From contig OX328126.1 in assembly GCA_946811695.1 (NCBI GenBank), positions 2,382,771-2,446,770 of the forward strand: a stretch of 64,000 nucleotides of DNA. Direction: 5' to 3'. Below, one piece after another: positions 1 to 64,000 of the stretch. This DNA comes from Gonocerus acuteangulatus. Lineage: Eukaryota; Arthropoda; Insecta; Hemiptera; Coreidae. The notes below the pieces were generated by a model. The model was not told where the DNA came from, did not search any database, and saw nothing but the letters and a program-made list of their open reading frames with translations. The first letter of the stretch is position 1. The number at the start of each line of letters is the position of its first letter. The position numbers and the translations under genes were made by a program.

Positions 1-150
1 ACCGTGCATAATACAACAATGTGTATTCTCAGCTTTTCAACAGTTAATAATATTTACAACCTTTTGGCGCTAAAACGAAATAGAATAACATCCGAGATAC
101 AGCTCTTCAAAGTTTGTTCACTTTTCCCAAGAAGTGCAAACCTTAACTAT
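1..150. other. unique leader before the first minisatellite
   Basis: AT-rich non-repetitive sequence without a recognisable gene. An open frame that begins here only continues into the repeat array and is not considered a gene. Confidence 0.5.
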
Positions 151-1080
151 CAGGCCTGTTCGGAGGGATATGAAGGCATGTTCGGAGGGATATGCAGGCC
201 TGTTCGGAGGGAAATGCAGGCCTGTTCGGAGGGAAATGCAGGCCTGTTCGGAGGGATATGCAGGCCTGTTCGGAGGGATATGCAGGCCTGTTCAGAGGGA
301 CATGCACGCCTGGTCGGAGGGATATACAGGCCTGGTCGGAAGGATATGCAGGCCTGGTCGGAGGGATATGCAGGCCTGTTCAGAGGGACATGCACGCCTG
401 GTCGGAGGGATATGCAGGCCTGTTCGGAGGGATATGCAGGCCTGGTCGGAGGGATATGCAGGCCTGTTCGGAGGGATATGCAGGCCTGGTCGGAGGGATA
501 TGCAGGCCTGGTCGGAGGGATATGCAGGCCTGTTCGGAGGGATATGCAGGCCTGTTCGGAGGGATATGCAGGCCTGGTCGGAGGGAAATGCAGGCCTGGT
601 AGGAGGGATATGCAGGCCTGGTCGGAGGGATATGCAGGCCTGTTCGGAGGGATATGCAGGCCTGTTCGGAGGGATATGCAGGCCTGGTCGGAAGGATATG
701 CAGGCCTGGTCGGAGGGATATGCAGGCCTGTTCGGAGGGATATGCAGGCCTGTTCGGAGGGATATGCAGGCCTGGTCGGAGGGATATGCAGGCCTGGTCG
801 GATGAATATGCAGGCCTGGTCGGAGGGATATGCAGGCCTGGTCGGAGGGATATGCAGGCCTGTTCGGAGGGATATGCAGGCCTGGTCGGAGGGATATGCA
901 GGCCTGGTCGGAGGGATATGCAGGCCTGGTCGGAGGGATATGCAGGCCTGGTCGGAGGGATATGCAGGCCTGTTCGGAGGGATATGCAGGCCTGTTCGGA
1001 GGGATATGCAGGCCTGTTCGGAGGGATATGCAGGCCTGGTCGGAGGGATATGCAGGCCTGTTCGGAGGGATAAGCAGGCC
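151..1080. repeat. 22-bp minisatellite, about 42 copies
   Basis: The unit is close to CAGGCCTGTTCGGAGGGATA plus TG, with a common G/T variant (CTGTTCGG or CTGGTCGG). Three units make 66 bp, so frames stay open on both strands and produce long artefactual reading frames with a 22-residue period. No start context, promoter or non-repeat domain supports a protein. Confidence 0.95.
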
Positions 1081-1146
1081 GAAATAATAATCTTACAAAA
1101 TATACAATGCAAGATATAGTAAATATTATTAGCTTTAATTTAAGCG

Positions 1147-1150
<4 letters not shown>

Positions 1151-1196
<46 letters not shown>
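1151..1196. repeat. (TA)n microsatellite
   Basis: Uninterrupted TA dinucleotides between the 22-bp and the 148-bp arrays. Confidence 0.95.
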
Positions 1197-1197
<1 letters not shown>

Positions 1198-2612
1198 CTC
1201 CCAAGCAATGTGTATTGTGTTTGCTAGATATGTTGTTTGTTAGATGATTGTTGTGAATGTGTCGTTAGATCGTAGCAAGTTACCTGATATACTGGACTGC
1301 CATTCCAAAATTGTATGTTTATTCGCTAGTCTAGTGTCGTACTGTCTCCCCAGCAATGTGTATTGTGTTTGTTAGATATGTTGTTTGTTAGATGATAGTT
1401 GTGAATGTGTCGTTAGATCGTAGCAAGTTACCTGATATACTGGACTGCCATTCCAATATTGAATGTTTATTCGCTAGTCTAGTGTCGTACTGTCTCCCCA
1501 GCAATGTGTATTGTGTTTGTTAGATATGTTGTTTGTTAGATGATTGTTGCTAATGTGTCGTTGGATCGTAGCAAGTTACCTGATATACTGGACGGCCATT
1601 CCAATATTGTATGTTTATTCGCTAGTCTAGTGACGTACTGTCTCCCAAGCAATGTGTATTGTGTTTGTTAGATATGTTGTTTGTTAGATGATAGTAGTGA
1701 ATGTGTCGTTGGATCGTAGCAAGTTACCTGATATACTGGACTGCCATTCCAATATTGTATGTTTATTCGCTAGTCTAGTGTCGTACTGTCTCCCCAGCAA
1801 TGTGTATTGTGTTTGTTAGATATGTTGTTTGTTAGATGATAGTTGTGAATGTGTCGTTGGATCGTAGCAAGTTACCTGATATACTGGACTGCCATTCCAA
1901 TATTGTATGTTTATTCGCTAGTCTAGTGTCGTACTGTCTCCCAAGCAATGTGTATTGTGTTTGTTAGATATGTTGTTTGTTAGATGATAGTTGTGAATGT
2001 GTCGTTAGATCGTAGCAAGTTACCTGATATACTGGACTGCCATTCCAATATTGTATGTTTATTCGCTAGTCTAGTGTCGTACTGTCTCCCCAGCAATGTG
2101 TATTGTGTTTGTTAGATATGTTGTTTGTTAGATGATAGTTGTGAATGTGTCGTTGGATCGTAGCAAGTTACCTGATATACTGGACTGCCATTCCAATATT
2201 GTATGTTTATTCGCTAGTCTAGTGTCGTACTGTCTCCCAAGCAATGTGTATTGTGTTTGCTAGATATGTTGCTTGTTAGATGATTGTTGTGAATGTGTCG
2301 TTGGATCGTAGCAAGTTACCTGATATACTGGACTGCCATTCCAATATTGTATGTTTATTCGCTAGTCTAGTGTCGTACGTTCTCCCAAGCAATGTGTATT
2401 GTGTTTGTTAGATATGTTGTTTGTTAGATGATTGTTGTGAATGTGTAGTTAGATCGTAGCAAGTTACCTGATATACTGGACGGTCATTCCAATATTGTAT
2501 GTTTATTCGCTAGTCTAGTGTCGTACTGTCTCCCAAGCAATGTGTATTGTGTTTGTTCGATATGTTGTTTGTTAGATGATAGTTGTGAATGTGTCGTTAG
2601 ATCGTAGCAAGT
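1198..2612. repeat. 148-bp satellite-like tandem array, about 9.5 copies
   Basis: The unit begins CTCCCAAGCAATGTGTATTG and ends near CTAGTGTCGTACTGT. Starts at 1198, 1346 and 1494 give a period of 148 bp. Copies differ by a few substitutions (CCAAGC/CCCAGC, GATAGT/GATTGT, CGTTAGA/CGTTGGA). The last copy breaks off after CGTAGCAAGTTA. A unit of about 150 bp is in the usual range of arthropod satellites, but the array is short and lies among transposons. Confidence 0.93.
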
Positions 2613-3177
2613 TAGTAAATTGTTTATTATTCTCCAGAGTGTGGTTTGCTAATTTGTCAACAGCTGGACTGGATATTTAAATAACGGCCTTATACCTGCC
2701 ATCTACAGGTTATTAAACACCGACATTCCCCGTCGGCACTTCCGGGTGACATACTACGGTTGATATTATTTATGATTTTCACGCTATAGGAAGGAAATTC
2801 GTATCGCTGAAAATACGGAATAGCAAGATTTCTAATATCTGGGAAACGTTGTTGGACCAGTTTCAGAAAAATTAATATTCATATTTTATAAAAGACTTAA
2901 TAAAAAACTTAAATTAAAAATATAAAAATCTTTCCATCTGAAAATACACAAAACGATGGATTGCCACATTTCTCAGTGTTTATATTTAATTAGAAAAAAA
3001 GAGTGGAGCTAAATAAACTCCATTTCGCTTCCCCATCTGCTTCAACCCCTCCCCTCCCCTCACCCCCTCTCACACCACCACCCCCCCTCCCATATTCTAG
3101 ATTAACGCATGGGAGGGAGTTAAATGTACGATGTGTTGTATGTGTAATGTAGGACATCGCTTACCAATGTATGTATA
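2613..3177. other. intergenic, no gene seen
   Basis: Unique AT-rich sequence with a C-rich stretch near 3046-3090. No coding potential or mobile-element hallmark recognised. Confidence 0.5.
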
Positions 3178-3180
3178 CAT

Positions 3181-3234
<54 letters not shown>
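3178..3234. repeat. (TA)n microsatellite
   Basis: TA dinucleotide run with a few interruptions at its left end. Confidence 0.9.
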
Positions 3235-3235
<1 letters not shown>

Positions 3236-3257
3236 GTTAGTATTAAATCTTTCCTGC

Positions 3258-3307
3258 TTGTTTTTACTGATGAAGTCTTAAATTTCAAGCCGAAACGTCG
3301 GCAACAA
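3258..3307 (+). ncRNA. degenerate hammerhead-ribozyme-like motif (Penelope/retrozyme type)
   Basis: Core elements are visible in order: CTGATGA (3267-3273), a short imperfect helix closed by CTT/AAG, GAAAC (3292-3296) and GTC (3297-3299) followed by GGC. The distal part of stem I could be TTGTT with AACAA, but the proximal part is mismatched. The same AAGCCGAAACGTCGGC string recurs at 59662-59677, so this is a dispersed family. Hammerhead ribozymes are known in the terminal repeats of Penelope-like elements. Probably a decayed copy. Confidence 0.45.
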
Positions 3308-3370
3308 TAAAACCATTCAACCACCATTTTTATGATAAAATGTAGTATTATTAAGTAGCAGTGACCGAAC

Positions 3371-3877
3371 CCCGACAATCCCTACCTTGCATCATCTACG
3401 GTCAACCATCCCGACAATCCCTACCATGCATCATCAACGGTCAACCATCCCGACAATCCCTACCATGCATCATCAACGGTCCACCACCCCGACAATCCCT
3501 ACCTTGCATCATCTACGGTCAACCACCCCGACAATCCCTACCTTGCATCATCAACGGTCAACCACCCCGACAATCCCTACCTTGCATCATCAACGGTCAA
3601 CCACCCCGACAATCCCTACCTTGTATCATCAACGGTCAACCACCCCGACAATCCCTACCTTGCATCATCTACGGTCAACCACCCCGACAATCCCTACCTT
3701 GCATCATCTACGGTCAACCACCCCGACAATCCCTACCTTGCATCATCAACGGTCAACCACCCCGACAATCCCTACCTTGCATCATCAACGGTCAACCACC
3801 CCGACAATCTCTACCTTGCATCATCAACGGTCAACCACCCCGACAATCCCTACCTTGCATCATCTACGGTCAACCAT
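3371..3877. repeat. 39-bp minisatellite A, 13 copies
   Basis: The unit is about CCGACAATCCCTACCTTGCA plus TCATCAACGGTCAACCACC. The 39-bp period keeps frames open (13-residue repeat) but nothing else suggests a gene. Variation is mainly CTACGG/CAACGG and ACCACC/ACCATC. Confidence 0.95.
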
Positions 3878-3931
3878 CTCCTCTCTATAATAGTTAATAA
3901 TATTCATGAATGATAAACTCAATGCAATAAA

Positions 3932-4984
3932 GATTCCACAGGATTGTACAAAGGCGAACCTTCCCTTAATGATTCCACCGGATTGTACAAAGGTGAACCT
4001 TCCCTTAAAGATTCCACCGGATTGTACAAAGGCGAACCTTCCCTTAAAGATTCCACCGGATTGTACAAAGGCGAACCTTCCCTTAAAGATTCCACCGGAT
4101 TGTACAAAGGCGAACCTTCCCTTAATGATTCCACCGGATTGTACAAAGGCGAACCTTCCCTTAAAGATTCCACCGGATTGTACAAAGGCGAACCTTCCCT
4201 TAAAGATTCCACCGGATTGTACAAAGGCGAACCTTCCCTTAAAGATTCCACCGGATTGTACAAAGGCGAGCCTTCCCTTAAAGATTCCACCGGATTGTAC
4301 AAAGGCGAACCTTCCCTTAAAGATTCCACCGGATTGTACAAAGGCGAACCTTCCCTTAAAGATTCCACCGGATTGTACAAAGGCGAACCTTCCCTTAAAG
4401 ATTCCACCGGATTGTACAAAGGCGAACCTTCCCTTAAAGATTCCACCGGATTGTACAAAGGCGAACCTTCCCTTAAAGATTCCACCGGATTGTACAAAGG
4501 CGAACCTTCCCTTAAAGATTCCACCGGATTGTACAAAGGCGAACCTTCCCTTAAAGATTCCACCGGATTGTACAAAGGCGAACCTTCCCTTAAAGATTCC
4601 ACCGGATTGTACAAAGGCGAACCTTCCCTTAAAGATTCCACCGGATTGTACAAAGGCGAACCTTCCCTTAAAGATTCCACCGGATTGTACAAAGGCGAAC
4701 CTTCCCTTAAAGATTCCACCGGATTGTACAAAGGCGAACCTTCCCTTAAAGATTCCACCGGATTGTACAAAGGCGAACCTTCCCTTAAAGATTCCACCGG
4801 ATTGTACAAAGGCGAACCTTCCCTTAAAGATTCCACCGGATTGTACAAAGGCGAACCTTCCCTTAAAGATTCCACCGGATTGTACAAAGGCGAACCTTCC
4901 CTTAAAGATTCCACCGGATTGTACAAAGGCGAACCTTCCCTTAAAGATTCCACCGGATTGTACAAAGGCGAACCTTCCCTTAAA
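3932..4984. repeat. 39-bp minisatellite B, 27 copies
   Basis: The unit is about GATTCCACCGGATTGTACAA plus AGGCGAACCTTCCCTTAAA. Copies are almost identical; only a handful of substitutions are seen (TTAATG for TTAAAG, GAGCC for GAACC), which implies recent expansion or homogenisation. Both strands are open because 39 is a multiple of three. The sequence is unrelated to array A 55 bp upstream although the period is the same. Confidence 0.96.
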
Positions 4985-5529
4985 AAAGCCTCCATAAGCT
5001 GTAACCTCAGTTTTTAAGTCGCCATTGTATTTATTTATGTAGACAATAAAAACAACCTTGCTCCGCTCACAGACCTACAACGTATAAATAATTATTCGCC
5101 ATTGTATGTATTCATATAGAAAGATGAATTTTTATACAATACGATACAAATGCAAAATATCGAATGTGAAAACACACGGTTTTCGTATTCACTCTATACT
5201 GATTGCTGTTGGACTAATCTAAGTTCACTCAGTGAAAGGGTAAAGTAACCACTGCCAAAAGGTAGAATCTGCAGACTATTTCACTCTACAAAAGCAGAGT
5301 AATGAATAAAAGTATTTTCACTCGGGAAAGTGGCGATTTTCACATTCGATACTTTGCATTCGTATCGACATGTAGACCAGAATTTAATAAAAAAATATTG
5401 ACTTTACTAATAATTTTGTATTGCTTCGAGTAGGCATATATTTCATTAACTCACATAGAACACATCCTAAATTTTCAAAATATGCACAAGATCATTCTGA
5501 ACATTAAAAACTGCGCTTTTTCTAGTTGC
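4985..5529. other. intergenic, no gene seen
   Basis: Unique AT-rich sequence; no open frame or repeat of note. Confidence 0.5.
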
Positions 5530-5624
5530 TTTTTTTACTGTGCATTGACATTATAGGCCATTAGGGCCGACATTCAGGGAGCAGCAAGGAATTTTGGCAA
5601 CGAGCCGTGAGATGAGAAAATTCC
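5530..5624 (-). repeat. SINE tail, part of a SINE split by an inverted-repeat element
   Basis: Read on the minus strand, this matches the body and 3' tail of the tRNA-derived SINE seen complete at 57248-57412: AAATTCCT, a CTGAATGTCGG-type block, then TGCACAGTAAAA at the end. The corresponding tRNA-like head lies at 6283-6365, so the 5625-6282 element appears to have inserted into this SINE. Confidence 0.65.
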
Positions 5625-6282
5625 TACCACCGCACAGTGGAGCCAAGCGACATTTCGTGTTTCAAAAAGGTTTAGAGTCTCCAAATCTTAACCGGTTTCA
5701 ATGCAGGTTTTCTTCGAAATCTAACCTAATAAAATTTAAAACAACTTTGGCATACTTTTGTTTTTGTTTCCCTTGTTTATTAATTTACCTGTAACTAATT
5801 CAAAAATTTTCCAACTTTTACAATTGAACATAAAATAATATTTTATTTTTCATGAAACTAAAGCTTGGCACTGATCTCGTCGAAATTAAACCCCAAATTC
5901 AAATCCCACTAGACTGCCATCGTCGAAACGTAAATTTATCTTAATTCAACAAAGAGATTAATTGAAATAATATGATTTTTGAATGATTTGAAAATATATT
6001 TTGATTTTTTGCAAGTCAATTTGAATGTTTAATTCCAACGACATTAGTGCCAATATTAACTTAGATAAAAAATAAAATATTATTACTTTATGATCAACTG
6101 TAAAAGTTACAGAATTATGTACACGGAATTTAATAAACAAGGGAAACACAAACAAAAATCAGGTTGTTTGTACCGGACAAAGTTGTTCTAAATTTTATTA
6201 GCTTTCATTTTTTTAAAAAAATGTATTGAAATGGGTAAAGATTTAGAGACTGTAGCCTTTATCGAAATGTCGTTGGCCACAC
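5625..6282. mobile_element. inverted-repeat DNA element (MITE-like), about 660 bp
   Basis: The left arm (about 5625-5790) and the right arm (about 6115-6282) are inverted copies sharing CACAGTG at the tips, CGACATTTCG, an AAATCTT-ACC-TTTCAAT block, TAATAAAATTTA, AACAACTTTG and TGTTTCCCTTGTTTATTAA. There is no transposase. The CACAGTG tip resembles Transib ends and the RSS heptamer, but no clear target duplication was found, so the superfamily is open. A related copy supplied the unit of the 79-bp array at 7986-10208. Confidence 0.7.
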
Positions 6283-6365
6283 TGTGCGCAGACGGGACTC
6301 GAACCCACCACCTCCCGCATGAGAATGTAAGGCATTAGCCACTAAATCACGGGGAGACCTTCCTA
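6283..6365 (-). repeat. tRNA-derived SINE head
   Basis: The minus strand reads GGTCTCCCCGTGATTTAGTG with a box A-like segment (TTTAGTGGCTAATGC) and a box B (GGTTCGAGTCCC). It matches the heads of the SINEs at 46058 (plus) and 57412 (minus). Confidence 0.7.
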
Positions 6366-6795
6366 GTTATCGACCGTTATCCTGAAGGAGTCAAGATTTC
6401 AACAGATCTAAACTATAACCTATCAACTGGTTAGATTATCTTAAAGGAAAAACTAGTTCGGGCTAAAAATTAACATTTAAACAGTTATTGATTAGATAAG
6501 CCGTAGGTTTCACTTCATTCTTAATATTCCCTTGCGAGGGAGAAGCCTAGTTAATCCAACTTACCCTAAAAAAATGCTCTGATTAATAAATATATATCAG
6601 CTGATCCCATAAGTTATATCGGTTTTTAATATTCTTTCTTAACCGATTCTTTCTGTTTATGTTTATATTACTGCTTCCTCCTTTTCAATTTTTTTTTTCA
6701 TTTTTTACAGCATTAAATACACTTCTATTTATCATGCTTTAGTTTGGTTAGTGAAACACAGGCATTCTGGAATTACTTTTGAAACATAACTCCTA
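6366..6795. other. intergenic with a mariner 5' fragment near 6708-6756
   Basis: Otherwise unique. The stretch around CATTAAATACACTTCTATTT at 6712-6735 also occurs at 63043-63066, directly upstream of a mariner transposase start, so a mariner 5' region is probably present here too. Confidence 0.5.
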
Positions 6796-6796
6796 A

Positions 6797-7425
6797 AGGT
6801 GCACCTACACTGGACCCGTTCAAATCCGATCCGATAGCCACCGACTGTCGGAAGAAAAACAAACAGATGCATCTCAATGCAGGTACATTTGTCTCGATCC
6901 CATCCGATCCGATGGCCAACGATTCTCGGAAGAAAAACAAATACAGGCATCTCAATGGAGGTGCCTACATTGGCCTCGATCCGATCCGATCCGACAGCCA
7001 CCGACTGTCGGAAGAAAAACAAATACAGGCATCTCAATGGAGGTGCCTACATTGGTCTCGATCCGATCCGATCCGATGGCAACCGATTCTCGGAAGAAAA
7101 ACAAACACATGCATCTCAATGGAGGAGCCTACATTGGTCTCTATCCGATTGCCACCGACTGTCGGAAGAAAAACAAATACAGGCATCTCAATGGAGGTGC
7201 CTACATTGGTCTCGATCCGATCCGATCCGATGGCCACCGATTTTTGAAAGAAAAACAAACACATGCATCTCAATGGAGGTGCCTACATTGGTCTCGATCC
7301 GATCCGATCCGATTGCCACCGATTCTCGGAAGAAAAACAAACACAAGCATCTTAATGGAGGTGCCTACATTGGTCTCGACCCGATCCGATTCGATCCAAT
7401 CCTATGGCCACCGATTCTTGGACAT
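6797..7425. repeat. tandem array, unit about 78-87 bp, about 8 copies
   Basis: The units contain CGGAAGAAAAACAAATACAG, CATCTCAATGGAGGTGCCTA and a variable number of CCGAT motifs, which explains the variable unit length. An inverted, diverged trace (CGGATCGGATCGG, ACCAATGTAGGCAG) lies at 10537-10575, so the two may be inverted ends of one older element split by later insertions. Confidence 0.85.
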
Positions 7426-7444
7426 TCAAACATGTTTGTTTCTA

Positions 7445-7798
7445 TCAGGCTGTACCGTATGAAATATCAGTTTTAGACATGCCGATTTCCTTCAAATGTC
7501 TTGAAACTGTCGTGGCTCCTACTCCGTGTTCTTTGGCATATTCCCTAGTGCTTTTTGAGAGACAATCTTCAACCCTTTCTTTCAGGTGGTCATTGTCAAG
7601 CTTGGTTTCTGGCCTTCCTCGTTCCTCGTTGTCAAGGTCAAAATTTCCACTTCGAAACCTGGTAAACCACCGGTAAACGGTTCGTTCATTCGCCGTTCCC
7701 TCCCCGAACGCCGTGTTAATGTTCATACACGCATCAGCAGCGCTGTCACCGACCTTAAATTCATAACGAAAACAAATACGGATTTCCGTTGAAGTCAT
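7445..7798 (-). pseudogene. mariner transposase N-terminal HTH fragment, 117 aa
   Basis: The open frame begins at ATG (7798) and carries the paired helix-turn-helix typical of mariner/SETMAR transposases: an N-terminal HTH around the RTVYRWFTRFRSG motif and a second around GATTVSRHLKEIGM. The DDD catalytic core is deleted and the frame runs straight into the terminal inverted repeat, which supplies the last ten residues and the TGA stop. There are no internal stops. The mariner HTH pair binds the TIR, so a product would be a DNA-binding protein without transposase activity. No evidence of expression. Confidence 0.85.
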
Positions 7799-7982
7799 AA
7801 TTTAAGTTTTATTTTTTTCTCAGAGGATCGTTCTCACAACACAGTACGCAAGTTAATGATTAAATAATAGGAATAAAAGAGCTTTAATTCTATATGAATA
7901 ACAATAATGTTTGTAAATAATAAAATAAAAAAGGGAAAATCACGAAGTAAAAAAAACTGACATTTCATACGGTACATTCTGA
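7445..7982 (-). mobile_element. mariner deletion derivative with intact TIRs
   Basis: About 30-bp inverted termini (TCAGGCTGTACCGTATGAAA on the left; the complement of TTTCATACGGTACATTCTGA on the right) are flanked by TA on both sides (7443-7444 and 7983-7984), the mariner/Tc1 target duplication. The element is 538 bp and keeps only the N-terminal part of a transposase. The catalytic domain is missing, so it can move only in trans. Confidence 0.9.
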
Positions 7983-7985
7983 TAG

Positions 7986-10208
7986 ACCGATTTCAGACCG
8001 ACGAAGCAAAATGGCGCCAACTCACATATTGTGTTTCAAAAAGGTCTGCAGGTTCTAAATCTTAACCGATTTCAGACCGACGAAGCAAAATCGCGCCAAC
8101 TCACATATTGTGTTTCAAAAAGGTCTGCAGGTTCTAAATCTTAACCGATTTCAGACCGACGAAGCAAAATGGCGCCAACTCACATATTGTGTTTCAAAAA
8201 GGTCTGCAGGTTCTAAATCTTAACCGATTTCAGACCGACGAAGCAAAATGGCGCCAACTCACATATTGTGTATCAAAAAGGTCTGCAGGTTCTAAATCTT
8301 AACCGATTTCAGACCGACGAAGCAAAATGGCGCCAACTCACATATTGTGTTTCAAAAAGGTCTGCAGGATCTAAATCTTAACCGATTTCAGACCGACGAA
8401 GCAAAATGGCGCCAACTCACATATTGTGTTTCAAAAAGGTCTGCAGGATCTAAATCTTAACCGATTTCAGACCGACGAAGCAAAATGGCGCCAACTCACA
8501 TATTGTGTTTCAAAAATGTCTGCAGGATCTAAATCTTAACCGATTTCAGACCGACGAAGCAAAATGGCGCCAACTCACATATTGTGTATCAAAAAGGTCT
8601 GCAGGTTCTAAATCTTAACCGATTTCAGACCGACGAAGCAAAATGGCGCCAACTCACATATTGTGTTTCAAAAAGGTCTGCAGGATCTAAATCTTAACCG
8701 ATTTCAGACCGACGAAGCAAAATGGCGCCAACTCACATATTGTGTTTCAAAAAGGTCTGCAGGATCTAAATCTTAACCGATTTCAGACCGACGAAGCAAA
8801 ATGGCGCCAACTCACATATTGTGTTTCAAAAAGGTCTGCAGGTTCTAAATCTTAACCGATTTCAGACCGACGAAGCAAAAGGGCGCCAACTCACATATTG
8901 TGTTTCAAAAAGGTCTGCAGGTTCTAAATCTTAACCGATTTCAGACCGACGAAGCAAAATGGCGCCAACTCACATATTGTGTTTCAAAAAGGTCTGCAGG
9001 TTCTAAATCTTAACCGATTTCAGACCGACGAAGCAAAATGGCGCCAACTCACATATTGTGTTTCAAAAAGGTCTGCAGGTTCTAAATCTTAACCGATTTC
9101 AGACCGACGAAGCAAAATGGCGCCAACCCACATATTGTGTTTCAAAAAGGTCTGCAGGTTCTAAATCTTAACCGATTTCAGACCGACGAAGCAAAATGGC
9201 GCCAACTCACATATTGTGTTTCAAAAAGGTCTGCAGGTTCTAAATCTTAACCGATTTCAGACCGACGAAGCAAAATGGCGCCAACTCACATATTGTGTTT
9301 CAAAAAGGTCTGCAGGTTCTAAATCTTAACCGATTTCAGACCGACGAAGCAAAATGGGGCCACCTCACATATTGTGTTTCAAAAAGGTCTGCAGGTTCTA
9401 AATCTTAACCGATTTCAGACCGACGAAGCAAAATGGCGCCAACTCACATATTGTGTTTCAAAAAGGTCTGCAGGTTCTAAATCTTAACCGATTTCAGACC
9501 GACGAAGCAAAATGGCGCCAACTCACATATTGTGTTTCAAAAAGGTCTGCAGGTTCTAAATCTTAACCGATTTCAGACCGACGAAGCAAAATGGCGCCAA
9601 CCCACATATTGTGTATCAAAAAGGTCTGCAGGTTCTAAATCTTAACCGATTTCAGACCGACGAAGCAAAATGGCGCCAACCCGCCATATTGTGTATCAAA
9701 AAGGTCTGCAGGTTCTAAATCTTAACCGATTTCAGACCGACGAAGCAAAATGGCGCCAACCCACATATTGTGTATCAAAAAGGTCTGCAGGTTCTAAATC
9801 TTAACCGATTTCAGACCGACGAAGCAAAATGGCGCCAACCCGCCATATTGTGTATCAAAAAGGTCTGCAGGTTCTAAATCTTAACCGATTTCAGACCGAC
9901 GAAGCAAAATGGCGCCAACCGACATATTGTGTTTCAAAAAGGTCTGCAGGTTCTAAATCTTAACCGATTTCAGACCGACGAAGCAAAATGGCGCCAACCG
10001 ACATATTTTGTTTCAAAAAGGTCTGCAGGTTCTAAATCTTAACCGATTTCAGACCGACGAAGCAAAATGGCGCCAACCGACATATTGTGTTTCAAAAAGG
10101 TCTGCAGGTTCTAAATCTTAACCGATTTCAGACCGACGAAGCAAAATGGCGCCAACCGACATATTGTGTTTCAAAAAGGTCTACAGGTTCTAAATCTTAA
10201 CCGATTTC
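7986..10208. repeat. 79-bp minisatellite, about 28 copies
   Basis: The unit is about CCGATTTCAGACCGACGAAG, CAAAATGGCGCCAACTCACA, TATTGTGTTTCAAAAAGGTC, TGCAGGTTCTAAATCTTAA. The period follows from starts at 8066 and 8145. Left, middle and right subgroups are distinguishable (GGTTCT/GGATCT, CTCACA/CCCACA/CCGACA). The segment TGTTTCAAAAAGG...AAATCTTAACCG is homologous to the left arm of the element at 5625, and sequence after the array (10209-10290) continues that arm, so the array is an internal amplification of a second copy of that element. Confidence 0.93.
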
Positions 10209-10907
10209 AATACATTTTATTTTAAATCAAAGGAAATAAAATTTAGAACAACTTTGTCAATTCACATTTTTGTTTTTACTTCGCCTTGTTTATTAAATTG
10301 CGTTGAAAGATGTTTATAACCATCCAACGTCTATAACCTTCAAATGTTTATAACCTTCCACTGCTTATAACCTACTAGTTACCTTTCTTATAAATAATTT
10401 TAAAATATGAATACCAATTCTTCTATTACCTCCAAAATTCAACCTAAACAAAGGTTTCTATTTATTAGGTGGTATTTCTTAAATTAATCACTCATTTTCA
10501 CTTCACTATGAGGTCATTACTGACGAGCTGTGACTGAATCGGATCGGATCGGGTCGGGACCAATGTAGGCAGTCACGTCGGCCGCTGTCGATCAAACGAA
10601 ATCGGATCGGGAGAAACACGGGGGTGTAGTTGCAGCCTAAGACACCGCTTACAATATCCTATTCTTTAGGAATGGTATAAAGGAGAAAATGCTGCTTCGA
10701 CTTATCGAAACCTTTCCTCGGTCTCCAAACCTCATTAAGGTGGCAATAACATGAATTCAGCCGATGACTTCACACCTACTTCTCACAAGAAGCGAGATAT
10801 TCATGGATGCATATTCTTGTGGAAATTACCATATATCCCCTGATGACTGCACAGGACTAGCTACATACCTTCGGAGTGTTGTAAAAGGATGGACTTACAA
10901 AGCCAAG
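10209..10907. other. flank of the Maverick; element remnants, no gene
   Basis: 10209-10290 continues the inverted-repeat element (TTTAGAACAACTTTG, CGCCTTGTTTATTAAATT). 10537-10600 holds CGGATCGG-rich sequence inversely related to the 6797-7425 array. The rest is unique. It ends with the target duplication GCCAAG at 10902-10907. Confidence 0.6.
10902..10907. repeat. 6-bp target-site duplication (left) of the Maverick
   Basis: GCCAAG precedes the left terminus and recurs exactly at 25566-25571 after the right terminus. Six base pairs is the known duplication length of Maverick/Polinton integration. Confidence 0.95.
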
Positions 10908-11096
10908 AGTAGAGAGAATTAGAGCGTTGAAGGACCACATGACGTCACAGTGACGTTATCAGTGACGTCATCAGCCAGTGACGTTATCAGTGACGTCATC
11001 AGCCAGTGACGTCATCAGCGGCGTCATCAGTGACGTCATCAGCTGACGTCATCAGCCGGAGTAATGTCAGCCAGCCGACGTTGCGCGACGTCATCA
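10908..11096 (+). repeat. left terminal inverted repeat with a TGACGTCA cluster
   Basis: The outer 40 bp match the complement of the right end exactly. Further in, both ends consist of short direct repeats of the type GTGACGTCATCAGCCA with different copy order. I count six exact TGACGTCA palindromes here plus degenerate copies (TGACGTTA). The similarity continues through GCGCGACGTCATCAGCT. TGACGTCA is the consensus CRE bound by CREB/ATF factors. Confidence 0.93.
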
Positions 11097-11190
11097 GCTA
11101 CAAGGAAAACAGTATCAGCCAGCCGCCATTTTCCTCACGAAGCCAATATGGATACCGCCTAATCACATCCGTATCAGTTTTAGACTAGCA

Positions 11191-11481
11191 ATGGACGCGC
11201 TAAGACGACTCGAAGAAAACCGTCTCTATAGACAGTTTATAGCGGAATACCCTCAAGTTACGTTAAGTAATCCAAAATGTAGGATGTATATAGCTATCAA
11301 AGAAAAGTTGGATGATCTACATCATTGTATAAAAATCGCAAACACGGACTCTAAAATGAACGATCATTATGAGACCTGCCCCTTCGCTACGGGATGTGAC
11401 GGGCCTGACACCTGTGTCTGCTGCTTCATTGGTAGCTATGAATATATAATAAAGATGAAATTAGGCGAATTATACCTCTAA
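11191..11481 (+). CDS. small Cys-rich protein of unknown function, 96 aa
   Basis: First open frame after the left terminal repeat. I do not recognise a family. The N-terminal half is charged and probably helical (RRLEENRLYRQFIAEYP). The C-terminal half has a compact cysteine group, CPFATGCDGPDTCVCC at about residues 65-80, which could bind metal or form disulfides; no signal peptide is seen. It lies 85 bp upstream of the BIR-RING gene on the same strand, so it may belong to the same transcript as an accessory (host-interaction) gene. The ATG at 11191 is the first in frame. Reality is supported by position and the Cys pattern only. Confidence 0.6.
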   Translation: MDALRRLEENRLYRQFIAEYPQVTLSNPKCRMYIAIKEKLDDLHHCIKIANTDSKMNDHYETCPFATGCDGPDTCVCCFIGSYEYIIKMKLGELYL

Positions 11482-11566
11482 GAGCAGTTTCCCGCCAATA
11501 GTCTTAGCATGAGTCATACTAGGCCCTCCTTAGATCCTTAGAAGCTCTAGAGACGCGCATTCAGTC

Positions 11567-12049
11567 ATGGCAGCGCAATCAGAGGATGAGCACAGCGGTT
11601 ATAGCGCTAGTGGTGGGAGCCACCCTTTCTCAAGACGGGTCAGCTTTCCAGAGTACCAACTAATTGAAGCGCGCAGAAGATCGTTCGATACTTGGCCTTT
11701 AAGTAACAAAATAAACCCCGAAGCGTTGATAGAAGCAGGATTTTTTTACACAGGTAAGGCTGACCAGACTATCTGTTACTGCTGTGGAGGGGGGTTAAAA
11801 GAGTGGGAGGAGAATGATGATGTATGGATGCAACACACTATATGGTTCCCCACCTGCCCGCTAGTTATTAAGAAGAAAAATGTATCAGGAGACGGTCATT
11901 TATGTAAGATATGCTTCGCAGATGTAGTTGAGATAGCATTCCTTCCATGTGCGCACGTAGCAACTTGTTCGGATTGCGCAAAAATATTAAAGAAATGCCC
12001 AATATGCCGAGTCACTAGAACCGGATATATGAGAGTATACCTATCGTAA
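11567..12049 (+). CDS. iap: inhibitor-of-apoptosis-like protein, BIR + RING, 160 aa
   Basis: A short IAP-type protein. The BIR domain spans about residues 24-100: the zinc ligands C70, C73, H90 and C97 are present with the conserved W and acidic residues between them, and the GFFYTGK segment matches the BIR core. A C3HC4 RING follows at about 113-147 (CKICFADVV...CAHVATC...CPICR). Known BIR-RING proteins bind caspases or IAP antagonists, and the RING gives E3 ubiquitin ligase activity; baculoviral IAPs have the same domains but usually two BIRs. In this element it presumably blocks death of the infected cell. It was likely captured from a host or viral iap gene. The start at 11567 is the first ATG and gives a natural N-terminus. 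Confidence 0.93.
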   Translation: MAAQSEDEHSGYSASGGSHPFSRRVSFPEYQLIEARRRSFDTWPLSNKINPEALIEAGFFYTGKADQTICYCCGGGLKEWEENDDVWMQHTIWFPTCPLVIKKKNVSGDGHLCKICFADVVEIAFLPCAHVATCSDCAKILKKCPICRVTRTGYMRVYLS

Positions 12050-12093
12050 GGATATGTATAAGGATGAGTTAAGCGTTATCACCATCAGTCGCA

Positions 12094-12531
12094 ATGGAGT
12101 CGTGCAAGTGTTGGGATGAAATTTCAAGATCTGGCTCTCTGAGTACGACCTTCCTCATAGAATTTCAACATAAGCTGAACTGGAATCTAGTTTCGCTATT
12201 TCACCGCTTCACAGTTGAAGAGTTAGGCATGTTTGCAAATCTAATCAATTGGGGGCATATATCACGTTATCAACCACTTACAGATGAGATGTTGGATCAT
12301 TACAAGACGCTATTAGACTGGACTTTGGTTTGCAAGTATCAGAAAATGTATCTTTATCAGATCATCAAGCATAGAGACAGAGTCGATTGGGAAATGTTAT
12401 TCGAAAGAGGTGATAAAGGGGCTGATTTCAAGGTGGTTTTCTATGACGACTACGTGGAATGGTACAAAAAGACCTATGGAACAGAGGAGAACCTGAGAAG
12501 TTTAGAATTCTACTTACTCAACGAGGATTAG
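12094..12531 (+). CDS. Trp-repeat protein, 145 aa
   Basis: Function unknown. It contains about four to five degenerate repeats of 22-25 residues marked by W-x2-I/L/V followed by S or K, aromatic, Q and a later hydrophobic helix (WDEIS, WNLVSLF, WGHISRYQPLT, WTLVCKYQK, WEMLF). The same pattern, much clearer, occurs in the protein at 12957-13418, so the two are probably diverged duplicates. Such short Trp-centred repeats are seen in proteins of large DNA viruses; that is a recollection of pattern, not a database hit. It ends 5 bp before the next ATG at 12537, so co-transcription is likely. Confidence 0.7.
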   Translation: MESCKCWDEISRSGSLSTTFLIEFQHKLNWNLVSLFHRFTVEELGMFANLINWGHISRYQPLTDEMLDHYKTLLDWTLVCKYQKMYLYQIIKHRDRVDWEMLFERGDKGADFKVVFYDDYVEWYKKTYGTEENLRSLEFYLLNED

Positions 12532-12536
12532 TCGTG

Positions 12537-12875
12537 ATGGAACCTTTGACGAGTGCGCGTCGTATCTTCAAAGATCTAGTTAATACTGAGAATGACATCA
12601 TACTTGTTATGAACTTTCTTGCTGAGAGAGACCTCGAATGCGTCATAGAAGGGAGAGATCTAGAGGAGCGTAAGAATATACTCGCTCATTTATTATCTTA
12701 TGACCTTATTCAAGAAGCTAATTATCTACTAACCCAACATCGTATGAATAGAAAAATAGATACATTTATTAACAAACTGCACGAGCTGAGGGCTGAAATA
12801 GATGTATACGATAAGAAGAGAGGTATTGACAACCTCATAAAGAGGATGTCTAAGCTAACAATTCTGGAGCGGTGA
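12537..12875 (+). CDS. helical protein of unknown function, 112 aa
   Basis: No family recognised. A longer frame begins at 12459, but it overlaps the preceding gene by 73 bp; the ATG at 12537, just after that gene's stop, is preferred and gives MEPLTSARRIFKDLV. The sequence is rich in Leu, Glu, Arg and Lys and should be almost wholly alpha-helical, with a basic C-terminus. Two weakly similar blocks (ERDLECVIEGRDLEERKN and the following LLSYDLIQEANYLL) suggest an ankyrin- or TPR-like helical repeat, but this is only an impression. Sits between the two Trp-repeat genes. Confidence 0.6.
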   Translation: MEPLTSARRIFKDLVNTENDIILVMNFLAERDLECVIEGRDLEERKNILAHLLSYDLIQEANYLLTQHRMNRKIDTFINKLHELRAEIDVYDKKRGIDNLIKRMSKLTILER

Positions 12876-12956
12876 TGTATATATCCGGGGGTGGGGGAAA
12901 TGCTATCCTATACTCCATAAGGTATATCGATAGGCAGTTTGAAAGCAGTCGCCGAG

Positions 12957-13418
12957 ATGGAAGGTATGTTTCAAGTATACCTCATAGCTAAGAAAGCTCT
13001 CCTTGCTGATTTGAAATGGAACTACAACAACCTATCAGATGATATGATCACCGAATTTGCTGACGACCTCGACTGGGACGACTTATCTAGGGATGGAAGC
13101 CTCAGCGAAGCTATTATGGAGAGATATAGCGAGCGTATATGTTGGCCGACTATATCTAGGAATCAAAATCTTAGCGAGGCATTTATTAGGAAGCACGCTG
13201 ATAAAGTCGACTGGAAGAATATTTCAATCTATCAAAAGCTGTCGGAAGAGTTCATAAACGAATTTGAAGCAGAGCTGGACTGGGGTTACATCATCAAGCA
13301 TCAGGACCTCTCCATCCGGTTCATCATAGATAATAAGCACCGCTGGGACTGGGAGGTGGCGCTCTCCTATCAACACCACGCTCCTGAGGATTATATAAAA
13401 TACGTTCTAAATATGTAA
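12957..13418 (+). CDS. Trp-repeat protein, 153 aa
   Basis: At least five repeats of about 22 residues follow each other: DWDDLSRDGSLSEAIM, CWPTISRNQNLSEAFI, DWKNISIYQKLSEEFI, DWGYIIKHQDLSIRFI and DWEVALSYQHHAPEDYI. The consensus is W-x2-I-S-x2-Q-x-L-S-E-x-F-I-x6-DW. These should form a short solenoid for protein binding. The open frame extends upstream only through a TTG at 12939, so the ATG at 12957 is taken as start. It is the last gene before the poly(A) signal at 13450. Probably a paralogue of the 12094 gene and, from its accessory position next to the iap gene, a candidate host-interaction factor. Confidence 0.75.
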   Translation: MEGMFQVYLIAKKALLADLKWNYNNLSDDMITEFADDLDWDDLSRDGSLSEAIMERYSERICWPTISRNQNLSEAFIRKHADKVDWKNISIYQKLSEEFINEFEAELDWGYIIKHQDLSIRFIIDNKHRWDWEVALSYQHHAPEDYIKYVLNM

Positions 13419-13449
13419 CCATGTATATTCAATATGTAACCTTTCACTT

Positions 13450-13455
13450 AATAAA
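13450..13455 (+). terminator. poly(A) signal AATAAA, end of transcription unit 1
   Basis: AATAAA lies 31 bp after the stop of the Trp-repeat gene, with a U/GU-rich stretch (TATGTTTTTTGTTC) about 23 bp further that fits a downstream cleavage element. The next TATA box begins only 50 bp later. Confidence 0.7.
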
Positions 13456-13504
13456 CAGTTATATATAAAAAACCCTATGTTTTTTGTTCATCTCACCCCC
13501 ATCC

Positions 13505-13513
13505 TATATAAAT
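13505..13513 (+). promoter_or_regulatory. TATA-box promoter of the virion gene unit
   Basis: TATATAAAT stands 36 bp upstream of the ATG of the PLA2-protease gene, leaving a very short leader. It is preceded by a pyrimidine-rich block (TCATCTCACCCCCATCC) that resembles the one before the TATA box at 17428 (TATCCTACCTCATCCC), so the promoters look related. Confidence 0.65.
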
Positions 13514-13549
13514 GCAAGGTGAGTAAGAATGGTATGAGTATGAAGAGAT

Positions 13550-14668
13550 ATGCGGAGGAGAACACATCGAGGAAGAGGCTTTTTGAATTCACTAATTGAT
13601 AAGCTACCATTCGAAGCACATTTACCAGGTTATAGATACTGCGGGCCAGGAACTAAGCTCAAGGAAAGACTAGCAAGAGGTGATAAAGGGATTAACCCTT
13701 TAGACGAAGCCTGTAAAAGACACGATATAGCTTATTCTACAAATAAAGACCGAACGGAAGCTGATAAAAGGTTAGCTGACGAGGCTTGGGGGCGCGTCAA
13801 GGCGCCAGATTCTTCGTTCGGTGAGAGGGCTGCTGCGTGGGCTGTTACAAACGCGATGAAGATCAAAACGAAAGTAGGAGGGGGGAGCTGCTGTTTTACA
13901 ACATCGCTAAGACGTATAAAAAAGCATATGAGGAAGGGGAACGGGATATCTAAAAATATAGATAAGGCTTTTACGATTGCTAAAAAAGTATTTCATAAGC
14001 AGACAAAGATTCCCCGCATCATCCCTATCCCTCAAAAAGGAGGAGTTATTCCTCTAATACCCATTTTTGCCGCATTAAGCGCTCTAGGCACAATTGCGTC
14101 AGGAGCTTCAAGCATTGCTAAAACAGTAAATGAAGCCCGAGACGCTCGATTGAGACTCGAGGAAGAAAAGCGGCATAATATGAATATGGAGAAGAAACAA
14201 ATCGGTAGCGGCTTATACTTAAAGCCTTACAAGAAAGGCTATGGGCTATACCTAAAACCGTGGGAGGGGAAGGGGTTAAAAAAAAAAAAAAATTTCCCGC
14301 CATTTGTAAAAAGACTGCCTATCCGAGCATTAACGGATATTGAAATCGATAGAGTCGCTAAGCGGTATATTAAACATTTTAGAGGAGTGTACGCGAGAAA
14401 TGCGCTTCCTCCTAAACCTTTAAATAAGGAAAATATCATTATTAACTTGGACGAGAACGAGGGGACTCACTGGGTAGCCTTATCTAAATACGATAACGAC
14501 ATTGTTTATTATGACAGTTTCGGAGATCTACCCCCACCACTAGAGGTTATAAAATATGTAAACGGCTTAAATATAAGCTATAATCGTCAGCGCGATCAGT
14601 CTTGGCGGAGCGCTATCTGCGGACATCTTTGCCTCACATTCCTTTACAACATATCAAAAAATGCGTAA
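13550..14668 (+). CDS. PLA2 / pX-like / adenain-like cysteine protease fusion, 372 aa
   Basis: Four modules are visible. (1) A parvovirus-type phospholipase A2 domain at about residues 24-85, with the calcium-loop YRYCGPGT and catalytic CKRHDIAY (H58, D59); in known virions this type of domain opens endosomal membranes. (2) A hydrophobic stretch at about 164-190, as in membrane-active minor capsid proteins. (3) A Gly/Lys-rich segment with the repeated GLYLKPY/GLYLKPW motif, like pX-type core proteins of adenovirus relatives. (4) A C-terminal maturation protease of the adenain family with H307 (THW), D322 (YYDSFG) and C357 (ICGHLC). In most Mavericks the protease is a separate gene. A run of 15 A at 14278-14292 lies between modules 3 and 4. 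The stop overlaps the penton start by 8 bp. Confidence 0.9.
   Translation: MRRRTHRGRGFLNSLIDKLPFEAHLPGYRYCGPGTKLKERLARGDKGINPLDEACKRHDIAYSTNKDRTEADKRLADEAWGRVKAPDSSFGERAAAWAVTNAMKIKTKVGGGSCCFTTSLRRIKKHMRKGNGISKNIDKAFTIAKKVFHKQTKIPRIIPIPQKGGVIPLIPIFAALSALGTIASGASSIAKTVNEARDARLRLEEEKRHNMNMEKKQIGSGLYLKPYKKGYGLYLKPWEGKGLKKKKNFPPFVKRLPIRALTDIEIDRVAKRYIKHFRGVYARNALPPKPLNKENIIINLDENEGTHWVALSKYDNDIVYYDSFGDLPPPLEVIKYVNGLNISYNRQRDQSWRSAICGHLCLTFLYNISKNA
14278..14292 (+). other. A15 homopolymer inside the PLA2-protease gene
   Basis: Fifteen consecutive A residues encode Lys4 between the pX-like and protease modules. Such a run is a classical slippage site for polymerase or ribosome, and equally a place for sequencing error. 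As given, the frame is open through it. Confidence 0.8.
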
Positions 14669-15389
14669 TCTAACAATTGTTATGAGCGATGATAAGTCGG
14701 AAATTACCAATACATTTTTTCCTCCCATCACTCTCGACAGCTCGCGCGAATATCATATAGGGCTATTATCGTTGGATTCGTTCAACTCGATACCTAACAT
14801 TATTAGAGGTAAGAATGACACGATCGGTATATGTGATGTCATATGTCATAGGGTTACGATTCCGCAAGGCGCGTATGAAGTTTCCGACATAGCTGACATG
14901 CTGCGGGCTCTCATGGAGAATCTTTATACCGACAAAAAGTTGAGAACAGGTCCTGAACCATCGCTACGTTTATACGCGAGTAGTACGACTAAGCGTGTAA
15001 AGTTAAGTTGTAATTACGCGCTAGATTTCTCAGTCCCTAACAATTTTGCCGAACTGTTGGGGGTGGAAGAAAGAGTCATCCCTGCTAATGAACCATATGA
15101 AGGACTCGAGCCTGTAAATATTACAGACGCTCTGACTATTTCGTTAGAGTGCTCCATAGCTAATGGAGCCTATAAAAACGGAGTACCTACTCATGATATT
15201 CATCAGTTTACACCTGGAGTCGCACCTGGCTACGCTATTAACGTACATCCGAAAAACATTATCTACTACCCTCTTAATACAAACGTCATCGATACCGTAA
15301 GAGTACGTCTCATAGATATCGACGGAGATTTAGTCAACTTTAACGGCGAGACTATAACTATCCGATTACATATAAAAGAATGGGAATAG
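14661..15389 (+). CDS. minor capsid (penton-like) protein, 242 aa
   Basis: The length and N-terminal block (FFPPITLDSSREYHIGLLS followed by SFNSIPNI) match the single-jelly-roll minor capsid proteins conserved in Mavericks, which form the pentameric vertices of the capsid. The remainder is beta-rich with a conserved-looking tail (IRLHIKEWE). The gene lies between the maturation protease and the major capsid gene, the standard virion order, and its ATG overlaps the protease gene's 3' end by 8 bp. No signal peptide or membrane segment. The assignment is from family pattern and synteny. Confidence 0.85.
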   Translation: MRNLTIVMSDDKSEITNTFFPPITLDSSREYHIGLLSLDSFNSIPNIIRGKNDTIGICDVICHRVTIPQGAYEVSDIADMLRALMENLYTDKKLRTGPEPSLRLYASSTTKRVKLSCNYALDFSVPNNFAELLGVEERVIPANEPYEGLEPVNITDALTISLECSIANGAYKNGVPTHDIHQFTPGVAPGYAINVHPKNIIYYPLNTNVIDTVRVRLIDIDGDLVNFNGETITIRLHIKEWE

Positions 15390-15508
15390 TATTTTCCAAA
15401 CATTCGTACGAAGATAGGAGAAGCGAGAGGTTCTACTTATCTCCTAGAAACATAGAGTTCCTCAAACAGCTTGGATTTAAGATCAAATATGCTAGATATC
15501 ACAGATGA
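15380..15508 (+). CDS. 42-aa basic protein overlapping penton and capsid genes
   Basis: A short frame starting at ATG 15380, inside the last codons of the penton gene, and ending at TGA 15508, inside the start of the capsid gene. It spans exactly the gap between them and overlaps by 10 and 20 bp. The product is basic and contains SPRNIEFLKQLGFKIK, resembling the FLxxLGxxV motif of small peptides encoded near capsid genes in other Mavericks, as far as I recall. It could be a small virion or core component. Without comparative data this is a candidate, but the gap is otherwise unexplained in a very compact gene block. Confidence 0.55.
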   Translation: MGIVFSKHSYEDRRSERFYLSPRNIEFLKQLGFKIKYARYHR

Positions 15509-16685
15509 TGTTAGATTCGATACTCGAATAGTACGCTCCGAGTACCACTCCCATCAGCCTTATTCGACGCTAACGTTTGCGCCTAGCGACGAGATTAGAA
15601 TCGCTATCAGACAGCAGGATATCTGCACACTACCATCGGAGAGTTATATCTATCTAGAAGGCTCTCTCACTAAGGAGGACGGTACTAAAACGACTGATGT
15701 CACTTTAATTAACAACGCGTTCGCGTTTCTCTTTGACGAAATCAGATATGAAATTGGAGGTGTAGAGGTCGATCGGGTTCGAAATTGTGGGATAACCTCC
15801 ACACTTAAGGGCTATTGCTCATTCAGCCCAACGACCGTTAAAAATTTAGAGCATGCGGGGTGGGGGTCTACCAATTATACGATTAATGACAGTGGAAACT
15901 TTACGGTTATACTCCCACTAAAAATACTTTTAGGATTTGCTGAGGATTATGATAAGATTATAGTACAAATGCAGCAGGAATTGATTCTAATCAGATCTAG
16001 AACCGATGTAAACGCCTTAACAGCAGAAGCCGATGATACAAAGTGTAAACTGAATCTTCAGAAAGTTTCCTGGAGCGTTCCATATATAACTTTATCGGAC
16101 GAGGAAAAACTGCGCGTGTATAAAGTCTTAAAAAATGACGAAGATATCGTCGTTCCGTTTAGGAGTTGGGAATTGTTCGAATTCCCCTCGTTACCGTCGA
16201 GTACAAAGCATAATTGGACGGTAAAAACGAGCGCTGGGCTCGAGAAGCCTAGATACGTTATTGTGGCTTTTCAGACGGATAGAAATAACAAGTTGAGTAA
16301 AGATATGTCCAAATTCGATCATTGCAGCGTGAGGGATGTGCGAGTGTGGTTGAATTCCGAATATTACCCCTACGAAGCATGGAATGTCGATCACACTAAA
16401 AATAATCAAGTCGTGGTTTATGAGAATTATTTAAGATTTAAACAATCTTACTATAATGAGCAAGGTCAGTCGTACTTCGGCTTCCATGAGTTCGTATCGA
16501 CTTCACCTATAATCGTTATCGATTGTAGTAAACAGAACGATTCAGTTAAATCGGGGAATATCGATATAAGAATTGAAATACAAGCTTCTGTAAATTTCCC
16601 GCCAAACACGAGCGTCTACGCGTTGATTATAAACGATAGAATCATCGAGTATAACCCGTCAAAGAATATCGTGCGTAAAACATGA
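15489..16685 (+). CDS. major capsid protein (double jelly roll), 398 aa
   Basis: The N-terminal region (FDTRIVRSEYHSHQPY, then a DEIRIAIRQQD block and TLPSESYIYLEG) is the signature of Maverick/adintovirus hexon-like capsid proteins, which form trimers with two jelly-roll folds. The C-terminal FPPNTSVYALIINDRIIEY block is also typical. The frame reaches upstream to a TTG codon at 15471; the first ATG is at 15489 and is used. The last four bases overlap the ATPase start (ATGA). Its presence with protease, penton and ATPase means the element encodes a complete capsid module. Confidence 0.9.
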   Translation: MLDITDDVRFDTRIVRSEYHSHQPYSTLTFAPSDEIRIAIRQQDICTLPSESYIYLEGSLTKEDGTKTTDVTLINNAFAFLFDEIRYEIGGVEVDRVRNCGITSTLKGYCSFSPTTVKNLEHAGWGSTNYTINDSGNFTVILPLKILLGFAEDYDKIIVQMQQELILIRSRTDVNALTAEADDTKCKLNLQKVSWSVPYITLSDEEKLRVYKVLKNDEDIVVPFRSWELFEFPSLPSSTKHNWTVKTSAGLEKPRYVIVAFQTDRNNKLSKDMSKFDHCSVRDVRVWLNSEYYPYEAWNVDHTKNNQVVVYENYLRFKQSYYNEQGQSYFGFHEFVSTSPIIVIDCSKQNDSVKSGNIDIRIEIQASVNFPPNTSVYALIINDRIIEYNPSKNIVRKT

Positions 16686-17359
16686 AAATAGCTCAACAGA
16701 CAGAGTCGATAACACGAGTAGAGCTCCCCAGAGAAGTTGAACCTGTCAAGAGACATTCCAGCCTGTTTCCTCACTCTCTTCGATGCATCATAGCCGGACC
16801 TTCAGGAGCTGGGAAGACGGATTTGGTCTTAACACTTCTTCTACACGAGAATGGACTACGTTTTGAGAACGTCTACATTTGCGCCAAGACGCTACATCAG
16901 TTAAAATATAAGCTATTAGGAGAAGTGTTTAGCAAAGTGCCAGAAATTGGCTATTATTTGTACGATGACGTCAGCGAGGTTCAATTATCAGAAATAAAAC
17001 CTAATTCAGTCTTCATATTCGATGACGTCATTACTTCTAAGCAGAATGTAATCAGAGACTTATTCTCCTTTGGAAGGCATAAATGCATAGATGTAATCTA
17101 TCTTGTTCAAACATTTACTAAGGTGCCTAAGCATCTTATTAGAGATAATGCCAATGTGTTTGTATTATTTAAGCAGGATATGCGAAACCTGCGAAATTTT
17201 TATAATGATAATATAACTAATGTTAGCTTTAAGGAGTTTGTCAATATGTGTAAACACTGCTGGTCGTCAGAGCAGCATGGATTTATAACTATTAACGCTG
17301 AATGTAACATTAATAAAGGATATTATAGACAATCTTTTGATAAGTTTATTCTATGTTAA
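16682..17359 (+). CDS. FtsK/HerA-type genome-packaging ATPase, 225 aa
   Basis: P-loop ATPase of the A32/FtsK-HerA group that pumps DNA into virions. Walker A is GPSGAGKT at residues 39-46; Walker B is VFIFDDV near residues 109-115, followed by a QTFTKVPKHLIRDNAN segment with the sensor-like Gln and an arginine-finger candidate, typical of Maverick ATPases. The length is normal for the family. The start overlaps the capsid stop by 4 bp, which suggests coupled translation. The gene ends 14 bp before the poly(A) signal at 17373, closing the virion unit. Confidence 0.93.
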   Translation: MKIAQQTESITRVELPREVEPVKRHSSLFPHSLRCIIAGPSGAGKTDLVLTLLLHENGLRFENVYICAKTLHQLKYKLLGEVFSKVPEIGYYLYDDVSEVQLSEIKPNSVFIFDDVITSKQNVIRDLFSFGRHKCIDVIYLVQTFTKVPKHLIRDNANVFVLFKQDMRNLRNFYNDNITNVSFKEFVNMCKHCWSSEQHGFITINAECNINKGYYRQSFDKFILC

Positions 17360-17372
17360 CATATTATGAGAC

Positions 17373-17378
17373 AATAAA
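17373..17378 (+). terminator. poly(A) signal AATAAA, end of virion unit
   Basis: AATAAA follows the ATPase stop by 14 bp, with a GU-rich element (TGTGTTTTTTGTTAT) about 21 bp downstream, nearly identical to the one after the 13450 signal. Confidence 0.75.
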
Positions 17379-17427
17379 AGTTTATGCAATGTAATAACCT
17401 GTGTTTTTTGTTATCCTACCTCATCCC

Positions 17428-17439
17428 TATATATATAAG
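17428..17439 (+). promoter_or_regulatory. TATA-box promoter of the third unit
   Basis: TATATATATAAG lies 34 bp upstream of the ATG at 17474. An open frame extends 5' to 17384, but that start would be upstream of the TATA box, so it is not used. The pyrimidine block TATCCTACCTCATCCC precedes it, as at 13490. Confidence 0.65.
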
Positions 17440-17473
17440 TTATATAGCTATGTATACATCAGTCGACATTACG

Positions 17474-18289
17474 ATGGACACGAAGAAGGAGCTGGTAAAG
17501 CTTACGAAAGCTATCAAGGAGAAATATAACACTATTAAAAAGTCTGATTTTACTGATAATGTTCTATTAGAGAAGACATTTGCACCTATTACAACATCTA
17601 TAGGGAGCTTAAAACCTTTAGTAAACCCTGAGCCTGAAACCGCCGTAAACCCTGAGCCTGAAACCGATGTAAACCCCGAACCCGATGTAAACCCTGAGCC
17701 AGAAATCGCGGTAAAACTAGAAAAAACGGAGGCGTCCTCCGATAGTGATACTTCCTATGATACTTCCTATGATGGGGCGAAAGCTGATGACCTAGAGTAC
17801 TACCTCCAGAGAATTGATAGGGATAGAGTTTACGGCATTCGAGAGGGTAAAGATGGAGTATTACATCTTGGGAAAGCTAGGGTGATAATCGATCCGAATG
17901 AGATACGCGTGAAAGATGGTAGATATAAACGTACACGAGGTCTTTTACAGCTATTATTCTTTAAGGCCCCTAAGGATTACAAGAGATCGGATCTTAAGGC
18001 TTACAAGGACATTCTTAAACGTACGGGAGTACACTTAGACGTACACGGAAAACTTAAACGGTTTCATAACAGTAGAAAATATAAGGGCGTTATTCAGAAC
18101 CTTTTTCAGTTAGGAAGGGGTTTAAACATGAATACTAGTCAGCCCCGAGTCGAATATTACGCGTCGGCCGATGAGTTAGTCGATAGATTAAGAAAGCTAG
18201 TAGCGTCACAACTCGCCGGAAACACCGGGGTAACGAACGAACAGGTAAGTATAATTAGCGAGTTGCGAGAATTAGGAATCATTTACTAA
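17474..18289 (+). CDS. DUF8207-like Maverick protein with acidic Pro-Glu repeats, 271 aa
   Basis: The N-terminal part is charged and helical (MDTKKELVKLTKAIKEKYN). Then comes a low-complexity stretch with five NPEPE-type repeats and an Asp/Ser-rich segment (SSDSDTSYDTSYD). The C-terminal half has the pattern of a domain I associate with DUF8207, found in many arthropod Maverick proteins: YGIREGKDG, RYKRTRGLLQLLF, YKDILKRTGVH and RKYKGVIQNLF. The function of that domain is unknown to me. First gene after the TATA box at 17428; 20 bp precede the next ATG. The ATG at 17474 is chosen by promoter position; 17450 is an alternative. Confidence 0.75.
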   Translation: MDTKKELVKLTKAIKEKYNTIKKSDFTDNVLLEKTFAPITTSIGSLKPLVNPEPETAVNPEPETDVNPEPDVNPEPEIAVKLEKTEASSDSDTSYDTSYDGAKADDLEYYLQRIDRDRVYGIREGKDGVLHLGKARVIIDPNEIRVKDGRYKRTRGLLQLLFFKAPKDYKRSDLKAYKDILKRTGVHLDVHGKLKRFHNSRKYKGVIQNLFQLGRGLNMNTSQPRVEYYASADELVDRLRKLVASQLAGNTGVTNEQVSIISELRELGIIY

Positions 18290-18309
18290 CTAGAGGTCGA
18301 AGCGAGAGC

Positions 18310-18702
18310 ATGGCTTACAACCCTAGGACTGGCGAGTATCACTACGATCGGAGGATATCTAGATATTTTATATCTAATAACCTTCTGGACATTGGAAATA
18401 GGCGGATCACCGGTGTTGCCCCTCCTATATTCTACTACGACGCGGCTACGAAAGGTTACGTCGACGGTAATTGTATTACGAATAAATCCAATATATATAG
18501 CGCTCACGGTAAGAGAATTACTAATTTATCAGATCCTTCGGATGATACAGACGCGGTCAGCTTAGGCTACTTAAAGGCATACTTAGCCTGCGTTTTGAAA
18601 ACGTTAAATGGACAACCCTGTGAAGGAAAGATTGATCGAGGAGATACACCGGCCGGTACGAGTACACTTCCGGCGTCGCCATTACAACCTCAAGGGCATT
18701 AA
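18310..18702 (+). CDS. fibre-like protein, 130 aa
   Basis: Two copies of a motif known from phage tail fibres and other trimeric fibres are visible: RRITGVAPP...DAATKGYVDG and KRITNLSDPSDDTDAVSLGYLKAY (consensus ITNLxxPxxxxDAVxxxYV). This suggests a trimeric spike or attachment protein. It is short for a fibre and lacks a recognisable knob; the C-terminal 40 residues are Pro/Thr/Gly-rich. The last 95 bp overlap the start of the integrase gene in another frame. It sits 20 bp after the DUF8207-like gene and is likely on the same transcript. Confidence 0.65.
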   Translation: MAYNPRTGEYHYDRRISRYFISNNLLDIGNRRITGVAPPIFYYDAATKGYVDGNCITNKSNIYSAHGKRITNLSDPSDDTDAVSLGYLKAYLACVLKTLNGQPCEGKIDRGDTPAGTSTLPASPLQPQGH

Positions 18703-19537
18703 CGATCTTTGGGAAGCTGACCTGATGGATTTTAAAGAATATAAAAAGCAAAACAAGGGGTATCAATACATTTTAATAGTTATCGACGCATTTAGTAAAT
18801 ACGTATACATGGAGGCGTTGAAAGATAAGAGCGGAGACGAAGTAACTAAAGCTATGAGGAAAATCCTAACTCGAGGGGCACCTACATTGTTACAAACTGA
18901 TAGAGGGAGAGAATTTTATAACAAACCCTTTGAGAAGCTCATGAAGGAGAAGGGTGTGAGGCACTATAGTACGTATTCTTCAATAAAATGCGCGCATGTT
19001 GAAAGATTGATAAGAACTATCAAGGCTAAGATGTATCGAAGGTTTCATCTTCAGGGATCGTTTCGATATTTACACATACTACAAGATATTGCTCATGAGT
19101 ATAATACCGACAAGCATAGGACTATAGGAATGGCTCCGGCCCAAGTTAATAAAGATAATGAGAATTATATACTTTCAAAATATAGAAGCCTAGCACCTTT
19201 CGACAGCCTCAAACGACATTCACGACCTCTTAAGAAGGATGATTATGTACGAATATCGCGCGAGAGAGGTGTTTTCGACAAAGCCTACCACCCCAACTAT
19301 TCAACGGAAGTGTTTAAGATTGAAGAAGTAAAAACTACGAAGCCTCCTACCTATATCTTGAAGGACCTGAACGGTAGTCCCATCAAAGGCGCGTTTTATT
19401 CCGGGGAATTGCAGAAAACTACGTTCAACGACGTATATCTGGTAGAGAAAATACTGAGAAGAAAAAATAATCGCGTTTTAGTGAAATGGTTAGGTTTTCG
19501 AAAGCCTACATGGGAGCCTGCTAAAAATATTATATAA
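18608..19537 (+). CDS. int: retroviral-type integrase with C-terminal chromodomain, 309 aa
   Basis: Catalyses insertion of the element with a 6-bp duplication. The RNase-H-fold core has the DDE triad D38 (LWEADLMDF), D98 (LQTDRGREF) and E132 (HVERLIRTIK). An SH3-like region follows at about 215-270 (KKDDYVRI, FKIEEV...PPTYILKDLNG) and a chromodomain at 277-309 (VEKILRR...LVKWLGF...TWEP), which probably guides integration to modified chromatin. The N-terminal zinc-binding HHCC domain of retroviral integrases is absent. The ATG at 18608 lies inside the fibre-like gene; the next Met is too close to the first catalytic Asp to be the start. Confidence 0.95.
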   Translation: MDNPVKERLIEEIHRPVRVHFRRRHYNLKGINDLWEADLMDFKEYKKQNKGYQYILIVIDAFSKYVYMEALKDKSGDEVTKAMRKILTRGAPTLLQTDRGREFYNKPFEKLMKEKGVRHYSTYSSIKCAHVERLIRTIKAKMYRRFHLQGSFRYLHILQDIAHEYNTDKHRTIGMAPAQVNKDNENYILSKYRSLAPFDSLKRHSRPLKKDDYVRISRERGVFDKAYHPNYSTEVFKIEEVKTTKPPTYILKDLNGSPIKGAFYSGELQKTTFNDVYLVEKILRRKNNRVLVKWLGFRKPTWEPAKNII

Positions 19538-19631
19538 TAATAATCTCCGAGATTGAGTCATAGCTTAGTCATATCATTTTTTAACCTTTATCACCGGATT
19601 CGGGGAGTGACTTTTCCTGCTGATTATAACT

Positions 19632-19961
19632 ATGAGGCAATCCTGCTGCTCTCCTATCAGGCTCTTAGTAATTATTTCTACATCCTTCCTCATCATAGTC
19701 ATACTCGGACTCCTGTGTCAACACCCTCCCCACCACCCATCGAGGTCATCATATCCATATTTTCAAAAACGTTAATCTTTCTGTTTAAAATCTTCTGTTA
19801 GAAGTACGCACTGTACAGCTGAGTATGATGGAAAGAAATATTACGATATCGGCGAGGAGTTCCCTACACCATTAAGGCTCTACGGCTGGCGACAACAGTT
19901 TATGGAGGACTATGTTTTTACCTGCCTGGATTATATTATATTGGAATTTAAAACTTTGTAA
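19632..19961 (+). CDS. candidate spliced small membrane protein, join(19632..19744,19802..19961), 90 aa
   Basis: Two open segments fit one gene if a 57-bp intron (GT at 19745, AG at 19801, with a pyrimidine-rich tract and a GTTAAT branch-point-like site) is removed; the reading frame is then preserved. Exon 1 encodes a Cys-containing N-terminus and one membrane helix (LLVIISTSFLIIVILGLL), then a Pro/His-rich linker. Exon 2 encodes a Tyr/Glu-rich domain (EYDGKKYYDIGEEF, then LRLYGWRQQFMEDYV) ending 12 bp before the poly(A) signal at 19974. The product would be a single-pass membrane protein. Maverick genes rarely have introns, so this needs transcript support; unspliced, exon 1 alone gives 47 residues. 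Confidence 0.5.
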
Positions 19962-19973
19962 TTGAACTTTATG

Positions 19974-19979
19974 AATAAA
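19974..19979 (+). terminator. poly(A) signal AATAAA, end of third unit
   Basis: AATAAA lies 12 bp after the exon 2 stop of the small membrane-protein candidate; a U-rich GTTATGTTATTTATC stretch is downstream. Confidence 0.65.
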
Positions 19980-20019
19980 TGGATGTATGCTGAACTGGTT
20001 ATGTTATTTATCAATCCCT

Positions 20020-20125
20020 ACCTCTCTATCCCTACCCCTCCCCTCCAGCCCCTCTCTATCCCTACCCCTCCCCTCCAGCCCCTCTCTACCCCTACCCCTC
20101 CCCTCCAGCCTGATTAGTATATAAG
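20020..20125 (+). promoter_or_regulatory. polymerase gene promoter: pyrimidine repeats and TATA box
   Basis: About three tandem copies of a 32-bp pyrimidine-rich unit (CCCTACCCCTCCCCTCCAGC) precede TATATAAG at 20118-20125. The ATG of the polymerase gene is 68 bp downstream; its leader contains three near-identical CCATCAGT(A/C)AGAGGTA segments. The CCCTACC-type motif also stands before the other TATA boxes. Confidence 0.6.
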
Positions 20126-20192
20126 AGCATGCGCCATGCGCCATCAGTAAGAGGTATCCACCATCAGTCAGAGGTACTCACCATCAGTCACT

Positions 20193-23100
20193 ATGAACTG
20201 CTCCAAGTGTTCCAAGGCGTTTTCTAGGACTGATAGTAGGATTCGCCATGAGCAAATATGCCGCGCTTGCATTCTTTGCGGCCAGTTGGGGATTCATGAC
20301 TGCCCAGGGAGATCCTGCGCACACTGCAGCTTCCGCTTCAGTAACCTACACAACTTGGAGCGTCATGAGAGCTGTTGTGGTCAGCCGCCTGCGAAACGAC
20401 AGCGAGGAGAGCCTAGCAACGAAGAGCTACTAGGTGAGCTGCCAGACTCTAGCGGAGTAGTAGAATATGAGACTGCGTTCAAAAGTAGGTTAAGATCATA
20501 TTTTATTAGGTCCGAGACTAACTCGGATATTCCTAGGTTTTGTACATCTATAAGGTATATTATTAAGGATAAGATAAGTAATAGTATATTAGACCATTGT
20601 AGTATTAAGTTTAATTTAGTTTTAGATTGTATGATGACTAATGTAAGTGGGGATGAGTTATCGGTAACAGTAAAAACTAAAAATAACCCCGTTTTCGCTG
20701 ATACAGATATAGATGAACTTCTTACTACGATGTGTGAAAAATTGGATAAGGAGCTTGAGGAGTCTCAATTAAAACGTAGCGGTTGGGCCTTAGCTGCAAT
20801 CGATGGGATGCGATTAAAAATTAATAAATATACCCCGTTGAGAGGTAGTAGTTATATCGAACTACCCGCTAAGATAAAAGATAGGCGGGCTTGCATTAAT
20901 GTTCAAAACAATGACTCTAGATGCTTCGTCTATTCAGTCTTAGCCAAATTTGCATCGGGAACCCCTCATAGAGTTTCTGTTTATTCTACTCTTGAGAGCC
21001 GATATGATTTCTCCCACATGACTTTCCCCACACCTGTAAAGGATATAAAACAGTTCGAAAAACTCAATAATATTTCGATCAATGTGTTCGGACTGGATAA
21101 AGATCTCGATGTTTATCCCATAAAAGTCGTTGAATCTGAGCTTCCGGATCACCGAGATCTCTTACTACTAGAGCAAGATGAGCTTTCTCACTATGTATAC
21201 ATTAAGGATTTCGATAGATTAGTGGGATCACAAGTTTCGAAACGTCACGCTAAAAAGCTTATTTGCAAACGCTGTTTCACCCATTTCGATAACCAATTAA
21301 AGCCGGCTTCTGTCAAAATGGCAGACCATAAAGTTTACTGCATAAAAAACCCTCCTACCCGAGTTGAGCTACCTACTAATAAGGCGTTTGTAGAATTCGA
21401 GCACGTAGAGAGATCGTTAAGAGTTCCCTACGTCATATATTGCGACTTCGAGAGCATCCTCAGACCTGTGCATACGTGTCAGCCCGATCCGAGTGCGTCA
21501 TATACGCTCAACTACCAGCTCCATGAGCCTATGAGTTTTTGCTGCTACCTGAAAATGTCCGACGAAGTCGACCATCTAGAGACACCTCTACCTAAGGAGC
21601 CGTACTTATACAGAGGAAAGGATGCTGGTAAGCATCTAATGGAATACCTGATAAAGATCGCAGAGATGGTATCAGATCTCTATAGGACGTACGCTCCAAT
21701 GAAACCCCTGACCAGCGAGGAAGCGCAACGACACGAGGCAAGCACGCATTGCTACATGTGTGATAAGCCGTTTACTTCGACGGTTATTAAGGTTAAAGAT
21801 CATAATCATCTCACAGGCTTATTTAGAGGTAGCGCACACCAGTCTTGCAATCTACGATATTCAACCCCTTCGTTTTTACCGGTATTGTTTCATAACCTCT
21901 CGTCATACGATGCTCATCATATAGTGAGACAGTTGGGGTGTAATACTAAGAAGATATCGGTGATCCCCAACACCGAAGAGAAGTACATCTCGTTTAGCAA
22001 ATCAGTGACGAAGACCCTAGAGCTCCGCTTTTTGGATACTTTTAGATTCATGTCAAGCAGTCTAGACAGCTTAGCTAAAAATTTACCGGAGCTACGTGAG
22101 ATTTCAAAATTTTACCCGCCAGAACATGTTCAACTATTATCGCGTAAGGGGGTATTCCCATACGATTACGTCACTGGTTGGAGCACGTTAGAGGAGCAAG
22201 CATTGCCGGACAAAACGTATTTTTATAATAAGTTAACGGATACATCCGTTTCTGATGAAGACTACCAGCACGCTATAAATGTGTGGAATACATTTAAATG
22301 TCGCACCATAGGAGAGTATAGCGACCATTATCTCAGAACGGATGTATTACTGCTATCGGATGTCTTCGAAGTATTTCGAGATATCACCCTGAAGACGCAT
22401 AAGCTCGACCCCTGTAACTACTTCACCCTCCCCGGACTTTCTTGGGATGCCATGCTTCGCTTTACAGGTGTGAGACTTCAACTGCTCACCGATTATGATA
22501 TGATATTAATGATTGAGCGAGGAATACGAGGAGGAATATGCCAGGTATCGCACAGGTTCATCGAAGCTAATAATAAATACTTGAATAACTATAATCCTAA
22601 TGAGCCATCGTCGTATATCGTTTATCAAGATGCAAATAATTTATATGGCCATGCAATGGTGCAATCGCTACCCTATGGGGGGTTTGAATGGGTGGAGGGG
22701 GATATAGATCTAAGCAAACTCTCACCTGACTACGGATATATCCTAGATGTTGATGTCGACTACCCTCAAGAGCTACACGATTTGCACAACTCCCTACCAT
22801 TTCTACCTGACAATATAGAGGTGAGTGAGCATAGGAAACTAGTCCCTCATTTAAATCCTAGGAGGAATTATATCGTCCATTACGTAGCTCTCAAGCAAGC
22901 TTTAGACCATGGCCTCATTTTAAAGAAAATTAATAGAGCGATAAAATTTCGTCAGTCTAAATGGCTCGAACCCTACATTTCCCATAATACTCAACTTCGA
23001 ACAACTGCTCGCACGGCTTTTGAAAAAGATCTGTACAAATTGTATAACAACTCGGTTTTTGGTAAAACTATGGAAAATGTTAGAAATCGAATGAATATGC

Positions 23101-23843
23101 AGCTCGTGTGTGACGCTAAAAAGATCGAAAAAATGGTTTCAAAAAATAATTTTATTGATAGAACTATATACACCGAGAACCTAGCTGCTATACATTTGTT
23201 AAAGAATAAAGTAAAATTTAATAAGCCCCTTTACATCGGTCTAAGTGTTTTAGATCTTTCAAAGACTACCATGTACGCTTACCACTACGACGTTATGATG
23301 CCTCGATTCGGACCTGAAAGGTTAATCCTATCTTATACAGATACGGATTCATTCATATATAAGATATTTACTGAAGATATATTCCAGGATTATATAGATC
23401 TCCTGCCGTATTTGGATACATCCGACTTCCCTCCCGATCATAAATGTTTCTCGACTCTGAACAAAAAGGTATTAGGTAAATTCAAAGATGAGACTAATGG
23501 GGAGCTAGTAAATGCGTTTGTAGGACTTCGGGCAAAAATGTATGCAATACTTATCGATAAGCGTGAAATTCGTAAAGCTAAAGGTGTTAAGAAAGCCGTA
23601 TTGAAAAATAAAATCACCTTTCAAGATTATGTCTCTTGCCTAAAAACCCATGATACAGCTCGTCATCCCATGAAGTTTATCCGATCATCCAAACATTTCA
23701 TTTATAGTACAGAAGTTAATAAAATATCTCTATCAGCGAACGATGACAAAAGGTATATTCTTAAAGATAACGTCTCCACTCTAGCATTAGGTCATTATAA
23801 GATACCTTCGGACAACTTACTTGCGCTCCCTAATACTTCATAA
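20193..23843 (+). CDS. polB: protein-primed family B DNA polymerase, 1216 aa
   Basis: Replicative polymerase of the Maverick class. The N-terminus has Cys/His zinc motifs (CSKCSKAFSR, HCSFRFSNLHNLERHE). Residues about 230-350 form a block with NNDSRCFVYSVLA and ISINVFG, usual in these proteins. The exonuclease motifs are IYCDFESIL (near 415), HNLSSYDAHHI (near 570) and YLRTDVLLLSDVF (near 715). Between Exo I and II lies a CYMCDKPF...DHNHLTG...CNLRY endonuclease-VII-like Cys/His module. The polymerase motifs are A YQDANNLYG (near 811), B NNSVFGKTMENV (near 952) and C YTDTDSF (near 1048). All catalytic Asp residues are present and there are no stops, so it may be functional. It is alone in the fourth transcription unit. 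Confidence 0.96.
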   Translation: MNCSKCSKAFSRTDSRIRHEQICRACILCGQLGIHDCPGRSCAHCSFRFSNLHNLERHESCCGQPPAKRQRGEPSNEELLGELPDSSGVVEYETAFKSRLRSYFIRSETNSDIPRFCTSIRYIIKDKISNSILDHCSIKFNLVLDCMMTNVSGDELSVTVKTKNNPVFADTDIDELLTTMCEKLDKELEESQLKRSGWALAAIDGMRLKINKYTPLRGSSYIELPAKIKDRRACINVQNNDSRCFVYSVLAKFASGTPHRVSVYSTLESRYDFSHMTFPTPVKDIKQFEKLNNISINVFGLDKDLDVYPIKVVESELPDHRDLLLLEQDELSHYVYIKDFDRLVGSQVSKRHAKKLICKRCFTHFDNQLKPASVKMADHKVYCIKNPPTRVELPTNKAFVEFEHVERSLRVPYVIYCDFESILRPVHTCQPDPSASYTLNYQLHEPMSFCCYLKMSDEVDHLETPLPKEPYLYRGKDAGKHLMEYLIKIAEMVSDLYRTYAPMKPLTSEEAQRHEASTHCYMCDKPFTSTVIKVKDHNHLTGLFRGSAHQSCNLRYSTPSFLPVLFHNLSSYDAHHIVRQLGCNTKKISVIPNTEEKYISFSKSVTKTLELRFLDTFRFMSSSLDSLAKNLPELREISKFYPPEHVQLLSRKGVFPYDYVTGWSTLEEQALPDKTYFYNKLTDTSVSDEDYQHAINVWNTFKCRTIGEYSDHYLRTDVLLLSDVFEVFRDITLKTHKLDPCNYFTLPGLSWDAMLRFTGVRLQLLTDYDMILMIERGIRGGICQVSHRFIEANNKYLNNYNPNEPSSYIVYQDANNLYGHAMVQSLPYGGFEWVEGDIDLSKLSPDYGYILDVDVDYPQELHDLHNSLPFLPDNIEVSEHRKLVPHLNPRRNYIVHYVALKQALDHGLILKKINRAIKFRQSKWLEPYISHNTQLRTTARTAFEKDLYKLYNNSVFGKTMENVRNRMNMQLVCDAKKIEKMVSKNNFIDRTIYTENLAAIHLLKNKVKFNKPLYIGLSVLDLSKTTMYAYHYDVMMPRFGPERLILSYTDTDSFIYKIFTEDIFQDYIDLLPYLDTSDFPPDHKCFSTLNKKVLGKFKDETNGELVNAFVGLRAKMYAILIDKREIRKAKGVKKAVLKNKITFQDYVSCLKTHDTARHPMKFIRSSKHFIYSTEVNKISLSANDDKRYILKDNVSTLALGHYKIPSDNLLALPNTS

Positions 23844-23844
23844 G

Positions 23845-24045
23845 TTAAGGTTGGTTGTAAATCTAAGTTAAGGTTGGTTGTAAATCTAGGTTAAGGTTGG
23901 TTGTAAATCTGAGTTAAGGATAGATAAGCTATTTTTGTAAATCTAAGTTAAGGATAGATAAGCTATTTTTTGTAAATCTAAGTTAAGGTTGGTTGTAAAC
24001 CTAAGTTAAGGGAAGTTGTAAATCTTTTTGTACATTTAAGTTAAC
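23845..24045. repeat. short direct repeats after the polymerase gene
   Basis: About seven copies of GTTAAGGTTGGTTGTAAATC and a variant (GTTAAGGATAGATAAGC) lie in the 3' untranslated region. Confidence 0.85.
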
Positions 24046-24063
24046 CTTTTTATGTTATAACAA

Positions 24064-24069
24064 AATAAA
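24064..24069 (+). terminator. poly(A) signal AATAAA of the polymerase unit
   Basis: AATAAA about 220 bp after the polymerase stop, after the direct repeats; it is followed by a T-rich stretch. Confidence 0.6.
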
Positions 24070-24349
24070 ACACGTTTTATCCTGAACATGCCTATTTATT
24101 TATCCTATTGACATTTTTATAACCCCTACATCGCCATAAGTGAGTGATCTGTTACAATAAAATAATTATTCCACTCACTTGTGCGTGTTGAAGGTTCTTG
24201 CAGCTGTAGGTTGCTGAGTCTACTGAGGAGTCTGTTGGATGGAGGGGCGAGGTAAAGATAAGGAGCAGTCCCCTCTATCACATATCGCCTACACGATTAA
24301 TGTGGGAGAGCGAAACTGTTATTTATTTTAAACACTATAATACTAAGAT

Positions 24350-24620
24350 TACAACCTCCTATTACCCTCAGAGCCCTCGTAACAGGTCACGAGGGCCTTG
24401 AGGGTAGTAGAGGCATCATACGGCACACTAGTGGTCAGTACTATGCTCCGGCCGTCCATTGCCTGCTTCAACTGCTAGAGTCATCCCAGGTACCCATTAT
24501 TAAATTAATTAAAGGCTGGGTTAGCCTAGGGACGGCCATGAACGAAGACACTAGTGCTTAGTGCTTGCTCGGGATTTGACCTCTAGCTTATTAGTCCAGT
24601 GCTCTACCACTCACCCTATT
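24350..24620 (-). repeat. tRNA-derived SINE inside the Maverick (second family)
   Basis: The minus strand shows a box A-like GTGAGTGGTAGAGCACTGG and a box B-like GAGGTCAAATCCCGAG about 33 bp later, then a body reaching GGGTACCTGGGATGA. It differs from the SINE family at 46058 and 57248. It implies retroposition into the element's non-coding right end, or capture by it. Confidence 0.5.
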
Positions 24621-24639
24621 ACCCTGCTTAACAAACTCT

Positions 24640-25384
24640 TACAAGCTGTGATATGTATCTAGACGCTCGTCACACTATATGTTATTGATTTTGAGGATAC
24701 GTCAGTACAGCTGGTTACTACTGACTAACACTGCTTTCGCTAAGGAAATTATGAAAAACATGCTGCGCGCTATTGATCGCAGCATCACTTCATAGAGGCG
24801 CTTACAGCTGCGCTCAGTACGTTGAAGGGCCTCCAGCTTCGTGAGGAAAATGGCGGAGCGCGTTTTTTCTAAAATCCCAAAAAACATCGTAAGAAACTCA
24901 ATGTTCTCTTCACGATGCTGAATAGATAACAAGTAGTTTGACCTCCAGCTTCGTGAAGAAAATGGTGGAGCGTGTTTTTTTCTAATTCCAAAAAAAAAAA
25001 AAAAACATCGTAAGAACCTCCCTCTTTAACGTGCTATTAACCTAGGCCAGCATCGCGTCAAAGCAATGACCAGCGTGACGTTAGCTTATTGGCGGCGTCA
25101 GCTGACTGGTAATGTTTCAAACTTGGAAGCGCGCTAACAGACGAAGCGCGCTATTAACCTAGGTCAGCACTGCGTCAAAGCAGTGGCGTCAACAGCGCGA
25201 CGTTAGCTGGTTGACAGTACTCAAGCTGATGACGGCAGCTGGCTGGTAATGTTTCAAACTTGGAAACGCGCTATTAACCTATGGCAGGTCTGTTTCAGTC
25301 CAGCTTCGTGAGGAAGATGGTGGCGTTTGTTTGCTGCGCTAACAGACGAAACGTGCTATTAGCCTAGGTCAGCACCGCGTCAAA
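24640..25384. repeat. non-coding right subterminal region with direct repeats
   Basis: No gene. A block CCAGCTTCGTGAGGAAAATG(G) occurs near 24835, 24950 and 25300, and a block CGCGCTATTAACCTAGGTCA-GCACTGCGTCAAAGCA occurs near 25029, 25147 and 25357. These long direct repeats lie just inside the right terminal repeat. The role is unknown; structural or replication-related is possible. Confidence 0.75.
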
Positions 25385-25565
25385 GCAATGACGTCTAAGG
25401 CGTGACGTCAGCTGATGACGTCGCGCGACGTCAGCTGGCTGACAGTACTCCGGCTGATGACGTCAGCTGATGACGTCACTGGCTGATGACGTCACTGATA
25501 ACGTCACTGTGACGTCATCAGCCAGTGACGTCATGTGGTCCTTCAACGCTCTAATTCTCTCTACT
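25385..25565 (-). repeat. right terminal inverted repeat with a TGACGTCA cluster
   Basis: Complement of the left terminus, with the same TGACGTCA-type repeats (six exact copies counted) arranged slightly differently. It ends CTAATTCTCTCTACT at 25565. Confidence 0.93.
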
Positions 25566-25571
25566 GCCAAG
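25566..25571. repeat. 6-bp target-site duplication (right) of the Maverick
   Basis: GCCAAG, identical to 10902-10907. Confidence 0.95.
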
Positions 25572-25796
25572 GTCGAGGTTAAAGTGCTGGCCGATAACTT
25601 ACAATCATTAGCGGCGGTTCGGGGCCTTTGGAGCTGGAGCTGGGAGAGATAGCTTGGACTCCAGCCAGCTCATGAGCTATGAGGGTATTTCACGCCACTT
25701 AACCCTTTCTATTCCATTATCATCCCCACTTATAGTTTTGGTATTCAATTTGGACTTAATTCTTTCAATATTATACATAGAATATCTCAAGATAAA

Positions 25797-25798
<2 letters not shown>

Positions 25799-25837
<39 letters not shown>

Positions 25838-25838
25838 A
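25799..25838. repeat. (TA)n microsatellite
   Basis: TA dinucleotide run in unique AT-rich sequence. Confidence 0.9.
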
Positions 25839-25979
25839 AGTTACATATTTATATACGTAATAATAATAATCTGATGCATCGTCGCCAAAGGCACAGACGT
25901 CGATGGGCCGACGAAAAAAAATAATCTGATGTAATCTATAGAATTTATATGTAAGTAAAATATAATTATTAATTATTAT

Positions 25980-27050
25980 ATATATCGTACTAATATTTCT
26001 AAAGTGACACAACTCAAAATAAAACTCAACTGAAAATGTGTCACTCTTGCCTATGTAGATGGAATAGGATTAAGACAGGAAGGGTGATACAAGTTCCCTC
26101 TGGTGTAGAAGCTCTGTAGCTAGGTACATACACTCTTGCCTATGTAGATGGAATAGCATTAAGACAGGAAGAGTGATACAACTTCCCTCTGGTGTAGAAG
26201 CTCTGTAGCTAGGTACATACACTCTTGCCTATGTAGATGGAATAGCATTAAGACAGGAAGAGTGACACAAGTTCCCTCTGGTGTAGAAGCTCTGAAGCTA
26301 GGTACATACACTCTTGCCTATGTAGATGGAATAGGATTAAGACAGGAAGAGTGATACAAGTTCCCTCTGGTGTAGAAGCTCTGAAGCTAGGTACATACAC
26401 TCTTGCATATGTAGATGGAATAGCATTAAGACAGGAAGAGTGACACAAGTTCCCTCTGGTGTAGAAGCTCTGTAGCTAGGTACATACACTCTTGCCTATG
26501 TAGATGGAATAGCATTAAGACAGGAAGGGTGACACAAGTTCCCTCTGGTGTAGAAGCTCTGAAGCTAGGTACATACCCTCTTGCCTATGTAGATGGAATA
26601 GGATTAAGACAGGAAGAGTGACACAAGTTCCCTCTGGTGTAGAAGCTCTGAAGCTAGGTACATACACTCTTGCCTATGTAGATGGAATAGCATTAAGACA
26701 GGAAGGGTGACACAAGTTCCCTCTGGTGTAGAAGCTCTGAAGCTAGGTACATACCCTCTTGCCTATGTAGATGGAATAGCATTAAGACAGGAAGAGTGAC
26801 ACAAGTTCCCTCTGGTGTAGAAGCTCTGAAGCTAGGTACATACACTCTTGCCTATGTAGATGGAATAGCATTAAGACAGGAAGAGTGACACAAGTTCCCT
26901 CTGGTGTAGAAGCTCTGAAGCTAGGTACATACAGTTTTGATGGTCCATAAAGAGATATTTACCATGTCTTTCATAGTCATAACTATGACGGTGTGAATAA
27001 AACCGATTTTTGAGTTGTGTCACTTTAGAAATACTAGTGCGATATATATA
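25980..27050. mobile_element. TIR element (MITE) filled by an 89-bp tandem array
   Basis: Inverted termini of about 41 bp face each other: TTTCTAAAGTGACACAACTC near 25997 and its complement GAGTTGTGTCACTTTAGAAA near 27012, extended by ATATATCG(T/C)ACTA on the outside. Between them lies almost nothing but the 89-bp array. No transposase; superfamily not determined. Confidence 0.75.
26040..26933. repeat. 89-bp minisatellite, 10 copies
   Basis: The unit begins ACTCTTGCCTATGTAGATGG and includes GTTCCCTCTGGTGTAGAAGC; starts at 26043 and 26132 give the period. Alternating variants (GTAGCT/GAAGCT, GATACA/GACACA, AGGATT/AGCATT) are seen. Confidence 0.93.
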
Positions 27051-27055
27051 ATACA

Positions 27056-27890
27056 TTATTGCTGTTACAGCCAAAAGTCCATAAATAATATCCTTCTCCC
27101 TTCATATCCTTTATTCCAACCCTAACAGGTTTCGAGCTATTCTCCCCCCCCCCTCAAAGGGTATTTCCTACAATAATTTTTAGATTTCTAATAATGTGTA
27201 CTCATTAAATACATATTTACATTATAAATGTGTTTATTTACATCGATGTGCTTATCACATCACGTACATTTGTAAAATTAATTTAATATTGCTTAGCAAT
27301 ATACTTGCTAGGTTTATGAAAGATTAACTCCCTATCCCTCCTTTCTGTAAACCTGTCTGCAGTCCCCAGCCTTTCTCGGGGTGTAATTCAAGGTTCTCAA
27401 GGTCTTTATTTAAGTATTTTATTTCCTTGTATTATTTACTACCTGTTCTTGTCTATCTACTATACACAATTTTCTTTAGTTTTTCGTCTAGGGCTGTTTT
27501 CTTGTTTGTCTAAAATGTTTCTAAAAGAGTGGTAGTTTTCTATGGCGTGTTCTGAAAAAGCAGTTAGGCCTTGTGACTGCTCGTCAACAAACTCCGTAAA
27601 CGGTATTTGTTAAATACTTTTGTTTGCTTGGGCAGATAAAAATCTAAAAGAAAAAGTAAAAAAAAAGACCAAAAGGAATTCTGAACTAAAAAAACCAGCT
27701 GCCATTAATAACCTTCTCGTGTATATCTCATTTACATTCAGATTATTCGGGATTTTTTGTTCTGTTTTTCCTAGATTTACTACAGTACAAGCTCTTTTCA
27801 TTTTGCAAACATGCTTGGTGGTTAGCTCGTTTTCTCTTTCCCTCCATAGAGAAAAAAACCGCTTTTGACTTCCACCCGGAAGAGGGAAAG
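27056..27890. other. intergenic, no gene seen
   Basis: AT-rich unique sequence; no convincing coding frame or transposon signature. Confidence 0.5.
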
Positions 27891-27899
27891 ACAAAAAAA

Positions 27900-28224
27900 G
27901 CATAAATAGGAAGGTAGGTGGACAAAGAAAGAAAGGGAGCAGGACACATAGTTTTCAAAAAAGAAGGGAAAAGGTAGGGAAAGACATAGAAAGAGAGAGA
28001 GATACAGTAATAAAAAAAAAGAAATAGGAAGGAAAGACGGTGGAGAGATAGAGAAAGAGAGAGAAAAATAAAAAACAGAGAGAGGAAGAAAGGTGGAGAT
28101 AGAAAGAAGGAGAGGGGATAAAAAGCAGAAAGAAGAAGGCCGGTAGAATGAGGGAGAAAGAGAGAGTCAAAGAGGCATAAATAAACAGAAAGAGGAAGGT
28201 GGAGAGGGAGAGTGAGACATAGAG

Positions 28225-28275
<51 letters not shown>
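27900..28275. repeat. purine-rich (GA)n/(GAAA)n tract
   Basis: Almost pure A/G on the plus strand, ending in a regular (GA)n run at about 28227-28273. Long frames of Ser/Leu/Phe on the minus strand are low-complexity artefacts. Such mirror-repeat purine tracts can form triplex DNA. Confidence 0.85.
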
Positions 28276-28276
<1 letters not shown>

Positions 28277-28845
28277 GATGGCTAACGAGATCTGACCGCA
28301 ACGAAAGCGGAACCACAAGAGACCAGCTGATAGGTACCCCTAGTCTGATTAAAGCGAGCTGTTCCTGTAGTTACATTGACGATTAGATGATGGTGACTAA
28401 GTCTAGTCTAAATGTTTTACACCAAGGTACCTCCTTCATGAAATCCACAACCCTACTGGGATAATGTTAACAATATCGACCCCTTAATAATAATCCCAAG
28501 GGTTGGTTTTCCATTTCTCCAGTCTGTTGTAATCAGATATCCCAGAATATAACCATAACACGATAATAGGCTCCCTATCTAGCTAATTGTAGCACTTACC
28601 TATACTCCTCCATTTATTCTAAACAATAATAACCGATGCATTAAAGATTTAGATCAACATTAAGAATATTAACTACTAACTATAGTTGCCAGTCTTAGAG
28701 TGATCCTAATCATGGTAAATATTTACCATTAGATCGTCGGTGAATAAATTGAGTCAAACACCTGCATTAGGAATATCGCGGAATAGTCCTCCTTTCCTGT
28801 GTGTGTATAGTCCTCTTAAATGTTCTCTGCGAGAGGCTTGTTCCC
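28276..28845. other. intergenic, no gene seen
   Basis: Unique sequence leading into the LINE fragment; nothing recognised. Confidence 0.45.
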
Positions 28846-29002
28846 TACGCTGAGAGAGATTGGCAAATACCAGGCAGGATTTAGAAGACGAAGGTTCACT
28901 ACGGATCAGATCTTCTCCCTGAGGATGATGCTGGAGAAATGCAAGGAGTAGGAAATAGTCATGCGTCACCTCTTTCTGGACTTCAAGACAGCGTACGATA
29001 GC

Positions 29003-32000
29003 GGCCGAGAGATAGTGGGGTGAGACAAGGAGATGCCCTAGCATGTCTTGCAACGGAGAGATAGTGGGGTGAGACAAGGAGATTCCCTAGCATGTCTTGA
29101 AGCCGAGAGATAGTGGGGTGAGACAAGGAGATGCCCTAGCATGTCTTGTAGCCGAGAGATAGTGGGGTGAGACAAGGAGATGCCCTAGCATGTCTTGCAG
29201 CCGAGAGATAGTGGGGTGAGACAAGGAGATGCCCTAGCATGTCTTGCAGCCGAGAGATAGAGGGGTGAGACAAGGAGATTCCCTAGCATGTCTTGCAACG
29301 GAGAGATAGTGGGGTGAGACAAGGAGATGCCCTAGCATGTCTTGCAACGGAGAGATAGTGGGGTGAGACAAGGAGATTCCCTAGCATGTCATGCAGCCGA
29401 GAGATAGTGGGGTGAGACAAGGAGATGCCCTAGCATGTCTTGCAACGGAGAGATAGTGGGGTGAGACAAGGAGATTCCCTAGCATGTCTTGAAGCCGAGA
29501 GATAGTGGGGTGAGACAAGGAGATGCCCTAGCATGTCTTGCAACGGAGAGATAGTGGGGTGAGACAAGGAGATTCCCTAGCATGTCTTGCAGCCGAGAGA
29601 TAGTGGGGTGAGACAAGGAGATGCCCTAGCATGTCTTGCAACGGAGAGATAGTGGGGTGAGACAAGGAGATTCCCTAGCATGTCTTGAAGCCGAGAGATA
29701 GTGGGGTGAGACAAGGAGATGCCCTAGCATGTCTTGCAACGGAGAGATAGTGGGGTGAGACAAGGAGATTCCCTAGCATGTCTTGAAGCCGAGAGATAGT
29801 GGGGTGAGACAAGGAGATGCCCTAGCATGTCTTGCAACGGAGAGATAGTGGGGTGAGACAAGGAGATTCCCTAGCATGTCTTGCAGCCGAGAGATAGTGG
29901 GGTGAGACAAGGAGATGCCCTAGCATGTTTTGCAACGGAGAGATAGTGGGGTGAGACAAGGAGATGCCCTAGCATGTCTTGAACCCGAGTGATAGTGGGG
30001 TGAGACAAGGAGACGCCCTAGCATGTCTTGCAACGGAGAGATAGTGGGGTGAGACAAGGAGATTCCCTAGCATGTCTTGCAGCCGAGAGATAGTGGGGTG
30101 AGACAAGGAGATGCCCTAGCATGTCTTGCAACGGAGAGATAGTGGGGTGAGACAAGGAGATTCCCTAGCATGTCTTGCAGCTGAGAGATAGTGGGGTGAG
30201 ACAAGGAGATGCCCTAGCATGTCTTGCAACGGAGAGATAGTGGGGTGAGACAAGGAGATTCCCTAGCATGTCTTGCAACGGAGAGATAGTGGGGTGAGAC
30301 AAGGAGATTCCCTAGCATGTCTTGCAGCCGAGAGATAGTGGGGTGAGACAAGGAGATGCCCTAGCATGTCTTGCAGCCGAGAGATAGTGGGGCGAGACAA
30401 GGAGACGCCCTAGCATGTCTTGAAGCCGAGAGATAGTGGGGTGAGACAAGGAGACGCCCTAGCATGTCTTGAGGCCGAGAGATAGTGGGGTGAGACAAGG
30501 AGATGCCCTAGCATGTCTTGCAACGGAGAGATAGTGGGGTGAGACAAGGAGACGCCCTAGCATGTCTTGAAGCCGAGAGATAGTGGGGTGAGACAAGGAG
30601 AAGCCCTAGCATGTCTTGCAACGGAGAGATAGTGGGGTGAGACAAGGAGACGCCCTAGCATGTCTTGCAACGGAGAGATAGTGGGGTGAGACAAGGAGAA
30701 GCCCTAGCATGTCTTGTAGCCGAGAGATAGTGGGGTGAGACAAGGAGACGCCCTAGCATGTCTTGCAACGGAGAGATAGTGGGGTGAGACAAGGAGACGC
30801 CCTAGCATGTCTTGAAGCCGAGAGATAGTGGGGTGAGACAAGGAGACGCCCTAGCATGTCTTGAACCCGAGTGATAGTGGGGTGAGACAAGGAGATGCCC
30901 TAGCATGTCTTGCAACGGAGAGATAGTGGGGTGAGACAAGGAGACGCCCTAGCATGTCTTGCAACGGAGAGATAGTGGGGTGAGACAAGGAGAAGCCCTA
31001 GCATGTCTTGTAGCCGAGAGATAGTGGGGTGAGACAAGGAGATGCCCTAGCATGTCTTGCAGCCGAGAGATAGTGGGGTGAGACAAGGAGACGCCCTAGC
31101 ATGTCTTGAAGCCGAGAGATAGTGGGGTGAGACAAGGAGACGCCCTAGCATGTCTTGAAGCCCAGAGATATTGGGGTGAGACAAGGAGATGCCCTAGCCG
31201 GTCTTGCAGCCGAGAGATAGTGGGGTGAGACAAGGAGATGCCCTAGCAGGTCTTGCAGCCGAGAGATAGTGGGGTGAGACAACGAGACGCCCTAGCATGT
31301 CTTGCAACGGAGAGATAGTGGGGTGAGACAAGGAGATGCCCTAGCATGTCTTGCAGCCGAGAGATAGTGGGGTGAGACAAGGAGACGCCCTAGCATGCCT
31401 TGCAGCCGAGAGATAGTGGGGTGAGACAAGGAGACGCCCCAGCATGTCTTGCAGCCGAGAGATAGTGGGGTGAGACAAGGAGAAGCCCTAGCATGTCTTG
31501 CAGCCGAGAGATAGTGGGGTGAGACAAGGAGACGCCCTAGCATGTCTTGCAGCCGAGAGATAGTGGGGTGAGACAAGGAGAAGCCCTAGCATGTCTTGTA
31601 GCCGAGAGATAGTGGGGTGAGACAAGGAATCGCCCTAGCATGTCTTGCAGCCGAGAGATAGTGGGGTGAGACAAGGAGAAGCCCTAGCATGTCTTGTAGC
31701 CTAGAGATAGTGGGGTGAGACAAGGAGACGCCCTAGCATGTCTTGCAGCCGAGAGATAGTGGGGTGAGACAAGGAGAAGCCCTAGCATGTCTTGTAGCCG
31801 AGAGATAGTGGGGTGAGACAAGGAGACGCCCTAGCATGTCTTGCAGCCGAGAGATAGTGGGGTGAGACAAGGAGAAGCCCTAGCATGTCTTGCAGCCGAG
31901 AGATAGTGGGGTGAGACAAGGAGACGCCCTAGCATGTCTTGCAGCCGAGAGATAGTGGGGTGAGACAAGGAGAAGCCCTAGCATGTCTTGTAGCCGAGAG

Positions 32001-32335
32001 ATAGTGGGGTGAGACAAGGAGATGTCCTAGCATATCTTGCAGCCGAGAGATAGTTGGGTGAGACAAGGAGATGCCCTAGCATGTCTTGCAGCCTAGAGAT
32101 AGTGGGGTGATACAAGGAGACGCCCTAGCATGTCTTGAAGCCGAGAGATAGTGGGGTGAGACAAGGAGAAGCCCTAGCATGTCTTGTAGCCGAGAGATAG
32201 TGGGGTGAGACACGGAGATGTCCTAGCATATCTTGCAGCCGAGAGATAGTTGGGTGAGACAAGGAGATGCCCTAGCATGTCTTGCAGCCGAGAGATAGTG
32301 GGGTGAGACAAGGAGACGCCCTAGCATGCCTTGCA
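29003..32335. repeat. 49-bp minisatellite derived from RT motif B, about 68 copies
   Basis: The unit is about GAGAGATAGTGGGGTGAGAC plus AAGGAGATGCCCTAGCATGT and CTTGCAGCC. In one frame it reads DSGVRQGDALACLAAE, the RT motif (SGVRQGDxLSC) that belongs between motifs A and C of the surrounding LINE. As 49 is not a multiple of three, the frame shifts with each copy. Variants (CAACGG/CAGCCG, GATGCCC/GATTCCC/GACGCCC/GAAGCCC) alternate regularly in parts, giving a 98-bp higher-order repeat. Confidence 0.95.
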
Positions 32336-32625
32336 GCCGAGAAGCAGTGCGCTGCTCAGCTATTCAGCAAAGGCTCACCCTCTTTAACAGCACGGTCCAG
32401 CTTTCAGGGTACGCAGATGACTTGGACATTGTGGCCAGATCGGAGCGGTCCCAGAAACAGGCATTCCTAACTCTTGAGACAGAAGCTAAGCTTCTTGTTA
32501 ATGAAGAGAAGAGCAAGTAATTAAGAGTTGGAGGTATAGAAGCAGGCCCTAGATAGTTTGAAGTTGGGCTGTATAAGTTTGAGAGGGTCAACAGCTTTGT
32601 ATACCTGGGGACTGAGGTTAATGCA

Positions 32626-32982
32626 GTGAGTGCCATCACCCAGGAGATCAACAGGAGAATTGCAGCGGAAAACCGATACTTCTTTGGGCTCTCCAGACAC
32701 TTCAGGAGCCGATATCTCCCTAGCGGAAACAAGATCAATCAGTATAAAACGTTGGTCCGGCCAGTCTTAACTTATGGTTCGGAAGCTTGGGCTACAACTA
32801 AAGCAGACGACTCACGAATCTTGACTTTTGAAAGAACTACACTTAGAAGGATCTTTGGTCCCGTTAGAGACGGGGATGCATGGAGGCGACGGAAGAATGC
32901 ACAGCTGTATTGGTTAAATGGGGATATAGATGCTGCCAAATTCATTAAGATAGGAAGGTTTCGCTGGGCGGCCATGTGGTGA
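32626..32982 (+). pseudogene. LINE reverse transcriptase C-terminal fragment
   Basis: Open frame of 118 codons with the segment after the RT catalytic core common to many insect LINEs: INRRIAAENRYFFGLSRHF, LVRPVLTYGSEAW, RRIFGPVRDGDAWRRR, FIKIGRFRWAAMW. Further homologous sequence continues in other frames to about 33180 (a GRPNMRWDD motif at about 33050-33075, and QDRAIWLGLLE near 33135-33170), so the copy is frameshifted. No independent function is expected. Confidence 0.88.
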
Positions 32983-33215
32983 GAATGAAGGATAGCGATG
33001 TGACCAATAAGATACTGATCGATAAGATGCTCGGAAAACGGAGAGTTGGCAGACCAAACATGAGATGGGACGATGCTGTCAACTCAGATGCGCGAGACCT
33101 ACTGGGAGCTAGGAACTGCTAAAGCTGCTGCTCAGGACCGAGCCATCTGGCTGGGGCTTTTAGAGGCGGCCCAGACTCGGTGACGGGTTGTTGCGCCGGA
33201 TATGATGATGATGAC

Positions 33216-34365
33216 ATTTGAACCTAAGACCTTTCACAGGCTGAAGCACGTCTAAACTGCAGCAATTTGAAAGCAGTTTAAGTGAGGCCCAGAAGGCATT
33301 CTTAAGTTGAGGCTAGTGACGTGAAACGTGTAGAACACCAAATAAAGGGATGTCAATGAGAAGTTTTTTAAATGTGTGATATTCTGCAAATTAAAAATAC
33401 ATTGACCAGAATAAAGGGTCACAATCTTGTAAGTTATCAAATAGTCATAATTGCATACAATATAAGTTCAAAACAAAAATTTCAATAAGACCACTCTAAG
33501 CGGAGAAAATGAAACTTTCAGTTAAAGAAGGGTTGGTTTCCTTTTTTTGAAGGTTAAATATTAAGATTTTCTATTCTAACTTTTGCAAACCACACCACCG
33601 ATAATAATATGGAAACACGCAATTCTAGAATGAACAATAATCTTAAATGTTTTTGTTTTCAATTTAAAACGGGAATGTAAACTATTACTTTGAATATCAG
33701 AGCAGGTATTAAATAGCTTAGAAATAATGAAAGTAATGGAGACTGAAGGATATTAACTTTCCCTGGTAATTCCGTTCCTACTTATAAAGATAGAATAGTA
33801 AACCAGGTTCATTGTTCCTGGGGATTATTGAAGGAGGGTAATTATCTTATTTTATTACTATTGTTTGGCGAATGTTTAAGTATTTCCATTTTATGTTTTT
33901 ATCCAAGCAGATTCTTTACGAGGTCATTAAAATGCTTTCTCTTTGGCAATTAAGTTGGAGTTTTTCTCGAATTTTCATCTCTCTTCTGGGCTAACGACAA
34001 TTCTTCTTTTTACAATTCGTGAAATAATGGGTAATTGTAAGGATATCACATTAGCTCGTTGAATGGGTTTCCTTTCATCAAGAATCTTCTTGGTCAGTGA
34101 CAATGCAAAGAAGTCAGACTTGCAGGAACTCCGTCATCTTAGTGTGTGTCCACAACTTGGTATTCCTGGTGACATTTCGAAACCTTGGAATAGTTATAGG
34201 AATTTTATTTTTTTATTGCTGGACCGCAATAAATGGCACTGTTATTAAATAAATTATAATAGATGACAATAAGAAAATAAATTCAAAAAGAATAAAATAG
34301 GAAATAAAAATAAAACAAGATAAAATATTGTTAAAAAATGAAAGAGTATCGTAAAATGAGGTCAC
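33216..34365. other. intergenic, no gene seen
   Basis: Unique AT-rich sequence between the LINE and the 46-bp array. Open frames are short and without recognisable domains. Confidence 0.5.
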
Positions 34366-34826
34366 ATTAGTACAGCGTGGTGATAAAAGTACAAACATAT
34401 ACTCCTAGGATATTAGTACAGCGTGGTGATAAAAGTACAAACATATACTCCTAGGATATTAGTACAGCGTGGTGATAAAAGTACAAACATATACTCCTAG
34501 GATATTAGTACAGCGTGGTGATAAAAGTACAAACATATACTCCTAGGATATTAGTACAGCGTGGTGATAAAAGTACAAACATATACTCCTAGGATATTAG
34601 TACAGCGTGGTGATAAAAGTACAAACATATACTCCTAGGATATTAGTACAGCGTGGTGATAAAAGTACAAACATATACTCCTAGGATATTAGTACAGCGT
34701 GGTGATAAAAGTACAAACATATACTCCTAGGATATTAGTACAGCGTGGTGATAAAAGTACAAACATATACTCCTAGGATATTAGTACAGCGTGGTGATAA
34801 AAGTACAAACATATACTCCTAGGATA
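34366..34826. repeat. 46-bp minisatellite, 10 virtually identical copies
   Basis: The unit is GATATTAGTACAGCGTGGTG plus ATAAAAGTACAAACATATAC and TCCTAG. Starts 34411 and 34457 give the period. I see no substitutions between copies, so the expansion is very recent or an assembly collapse/expansion point. Confidence 0.95.
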
Positions 34827-34926
34827 TTTTCATTTCACTCATATCAAAGGGTCGAACTTTGCCCAATGATTGTGAAATGAAAAATATATGCCTAAATTCT
34901 TGCGTCTTCGCTCTCAAACAATTATA

Positions 34927-34927
<1 letters not shown>

Positions 34928-34977
<50 letters not shown>
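34928..34977. repeat. (TA)n microsatellite
   Basis: TA run directly at the left end of the Helitron-like element. Confidence 0.9.
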
Positions 34978-34979
<2 letters not shown>

Positions 34980-34988
<9 letters not shown>

Positions 34989-35650
34989 AAAAAAATCACG
35001 TGTCTGTCTGTTTTTCTGTTTGTCTGTTTGTTTGCTCCTTATACAAATCTACACCGTTTGACCGATTTTGACCAAACTTGGAATAATGGTAAGTCTTGAT
35101 ACGATAAATCTCCTAGGCTAGGTCAAAAAAATCTACCAGCTGTCTGTCTGTACGTTTGTCCCTCATAAAAATCCACACCGTTCGTCCGATTTTGACTAAA
35201 CTCGGTACACATGTAGATCTTAATCTGGGGAGTGTCGTAGGCTAAGTCAAAAACGTCTACCAGCTGTCTGTCTGTATGTTTGTCCCTTATACAAATCCAC
35301 ACCGTTCGTCCGATTTTGACTAAACTCGGTACACAGGTAGATCTTAATCTCAGTGCCGTAGGCTAGGTCAAAAAAATCTACTAGCTGCCTGTCTGTATGT
35401 TTGTCCCTTATACAAATCCACACCGTTAGACCAATTTTTACGAAACTTGGTATACATGTATGTCTTGATACGGGGGGGTGTTATAGGTTAGGTCAAAGTC
35501 GTCTAGGACTCACAGTTGGGAGACCACGGGTTCATAACAGTTACAGATTCGTGTTATTAAATTTTAATAATACTTATTTGGTTTCTAATTTATTTAGGCT
35601 TTTCTATATGCAGAAAGTAGGTGTAGCATGGCACGCCGGGTAACGGCTAG
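34980..35650 (+). mobile_element. Helitron-like non-autonomous element with internal repeats
   Basis: The left end (ATATAAAAAAAATCACGTGTCT) resembles the 5' end of the Helitron at 53234, and the right end GCCGGGTAACGGCTAG|T resembles its 3' end (GCCGGGTCAGCTAG|T). Inside are about four copies of a roughly 120-bp segment with ACACCGTTCGTCCGATTTTG, ACTAAACTCGGTACA and TCTGTCTGTATGTTTGTCCC. No coding sequence. Ends are less certain than for the 53234 element. Confidence 0.55.
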
Positions 35651-35659
35651 TTTATATAT

Positions 35660-35755
35660 ATATACACGGCAGGTCGACATCTGGGGATAGTTCTCAACGG
35701 GCCCTGGAATGAGAAAAATCCGTCCAGTAGGTGGGGATCGAACCCGTTAATTGTA
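35660..35755 (-). repeat. truncated SINE
   Basis: The minus strand contains box B-like GGTTCGATCCCCACC followed by a body matching the 57248 SINE (GAGAAAAATCC, CCAGGGCCCGTTGAG, CAGATGTCG). Confidence 0.55.
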
Positions 35756-35779
35756 ATTGTTCTATTATTCGAAAGTATA

Positions 35780-35905
35780 TGCCTTATAATTAGCAGTTGG
35801 TTACGTTGTCTACACATGCATGCGTCTTGTTTAGTGATTAGGTGTCCGCGAGTAAACAAAGAGTGGCCAATTCGGAGTCGAGTTAAAACTAAGTCTTCCA
35901 TCAGG
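35780..35905 (-). pseudogene. LINE RNase H / C-terminal fragment (minus strand)
   Basis: The minus strand encodes LVLTRLRIGHSLFTRGHLIT, the pattern LTRLRIGHTxxTHxxLL near the C-terminus of Jockey-type LINE proteins, here followed by a stop-rich tail. Nothing else of the element is seen nearby. Confidence 0.7.
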
Positions 35906-36840
35906 TTCCCTATACTGCTGCTTGGTCATTCCAGCACTGTTCGTTTAATTTCTCAAAGTTGATAGTACTGTACCATGCTGTTTGCCAAAGATTTACCATT
36001 TTGCTCGTTTAAGATGTCATTATATCGATCTTTATTGCTTTCCGTGTCGATTTAGTTAATATTATTGAGAAACATTTAACATCTGGGTGGATGAGACCTT
36101 AAAAAGAAACGATAGAAGGTCAAGAATCATAAACCTCTACAGTATCTGCCTCTCTGGCCTCTCGGATACGTGACTTCTTTTGTGTTTGTGTTTAACAGCG
36201 TATCAACGATTAGGCTACTAAAAACGGGCTAACTATAGGTTGCCACCATTTTATAATGCCAACAGCAAGTGTTCGGTCACCCTTTCTGGTACTAGCCACG
36301 CCCGACGTTGCTTAACACTATATTTACCAGACCAGTCATGTTGACTGGTCGTGCAATTTAAATTCAAACTTCCTACTACATATAAAATTTGCTTTCCTAA
36401 ATGATGTTATGACATTTTCAGCTATACATGAGAATACATTTAATTACCTCAATGTTAGGTACTTTATATATACCTATTAGTAACAAAGATATTTTTTGTT
36501 ATTGACATTTATACAAGTACCAGGTTTGGTAAATCTAGTCTTAACGGGAGCTGCGTGCATTCAACGTAGCTACGGCCTTTGGCAAATACGGGACTCTTAT
36601 TATAATTATTAGTATTATTATAAACAAATTAAACGATATTGGTTTATTTTTATACCTTAAAAAAGATGAGAGCTAAGGTCCCAGAACGTTGTTATTTATT
36701 AGATGGTGTTCCGCTTTATGGCGATGTACACCTTACATTTTATCTATGTTATTAGAAATAGAACAAGAGACATTATAACATTATTCTAGCGAAATTCTTG
36801 GACACGACTAACAGAAAATAAACTCCGTGCTATCAAACAT
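35906..36840. other. intergenic, no gene seen
   Basis: Unique AT-rich sequence; no domain or repeat recognised. Confidence 0.45.
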
Positions 36841-36842
36841 AC

Positions 36843-37055
36843 AGTAAAAGAATGGCCATCCAGTTCCCGTGTAAACCGAAGAGAAGAAGTTGTTTTGACC
36901 CGCTTAAGGATTGGTCATTCTCGACTTACTCACAGTTACTTAATGACGAGACAAGTACAGCCGCAATGTGAAATATGTAACACTACTCTTACGATAAAAC
37001 ACTTACTCAGAGAATACCTACACAACTATGGATTATACGAACCCAGAACATTGTA
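36843..37055 (+). pseudogene. LINE RNase H / C-terminal fragment (plus strand)
   Basis: The plus strand encodes EEVVLTRLRIGHSRLTHSYL followed by QPQCEICNTTLTIKHLL, that is, the LTRLRIGH block and the Cys-x2-Cys...LTxxHxL motif of Jockey-type LINE C-termini. A second, independent fragment of the same class as 35780-35905. Confidence 0.75.
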
Positions 37056-37614
37056 AGACATTCAACAAGTAGTGAGTCCGTTGGAGTTTTAGTGGATTCT
37101 TCCGAAGCAACAAATGTAATATGCAGTGAGTTGGTTGTTTGTAGTTCCGTTTGCTCCTACAAAAACCCCCTAAAGGCTTGAAATATTGAGACGAACAGCC
37201 TCCCCATTGATTTAAGAAGGCTTTCCAAACCTTAAAGCTCTCTTTTAAAAGATAAATCTCCAAGAAAATATATTCCTACATATGTTTCACATCCATTTTT
37301 AAACTGTGCTATTAATTTTCACATCGCACACACTTTCTAAAATAGATTCACTGCAGAGTAGTCTGGTAATACACTTCACAAAATACAGTAAGAACAACAA
37401 TTATCATTCTTGAACAATAAAACCATTGGGTTTTCTACAAAAAAAAATTAACTAAGAAAACATTGTAAGGAGTAACTATTTATTATTTATCATAGTTATT
37501 TGGATTATTAGTTTAATTAAGAGGATCTCATAAGAATGCTTTTCAAGATCCCAATAATAGTAGCTTACAAGTTATATATAAGTAGCTAGTTGACACACAA
37601 CGTGCCATGCTCCC
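37056..37614. other. intergenic, no gene seen
   Basis: Unique AT-rich sequence upstream of the 84-bp array. Confidence 0.45.
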
Positions 37615-38378
37615 CATCAGTATCATTGACTCGTTAGAATATTGTATACTCCTTGCATTTATATCCCAGCTGCACTGCAATACTTCCAGACTATGCAGGT
37701 TTAGTATCATCTACTCCTTAAAATATTGTAAATTCCTTGCATTTATATCCTAGCTGCACTGCAATACTTCCAGACTATGCAGGTTTAGTATCATCTACTC
37801 TTTAGAATATTGTATACTCCTTGCATTTATATCCCAGCTGCACTGCAATACTTCCAGACAATGCAGGTTTAGTATCATCTACTCTTTAGAATATTGTATA
37901 CTCCTTGCATTTATATCCCAGCTGCAATGCAATACATCCAGACTATGCAGGTTTAGTATCATCTACTCCTTAAAATATTGTATATTCCTTGCATTTATAT
38001 CCCAGCTGCACTGCAATACTTCCAGACAATGCAGGTTTAGTATCATCTACTCTTTAGAATATTGTATACTCCTTGCATTTATATCCCAGCTGCACTGCAA
38101 TACATCCAGACTATGCAGGTTTAGTATCATCTACTCTTTAGAATATTGTATACTCCTTGCATTTATATCCTAGCTGCACTGCAATACATCCAGACTATGC
38201 AGGTTTAGTATCATCAACTCCTTAAAATATTGTATATTCCTTGCATTTATATCCTAGCTGCACTGCAATACTTCCAGACTATGCAGGTTTAGTATCATCT
38301 ACTCTTTAGAATATTGTATACTCCTTGCATTTATATCCTAGCTGCACTGCAATACATCCAGACTATGCAGGTTTGAAA
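37615..38378. repeat. 84-bp tandem array, about 9 copies
   Basis: The unit is about TTAGTATCATCTACTCTTTA, GAATATTGTATACTCCTTGC, ATTTATATCCCAGCTGCACT, GCAATACTTCCAGACTATGC, AGGT. Starts 37701 and 37785 give the period. The last copy joins the following 39-bp array without spacer. Confidence 0.93.
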
Positions 38379-41300
38379 GATAATCTCAGTTCTGAGTATA
38401 CCGTGGGAAAGATGAGAGATAATCTCAGTTCTGAGTATACCGCGGGAAAGATGAGAGATAATCTCAGTTCTGAGTACACCGCGGGAAAGATGAGAGATAA
38501 TGTCAGTTCTGAGTATACCGTGGGAAAGATGAGAGATAATCTCAGTTCTGAGTATACCGAGGGAAAGATGAGAGATAATCTCAGTTCTGAGTATACCGCG
38601 GGAAAGATGAGAGATAATCTCAGTTCTGAGTATACCGAGGGAAAGATGAGAGACAATCTCAGTTCTGAGTATACCGAGGGAAAGATGAGAGACAATCTCA
38701 GTTCTGAGTATACCGAGGGAAAGATGAGAGATAATCTCAGTTCTGAGTATACCGTGGGAAAGATGAGAGATAATCTCAGTTCTGAGTATACCGAGGGAAA
38801 GATGAGAGATAATCTCAGTTCTGAGTATACCGTGGGAAAGATGAGAGATAATCTCAGTTCTGAGTATACCGTGGGAAAGATGAGAGATAATCTCAGTTCT
38901 GAGTATACCGTGGGAAAGATGAGAGACAATCTCAGTTCTGAGTATACCGTGGGAAAGATGAGAGACAATCTCAGTTCTGAGTATACCGAGGGAAAGATGA
39001 GAGACAATCTCAGTTCTGAGTATACCGAGGGAAAGATGAGAGATAATCTCAGTTCTGAGTATACCGTGGGAAAGATGAGAGATAATCTCAGTTCTGAGTA
39101 TACCGAGGGAAAGATGAGAGATAATCTCAGTTCTGAGTATACCGTGGGAAAGATGAGAGATAATCTCAGTTCTGAGTATACCGAGGGAAAGATGAGAGAT
39201 AATCTCAGTTCTGAGTATACCGTGGGAAAGATGAGAGATAATCTCAGTTCTGAGTATACCGAGGGAAAGATGAGAGATAATCTCAGTTCTGAGTATACCG
39301 TGGGAAAGATGAGAGATAATCTCAGTTCTGAGTATACCGTGGGAAAGATGAGAGATAATCTCAGTTCTGAGTATACTGTGGGAAAGATGAGAGATAATCT
39401 CAGTTCTGAGTATACCGAGGGAAAGATGAGAGATAATCTCAGTTCTGAGTATACCGTGGGAAAGATGAGAGATAATCTCAGTTCTGAGTATACCGAGGGA
39501 AAGATGAGAGATAATCTCAGTTCTGAGTATACCGTGGGAAAGATGAGAGATAATCTCAGTTCTGAGTATACCGAGGGAAAGATGAGAGATAATCTCAGTT
39601 CTGAGTATACCGTGGGAAAGATGAGAGATAATCTCAGTTCTGAGTATACCGAGGGAAAGATGAGAGATAATCTCAGTTCTGAGTATACCGTGGGAAAGAT
39701 GAGAGATAATCTCAGTTCTGAGTATACCGAGGGAAAGATGAGAGACAATCTCAGTTCTGAGTATACCGTGGGAAAGATGAGAGACAATCTCAGTTCTGAG
39801 TATACCGAGGGAAAGATGAGAGACAATCTCAGTTCTGAGTATACCGAGGGAAAGATGAGAGACAATCTCAGTTCTGAGTATACCGAGGGAAAGATGAGAG
39901 ATAATCTCAGTTCTGAGTATACCGTGGGAAAGATGAGAGATAATCTCAGTTCTGAGTATACCGAGGGAAAGATGAGAGATAATCTCAGTTCTGAGTATAC
40001 CGTGGGAAAGATGAGAGATAATCTCAGTTCTGAGTATACCGTGGGAAAGATGAGAGATAATCTCAGTTCTGAGTATACCGTGGGAAAGATGAGAGACAAT
40101 CTCAGTTCTGAGTATACCGTGGGAAAGATGAGAGACAATCTCAGTTCTGAGTATACCGAGGGAAAGATGAGAGACAATCTCAGTTCTGAGTATACCGAGG
40201 GAAAGATGAGAGATAATCTCAGTTCTGAGTATACCGTGGGAAAGATGAGAGATAATCTCAGTTCTGAGTATACCGAGGGAAAGATGAGAGATAATCTCAG
40301 TTCTGAGTATACCGTGGGAAAGATGAGAGATAATCTCAGTTCTGAGTATACCGTGGGAAAGATGAGAGATAATCTCAGTTCTGAGTATACCGAGGGAAAG
40401 ATGAGAGATAATCTCAGTTCTGAGTATACCGTGGGAAAGATGAGAGATAATCTCAGTTCTGAGTATACCGAGGGAAAGATGAGAGATAATCTCAGTTCTG
40501 AGTATACCGTGGGAAAGATGAGAGATAATCTCAGTTCTGAGTATACCGTGGGAAAGATGAGAGATAATCTCAGTTCTGAGTATACCGTGGGAAAGATGAG
40601 AGATAATCTCAGTTCTGAGTATACCGAGGGAAAGATGAGAGATAATCTCAGTTCTGAGTATACCGTGGGAAAGATGAGAGATAATCTCAGTTCTGAGTAT
40701 ACCGAGGGAAATATGAGAGATAATCTCAGTTCTGAGTATACCGAGGGAAATATGAGAGATAATCTCAGTTCTGAGTATACCGAGGGAAATATGAGAGATA
40801 ATCTCAGTTCTGAGTATACCGAGGGAAAGATGAGAGATAATCTCAGTTCTGAGTATACCGAGGGAAAGATGAGAGATAATCTCAGTTCTGAGTATACCGT
40901 GGGAAATATGAGAGATAATCTCAGTTCTGAGTATACCGTGGGAAAGATGAGAGATAATCTCAGTTCTGAGTATACCGTGGGAAAGATGAGAGATAATCTC
41001 AGTTCTGAGTATACCGAGGGAAAGATGAGAGATAATCTCAGTTCTGAGTATACCGTGGGAAATATGAGAGATAATCTCAGTTCTGAGTATACCGTGGGAA
41101 AGATGAGAGATAATCTCAGTTCTGAGTATACCGTGGGAAAGACGAGAGATAATCTCAGTTCTGAGTATACCGTGGGAAAGACGAGAGATAATCTCAGTTC
41201 TGAGTATACCGTGGGAAAGATGAGAGATAATCTCAGTTCTGAGTATACCGAGGGAAAGATGAGAGATAATCTCAGTTCTGAGTATACCGTGGGAAAGATG

Positions 41301-41453
41301 AGAGATAATCTCAGTTCTGAGTATACCGAGGGAAAGATGAGAGACAATCTCAGTTCTGAGTATACCGAGGGAAAGATGAGAGATAATCTCAGTTCTGAGT
41401 ATACCGTGGGAAAGATGAGAGATAATCTCAGTTCTGAGTATACCGAGGGAAAG
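38379..41453. repeat. 39-bp minisatellite C, about 79 copies, open on both strands
   Basis: The unit is GATAATCTCAGTTCTGAGTA plus TACCGTGGGAAAGATGAGA. Copies differ at one codon (GTG/GAG/GCG), at GAT/GAC and at AAG/AAT. Because of the period the array is fully open: 1051 codons on plus (with an ATG at 38325 in the 84-bp array) and 1035 on minus. The translated 13-mer on plus is MRDNLSSEYTVGK. Substitutions that would create stops are absent, but with so few variants this is weak evidence for coding. I treat it as a minisatellite. Confidence 0.95.
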
Positions 41454-41459
41454 GTAATT

Positions 41460-42290
41460 GAATTCAGCAACTTTTGTTAGATTTGTCAGTTAGGAGGAAT
41501 TTCATTGTAACAGTAGCGATTTTTGAAAAGTTGTCGCTAATTATTAGTTTTTATTCAATTCTACTTATGAAATTGATATTGCGGTTTGAATGAGATAATT
41601 GTGAACATTGAATGTGCGTTACACATAAAGACAATTTAATCCTGATTCTTAATATGTAATGAATCGTCAAAATAAAATGTTTACAAGCAGAGGAAATTGA
41701 AGTTGTACTACAAAAAACATTTTTTTTTTTGTGTAAAGAACCTTTACAAGATCATATATTTGAAACGGAGTGAGATATAAATGTTTGGTTGGTAGTGTTG
41801 AAACCATTTGTCTATGTTTACCACCTCAAGGATTCTCATTCTCCTCCAATACATCCTGTATATCCTTCCTCAAGTATCCTTTCACTAATGCAGAAATGTT
41901 GTTTTTCCAGGTTTATAAGTGAACAATATGTAAGGCATACGCTCAGAAAGTAAAAGTTTGTGCGTACGTTTTTGAATTTATGATTAATGCGCATATACTT
42001 AAACGGCAATGCGAATTTATAAAGTTTTTGTAACTTTAAAATTAGGGTTATGTTATTCGCTGCATACATATGATATTTATGATAATAAAGCCTTTCTTGT
42101 CACCAAGAGGTTTAAACCTTTTTACGAGTCGAGTTTCTTGTCAATTAGGCTACTACCAGGCGTAGTAGCAGGCGTAGTAGCAGGCGTAGTAGCCGATTTC
42201 CAAGAAATTTACCCGAATGTAAAATGTGACTCATTTGTCAAAAATTGATTCACCGACTCTGTATGCAATTCATTATAATGGGGTTATATT
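41460..42290. other. intergenic; 15-bp triplicate near 42151-42192
   Basis: No gene recognised. A small (GTAGTAGCAGGC)-type repeat with about three copies lies at 42151-42192. A (TA)n run begins at 42295. Confidence 0.5.

Positions 42291-42292
<2 letters not shown>

Positions 42293-42350
<58 letters not shown>
42293..42350. repeat. (TA)n microsatellite
   Basis: TA dinucleotide run. Confidence 0.92.
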
Positions 42351-42357
<7 letters not shown>

Positions 42358-42477
42358 CAATTTTTTTCGACTGGGCCGAACCATAGAGTTGATCAAATTG
42401 TCCGACATAATTTCATGAATTAGGTAACTTTGCCCCTCTGGAACCTCGTGGCCAGACTGATTTTATAATTAGTTATA

Positions 42478-42588
<111 letters not shown>

Positions 42589-42693
42589 CCAAGATTTGTG
42601 ACCTTTATTTATGTACATTTATTTATTTTCATAAATATGGCAAAGGTGCAAATAATAGTACTCCAGATTCTTGCACTATTTTATTTTTGATAT

Positions 42694-42734
42694 GCCCTAC
42701 ATGTTTCGTGGCCTTATGCCACCTCCTCAGGGGC
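42694..42734 (-). ncRNA. hammerhead-like core in left arm (minus strand)
   Basis: Same sequence as in the right arm, read on the minus strand: GCCC, CTGAGGA, GTGGC/GCCAC helix, GAAAC, GTA, GGGC. Confidence 0.5.
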
Positions 42735-42926
42735 CACTAAATCCTAAAAACATTTTTTACAAATTTTTAATACCTTATTTTAGTAAATTTAATAAGAATT
42801 ATACACCGAGTAACATTAAAATTCCTATACTAACCCCTAAACTTTATAACCTCGGTGTATAATTCTTATTAAATTTACTAAAATAAGGTATTAAAAATTT
42901 GTAAAAAATGTTTTTAGGATTTAGTG

Positions 42927-42967
42927 GCCCCTGAGGAGGTGGCATAAGGCCACGAAACATGTAGGGC
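42927..42967 (+). ncRNA. hammerhead-like core in right arm (plus strand)
   Basis: Stem I GCCC (42927-42930) pairs with GGGC (42964-42967). Then follow CTGAGGA (42931-42937), a 5-bp stem II GTGGC/GCCAC, GAAAC (42954-42958) and GTA as cleavage triplet (42961-42963) with a minimal stem III. One extra G after CTGAGGA would bulge at the base of stem II, so activity is uncertain. Confidence 0.5.
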
Positions 42968-43034
42968 GTATCAAAAATAAAATAGTGCAAGAATCTGGAG
43001 TACTATTATTTGGGCCTTTGCCATATTTATGAAA

Positions 43035-43035
<1 letters not shown>

Positions 43036-43084
<49 letters not shown>
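43036..43084. repeat. (TA)n microsatellite, right of the palindrome
   Basis: AT-alternating tract adjoining the right arm. Confidence 0.92.
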
Positions 43085-43092
<8 letters not shown>

Positions 43093-43100
43093 TAAATAGA

Positions 43101-43162
43101 AAGCTTGTATAATAATAAGGAAGTTATGATTTAATTTGGCAGCATGCTAAAAGCGTAGATCA

Positions 43163-43199
<37 letters not shown>

Positions 43200-43399
43200 T
43201 TAAATTATTTCGCTGGGGATTACATGTTTGGTTTGTGATACGATATTTCTCTCCAGTGGTGGAGCGACTTGGAGAGGAGCAACACCGCTTGAGAGAGAAA
43301 CCATCACACACACATACATACATATATATATGCTTCTTGATCTACGCTTTTAGCATGCTGTCAAATTAAATCATAACTTCCTTATTATTATACAAGCTT
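43101..43399. repeat. second inverted repeat, 62-bp arms
   Basis: Left arm 43101-43162 (AAGCTTGTATAATAATAAGG ... GCGTAGATCAA) and right arm 43338-43399 are inverted copies with at most one or two mismatches; the spacer contains a (TA)n run and a unique segment. Probably a MITE or another relic of the same retroelement type as the neighbouring palindrome. Confidence 0.8.
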
Positions 43400-44011
43400 A
43401 CTATTAATTCGAAAATTTATTATTTTGAGAGTGACTTATTATTTTATTAATAAAGATAGATAATTTGTCTCAAGTCATTAGACTTTTAAATAAAAAATTA
43501 ATTCCTAATTACAATAATAAACATTAAGCATTAATTATTGTTTTAATGGTAAAAATATCTCATTAAGGCGACTTTGTAATATACAACGACTGTTTTAAGG
43601 TTTGTGAGAATTGCCAGAATTAATTGACTGGTGTATATAATTAATTTGTACATGATGCCATTAGGTATGTCCAGGTTTTAACATTGATTGTATTCTGTTT
43701 ATGTGTTTCATGGTTAATTGTGTTTGGAATTTAAATTATTTTGTCATTTAGAACTCGATGGTTATTCCTGAGTATTTGCACATTTAGTCTGTTGCGGAAT
43801 TATTCATCTTCCCATTATGTGTCGCAGTGAGTTATCATTGGTTTAATATTTCATAATTAGGCATAGGTAATGAATAAATAGTCATATATATAAATAGTTT
43901 CCGGATATATCCACAGAATATTTTTTTTTATAATAATTAAAATATGACCCTATTAAATACATATGTCCAGTTATCACGCGGAAACTAATAAATTATGGCC
44001 ACGCTTAGTGG
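43400..44011. other. intergenic, no gene seen
   Basis: Unique AT-rich sequence. Confidence 0.45.
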
Positions 44012-44636
44012 AGTCTTATTCCGGGACACATGGCCACGCTTAGTGGAGTCTTATTCCGGGACACATGGCCACGCTTAGTGGAGTCTTATTCCGGGACACA
44101 TTGCCACGCTTAGTGGAGTCTTATTCCGGGACTTATGTCCTGTAGTAATAATTATGGCCACGCTTAGTGGAGTCTTATTCCGGGACTTATGTCCTGTAGG
44201 AATAATTATGGTCACGCTTAGTGGAGTCTTATTCCGGGACTTATGTCCTATAGGAATAATTATGGCCACGCTTACTGGAGTCTTATTCCGGGACTTATGT
44301 CCTGTAGGAATAATTATGGTCACGCTTAGTGGAGTCTTATTCCGGGACTTATGTCCAGTAGGAATAATTATGGCCACGCTTACTGGAGTCTTATTCCGGG
44401 AGTTATGTCCTGTAGGAATAATTATGGCCACGCTTAGTGGAGTCTTATTCCGGGAGTTATGTCCTATAGGAATAATTATGGCCACGCTTACTGGAGTCTT
44501 ATTCCGGGACTTATGTCCTGTAGGAATAATTATGGCCACGCTTAGTGGAGTCTTATTCCGGGACTTATGTCCTGTAGGAATAATTATGGTCACGCTTAGT
44601 GGAGTCTTATTCCGGGACTTATGTCCTATAGGAATA
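44012..44636. repeat. 54-bp minisatellite with short leading units
   Basis: The unit is ATGGCCACGCTTAGTGGAGT plus CTTATTCCGGGACTTATGTC and CTGTAGGAATAATT. The first three units are shorter (about 35 bp, ending GGGACAC), the rest are 54 bp. The period is a multiple of three, giving artefactual frames with an 18-residue repeat on both strands. Confidence 0.93.
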
Positions 44637-45321
44637 ATTTGGAATTTACAGAATATTGAAAACAATTTAATAAATAAAATTGTAATTACTGTAGCTTGTA
44701 TATATCAGGGATTGGGTAAATCTTGGAGGTATAGAAGGTGGTGGAAGAGTCGGGATTTAAAGGTTTCTAGGTTGGTAGAATGGCGGACAGACAGGGGTAA
44801 GGAATTCCATAGCGAGGTGGCACGGGTGACGAATGATTTTTCTAACAATGCAGTACGGTGGGAAGGAATATAATGATCGGAAGGACGAGATCGGGTGTTA
44901 CGGGAGTGAACAGAGGATTTAAATTGAAGAAGTTGAAAATCATAAGAAGGTCTTCGGGATTGAATTACTTGGTAAAGGACTGAGTCGAGGAAGTACTGTC
45001 GACGATAAAGAGGGAATTGCCAATTTAGCTCCTAGTAGAAATGTGATATGTGGGAGTCACTGCGGATCCCGGGGATAAAACCAATGAAACAGTTCATGAG
45101 GCGTTTGAGTTTTGCCTCGAGATCGGCAGAAAGTCCACCGTAGTCTTTAAACAACCATAGTCAAACTGGGGAATAATAGGGAGGAAACAAGGAGTTGACG
45201 GATCTTTGTTGCCAGGAGATGGCGGGAGAGGTCCAGCTGTTTCAGGATAAATATGGATCGATGGGAAATTTGGGAAACATGATTTTTCCAAGAAAGAACA
45301 TGATTTTTTACTGTCAGTTTT
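44637..45321. other. intergenic, no gene seen
   Basis: Unique sequence of higher G content. Short frames on both strands, none with a recognisable domain. Confidence 0.45.
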
Positions 45322-45362
45322 AGCTCCTGATGAGGAGCTGAGTGTGCGAAACTAGTAGAGCT
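45322..45362 (+). ncRNA. hammerhead-ribozyme-like motif
   Basis: Stem I AGCTC (45322-45326) pairs with GAGCT (45358-45362). Core CTGATGA (45327-45333), GAAAC (45348-45352) and cleavage triplet GTA (45355-45357) are all present with correct order and spacing. Stem II (45334-45347) pairs poorly, and AGCTCCT-GATG-AGGAGCT forms a competing perfect hairpin, so it is probably degenerate. Confidence 0.4.
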
Positions 45363-46057
45363 GGGATTAACAAATACATTCCATTAATACACGTCTTTTA
45401 TATGTTGACCGGTGAAAAAAAACACAAATTTGATGAATTAAAATGCTGTTAAAACATTTTTTTTAACTTTTAAGCAATCATAATAGTACATTCTTGGCGT
45501 TTTAAGCGAGGTGAAAAAAAATCTTAGTGTCTACGTTTTCGTGTTAATATGCTTGCGCGTATTCCATTCATAGGTTCTCTAGCTAGCAAAAAGAATGAAA
45601 CCATTTTCAATGTTATATCTGTAACCGTTTTTGAGAAAAGTGGATAAAAATAGTTTTTTTCGGTTTTGGGTACTTAGTATCGTTGGATTCAATTGAAATA
45701 TTTTCGACATGTTTGAAACTCATCTTAACTTAGATATTAAAGTTTGGTTACTTTTAAAGTTAAGGAACTATTCGAGAAAAATAATTTATTAATAGATTTT
45801 TATTATTTTGTGATATTTGTGTATTTTCTTAAATATCTCGATATCGGTTGGAAAATCGTTAATAGTGGAAATTGACCATTGAGAAGAACACTAAATTCTC
45901 TAAACAAAGGTTCTGATGGGGCAATCTCAAGCGGAGAAATAATTGCTTAAAATCCGGAAAGTGTTAGTTTTGTTCTTTTTATCGGGTTTGTGTCTCTGTT
46001 TTGAACTCTATTTTTAATTGGTTGTTTATTATTTTAAATTCCATTTAATATTAAAAT
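45363..46057. other. intergenic, no gene seen
   Basis: Unique AT-rich sequence. Confidence 0.45.
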
Positions 46058-46215
46058 AAGGGTCTCCCGTGGTCTAGTGCCTACCGCCTTAGATTCATAA
46101 GCGGCAGATGATGGGTTCCATTCCCACCGGCTACAGAATTTTCCCATCTCACGGCTCTTTGGGAAAATTCCTCGCTGTACCCTGGACGTCGAAGCGCCGT
46201 AAGAACAAACAACAA
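46058..46215 (+). repeat. tRNA-derived SINE
   Basis: Head GGGTCTCCCGTGGTCTAGTG (box A region), box B-like GGGTTCCATTCCCACC, body with TTTTCCCATCTCACGGCTC, GGGAAAATTCCTCGCTGTAC and CCTGGACGTCGAAGCGCCGT, then A-rich tail (AACAACAACAAAAAAA). Same family as 57248-57412 on the minus strand. Confidence 0.8.
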
Positions 46216-46559
46216 CAAAAAAAAACATTAAAATTAAAACAAGATAAGAAAATGAGAAACGTATTGGTAATAGTGGTTTCCTAGAGGGATCGTTGAGAAG
46301 GCGAGGGAGTTCCGCTTAGAATACTGTCAGTTTTCTCTTGTAGCTTTTAAAATCTTCCTACTCTTTGAGATCGTATTTTATATTTCCCACGAAACATCAA
46401 AACCTACCCATAACTTCATCAATTTCTTTTTTTTTTCTTTTTTTTTTAATTTGATTTTTAAAAGCAATTCAACCACAGGGGTCATTGTTGCCTATTTAAT
46501 TTTATTCGAATGTAATAATTACCCTAAATGAAAATTCAAGGCAGCAATCAGATAATACA
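46216..46559. other. intergenic, no gene seen
   Basis: AT-rich with poly-T runs near 46420-46450. Confidence 0.45.
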
Positions 46560-46566
46560 TCAAAAA

Positions 46567-46640
46567 ATATTTATATACATAGACACACACACAAACATAT
46601 ATATATACATACATACACACATACATACATACACATACAC

Positions 46641-46690
<50 letters not shown>
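46567..46690. repeat. (CA)n/(TA)n microsatellite region
   Basis: Mixed CACACA, CATACATA and TATATA tracts. Confidence 0.9.
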
Positions 46691-46695
<5 letters not shown>

Positions 46696-46887
46696 CATTC
46701 ATAGGTATATATAATTTGAACAGAAATATAATAACTGTAACTATAAAACCTATATATATTTACACAGACACACACATTCACATATGCACATGCATGCAAA
46801 AATGCAAATACTCAAGTATAGAAAACCTTGAGGATAAAAAACATTTCACGCGTCCAAATTACATTATATTCTTATCCTTAAGTCCTA

Positions 46888-46945
46888 TTTTTTTTTTTTT
46901 TTTTTTTTTTACGGCGCATCAACATCTAGGCCATTAGCGCCTTTA
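46888..46945 (-). repeat. SINE tail fragment
   Basis: The minus strand reads GGCGCTAATGGCCTAGATGT then TGATGCGCCGTAAAAAAA, the 3' end of the SINE family with its poly(A). Confidence 0.6.
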
Positions 46946-47719
46946 TCCTTAAGTAAATTAATTATATTTTATAATAGAGATGTGTATCTCTCAATAAGTT
47001 CAACGCTCGCTGGGTTCTCATATATTTCTTTACTAGTGATATGAACGGAACCGCGCTAAGATGACGCAGTTCCAGCGAGTATTTCTATTTGGATGGTCGC
47101 AGGCGTAAAGGAATGATCAGTTAATTTAAAAATTAGAAATATACAAGCTGTAAATCCAATAGTTGTTGATAAGTGCTCTTGTTGTATTGATACAACACAA
47201 CATCTATCTTGATATCTTCATAATATTTATTGATAGGAACATTTATCCAAAATAATACAACGAAAGTACACTTTTTATTGATTCAGATTAAGATACAGAC
47301 CTGTTGGATAGAAGTAGAGAGCAAAGATCGCGAGGATAAACATGCTGAGACTGGGCTACGTCCTTCTTCGACCAAGTCCCATGGCACACTGGCAAGCCGG
47401 CAGATTGGGGGGTGCGCGCGCAATATACCCCTCCCCCCCTCCTTTCCAGTCTTTTCAGGGCTATCAGGAGAAATGTAAGTGGTTGGAAAATAATTTCCCC
47501 CTCGCAAAATTACTTTCGAATTCTATGAGAGCTTTGAAAGGAATTGTATCATATTGTGGTGGAGAGTATGCGCGTTATGAAGAGTAAGTATGTATTGAAA
47601 TGAGACGGGCTGTCCAACGCAGATCTTCCGGGATGTGATGAACGTTGTCCCATGTGCGAAGTGATGTTTTAAATAACCTGAGTCTTGATGTACCTTCTTA
47701 ACTGTATACCGTCACACCG
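46946..47719. other. intergenic, no gene seen
   Basis: Unique; a GC-rich patch at 47390-47450 with a GCGCGCGC run. Frames on both strands look random. Confidence 0.45.
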
Positions 47720-47720
47720 G

Positions 47721-48796
47721 GATTGTTAAACCCTAGTGTGTATAGAGGTAAAGCCATCGGGGACCAAGCATACAGGCTGCTAGGATTGCTAACACCTGAC
47801 AGAGTCACTAAGCTGACCCCTTAGGGATTGTTAAACCCTAGTGTGTATAGAGGTAAAGCCATCGGGGATCAAGCATACAGGCTGCTAGGATTGCTAACAC
47901 CTGACAGAGACACTAAGCTGACCCCTTAGGGATTGTTAAACCCTAGTGTGTATAGAGGTAAAGCCATCGGGGACCAAGCATACAGGCTGCTAGGATTGCT
48001 AACACCTGACAGAGTCACTAAGCTGACCCCTTAGGGATTGTTAAACCCTAGTGTCTATAGAGGTATAGCCATCGGGGATCAAGCATACAGGCTGCTAGGA
48101 TTGCTAACACCTGACAGAGCCACTAAGCTGACCCCTTAGGGATTGTTAAACCCTAGTGTGTATAGAGGTATAGCAATCGGGGATGAAGCATACAGGCTGC
48201 TAGGATTGCTAACACCTGACAGAGCCACTAAGCTGACCCCTTAGGGATTGTTAAACCATAGTGTGTATAGAGGTATAGCCATCGGGGATCAAGCATACAG
48301 GCTGCTAGGATTGCTAACACCTGACAGAGCCACTAAGCTGACCCCTTAGGGATTGTTAAACCCTAGTGTGTATAGAGGTATAGCAATCGGGGATGAAGCA
48401 TACAGGCTGCTAGGATTGCTAACACCTGACAGAGTCACTAAGCTGAGCCCTTAGGGATTGTTAAACCCTAGCGTGTATACAGGTATAGCCATCGGGGATG
48501 AAGCATACGGGCTGCTAGGATTGCTTACACCTGACAGAGCCACTAAGCTGACCCCTTAGGGATTGTTAAACCCTAGTGTGTATAGAGGTATAGCCATCGG
48601 GGATGAAGCATACAGGCTGCTAGGATTGCTTACACCTGACAGAGACACTAAGCTGACCCCTTAGGGATTTTTAAACCCTAGTGTGTATAGAGGTATAGCC
48701 ATCGGGGATGAAGCATACAGGCTGCTAGGATTGCTAACACCTGACAGAGCCACTAAGCTGACCCCTTGGGATTGTTAAACCCTAGTGTGTATAGAG
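47721..48796. repeat. 105-bp tandem array, about 10 copies
   Basis: The unit begins GATTGTTAAACCCTAGTGTG and includes CATCGGGGATCAAGCATACA and CACCTGACAGAGCCACTAAG. Starts 47721 and 47826 give the period; copies differ by scattered substitutions. Confidence 0.93.
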
Positions 48797-49310
48797 TGTC
48801 TCAGAGACAGCAGAAATACAGGCCAAATGCCAAAGGATGTTTTTGGATATGTTTCTTAAGAGGTTTATTGAGCTTAAAGAGGCTGACTCCAAAAAGCTTG
48901 AGCTCGGCTAATAGTCTCAGTTAAAGCCAATAAGATGGCCCTATTAGTACAGTTGTATAAATTCTGGGGGGCGTTATTTATTTTAGATCGATGACAAGAT
49001 CTAGGAGTGGTGACTCGTAGTTTTTCCTATTCCTTCCCTACAAAAACGGTCAATGATCGAAGGGGCATAAGATTTATTTTCAAACTGCTGAAAGGCAGGA
49101 AAATGGTATAGAAGATGTTGTATAAGGTCATAACGACCTCTCCCACCAAGAGAGCAGGTTATGTTGAGTCAGTGTTTGTTTACTAGTGTTTGAATAAACT
49201 CATGTATATTGTAAATGATCCAATAAATATGTATTTATGAAACAGTGAGGTTTCTATGAACTTATAACAGAAGGAACGATGAGTGCCACCGAGACAGGAT
49301 TGCTGTGACC
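48797..49310. other. intergenic, possibly the 3' part of the Ty3/gypsy remnant
   Basis: No coding motif seen. It lies beyond the degraded RT region of the element on the minus strand; LTR ends were not identified. Confidence 0.35.
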
Positions 49311-49349
49311 TCATTTCACAGCTACAGGGCGAGTAAATCTAGCCCACCC

Positions 49350-50056
49350 CTCACGTCTGTGGAGATGCTCGTCCTGGACGACAGTTAGCGGTTCTAAGGT
49401 TAAATCCTAGGAACTTGAAACTGTAGCGCCACTGAGATGGTGTAGAGTGTCGTCTAAGCGGGGCAGTGGATACTTCGCCCCTTGCGTGGCTCCATTCAGC
49501 TTCCTATAGTCGGCACCCACTCGACAGTGACCCCGCCATCGAGACAGCCCACAGGGTAGTGCTGAATGGTGAAGAACTTGGTAACACTATGCCCCGTTTT
49601 AAAAGAGTCTGCAGCTCCTCAGAAATAGCTCCCTGGAGGGCCTAGGTTATCTCCTTCACGTAGATCGCCCGATCTTCTTTTAGGCGAATTTCGTGGCGTG
49701 TCCTCCCGGTCGCGCTAAGAGAATCGCCTTCTCGATGGAAGATGTCTTCCAGCTCAGTTACTAGTTCTCTTCCGCTACGTTAATGGCCCACACTCTGGGT
49801 CGAGACTCGTCATCGCTGCCAGTGCAAGAAGAGTAACTCGAATGTCCTATCTTCATTTCCCATTTTCCATTGACAGTTTCTATCGTTCCCGCAAGTACAG
49901 TAAGGGTGTCGCAGCCGAGGATTCTCTAGTACTCGTGAGGCATTTTGATGACCACATGTGCTGTCACCGCTTCACGTTCACACCCGCACAATGACGTCAG
50001 AACCTCAATTTCTTCTGCTATCTCGCAGTTGCCTCCCAACGTCAGTAACTTGCAGC
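49350..50056 (-). pseudogene. Ty3/gypsy protease-RT fragment
   Basis: Degenerate pol. The RT motif VDYRKLNxxTxxxxYPLPRxDDxLxxLxG is clear in one minus-strand frame (GADYRKLNGATQGAKYPLPR), after PSSSPF in another, so at least one frameshift lies between. The rest of RT, RNase H and integrase are absent. Confidence 0.8.
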
Positions 50057-51639
50057 CAGAGTTTGGCAAACGTTAGCGCGCGCTAAAAGCTGATACCTCT
50101 CCGCTAATTTAGCGATACAATAGAAACCCAGCGCTAACAATTACTGCTTAGCGACGGCAGTGCGCTAATCGCTAATCTATTTATGAAATATTGTGATTGC
50201 TAATAGCTTAAGCTATAGTTACAACATTTTGTCATCTCAAAGTTCACATCCGGTCTGCTCTGAGCAACTTCCTCCTCACTCCTGTTCCACTTCCACCTAC
50301 AGGATTTCCGATCACATGATCCGGTTACTTCCGGTCGACTCATGCCTATCACTGGGTAACTCCTGTTCGATCTGGCTCACTCCCGGTCACTCACAGACAA
50401 TGTCACACTCTGACCCGCCATAATCTAGGTTACTTCCGGTCCTATATTCATCCCTAGGTTGTTTCCGGAAGTACCCCTGGGCCTTCCAGGCACTCATGTT
50501 AGACCGGAGGTGAACCGGTAGTGACCCGGAAGTAATTGTAAGTAACAGGAAGTGAACCCGGAAGTGATCCAAAGTTGCTCAGATTCATCCGGAAACGGTC
50601 CAGGAGTGATTTTGGTGACCCAAAAGCCATTTAAAGAACCCGGAAGTGAAACCGGAACTGGTCCAAATTTGCCCAGATTCATCCGGAAACGGTCCTGGAG
50701 TAATTTTGGTGACCCAAAAGCCATTTTGAGAACCCGGAAGTGAAACTGGAAGTGGTCCGAAGTTCATCAGATTCATCCGGAAAAGGTCCAGGAGTAATTT
50801 TGGTGACCCGCAAGTCATTTTGAGAGCCCGGAAGATAAACCGGAAGTGGTCAAAAGTTGCCCAGATTCATCTGGAAAAGGTCCAGGAGTAATTTTGGTGA
50901 ACCGCAAGCCATTTTGAGAACCCGGAAGTGGTCCAAAGCTGCTCAAATTCGCCTGGAAATGCTCCAGGGATTCTCAAAATGGCTTGCGCGTCATCAAAAT
51001 TATCCCTGACTGTTTCTTGAACTATCTGGGCAACTTTTGACCACTTGACCCCAAATGACTTCCGGGTCACCAAAATTACCCCTGGGCCTTTTCCGGATGA
51101 ATCTGTGCAACTTTTGATCACTTCCAGTTTCATTTCCGGTTGCTTACAATTACTTCCGGGTCACTGCCGGTTCACCTCCGGTCTATCATGAGTGCCTGGA
51201 AGGCCCAGGGGTACTTCCAGAAACTACCCAGGGATGAATATAGGACCGGAAGTAACATAGATTATGGAGGGTCAGAGTGTGACATTGTCTGTGAGTGACC
51301 GGAAGTGAGCCAGATCGAACAGGAGTTACCCAGTGATAGGCATGATTCGACCGGAAGTAACCGAATTTGACATTGATGTGATCGGAAATCCTGTAGATTG
51401 AACCGGAAGTGGAACAGGAGTGTCGAGGAAGTTGCTCAGAGCAGACCGGATGTTAACTTTGAGATGACAAAATGTAACTATAGCTTAAGCTATTAGCAAT
51501 CACGATATTTCATAAATAGATTAGCGATTAGAGCACTGCCATCGCTAAGCGCTAATTATTAGCCCTGGGTTTCTACGGTATCGCTAAATTAGCGGAGAGG
51601 TATCAGCTTTTAGCGCGCGCTAACTTTTGCCCAACTCTG
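50057..51639. mobile_element. hAT-type non-autonomous element, 1583 bp, rich in CCGGAAGT
   Basis: The termini CAGAGTTTGGCAAA(C)GTTAG and CTAACTTTTGCCCAACTCTG are inverted and flanked by a perfect 8-bp duplication CTTGCAGC (50049-50056 and 51640-51647), the hAT hallmark. The inverted arms extend about 500 bp on each side, so the element can fold back almost entirely. The interior is full of CCGGAAGT/ACTTCCGG motifs and repeats of GATTCATCCGGAAACGGTCC type. No transposase. Confidence 0.92.
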
Positions 51640-52247
51640 CTTGCAGCTACGTGCTCGCACTCTTTTTTCCATCCACACACGTCCTTCTGTTCCAGCCCAC
51701 CAGAGGACACGTCTTTCTGTTCCAGCCCACCAGAGGACACGTGCTGTCGGTGTGTACTAGCCATTTCTCTCCACCCTCCACAACTACTGGCAACCCACAT
51801 TCTCTCGTTGCCCTTGTCTTCTCGGGGTGAACGTCCAGACTGCAATTTCCTGACGCGTTCTTCTTGCGGACGTGAGCATTCTGCAAGATCCCTACGTATG
51901 ACATCTGAGTCTCGAACGTGTTCCTCTTCTGACACACTGCTGTCATCTGAGTCCTCTTGTACTCTAGTTGCCTGGAAATCCCCCGGCGCACCCGGTGAAA
52001 GTTTTTCTCTATCGGTTCTCCAAAATCACGTTTGTGAGGTGCTACGTGCCCTAGGTTTCCACGTTTAAAACATTTAATTTCTGGTCAGCGAGCCGCAATA
52101 TGACCTGATCGTCTGCACTTGAAACACCTTTGCGTCCATTCTCTCCTTTCTTCTTCCCGACGCCGTGGTTTACGGCGATTGGGTCCCTTCCGTCTATCAT
52201 CACGAGGGAAGGTCTTCCATATTTCCAACTACCCTCGGTTCTCTCCA

Positions 52248-53000
52248 TTAAAGTGTTTGGTATACTCCCCTCTCTGTCTTCGCGACAAAAAACTCGTCTT
52301 CGCGACTTGCAGCGTGACTCTCAGCTTCATTCTCCCCTTCTTCTACCTTCGCTTGCGCTGCATATAGGAATTCCTGCTTCTCGTCTAAAACAAGCCCCGT
52401 CTCATTACCTAACTGTAATTTCAGAACCATCTTCATTACTTTGGTAGTTGCAGCAGTTTCTGCTGCTTCCGGTCTTTCACTGAGTTTGTACAGGATGTTG
52501 TTGCACCACGTGATCTGCAATACTTCCAACGGACTGCCGCGGGCCACGAGTTTCCCCTTAACATCTTCATTAGATCCTCTCCAGGCGCCCAACTTCACAC
52601 GCCGTAGACTTTCTTCAGCCTATTCTTGAGAGTTTCCAAAGGGGTGTTTGTATCACTCTGCTCTTGATTAAGGACCTATCTTTTTACCCTGCCAGTGAGG
52701 ACTGCCATCAACGTGATCGCATCGCTGGGATCCAGCCACCCGGCTGCTTCTTTGCTGGCGATGGTGGCAGCCAACCTATCACCATCCTTGAGGAAATGTG
52801 CCAATTCCCCGACGTCACAAGAAATATTTTGGATCTGGCTAGTAGCAATCCACATATCTGGCTAGTAGCAATCCACATATCTTGCGCTGCCGCGGTCTGC
52901 AGCCACTCGATAACAGTCGATTCATCTTGAAACTCGGTCATCCTGTTCGAATCTGTCCTGCATCGTAGAACGCTTTTCGTCATGCTCACTCGCACAGGTC
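52248..53000 (-). pseudogene. Ty3/gypsy gag fragment
   Basis: Several overlapping minus-strand frames carry gag-like sequence, including SNRMTEFQDESTVIEWLQTA and LGAWRGSNEDVKGKLVARG then LPLEVLQ-type helices. Together with the zinc knuckles downstream this is a capsid-nucleocapsid region. Broken by stops. Confidence 0.6.
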
Positions 53001-53233
53001 CCGGTTTTCGGCATCACTTAAATTCGGTATGGAAGGGTCAAGGTTTTTAAAAACTTATATAAAATTAGGGGGTATAGAGACTGCTCGACCTTGCGATAAT
53101 AACTGACTTTATTTAATCCGGTTGGGCATATTTATACATTGATTATGCTCTTCGTTTTAAAAATGTAGTTATAACCTATTTGTAATAATATTAATATTTA
53201 AAATAAATTAAGTTATACTAACCTCACTAATAA

Positions 53234-54236
53234 TCTAATATATAAAATTCTCGTGTCACAGTTTTCGTTGCCATACTCCTCCGAAACGGCTTTACCGATT
53301 TTGATGAAATTTTTTGTGCTTATCCGGTATCTATGAGAATCGGCCAACATCTATTTTTCATCCCCCTAAATGTTAGGGGTAGTCCACCCCTAAATTTTTT
53401 TTTTTATTTTTTAGACAAAATTTTTAATTTCTATTTTTTTATGATACAACATACAAAAATACATACAATCCTCAATTTTCACCCTTCTACGATCAACCCT
53501 TATTTTTTAATAGCCAGTAAACAGCACGGAGTAGGGATGAGAACGAAGCCGGTCTCCTTTCTTTCTCACTCCCTACACAGTTGTCGGCCATCATTATTGT
53601 TTATGCATCAAGTGTAGTAGTAACGTTGACAATTATTATTTTGCTATCTCAGTGTAACTCTCATATTAACTTTTAATCATTCCTATTTTATCAATAATAA
53701 TTAAATTATCAATTTTGAGTGTATTTTGCACGATTAGTTAATCAAATGATTTTACAACCTCAAAAGTACTCAACACGTGACACGAGCTTCCAATAACAAC
53801 GGATTTTGTGTTGTAAGTATTTTTTTTTTTATTTATATCGAAAATGTTGTTGATCTTATAAAAATGTAATTTTAATTTAATTTTATTAAAAAAATGTAAT
53901 TAAACAATTAAGATTTTCATAGTTTACAAAAAATCAATCATTATGAATCTTTATTTTGAAATGTCAAAGGAAATATTGGTTGTATGAAAAAATTATAAGA
54001 GACAATGTTTTCATAAAATTTAATTTTTTACTTTTGTTTGAAAAATTTTTCAAACAATTTTTCATCGTTCACAGCGCTCCATGCTTATTTCACGCATATA
54101 CCACATTCTTACATACATACAATATACACATTCTAACATACATACATACCTACAATAAGTAAGCTATTTTGTGTCTACACTAGAAATTACTAGGAAATTA
54201 TTTATATGGCAAAACAACGTTTGCCGGGTCAGCTAG
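53234..54236 (+). mobile_element. non-autonomous Helitron, about 1.0 kb
   Basis: 5' end TCTAATATATAAAATTCTCG, 3' end CTAG (CTRR), inserted between A (53233) and T (54237). Eleven bases before the 3' end lies a hairpin at 54208-54225 (GGCAAA-ACAACG-TTTGCC). These are the Helitron hallmarks. No Rep/helicase coding. Confidence 0.88.
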
Positions 54237-55040
54237 TAATTTATAAAAATAAATAAATAATTTTGTTTATGGCTTAATTGTGAATCGGTGTTTGATGGCA
54301 ATGTGGTCTGTGCTTGAAGAGGTTTGTCACTATCGTACAATAATATTCAGTAGGTACCCAAAAGAGGACAATCCTAGCAAAAAAATTAAATTACTTTTTT
54401 ATTAATTCAATCGTTAGCACGGAATAAAGTGATTTGAAGATATGTTTTTTTTTTTTTTTTTTTTTTTTTTTTCAATCCTTTAAATAATTTGCTCCACCAT
54501 TTTGAGGACTTCATTTCTGAGCAATGGTTTCCATGAATAAGTGCCTCATAAAGGGTCTTATCTTCACAGCAGATGATTTAAACTATTAACGAGCTTTGGC
54601 CCTGGAAAATAGCGTAATGAAGTGATTTCCCTCCTATGGTCGCAGATAATGAGCAGGAGGCGACGTTGATTCTGGCCAATGGGAATCAGAGCTAGAATTG
54701 AAACAGAACGGTAGCTCGCCTGGAAATTGCTGATCCTCTGATAAGGGTGGGGAGCAGGATATTGTCCCCCCCTCAATATTAGGCTCCTCCTCATAATTAT
54801 CCTCCAATCAATTAATTGACAGTCAATAAGTGATTTGGGTTTCCTATTCCACTGGTCCTCTTTGTCTTTCACTAGTATATCCATGGAAGCCATTGAACGA
54901 GTGTCATCATTAAATTTGTGCTTCCACTAATTATTTCTTCTTTGATAACTATTTAATAAAATTTAAGTAAAAATTCATTAACATAAAAACCGCATCGTCA
55001 ATATATAAATTATTGAATTCATTTACAGTCCAGTCAACGA
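54237..55040. other. intergenic, no gene recognised
   Basis: AT-rich. A 109-codon frame on the minus strand (54564-54893) has ordinary amino-acid composition but no recognisable domain; I do not call it a gene. Confidence 0.45.
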
Positions 55041-56663
55041 ACAGTTATAGATGGAAATTTTTGGAACAAAATTTTTGACTTCGAAACTTTGTTTGGGCTG
55101 GATAGGAGGTGAACATATCAAAAGTCCTCGCCCGTAGCCTTTAAGCCGGGGGGGAGGGGGGTTTAGAAGGTCCCATTTTTCGGGTTTTCACTAATATCTC
55201 GGAAACCCTGCGTCCTAGCGACATGGATTAAATTTCCTACAAATTCTATTCTATAAAGTTTTTCGAGATATCTTTAGTTTTCGAAATATCCGCTCTTGAA
55301 AGTCTGTCATTTTGGGGAAAAACACACTTTTTTTCTATTCTCGACCGGATATCTCTTTAAAGATGAACCCAAAAAATAAATGTGGGTTATACGGTTGTAG
55401 AGCATTCCATTCGCTTCAATAATATATATTACTTTACTATTTTATGTATTTTCTTTCAAACGTTATAAACGCACTCACATGGTCTTAGCAAAACCATTCC
55501 CAATATAATGGACAAGATCTTATCTAATTGAGTGTGAATAACTGGTCAGCTGGCCCAAAATTATATATTTTGTGCTATTTATAAGTCCAGTACTCACTAT
55601 ATTTACATAATGGCGTATATTTTGGACTATACATTGACTGGAAATGGTGAGAAATAGAAAGGTTCATTGGTCAGTTGTCGCTAGATATCACGATGAACAC
55701 TAAAACTGTTTTCACGTTTGAAAGAAAATACATAAAATAGTAAAGTTATGTATATTCTTGAAGGGAATGTAATGCTCTACAACCCTATAAACGGCATTCA
55801 TTTTTTGGGTTTATCGTTAAAGAGTTATCCGGTCGAGAATAGAAAAAAGTGTGTTTTTTCCCAAAATGACAGACATTTAAGAGCGGATATTTCGAAAACT
55901 AATGATAACTCGAAAAACTTTATTAGCTTGAACTTGTAGCATATTCAATCAGCTTTCATTTGTTATAGAATAGTCATGTCGCTAGGACGAAGGGTTTCCG
56001 AGATATAAGTGAAAACCCGAAAAATGGGACCTTCTAAACCCCTCCCCCTCGGCACAAAGGGCGAGGACTTTTGATATGTTTACCTCCTAACTAGCCGAAA
56101 CAAAGTTATGAAGTTAAAAATTGTGTTCCAAACATTTCCACCTATAACTCTTAGTTTCCTGGGCTATTAGTCGCTAAATTTCTGATTTCACGATGAACAC
56201 TGAAATTATTTTTACGTTTGAAGGAAAATACATAAAACAGCAAAGTAATATATATTATTGAAGGGAATGCAATAATCTACAACCCTATAACTGTTATTTA
56301 TTTTTTGGGTTCATCGTTTAAGAGTTATCCGGTCAAAACGGGGAAAAATATGCGGGAAATATGTTTTTTCCCAAAATGACAGACTTTCAAGAGCGGATAT
56401 ATCGAAAACTAAAGATATCTCGAAAAACTTTATTGAATAGAGCTTGTAGGAAATTTAATCATCTTTCATTTGTTATAGAGTAGTCATGTCGCTAGGACGC
56501 AGGGTTTCCGAGATATAAGTGAAAACCCGAAAAATGGGACCATCTAAACCCCCCCCCCCAGCACAAAGGCTACGGGCGAGGACTTTTGATATGTTTACCT
56601 CCTATCCAGCCCAAAGTTATGAAGTCGAAAATTGTGTTCCAAAAATTTCGACCTATAGCTGTT
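55041..56663. mobile_element. large fold-back element with three arm copies
   Basis: Arm A (about 55041-55480) starts ACAGTTATAGATGGAAATTT. Arm B (about 55703-56155) is its inverted copy, and arm C (about 56190-56663), ending ACCTATAGCTGT, repeats B in direct orientation. Shared blocks include ACTTTTGATATGTTTACCTC, GTGAAAACCCGAAAAATGGGAC and ATGTCGCTAGGACG. Termini ACAG(T/C)TATAG are inverted. The B-C duplication suggests unequal exchange or a nested copy. No coding sequence. Confidence 0.75.
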
Positions 56664-56844
56664 TTTAAGCATTCCTTGCTTGGACTATTAGGAGAGGGGA
56701 GTATAAGATAAATGAGAGAACAACCCTGTACTAAAATTAAATGTCATATCAGGTTATCTTTAATGATGAAAGTAATAGTTAGAACTAATGATCAAAAAAA
56801 ATATTAAAATGTTTACGTCCACTTATACATGATGATTTTTCTAC

Positions 56845-56985
56845 AGGTTACCACCTTTTTCTAGCCAGGAAAGCTGATGAATTTTCCTTGGAAGAAAACC
56901 CATCCCTCATAGTGAGGATCGAACCCACGACCTTAGGCATGGATTATACAAACCTTAGTAGGCATGGCCAACGTGCATCCAAAAA
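56845..56985 (-). repeat. tRNA-derived SINE-like sequence
   Basis: The minus strand reads GGCCATGCCTACTAAGG...GTCGTGGGTTCGATCCTCAC (box B-like), then GGAAAATTCATCAGC. Related in layout but diverged from the 57248 SINE. Confidence 0.5.
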
Positions 56986-57247
56986 ATAAATAAAAATATA
57001 AGAAATAATAATGAAAATCAATGTTTAATAATAACCCATCAATGTTAAGATAATAAATAAAATATATAATATTTCTTCTAGAGGATTACGTAATATATTT
57101 CTAACTTTTTTCAATTCATTTCAAGACTTAGCATCTTCTTGGTAACTTCTTCAATTTTTGAATATTCTACTTTGGTAAAGAGTAAATATTTCATTGTCTT
57201 TTTTTACTTTTACTCTATAGAAATCTGTGAAACATTTATTTTTTAAT

Positions 57248-57412
57248 TTTACAGTGCACCAACTTCAAGGCAATTAGCGCCGACATCTAGGTGAAGCAGG
57301 AATTTTCTCAGCGGACCCTGAATTGGGAAGAATCCCTGCTACAGGTGAGACTCGAAGCTCCATCTCTCACAAAAGTCCAACGCATTAGCCACTAGACCAC
57401 GGGGAAACTCCA
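57248..57412 (-). repeat. full-length tRNA-derived SINE
   Basis: The minus strand starts GAGTTTCCCCGTGGTCTAGTGGC, has box B GCTTCGAGTCTCACC, a body with GAATTGGGAAGAATCC-type and GAGAAAATTCCTGCTTC blocks, AGATGTCGGCGCTAATTGCC, and ends GTGCACTGTAAAA. Reference copy for the family in this window. Confidence 0.8.
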
Positions 57413-57795
57413 TCTATTTTAATTGTTACTTAAGTCTTATTCTAACTTGTTTTTTATACGATATAGTTGATATTGCTCAGTTTATAAAATGCTTTCAATA
57501 GATAATAATTTAGGTTCATGTTAAGAATCTGCTAATAGAATTGTTCACTCCTATCTTCTCAGATGGAGAAAGCCATGTTATTTCTCATGGAGGATGATCT
57601 AATATATTTCTAAATGTTTTCAGTTCTATCGAAGGCTTCGGGTAACCCCTCTTCATGTCAGCTCATTTATTAAGCTAATATCTTTTTCACAACATTTCTT
57701 AAAGGGTTTGGAAGAAATCCTCCTAATACAATATTAAATACTTGTGAAAATTAAACAAAATAAATTATAGGAGTTGCAAGATAGTGGAAATTCAT
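57413..57795. other. intergenic, no gene seen
   Basis: Unique AT-rich sequence. Confidence 0.45.
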
Positions 57796-57797
57796 GT

Positions 57798-58008
57798 TCA
57801 TAGTGATGAAAAAAATTGCCCAAAATTTCCAGAGATGTTTTATTTTATTGAAAACATTTTCAAAGATTTAGCCCCATTTTCAATTCCTATGCAAAGGCCC
57901 TACCTCAGCCAAGCCTCGTTCTTAGAGTCTAGGCTTGCTCCTAAAAACGTTCTGCGTAAAATGAAACATCTGTGGAAATTTTTGACAATTTTTTCATCAC
58001 TATGAAAA
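57798..58008. repeat. small inverted repeat (MITE-like)
   Basis: CATAGTGATGAAAAAAATTG...AAATTTCCAGAGATGTTTTATTTTA on the left is mirrored by the complement near 57950-58005 (ATGAAACATCTGTGGAAATTTTTGACAATTTTTTCATCACTATG). A diverged 60-bp-arm fold-back. Confidence 0.75.
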
Positions 58009-58009
58009 A

Positions 58010-58638
58010 ATAAACGTTTTTCACAAAACATTATGTAATAAGATTTGAAACTACATAGTTTAATTATTAAATATAAACCACCCGCCCATCCCAATATGGT
58101 CGAATAGGAAATTATGATTTCAGCTGAAAGTACTTGGACCAGAAATTCTAAATTTCCTGAGTTTTCTAGACTATTGTACAAACAAGCATAACTTTTACCC
58201 GATACTTATATAATAATTTAAACTCAGTTATTTCTTCATTCTAATCCATACACTTGTGAAATAGTGATGCGTTGGCAGTGAACTTAAAGAGTGGTGAAGT
58301 TATAAAATCCTGTGTGTGTGATGGATCTCATCAGCAGAGCACGATACAGGTGCTGGAGAAAAAGAGATTTGAAATTCCATCATGACGAGTACTATACGGG
58401 TTTCTCGGGTAGTGTCTTTCCTTATAATACTCATAGTCGGATCCGATTTGGAATGCTTAGAATAGAAAATCTTAATATTCTCCCTTCAATGTAATCAAAC
58501 CAATACTTATGAAATATGAAACTGTTTTTTCGTTGGGACGTTGACCGTCGAGATTGCGAAGATATCGTCCATCGTCGAGGCACAATTTCCCCTTCTCCTC
58601 ATAGGTAAGTAAATTATCTTGAATTTATTGATTCAATA
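58010..58638. other. intergenic, no gene seen
   Basis: Unique AT-rich sequence; nothing recognised. Confidence 0.45.
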
Positions 58639-59465
58639 TACAGGATGGCCCCAAAAAAACTTTGGGAATCGATGCAGAATGAAAAAAAAACAAAGATAAA
58701 GATCTTTACCATAAATCTTGTTTTTGCTTTGTTTCCAAGAAAACTGGAAAAAAACTAAAACATTATGAAAAGGCAGTCTTTCATAAGACCTATATAAAAA
58801 TTGTTAAAAGTATATATTTTATCCCCCATCCTGCCTCCTTTAATCACCTCACCCCAACCCAAAAAGTATAGGAGTGATTATACCTTTAATTTTGTGTGAA
58901 GTAATGAAACCTTATTTCATTATCTAGTATTTCATTATTTCACAAGAAATTAAAGGTATACTCACTCCTATAGTTTTTCGATGGTGGCGGGTGGATTAAA
59001 GGAGGTGGAGTGGCGGGTGGATTAAAGGAGGTGGAGTGGCGGGAGGATTAAAGGAGGTGGAGTGGCGGGTGGATTAAAGGAGGTGGAGTGGCGGGTGGAT
59101 TAAAGGAGGTGGAGTGGCAGGTGGATTAAAGGAGGTGGAGTGGCGGGTGGATTAAAGGAGATGGAGTGGCGGGTGGATTAAAGGAGGTGGAGTGGCGGGT
59201 GGATTAAAGGAGGTGGAGTGGCGGGTGGATTAAAGGAGGTGGAGTGGCGGGAGGATTAAAGGAGGTGGAGTGGCGGGTGGATTAAAGGAGGTGGAGTGGC
59301 GGGGAAAATATATACTTTTAACAACTTTTCTAAAGCCCTATTGAAAGAAAGACTGCCTTTTAATAATCTCATTTAGTTTTTTCTTGGAAATAAAACATTT
59401 GTTTGTTTTTTCATTCTGCATTCCTGAAGTTGCCGTTTTTTGTTGTTTTTTTGGGGGGTCCTGTA
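58639..59465. mobile_element. mariner-type MITE with nested inverted repeats and an internal array
   Basis: Ends TATACAGGATGGCCCCAAAA and (complement) TATACAGGACCCCCCAAAAA are inverted and bounded by TA, as in mariner-related elements. About 200-bp arms share GCAGAATGAAAAAA, AAGGCAGTCTTTC and GTTAAAAGTATATATTTT. A smaller inverted repeat (AGGAGTGATTATACCTTTAA / complement) lies at 58868-58976, and a 26-bp array fills the rest. Confidence 0.8.
58985..59300. repeat. 26-bp minisatellite, about 12 copies
   Basis: The unit is GGTGGAGTGGCGGGTGGATT plus AAAGGA, strongly G-rich, inside the mariner-type MITE. Confidence 0.95.
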
Positions 59466-60264
59466 TATTTTTATTTGACCCATACTTTAAGTTTTAAGCC
59501 TATATCCATCTGCATTTAATGTAGCCTCTAACAATAACACATATTTACCAGCATTAATGTTCATATATGTACAATGTTTTACTTTTATTCCTTCTATATA
59601 TAATATTAATATTGGTATCAACTCCATCCTTGTTTACAGCCCTGACCAAGACTTGAACCTCAAGCCGAAACGTCGGCAAAATATAGTACATTTTTAATCT
59701 AAAATCTGTAGTTTTATTAACCCCGGACAAACCTCAACGATATCTACATTGGTTAAATTATTTTTGTTTTCCTGTCTTAATTTAATATTACTTTTCTTAC
59801 CAAAAGTTTTGATTGTTATATTAATTCTTTTTAATCATGTTCCTTTTAAGTGAATAGTTTTTAAATTTGTTATTTATTGTAAAATAATTATAATGTAATA
59901 TTTAATATGTAGCTAAATTTCTAATTACCTAGGATTTAAACAAAAATAAAAACTATTTATCTTATTGTTTTTGTAAAATATAGTTTCCATTTTTGTGCTT
60001 GCTGTCCATACTCTGATTCTGGGCTCATTGACTTTGAAATTGAGGTTTACGACAAAAAAAAGATTGAAACTTTTTTGTTAGAATCCTAGAACACAAAATG
60101 AAACCATATACTACAAAATGAAAACACAACTTAAGATTTGATATTTGTTTTCTTACTAATTGAAGGACTGCTTTTAAAAGGCATATACAACTAATGTACC
60201 TGCATAAAAATTAACTTAAAACTACAATCAAACAGCTTTGGGGAAATAAATCCAAACAAGTTTT
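59466..60264. other. intergenic with a hammerhead-like relic
   Basis: AT-rich; no gene. The relic at 59639-59677 is listed separately. Confidence 0.5.
59639..59677 (+). ncRNA. degenerate hammerhead-ribozyme-like motif
   Basis: Stem I GCC (59639-59641) pairs with GGC (59675-59677). CTGACCA stands where CTGANGA is expected, so one invariant G is lost. Stem II CTTGA/TCAAG is perfect; GAAAC (59667-59671) and GTC (59672-59674) are present. Same family as 3258-3307. Likely inactive because of the core change. Confidence 0.45.
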
Positions 60265-60594
60265 CAATTTCTAAATAAAAGTCCTTTATTTACTAATGAA
60301 CAATTACAAGTAATATGTACACACATCGTGAAAGATAACATCAAAATTATAAGAAATAAACCCTATATTTTGCATATTTATAAAACCTAAAAATAAACAC
60401 AACTCACAGAACACTACGTAGTATAAGTCTTAAATTTTTTTTTAATATTTACAATCTTCAATATTACACAAATATTTACATCAAATATATATATCATACA
60501 AATATAAATTGTTTCTTTGTTTTTTCCAGAATATTTATGTATATAAACCATGCTGGTAACATTATGAAACACTATTCCAACAATTTGTGTAATT
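60265..60594 (-). other. 3' UTR of the RBBP6-like gene with poly(A) signal
   Basis: On the minus strand AATAAA occurs at 60290-60285, about 305 bp after the stop codon; AT-rich sequence in between. Confidence 0.55.
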
Positions 60595-62707
60595 TCACTT
60601 TTTGCTCTTCTTCCTCTTCTTGGATTTCTTGTGGCTTTTGTGTTTGTGTTTCTTCTTCTTCCTTTCTGACTCGGAAGCAGAAGAGGAATCAGAAGAATCC
60701 GAATCAGAACTCGAATCATGTTTCTTCTTCTTCCCTTTCTTCTTCTTATGCTTCTTCTTCTTCTTCTTCTTGTGGCTCCTGCTAGAATCATCGGAGCTCA
60801 AGCTCGAATCTTCCGATGAAATCTTAGGCTCAATTTCAATTTTTGTTTTCTTAGGTTCAGGACCTTTTTCGATGCTGCACGACCTCTTTTTAACTTCAGT
60901 AGGGTTTTCGTTTTTCTTTTCTTCGTTTTCGTGGTCAGATTTTTCGTAATCGGGCTCAAATATATTTTCATCTAGTGTAGGTTTTTTCTGCTCGGGAGCA
61001 ACTACTACATGCACCTCTGGTGGCTTCTGTTCGGGATATTTGCTTTCTGGCCTTTTGTATTCCCTGTTACTGCTGCTCGAAGTAGTTTTGCTTCGTTCAG
61101 GAGTATTTTCTCTTTCTCGCCGAACAACACTTTTCGGGATTTTTTCGAGAATTTTAATTTCCCTTCGATCCGCACGAACCTCTCTTTTGACAACGACTTT
61201 TTCCTCTATTTTTGCTCCTAACCTCTCCTTGGCAGAAATCCTCACGGAGGAATTAGGCTTGCTACTATGGCTTGGTAATCGACTCTTACTAGAACTCCTT
61301 TTCTTCTCGTAGTCTGCTTTCACCGGAAGAGCAACAGACTTTGGAGCGTCTTTACTATGACGTTCTGCCTCTTCTCTTTTCTCTTTATCTCTTTCCCTAC
61401 TTCTTCTTTCTCTATTCTCTCTATTTTCTCTCACTTCAGGCTTCTTTTCCATCTTTTTCTCGATTGGCTTAACGCTCTTCTTTATAATAACGTTCATAGC
61501 TCTCTCTAATATTTCAGAAGTAACCTGTTTATTGTCATTCTCAGCTGTTCTCTTGTTTTCTTCGACTTGATTTAGGACTTCTTCATCCTTTTCCCATTTG
61601 GAGAGCTCTGGAACTGGAGCTAGCATCACATCCTTCTCTACTACTTGCTCTTTTTTCTCTTCTGTAATAGGTTTATTATAATTCTGAACAACGAACTGAT
61701 CGATATTTGCGCCCAGGTCACCATATAGCTCGTCCTTCTGTTCTTCTACAACTGGTTGTTCAACTTGTTCTGGTTTTTCAGGAGCTATTTCACCTTCTTC
61801 GAGGGCTTCTTTCTTCTCAGATTTATCTTTCAGTTTCTTCTTCTTTTTCTTTCTTTCCGAATCTTCTTTCTTCTTCTTTTTCTTTTCTTTAGGTTTCTTC
61901 TCTTTATCCGGAGACCTCGGCTTTTCCAGAGGTTCAGTCCTCACTGGCAGATCTATAAGAACTCTGTCCCTTTCTTCTTCATTTACTCCTGGAGGAGCCG
62001 AAGGTTCCCTAGAAGTCTCTATAATTTCGACAGGATTCCCTCGCTGTTCCCTCTTCCTGTAATATTCTGCCTGTTTTTCTTTCTCCCTCATTTCGATTTC
62101 ACGGTCTCTTGTTTTCTCCCAATCTCTGACTATGTTCAGATCCCTCACAGGATGTTCATAATCTCTCATTGTTTCGAAAGTGTCATATCTTTTGTAAGTA
62201 GAATAATTCCTGTCCCTTTCTCTATCTCTATCTTTATCCCGCTCTCTATCCCTATCTCTGTCCTTCTCTACTCCTCTATCTCTGTTATCAAGTCTTTCTC
62301 TGTCAATCCTTTCTCGGTCAATTCTCTCGAATCCTCTGTCCTTTTCGTTCCTGTCACCTCTATCTCCTCTTTCTCTCTCAGATCTAGTTTCCCTCTCTCG
62401 ATCCCGGTCTCTATCTCGATCTATCCTATCCCGTTCGCGATCTCCTCTCTCGACTCTATCTCTTTCCCTGTCGATCCTTTCATTTCTTTCGAGCCTATCT
62501 CCTCGATCAAGACGCTCGGGTCGTTCAACTCTATCCACCCTTTCGAGTCTCTCTGGCCTCTCGACTCTACTCTCAACCCTTTCACTTCTGTCAGATCTCT
62601 CGACCCTATCCATTCTATCAAATCTCTCGGGTTTGTCTCCTCTGTCTCTATCGAGCCTTTCGCGTTCTCTTTCTCTTCCAGGGGCTCTGTCATAGCGATC
62701 ATTCTCT
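60595..62707 (-). CDS. last coding exon of an RBBP6/SNAMA-like E3 ligase gene (partial), about 703 codons
   Basis: A single open exon on the minus strand. It begins after a splice acceptor (TTTTGTGTTTTCAG ending at 62708) with one leftover base, then 31 codons before the internal Met at 62613, so that Met is not the true start. The protein part is highly charged: Arg/Asp/Glu dipeptide tracts, then a Lys-rich middle with acidic segments, a conserved-looking LSKWEKDEEVL, FEPDYEKSDHE, and a Lys/Ser tail (SSSDSDSSDSSS, KKKKHKHKSHKKSKK). The FEPDY motif and Lys/Ser tail resemble the C-terminus of RBBP6/SNAMA, which works in mRNA 3'-end processing and ubiquitination. The diagnostic DWNN, zinc knuckle and RING domains would lie in upstream exons outside the window. 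Name is an inference. Confidence 0.7.
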
Positions 62708-63042
62708 CTGAAAACACAAAAAAGTAAATAAGTTTTGTTTTGTTTTTTATTTGCAAAAATAAAGGAATTCTTAATACTATGACATTAACATTGTTTCATG
62801 ATTATAAATTTTACTGTAGTTGCATATGAATAGGGGTATATTAAAGGAATCAAACCTAAGAGGAGCCGACAATTAGAGAGAAGCTCAAGAACTTCAGATA
62901 CAGCCTCTAAGAACCTCCATTCATAAGTACAAATTACAAGGTATAAGATCATCCGATAAGTAATGTCAGTTTTTAATATTCTATCTCCTTATGTTCCTTC
63001 CTTTTATATTTATTTCTGTGTAAATGTTTTGTGTTATTATAG
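62708..63042 (-). other. intron sequence of the RBBP6-like gene
   Basis: Follows from the acceptor at 62708. AT-rich; no further exon is recognisable before the right end of the window. Confidence 0.5.
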
Positions 63043-63424
63043 CATTAAATACACTTCTATTTATCATGTTTTGGTTGGTGAAACTTATTTAGTCTATGTT
63101 GAAATTTCATTTGAAATGGATCTCCCAAGACACTACTTATGCAAAGTTATATTTTGGGAATTCGATAAAGAAGAAAATGCTTTTTCAACTTATCAAAAAC
63201 TTGTAGAAATATATGGCGAAAATGTCATTAGTGAGCGAAAAGTGCAGCAGTGTTTTGAACGATTTCGAGCGGGAAACCGCAAGCTTGAAGACAAGCCTCG
63301 TACAGACCGACCAACAGAGCTTGACGAGCAACACCTGCAGGCTACTGTAGAAGACAATCCTGTTGTAACAGTCGAAGAGGTAGTAGAGAAACTTAGATCT
63401 ACACATTCTACAGTCCACTGACAT
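63043..63424 (+). mobile_element. mariner 5' fragment
   Basis: The 5' region (CATTAAATACACTTCTATTT and onward) is shared with 6712-6756, followed by the transposase start; the element is truncated after the N-terminal domain. Confidence 0.7.
63116..63421 (+). pseudogene. mariner transposase N-terminal fragment, 101 aa
   Basis: The frame from ATG 63116 encodes the N-terminal HTH domain of a mariner transposase (IFWEFDKEENAFSTYQKL, RKVQQCFERFRAGNRKLED, KPRTDRPTELDE) and breaks at the second HTH (RSTHSTVH then stop). No catalytic DDD core. It belongs to a mariner lineage different from the one at 7445-7798, and lies in what is probably an intron of the RBBP6-like gene. Confidence 0.82.
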
Positions 63425-64000
63425 TACTTATGAGAAGACCTGATAATTAATTTCTTGTGTAGCTCAGACGTCATCCAATGTGTCTGTAGACAGTTAAAGC
63501 AGTTTCCAACGCCTTACTTACTTCATTCATAATATTTACAGTCACAAAAAAAGAAGGAATAATTTAGAGCCCATAAACCAGAATATCATAAAAATATACA
63601 ATTTAAAATAGTGTAATTGGCTTAACTAAAAGTTATAGAATAAATGTTACAATTAAATTACAAGTTCAAAAGAAAATTCTCTACAAGTTCAGAATCATAT
63701 CAGCTAAGTTCAGCTTCCTATTAAAATTATAAATATACAAATAAATATTTATAGAAAAAATAATAAAAAAGCTGCTAGAATACTTAAGCCAAGATGAATT
63801 GATCGATGTTGAGGACTCGTGGATTATGTTACGCACCCATCCTTCTCTGAGAGAGAAGTGTACCTGCCTCTAAATGAAATGATCTGGGTAAGATTCTAGG
63901 CAGAGACTAATGAAAATAAACTAAAATATATTCAAGCTAATGTAGAAGCCTGGGAATGACGATGAAGCAAAGGAAGAAAGGAAGAGGTTATTATTAGCCG
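63425..64000. other. AT-rich sequence to window end, no gene seen
   Basis: Probably intronic for the minus-strand RBBP6-like gene; no exon recognised. Confidence 0.4.

What the first reader, a model, noticed from the sequence alone, without database searches (positions are those of the whole stretch)
10902..25571. Apparently intact Maverick/adintovirus-like provirus with perfect 6-bp target duplication
Both termini, the exact GCCAAG duplication and all core replication, integration and capsid genes are present without stops. Most genomic copies are decayed. Uninterrupted polymerase, integrase, protease, ATPase and capsid frames imply a very recent insertion that might still produce virions or transpose.
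Basis: partly seen in the sequence, partly recalled or inferred. Interest (0 to 1): 0.85.

Follow-up and report, generated by a model that had tools for sequence, protein, structure and literature searches.

The report
Intact Maverick provirus, insect-virus type
This is a complete, apparently undamaged copy of a known kind of virus-like jumping element (a Maverick, also called Polinton or adintovirus) in what looks like an animal chromosome; the kind is known, but its ends carry an unusual array of sites that host signalling proteins might recognise.

Summary
A 14,658-bp element (10908-25565) is bounded by inverted repeats whose outer 41 bp are identical and by an exact GCCAAG duplication. Thirteen + strand ORFs have no internal stop. 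They encode a DJR major capsid, A32-type ATPase, rve integrase, an adenain-like protease fused to a parvovirus-type phospholipase A2, a 1,216-aa protein with PolB motifs, a probable penton, a BIR-RING IAP, two W-repeat proteins and a short phage-fibre-like protein. Catalytic residues are present in protease, PLA2 and integrase; capsid and integrase are full length against relatives; all 15 species-named capsid relatives among 120 listed are insects. It is a new member of a known kind: intact insect and vertebrate Mavericks are published. 'Very recent' holds only if the element evolved neutrally since insertion (then under about 0.3% divergence); the repeat arms differ at 4 of 154 aligned positions and cannot date it. 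Activity is untested. Newer details: six perfect CREB/ATF palindromes (TGACGTCA) at each end, against one in 49 kb of flank, and TCAGT initiator-like motifs just before 4 of 13 ORFs, PolB included. I propose, unproven, that host factors drive early transcription from these sites.

The parts
10902..10907 (.). left copy of the 6-bp target-site duplication GCCAAG
10908..11099 (+). left terminal inverted repeat with six perfect TGACGTCA palindromes (10940-11051) and some degenerate copies
11191..11481 (+). 96-aa ORF, function unknown; TCAGT 17 bp before the ATG
11567..12049 (+). IAP: one BIR domain plus RING finger (160 aa)
   Evidence: Pfam BIR E 1.8e-21, zf-C3HC4_3 E 5e-13; BIR proteins of the PDB
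12094..12531 (+). W-repeat protein 1 (145 aa)
   Evidence: phrog_3532 E 1.2e-19; 31% identical to W-repeat protein 2 over 95 aa
12459..12875 (+). 138-aa ORF overlapping W-repeat 1 by 73 nt, function unknown
12957..13418 (+). W-repeat protein 2 (153 aa from ATG), predicted alpha-solenoid of about 23-aa units
   Evidence: phrog_3532 E 5.7e-36; best model pLDDT 80.5, the five models ranging down to 39.9; phage G repeats 42% identical
13550..14668 (+). PLA2-adenain fusion (372 aa): parvovirus-type phospholipase A2, hydrophobic linker, cysteine protease
14661..15389 (+). probable penton (minor capsid) protein, 242 aa
   Evidence: position immediately upstream of MCP; no family or PDB hit; inferred
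15489..16685 (+). major capsid protein, double jelly roll, 398 aa
   Evidence: PF21738 E 3.7e-109; full-length alignment
16682..17359 (+). genome-packaging ATPase, A32 type, 225 aa
   Evidence: PF04665 E 4.1e-09; Walker A GPSGAGKT in the translation (motif name recalled)
17384..18289 (+). 301-aa ORF with Pro/Glu repeats, function unknown
18310..18702 (+). short protein with two phage-tail-fibre-type repeats (130 aa)
   Evidence: PF03906 E 9.3e-07; phrog tail fibres; Synechococcus phage tail fibres E 5e-4
18608..19537 (+). rve integrase, 309 aa, DDE residues D38, D98, E132
   Evidence: PF00665 E 3.6e-13; full-length relatives
20136..20190 (+). tandem units of about 20 bp holding three TCAGT, downstream of TATATAAG (20118), before PolB
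20193..23843 (+). family B DNA polymerase by motifs, probably protein-primed, 1,216 aa, with zinc fingers, an OTU-like stretch and an endonuclease VII domain
   Evidence: motifs in translation; Endonuclease_7 E 4e-4, just below cut-off
23844..25409 (.). non-coding right region with 23-, 43-, 55- and 79-bp repeats and three YY1-like motifs
   Evidence: YY1 label recalled
25410..25565 (-). right terminal inverted repeat with five perfect TGACGTCA palindromes, a sixth at 25403-25410 on its inner edge
25566..25571 (.). right copy of the 6-bp target-site duplication GCCAAG

Best explanation
An intact, chromosomally integrated Maverick (Polinton/adintovirus-type) dsDNA virus, probably of an arthropod. 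Shown: exact 6-bp duplication, inverted ends, uninterrupted frames, catalytic residues kept in integrase, PLA2 and protease. Inferred cycle: the integrase inserted the linear DNA and left the 6-bp duplication; host RNA polymerase II transcribes early genes (ORF96, IAP, W-repeat 1, PolB) from TCAGT-type start sites, helped by CREB/ATF sites in the terminal repeats; PolB copies the linear genome from its ends by protein priming; capsid, penton and ATPase build and fill the particle; the fused polypeptide is cut by its own adenain-like protease and releases PLA2 to breach the endosome at entry; the IAP delays cell death. The confidence given is for identity and anatomy; I hold the early-promoter step at about 0.4 and the CREB/ATF step at about 0.2.
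Confidence: 0.9

Rival explanations
1. A dead or silenced transposon copy that merely has not acquired stops yet; it only looks intact.
For: Most vertebrate Mavericks are defective (96%, PMC8097293). Arm mismatches exist. No activity data here.
Against: No disruption in 11,532 coding bases, full-length capsid and integrase, conserved catalytic residues. None of this shows expression.
Confidence: 0.3
2. A domesticated provirus kept intact by host selection, for example as an antiviral or particle-delivery system.
For: Intact frames together with arm divergence would fit an older insertion under selection. A partial Maverick sits in a Cotesia congregata bracovirus circle (PMC5803895).
Against: Integrase, polymerase, terminal repeats and duplication are all kept; a domesticated system typically loses replication or integration parts (my own knowledge). 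Orthologous insertions could not be looked for.
Confidence: 0.05
3. The TGACGTCA arrays are not regulatory but a simple expansion of a 12-bp palindromic repeat, or serve replication or end recognition.
For: Tandem Repeats Finder reads the left array as a 12-bp unit TGACGTCATCAG, nine copies at 76% matches; the arms differ by indels within the array; degenerate copies such as TGACGTTA stand among the perfect ones, so selection on the palindrome is not visible.
Against: Six perfect palindromes remain at each end; adenovirus ends also carry ATF sites near a promoter (recalled, no call).
Confidence: 0.55

Closest known systems
Sf Maverick 1 of Spodoptera frugiperda cells (PMC5803895, passages)
   Same: ORFs for ATPase, integrase, PLA2 protein, adenain-like protease and PolB; eight small tandem ORFs and PolB on one strand; POLB with an endonuclease VII domain; called apparently intact.
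   Different: There PLA2 (CAP) and protease are separate ORFs; here they are fused. The authors found no PY-type capsid; here a double jelly-roll capsid is plain. IAP and fibre-like genes were not mentioned in the passages I saw.
Intact vertebrate Mavericks (PMC8097293, abstract and passages)
   Same: Intronless core ORFs, terminal inverted repeats, 6-bp target duplications, 12.7-24.6 kb.
   Different: There the genes form two modules, on one strand in Xenopus tropicalis; here all 13 ORFs share one strand. The species-named relatives found here are insect.
Drosophila-associated adintoviruses 1-3 (PMC8363768, passages)
   Same: 13.3-14.6 kb; the first has PolB, integrase, capsid, protease and FtsK proteins and twelve predicted proteins.
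   Different: They were assembled from reads; here the element is seen with flanks and duplication.
Insect PLA2-protease fusion proteins (e.g. Lucilia cuprina, Trichogramma kaykai, Exocentrus adspersus)
   Same: 38 of the 120 listed relatives align over 89% or more of the fused protein.
   Different: 41-49% identical; the listed names, where given, call them hypothetical, PLA2-like or VP1 proteins, not Maverick proteins.

Membership tests
[quoted passage not shown]
Maverick/Polinton | RVE-family integrase with intact DDE | tested here: met
   PF00665 E 3.6e-13, above cut-off; D38, D98, E132 invariant in 12
[quoted passage not shown]
   Exonuclease and polymerase motifs visible (motif names recalled), endonuclease VII hit; no polymerase family or PDB hit
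Maverick/Polinton | FtsK/A32-type packaging ATPase | tested here: met
   PF04665 E 4.1e-09, above cut-off
Maverick/Polinton | adenovirus-like cysteine protease | tested here: met
Maverick/Polinton | double jelly-roll major capsid protein | tested here: met
   PF21738 E 3.7e-109
Maverick/Polinton | single jelly-roll penton near the MCP gene | tested here: inconclusive
   242-aa ORF directly upstream of MCP; no family or PDB hit; not modelled
Adintoviridae (definition seen in PMC11071296, passages) | PolB with N-terminal OTU-like domain | tested here: inconclusive
   Cys and His stretches that resemble OTU seen in the translation (recalled), no Pfam hit
Adintoviridae (definition seen in PMC11071296, passages) | integrase with C-terminal chromodomain | tested here: inconclusive
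   PF00385 E 0.02, below cut-off, residues 281-308; 14 of 120 listed relatives carry PF00385
Adintoviridae (definition seen in PMC11071296, passages) | hexon recognisable by BLASTp against adintovirus hexons | not tested
   No protein named as adintovirus appears among the 120 listed rows of 1,253 matches
Adintoviridae | virions or extracellular genomes | not testable with these tools
   needs reads or particles
IAP family | BIR domain and RING finger | tested here: met

The most novel reading that the evidence does not exclude
The terminal repeats act as a signal-responsive switch: six perfect CREB/ATF sites at each end, with TCAGT initiators (twice with a TATA motif) before accessory and polymerase genes, wake the integrated virus when host cAMP or stress signalling rises, tying provirus reactivation to host physiology.
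Probability: 0.2. Interest if true: 0.65.

Novelty: new member of a known kind. Interest (0 to 1): 0.4.

Why it matters
A complete Maverick copy with flanks, duplication and uninterrupted genes lets one ask whether these elements are still viruses; in 2021 their particles had not been observed (PMC8097293, abstract). The terminal CREB/ATF arrays and initiator-like motifs give a concrete, cheap hypothesis for how such a provirus could be switched on. The PLA2-protease fusion, shared with many insect proteins, suggests that membrane-breaching and maturation functions are made together in these elements.

Tried and rejected
DNA of relatives: capsid alone, and capsid, integrase and PLA2-protease alignments, in IMG/VR gave 2, 61, 91 and 32 pattern matches, none confirmed by tblastn; the capsid alignment in GTDB genomes gave 92, none confirmed. 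Two to six peptide patterns were used per scan, so sensitivity was limited. The W-repeat protein gave no match in IMG/VR. So terminal repeats of relatives could not be compared.

Three CRE sites at most 25 bp apart occur in 22 stretches of IMG/VR; none of those 22 loci matches six element queries, PolB by its first half.

Truncated integrase: rejected. The ORF begins right after a stop and overlaps the fibre-like ORF, but the 120 listed relatives have similar lengths and the 12 aligned start within a few residues of each other. Non-ATG capsid start: rejected. Fusion by loss of a stop: unlikely, because 38 of 120 listed relatives are fused too.

Polymerase part against phages and plasmids: no match. 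W-repeat model against PDB: best E 2.6, no resemblance found. PLA2-protease model in PDB by Foldseek: one match at E 0.001 or below, a poxvirus I7L protease; adenain came up in the second look. tRNA and Rfam scans of the window: nothing. Host identity: of 10 flank ORFs scanned, the only hit above its Pfam cut-off was a mariner HTH; species unknown. A full second copy of the empty site was not found in the window; matches were to minisatellites and other repeats.

TCAGT enrichment was noticed first and tested afterwards (4 of 13 ORFs, background 5.7%, P 0.005), so it is a lead. Of eight distinct TATA..TCAGT pairs on the + strand of the element (one in the flanks), only those at 12057 and 20118, and less closely 14572, lie just before an ORF.
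Full report
What is there. The element spans 10908-25565 (14,658 bp). GCCAAG stands directly outside both ends. The outer 41 bp of the arms are perfectly complementary. Further in, the arms align over 10908-11099 and 25410-25565 with 150 identities, 4 mismatches and 40 gap columns; the gaps lie in the repeat array. Six element proteins (PolB by its first half only) and both end regions were compared with the rest of the window: no protein match, and only short, mostly A-rich DNA matches.

Coding content. Thirteen ORFs lie on the + strand without internal stops. Their union, taken with the TTG start of W-repeat 2, is 11,532 bp, 79% of the element. I left out a fourteenth listed ORF (19553-19801, 82 aa, TTG start). 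Random first-order Markov sequence gave at most one ATG ORF of 120 aa or more in each of 100 controls, against 12 here.

Capsid. The 398-aa protein matches the double jelly-roll domain at E 3.7e-109. Of 1,253 matching database proteins the best 120 are listed, 45-52% identical; 15 of these carry a species name and all 15 are insects. Aligned with 11 of them, its Met at 15489 lines up with their starts and the C-termini agree.

Integrase. 309 aa, PF00665 at E 3.6e-13; 344 relatives, 120 listed, lengths 303-369. D38, D98 and E132 are invariant in the 12 sequences aligned. A chromodomain is suggested at the C-terminus (E 0.02, below the curated cut-off); 14 of the 120 listed relatives have it precomputed.

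Polymerase. The 1,216-aa product shows the exonuclease and polymerase motifs of protein-primed PolB as I recall them, N-terminal zinc fingers and an OTU-like stretch, and an endonuclease VII domain (Pfam E 4e-4, slightly below cut-off; PHROGs E 7e-5). No polymerase family or solved structure matched. Published Spodoptera POLBs have about 3,500-bp ORFs with the same endonuclease VII domain (PMC5803895, passages).

Other genes. ATPase: PF04665 E 4.1e-09. IAP: one BIR (E 1.8e-21) and RING (E 5e-13); the solved BIR proteins it matches best are BIRC1, BIRC2 and 'apoptosis 1 inhibitor'. Two W-repeat proteins are 31% identical over 95 aa and belong to phrog_3532 (E 5.7e-36 and 1.2e-19); the second finds four phage records with 30-40 places each, from Bacillus phage G (two records), a Bacillus pumilus phage and a Listeria phage. 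The second is predicted as an alpha-solenoid; the best of five models has pLDDT 80.5, the worst 39.9, and no PDB match is below E 2.6. The 130-aa ORF before the integrase has two repeats like those of phage tail fibres. ORFs of 96, 138 and 301 aa have no assignment. The 242-aa ORF before the capsid is probably the penton, by position; [quoted passage not shown]

Is it recent? If no selection acted after insertion, an intact 11,532-bp coding set implies at most 0.13-0.26% divergence at P = 0.05, depending on the indel rate assumed. Four mismatches in 154 aligned arm positions would imply about 1.3% per arm if the arms had been identical at insertion; at the rates some 15-30 disrupting changes would then be expected, and none is seen. 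The simplest reading is that the arms already differed. Recent insertion is likely but not shown.

Regulatory signals. TGACGTCA occurs 15 times in the window; 100 shuffles gave a mean of 0.52 and at most 3. Six lie at each end of the element, two in the ATPase gene and one in the flanks. Some of this is expansion of a 12-bp unit, and degenerate copies stand among the perfect ones. Four YY1-like motifs lie in the element, of nine in the window (label recalled). TCAGT lies within 45 bp before ORF96, IAP, W-repeat 1 and PolB, 4 of 13 ORFs against a background of 5.7% (P 0.005, post hoc); a TATA motif precedes it before W-repeat 1 and PolB. The other nine ORFs, the virion genes and the integrase among them, have none within 45 bp. 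CAGT is the early initiator of a baculovirus, and most of its early genes have a TATA box (PMC1550435, passages). This suggests an arthropod host and an early/late division. It is inference.

Known or new? Intact Mavericks are known: 134 vertebrate copies with intact ORFs, TIRs and 6-bp duplications (PMC8097293, abstract and passages), and two apparently intact lineages in Spodoptera cells, where Mavericks are transcribed (PMC5803895, passages). Three adintovirus genomes of 13.3-14.6 kb come from Drosophila samples (PMC8363768, passages). The adintovirus definition used is that of PMC11071296 (passages). The founding adintovirus paper was not held. Searches touching IAP, tail fibre, PLA2 or CREB/promoter motifs in Polintons (capped listings, two of them, filled mainly with unrelated papers) listed no paper on these features; that is weak evidence of absence.

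Verdict. I file it as a Maverick/Polinton by the features tested as met (polymerase and penton remaining inconclusive, none tested and failed), and as adintovirus-like rather than as a proven member of Adintoviridae.

Noticed in passing
12094-13418: Two genes of a 23-aa W-repeat family (phrog_3532) that is repeated 30-40 times in jumbo phages such as Bacillus phage G; predicted alpha-solenoid without a solved relative found.
   Followed up: partly
18310-18702: Phage-tail-fibre-type repeats in an animal Maverick gene that overlaps the integrase by 95 nt; possible attachment protein.
   Followed up: partly
window 1-10400 and 26042-60000: Many minisatellite arrays (units from 22 to 148 bp), for example 29004-32342 and 38374-41453; the latter is open in three frames over about 1,040-1,056 codons.
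   Followed up: no
62960-63421: HTH_48 domain of a Mos1-type mariner transposase (E 4e-14).
   Followed up: no
16966-17030: Two TGACGTCA sites in the ATPase gene, where Asp-Asp-Val codons stand; probably coincidence.
   Followed up: partly
23832-24048: 23-bp repeat array directly after PolB, and 43/55/79-bp repeats up to the right end; role unknown.
   Followed up: no
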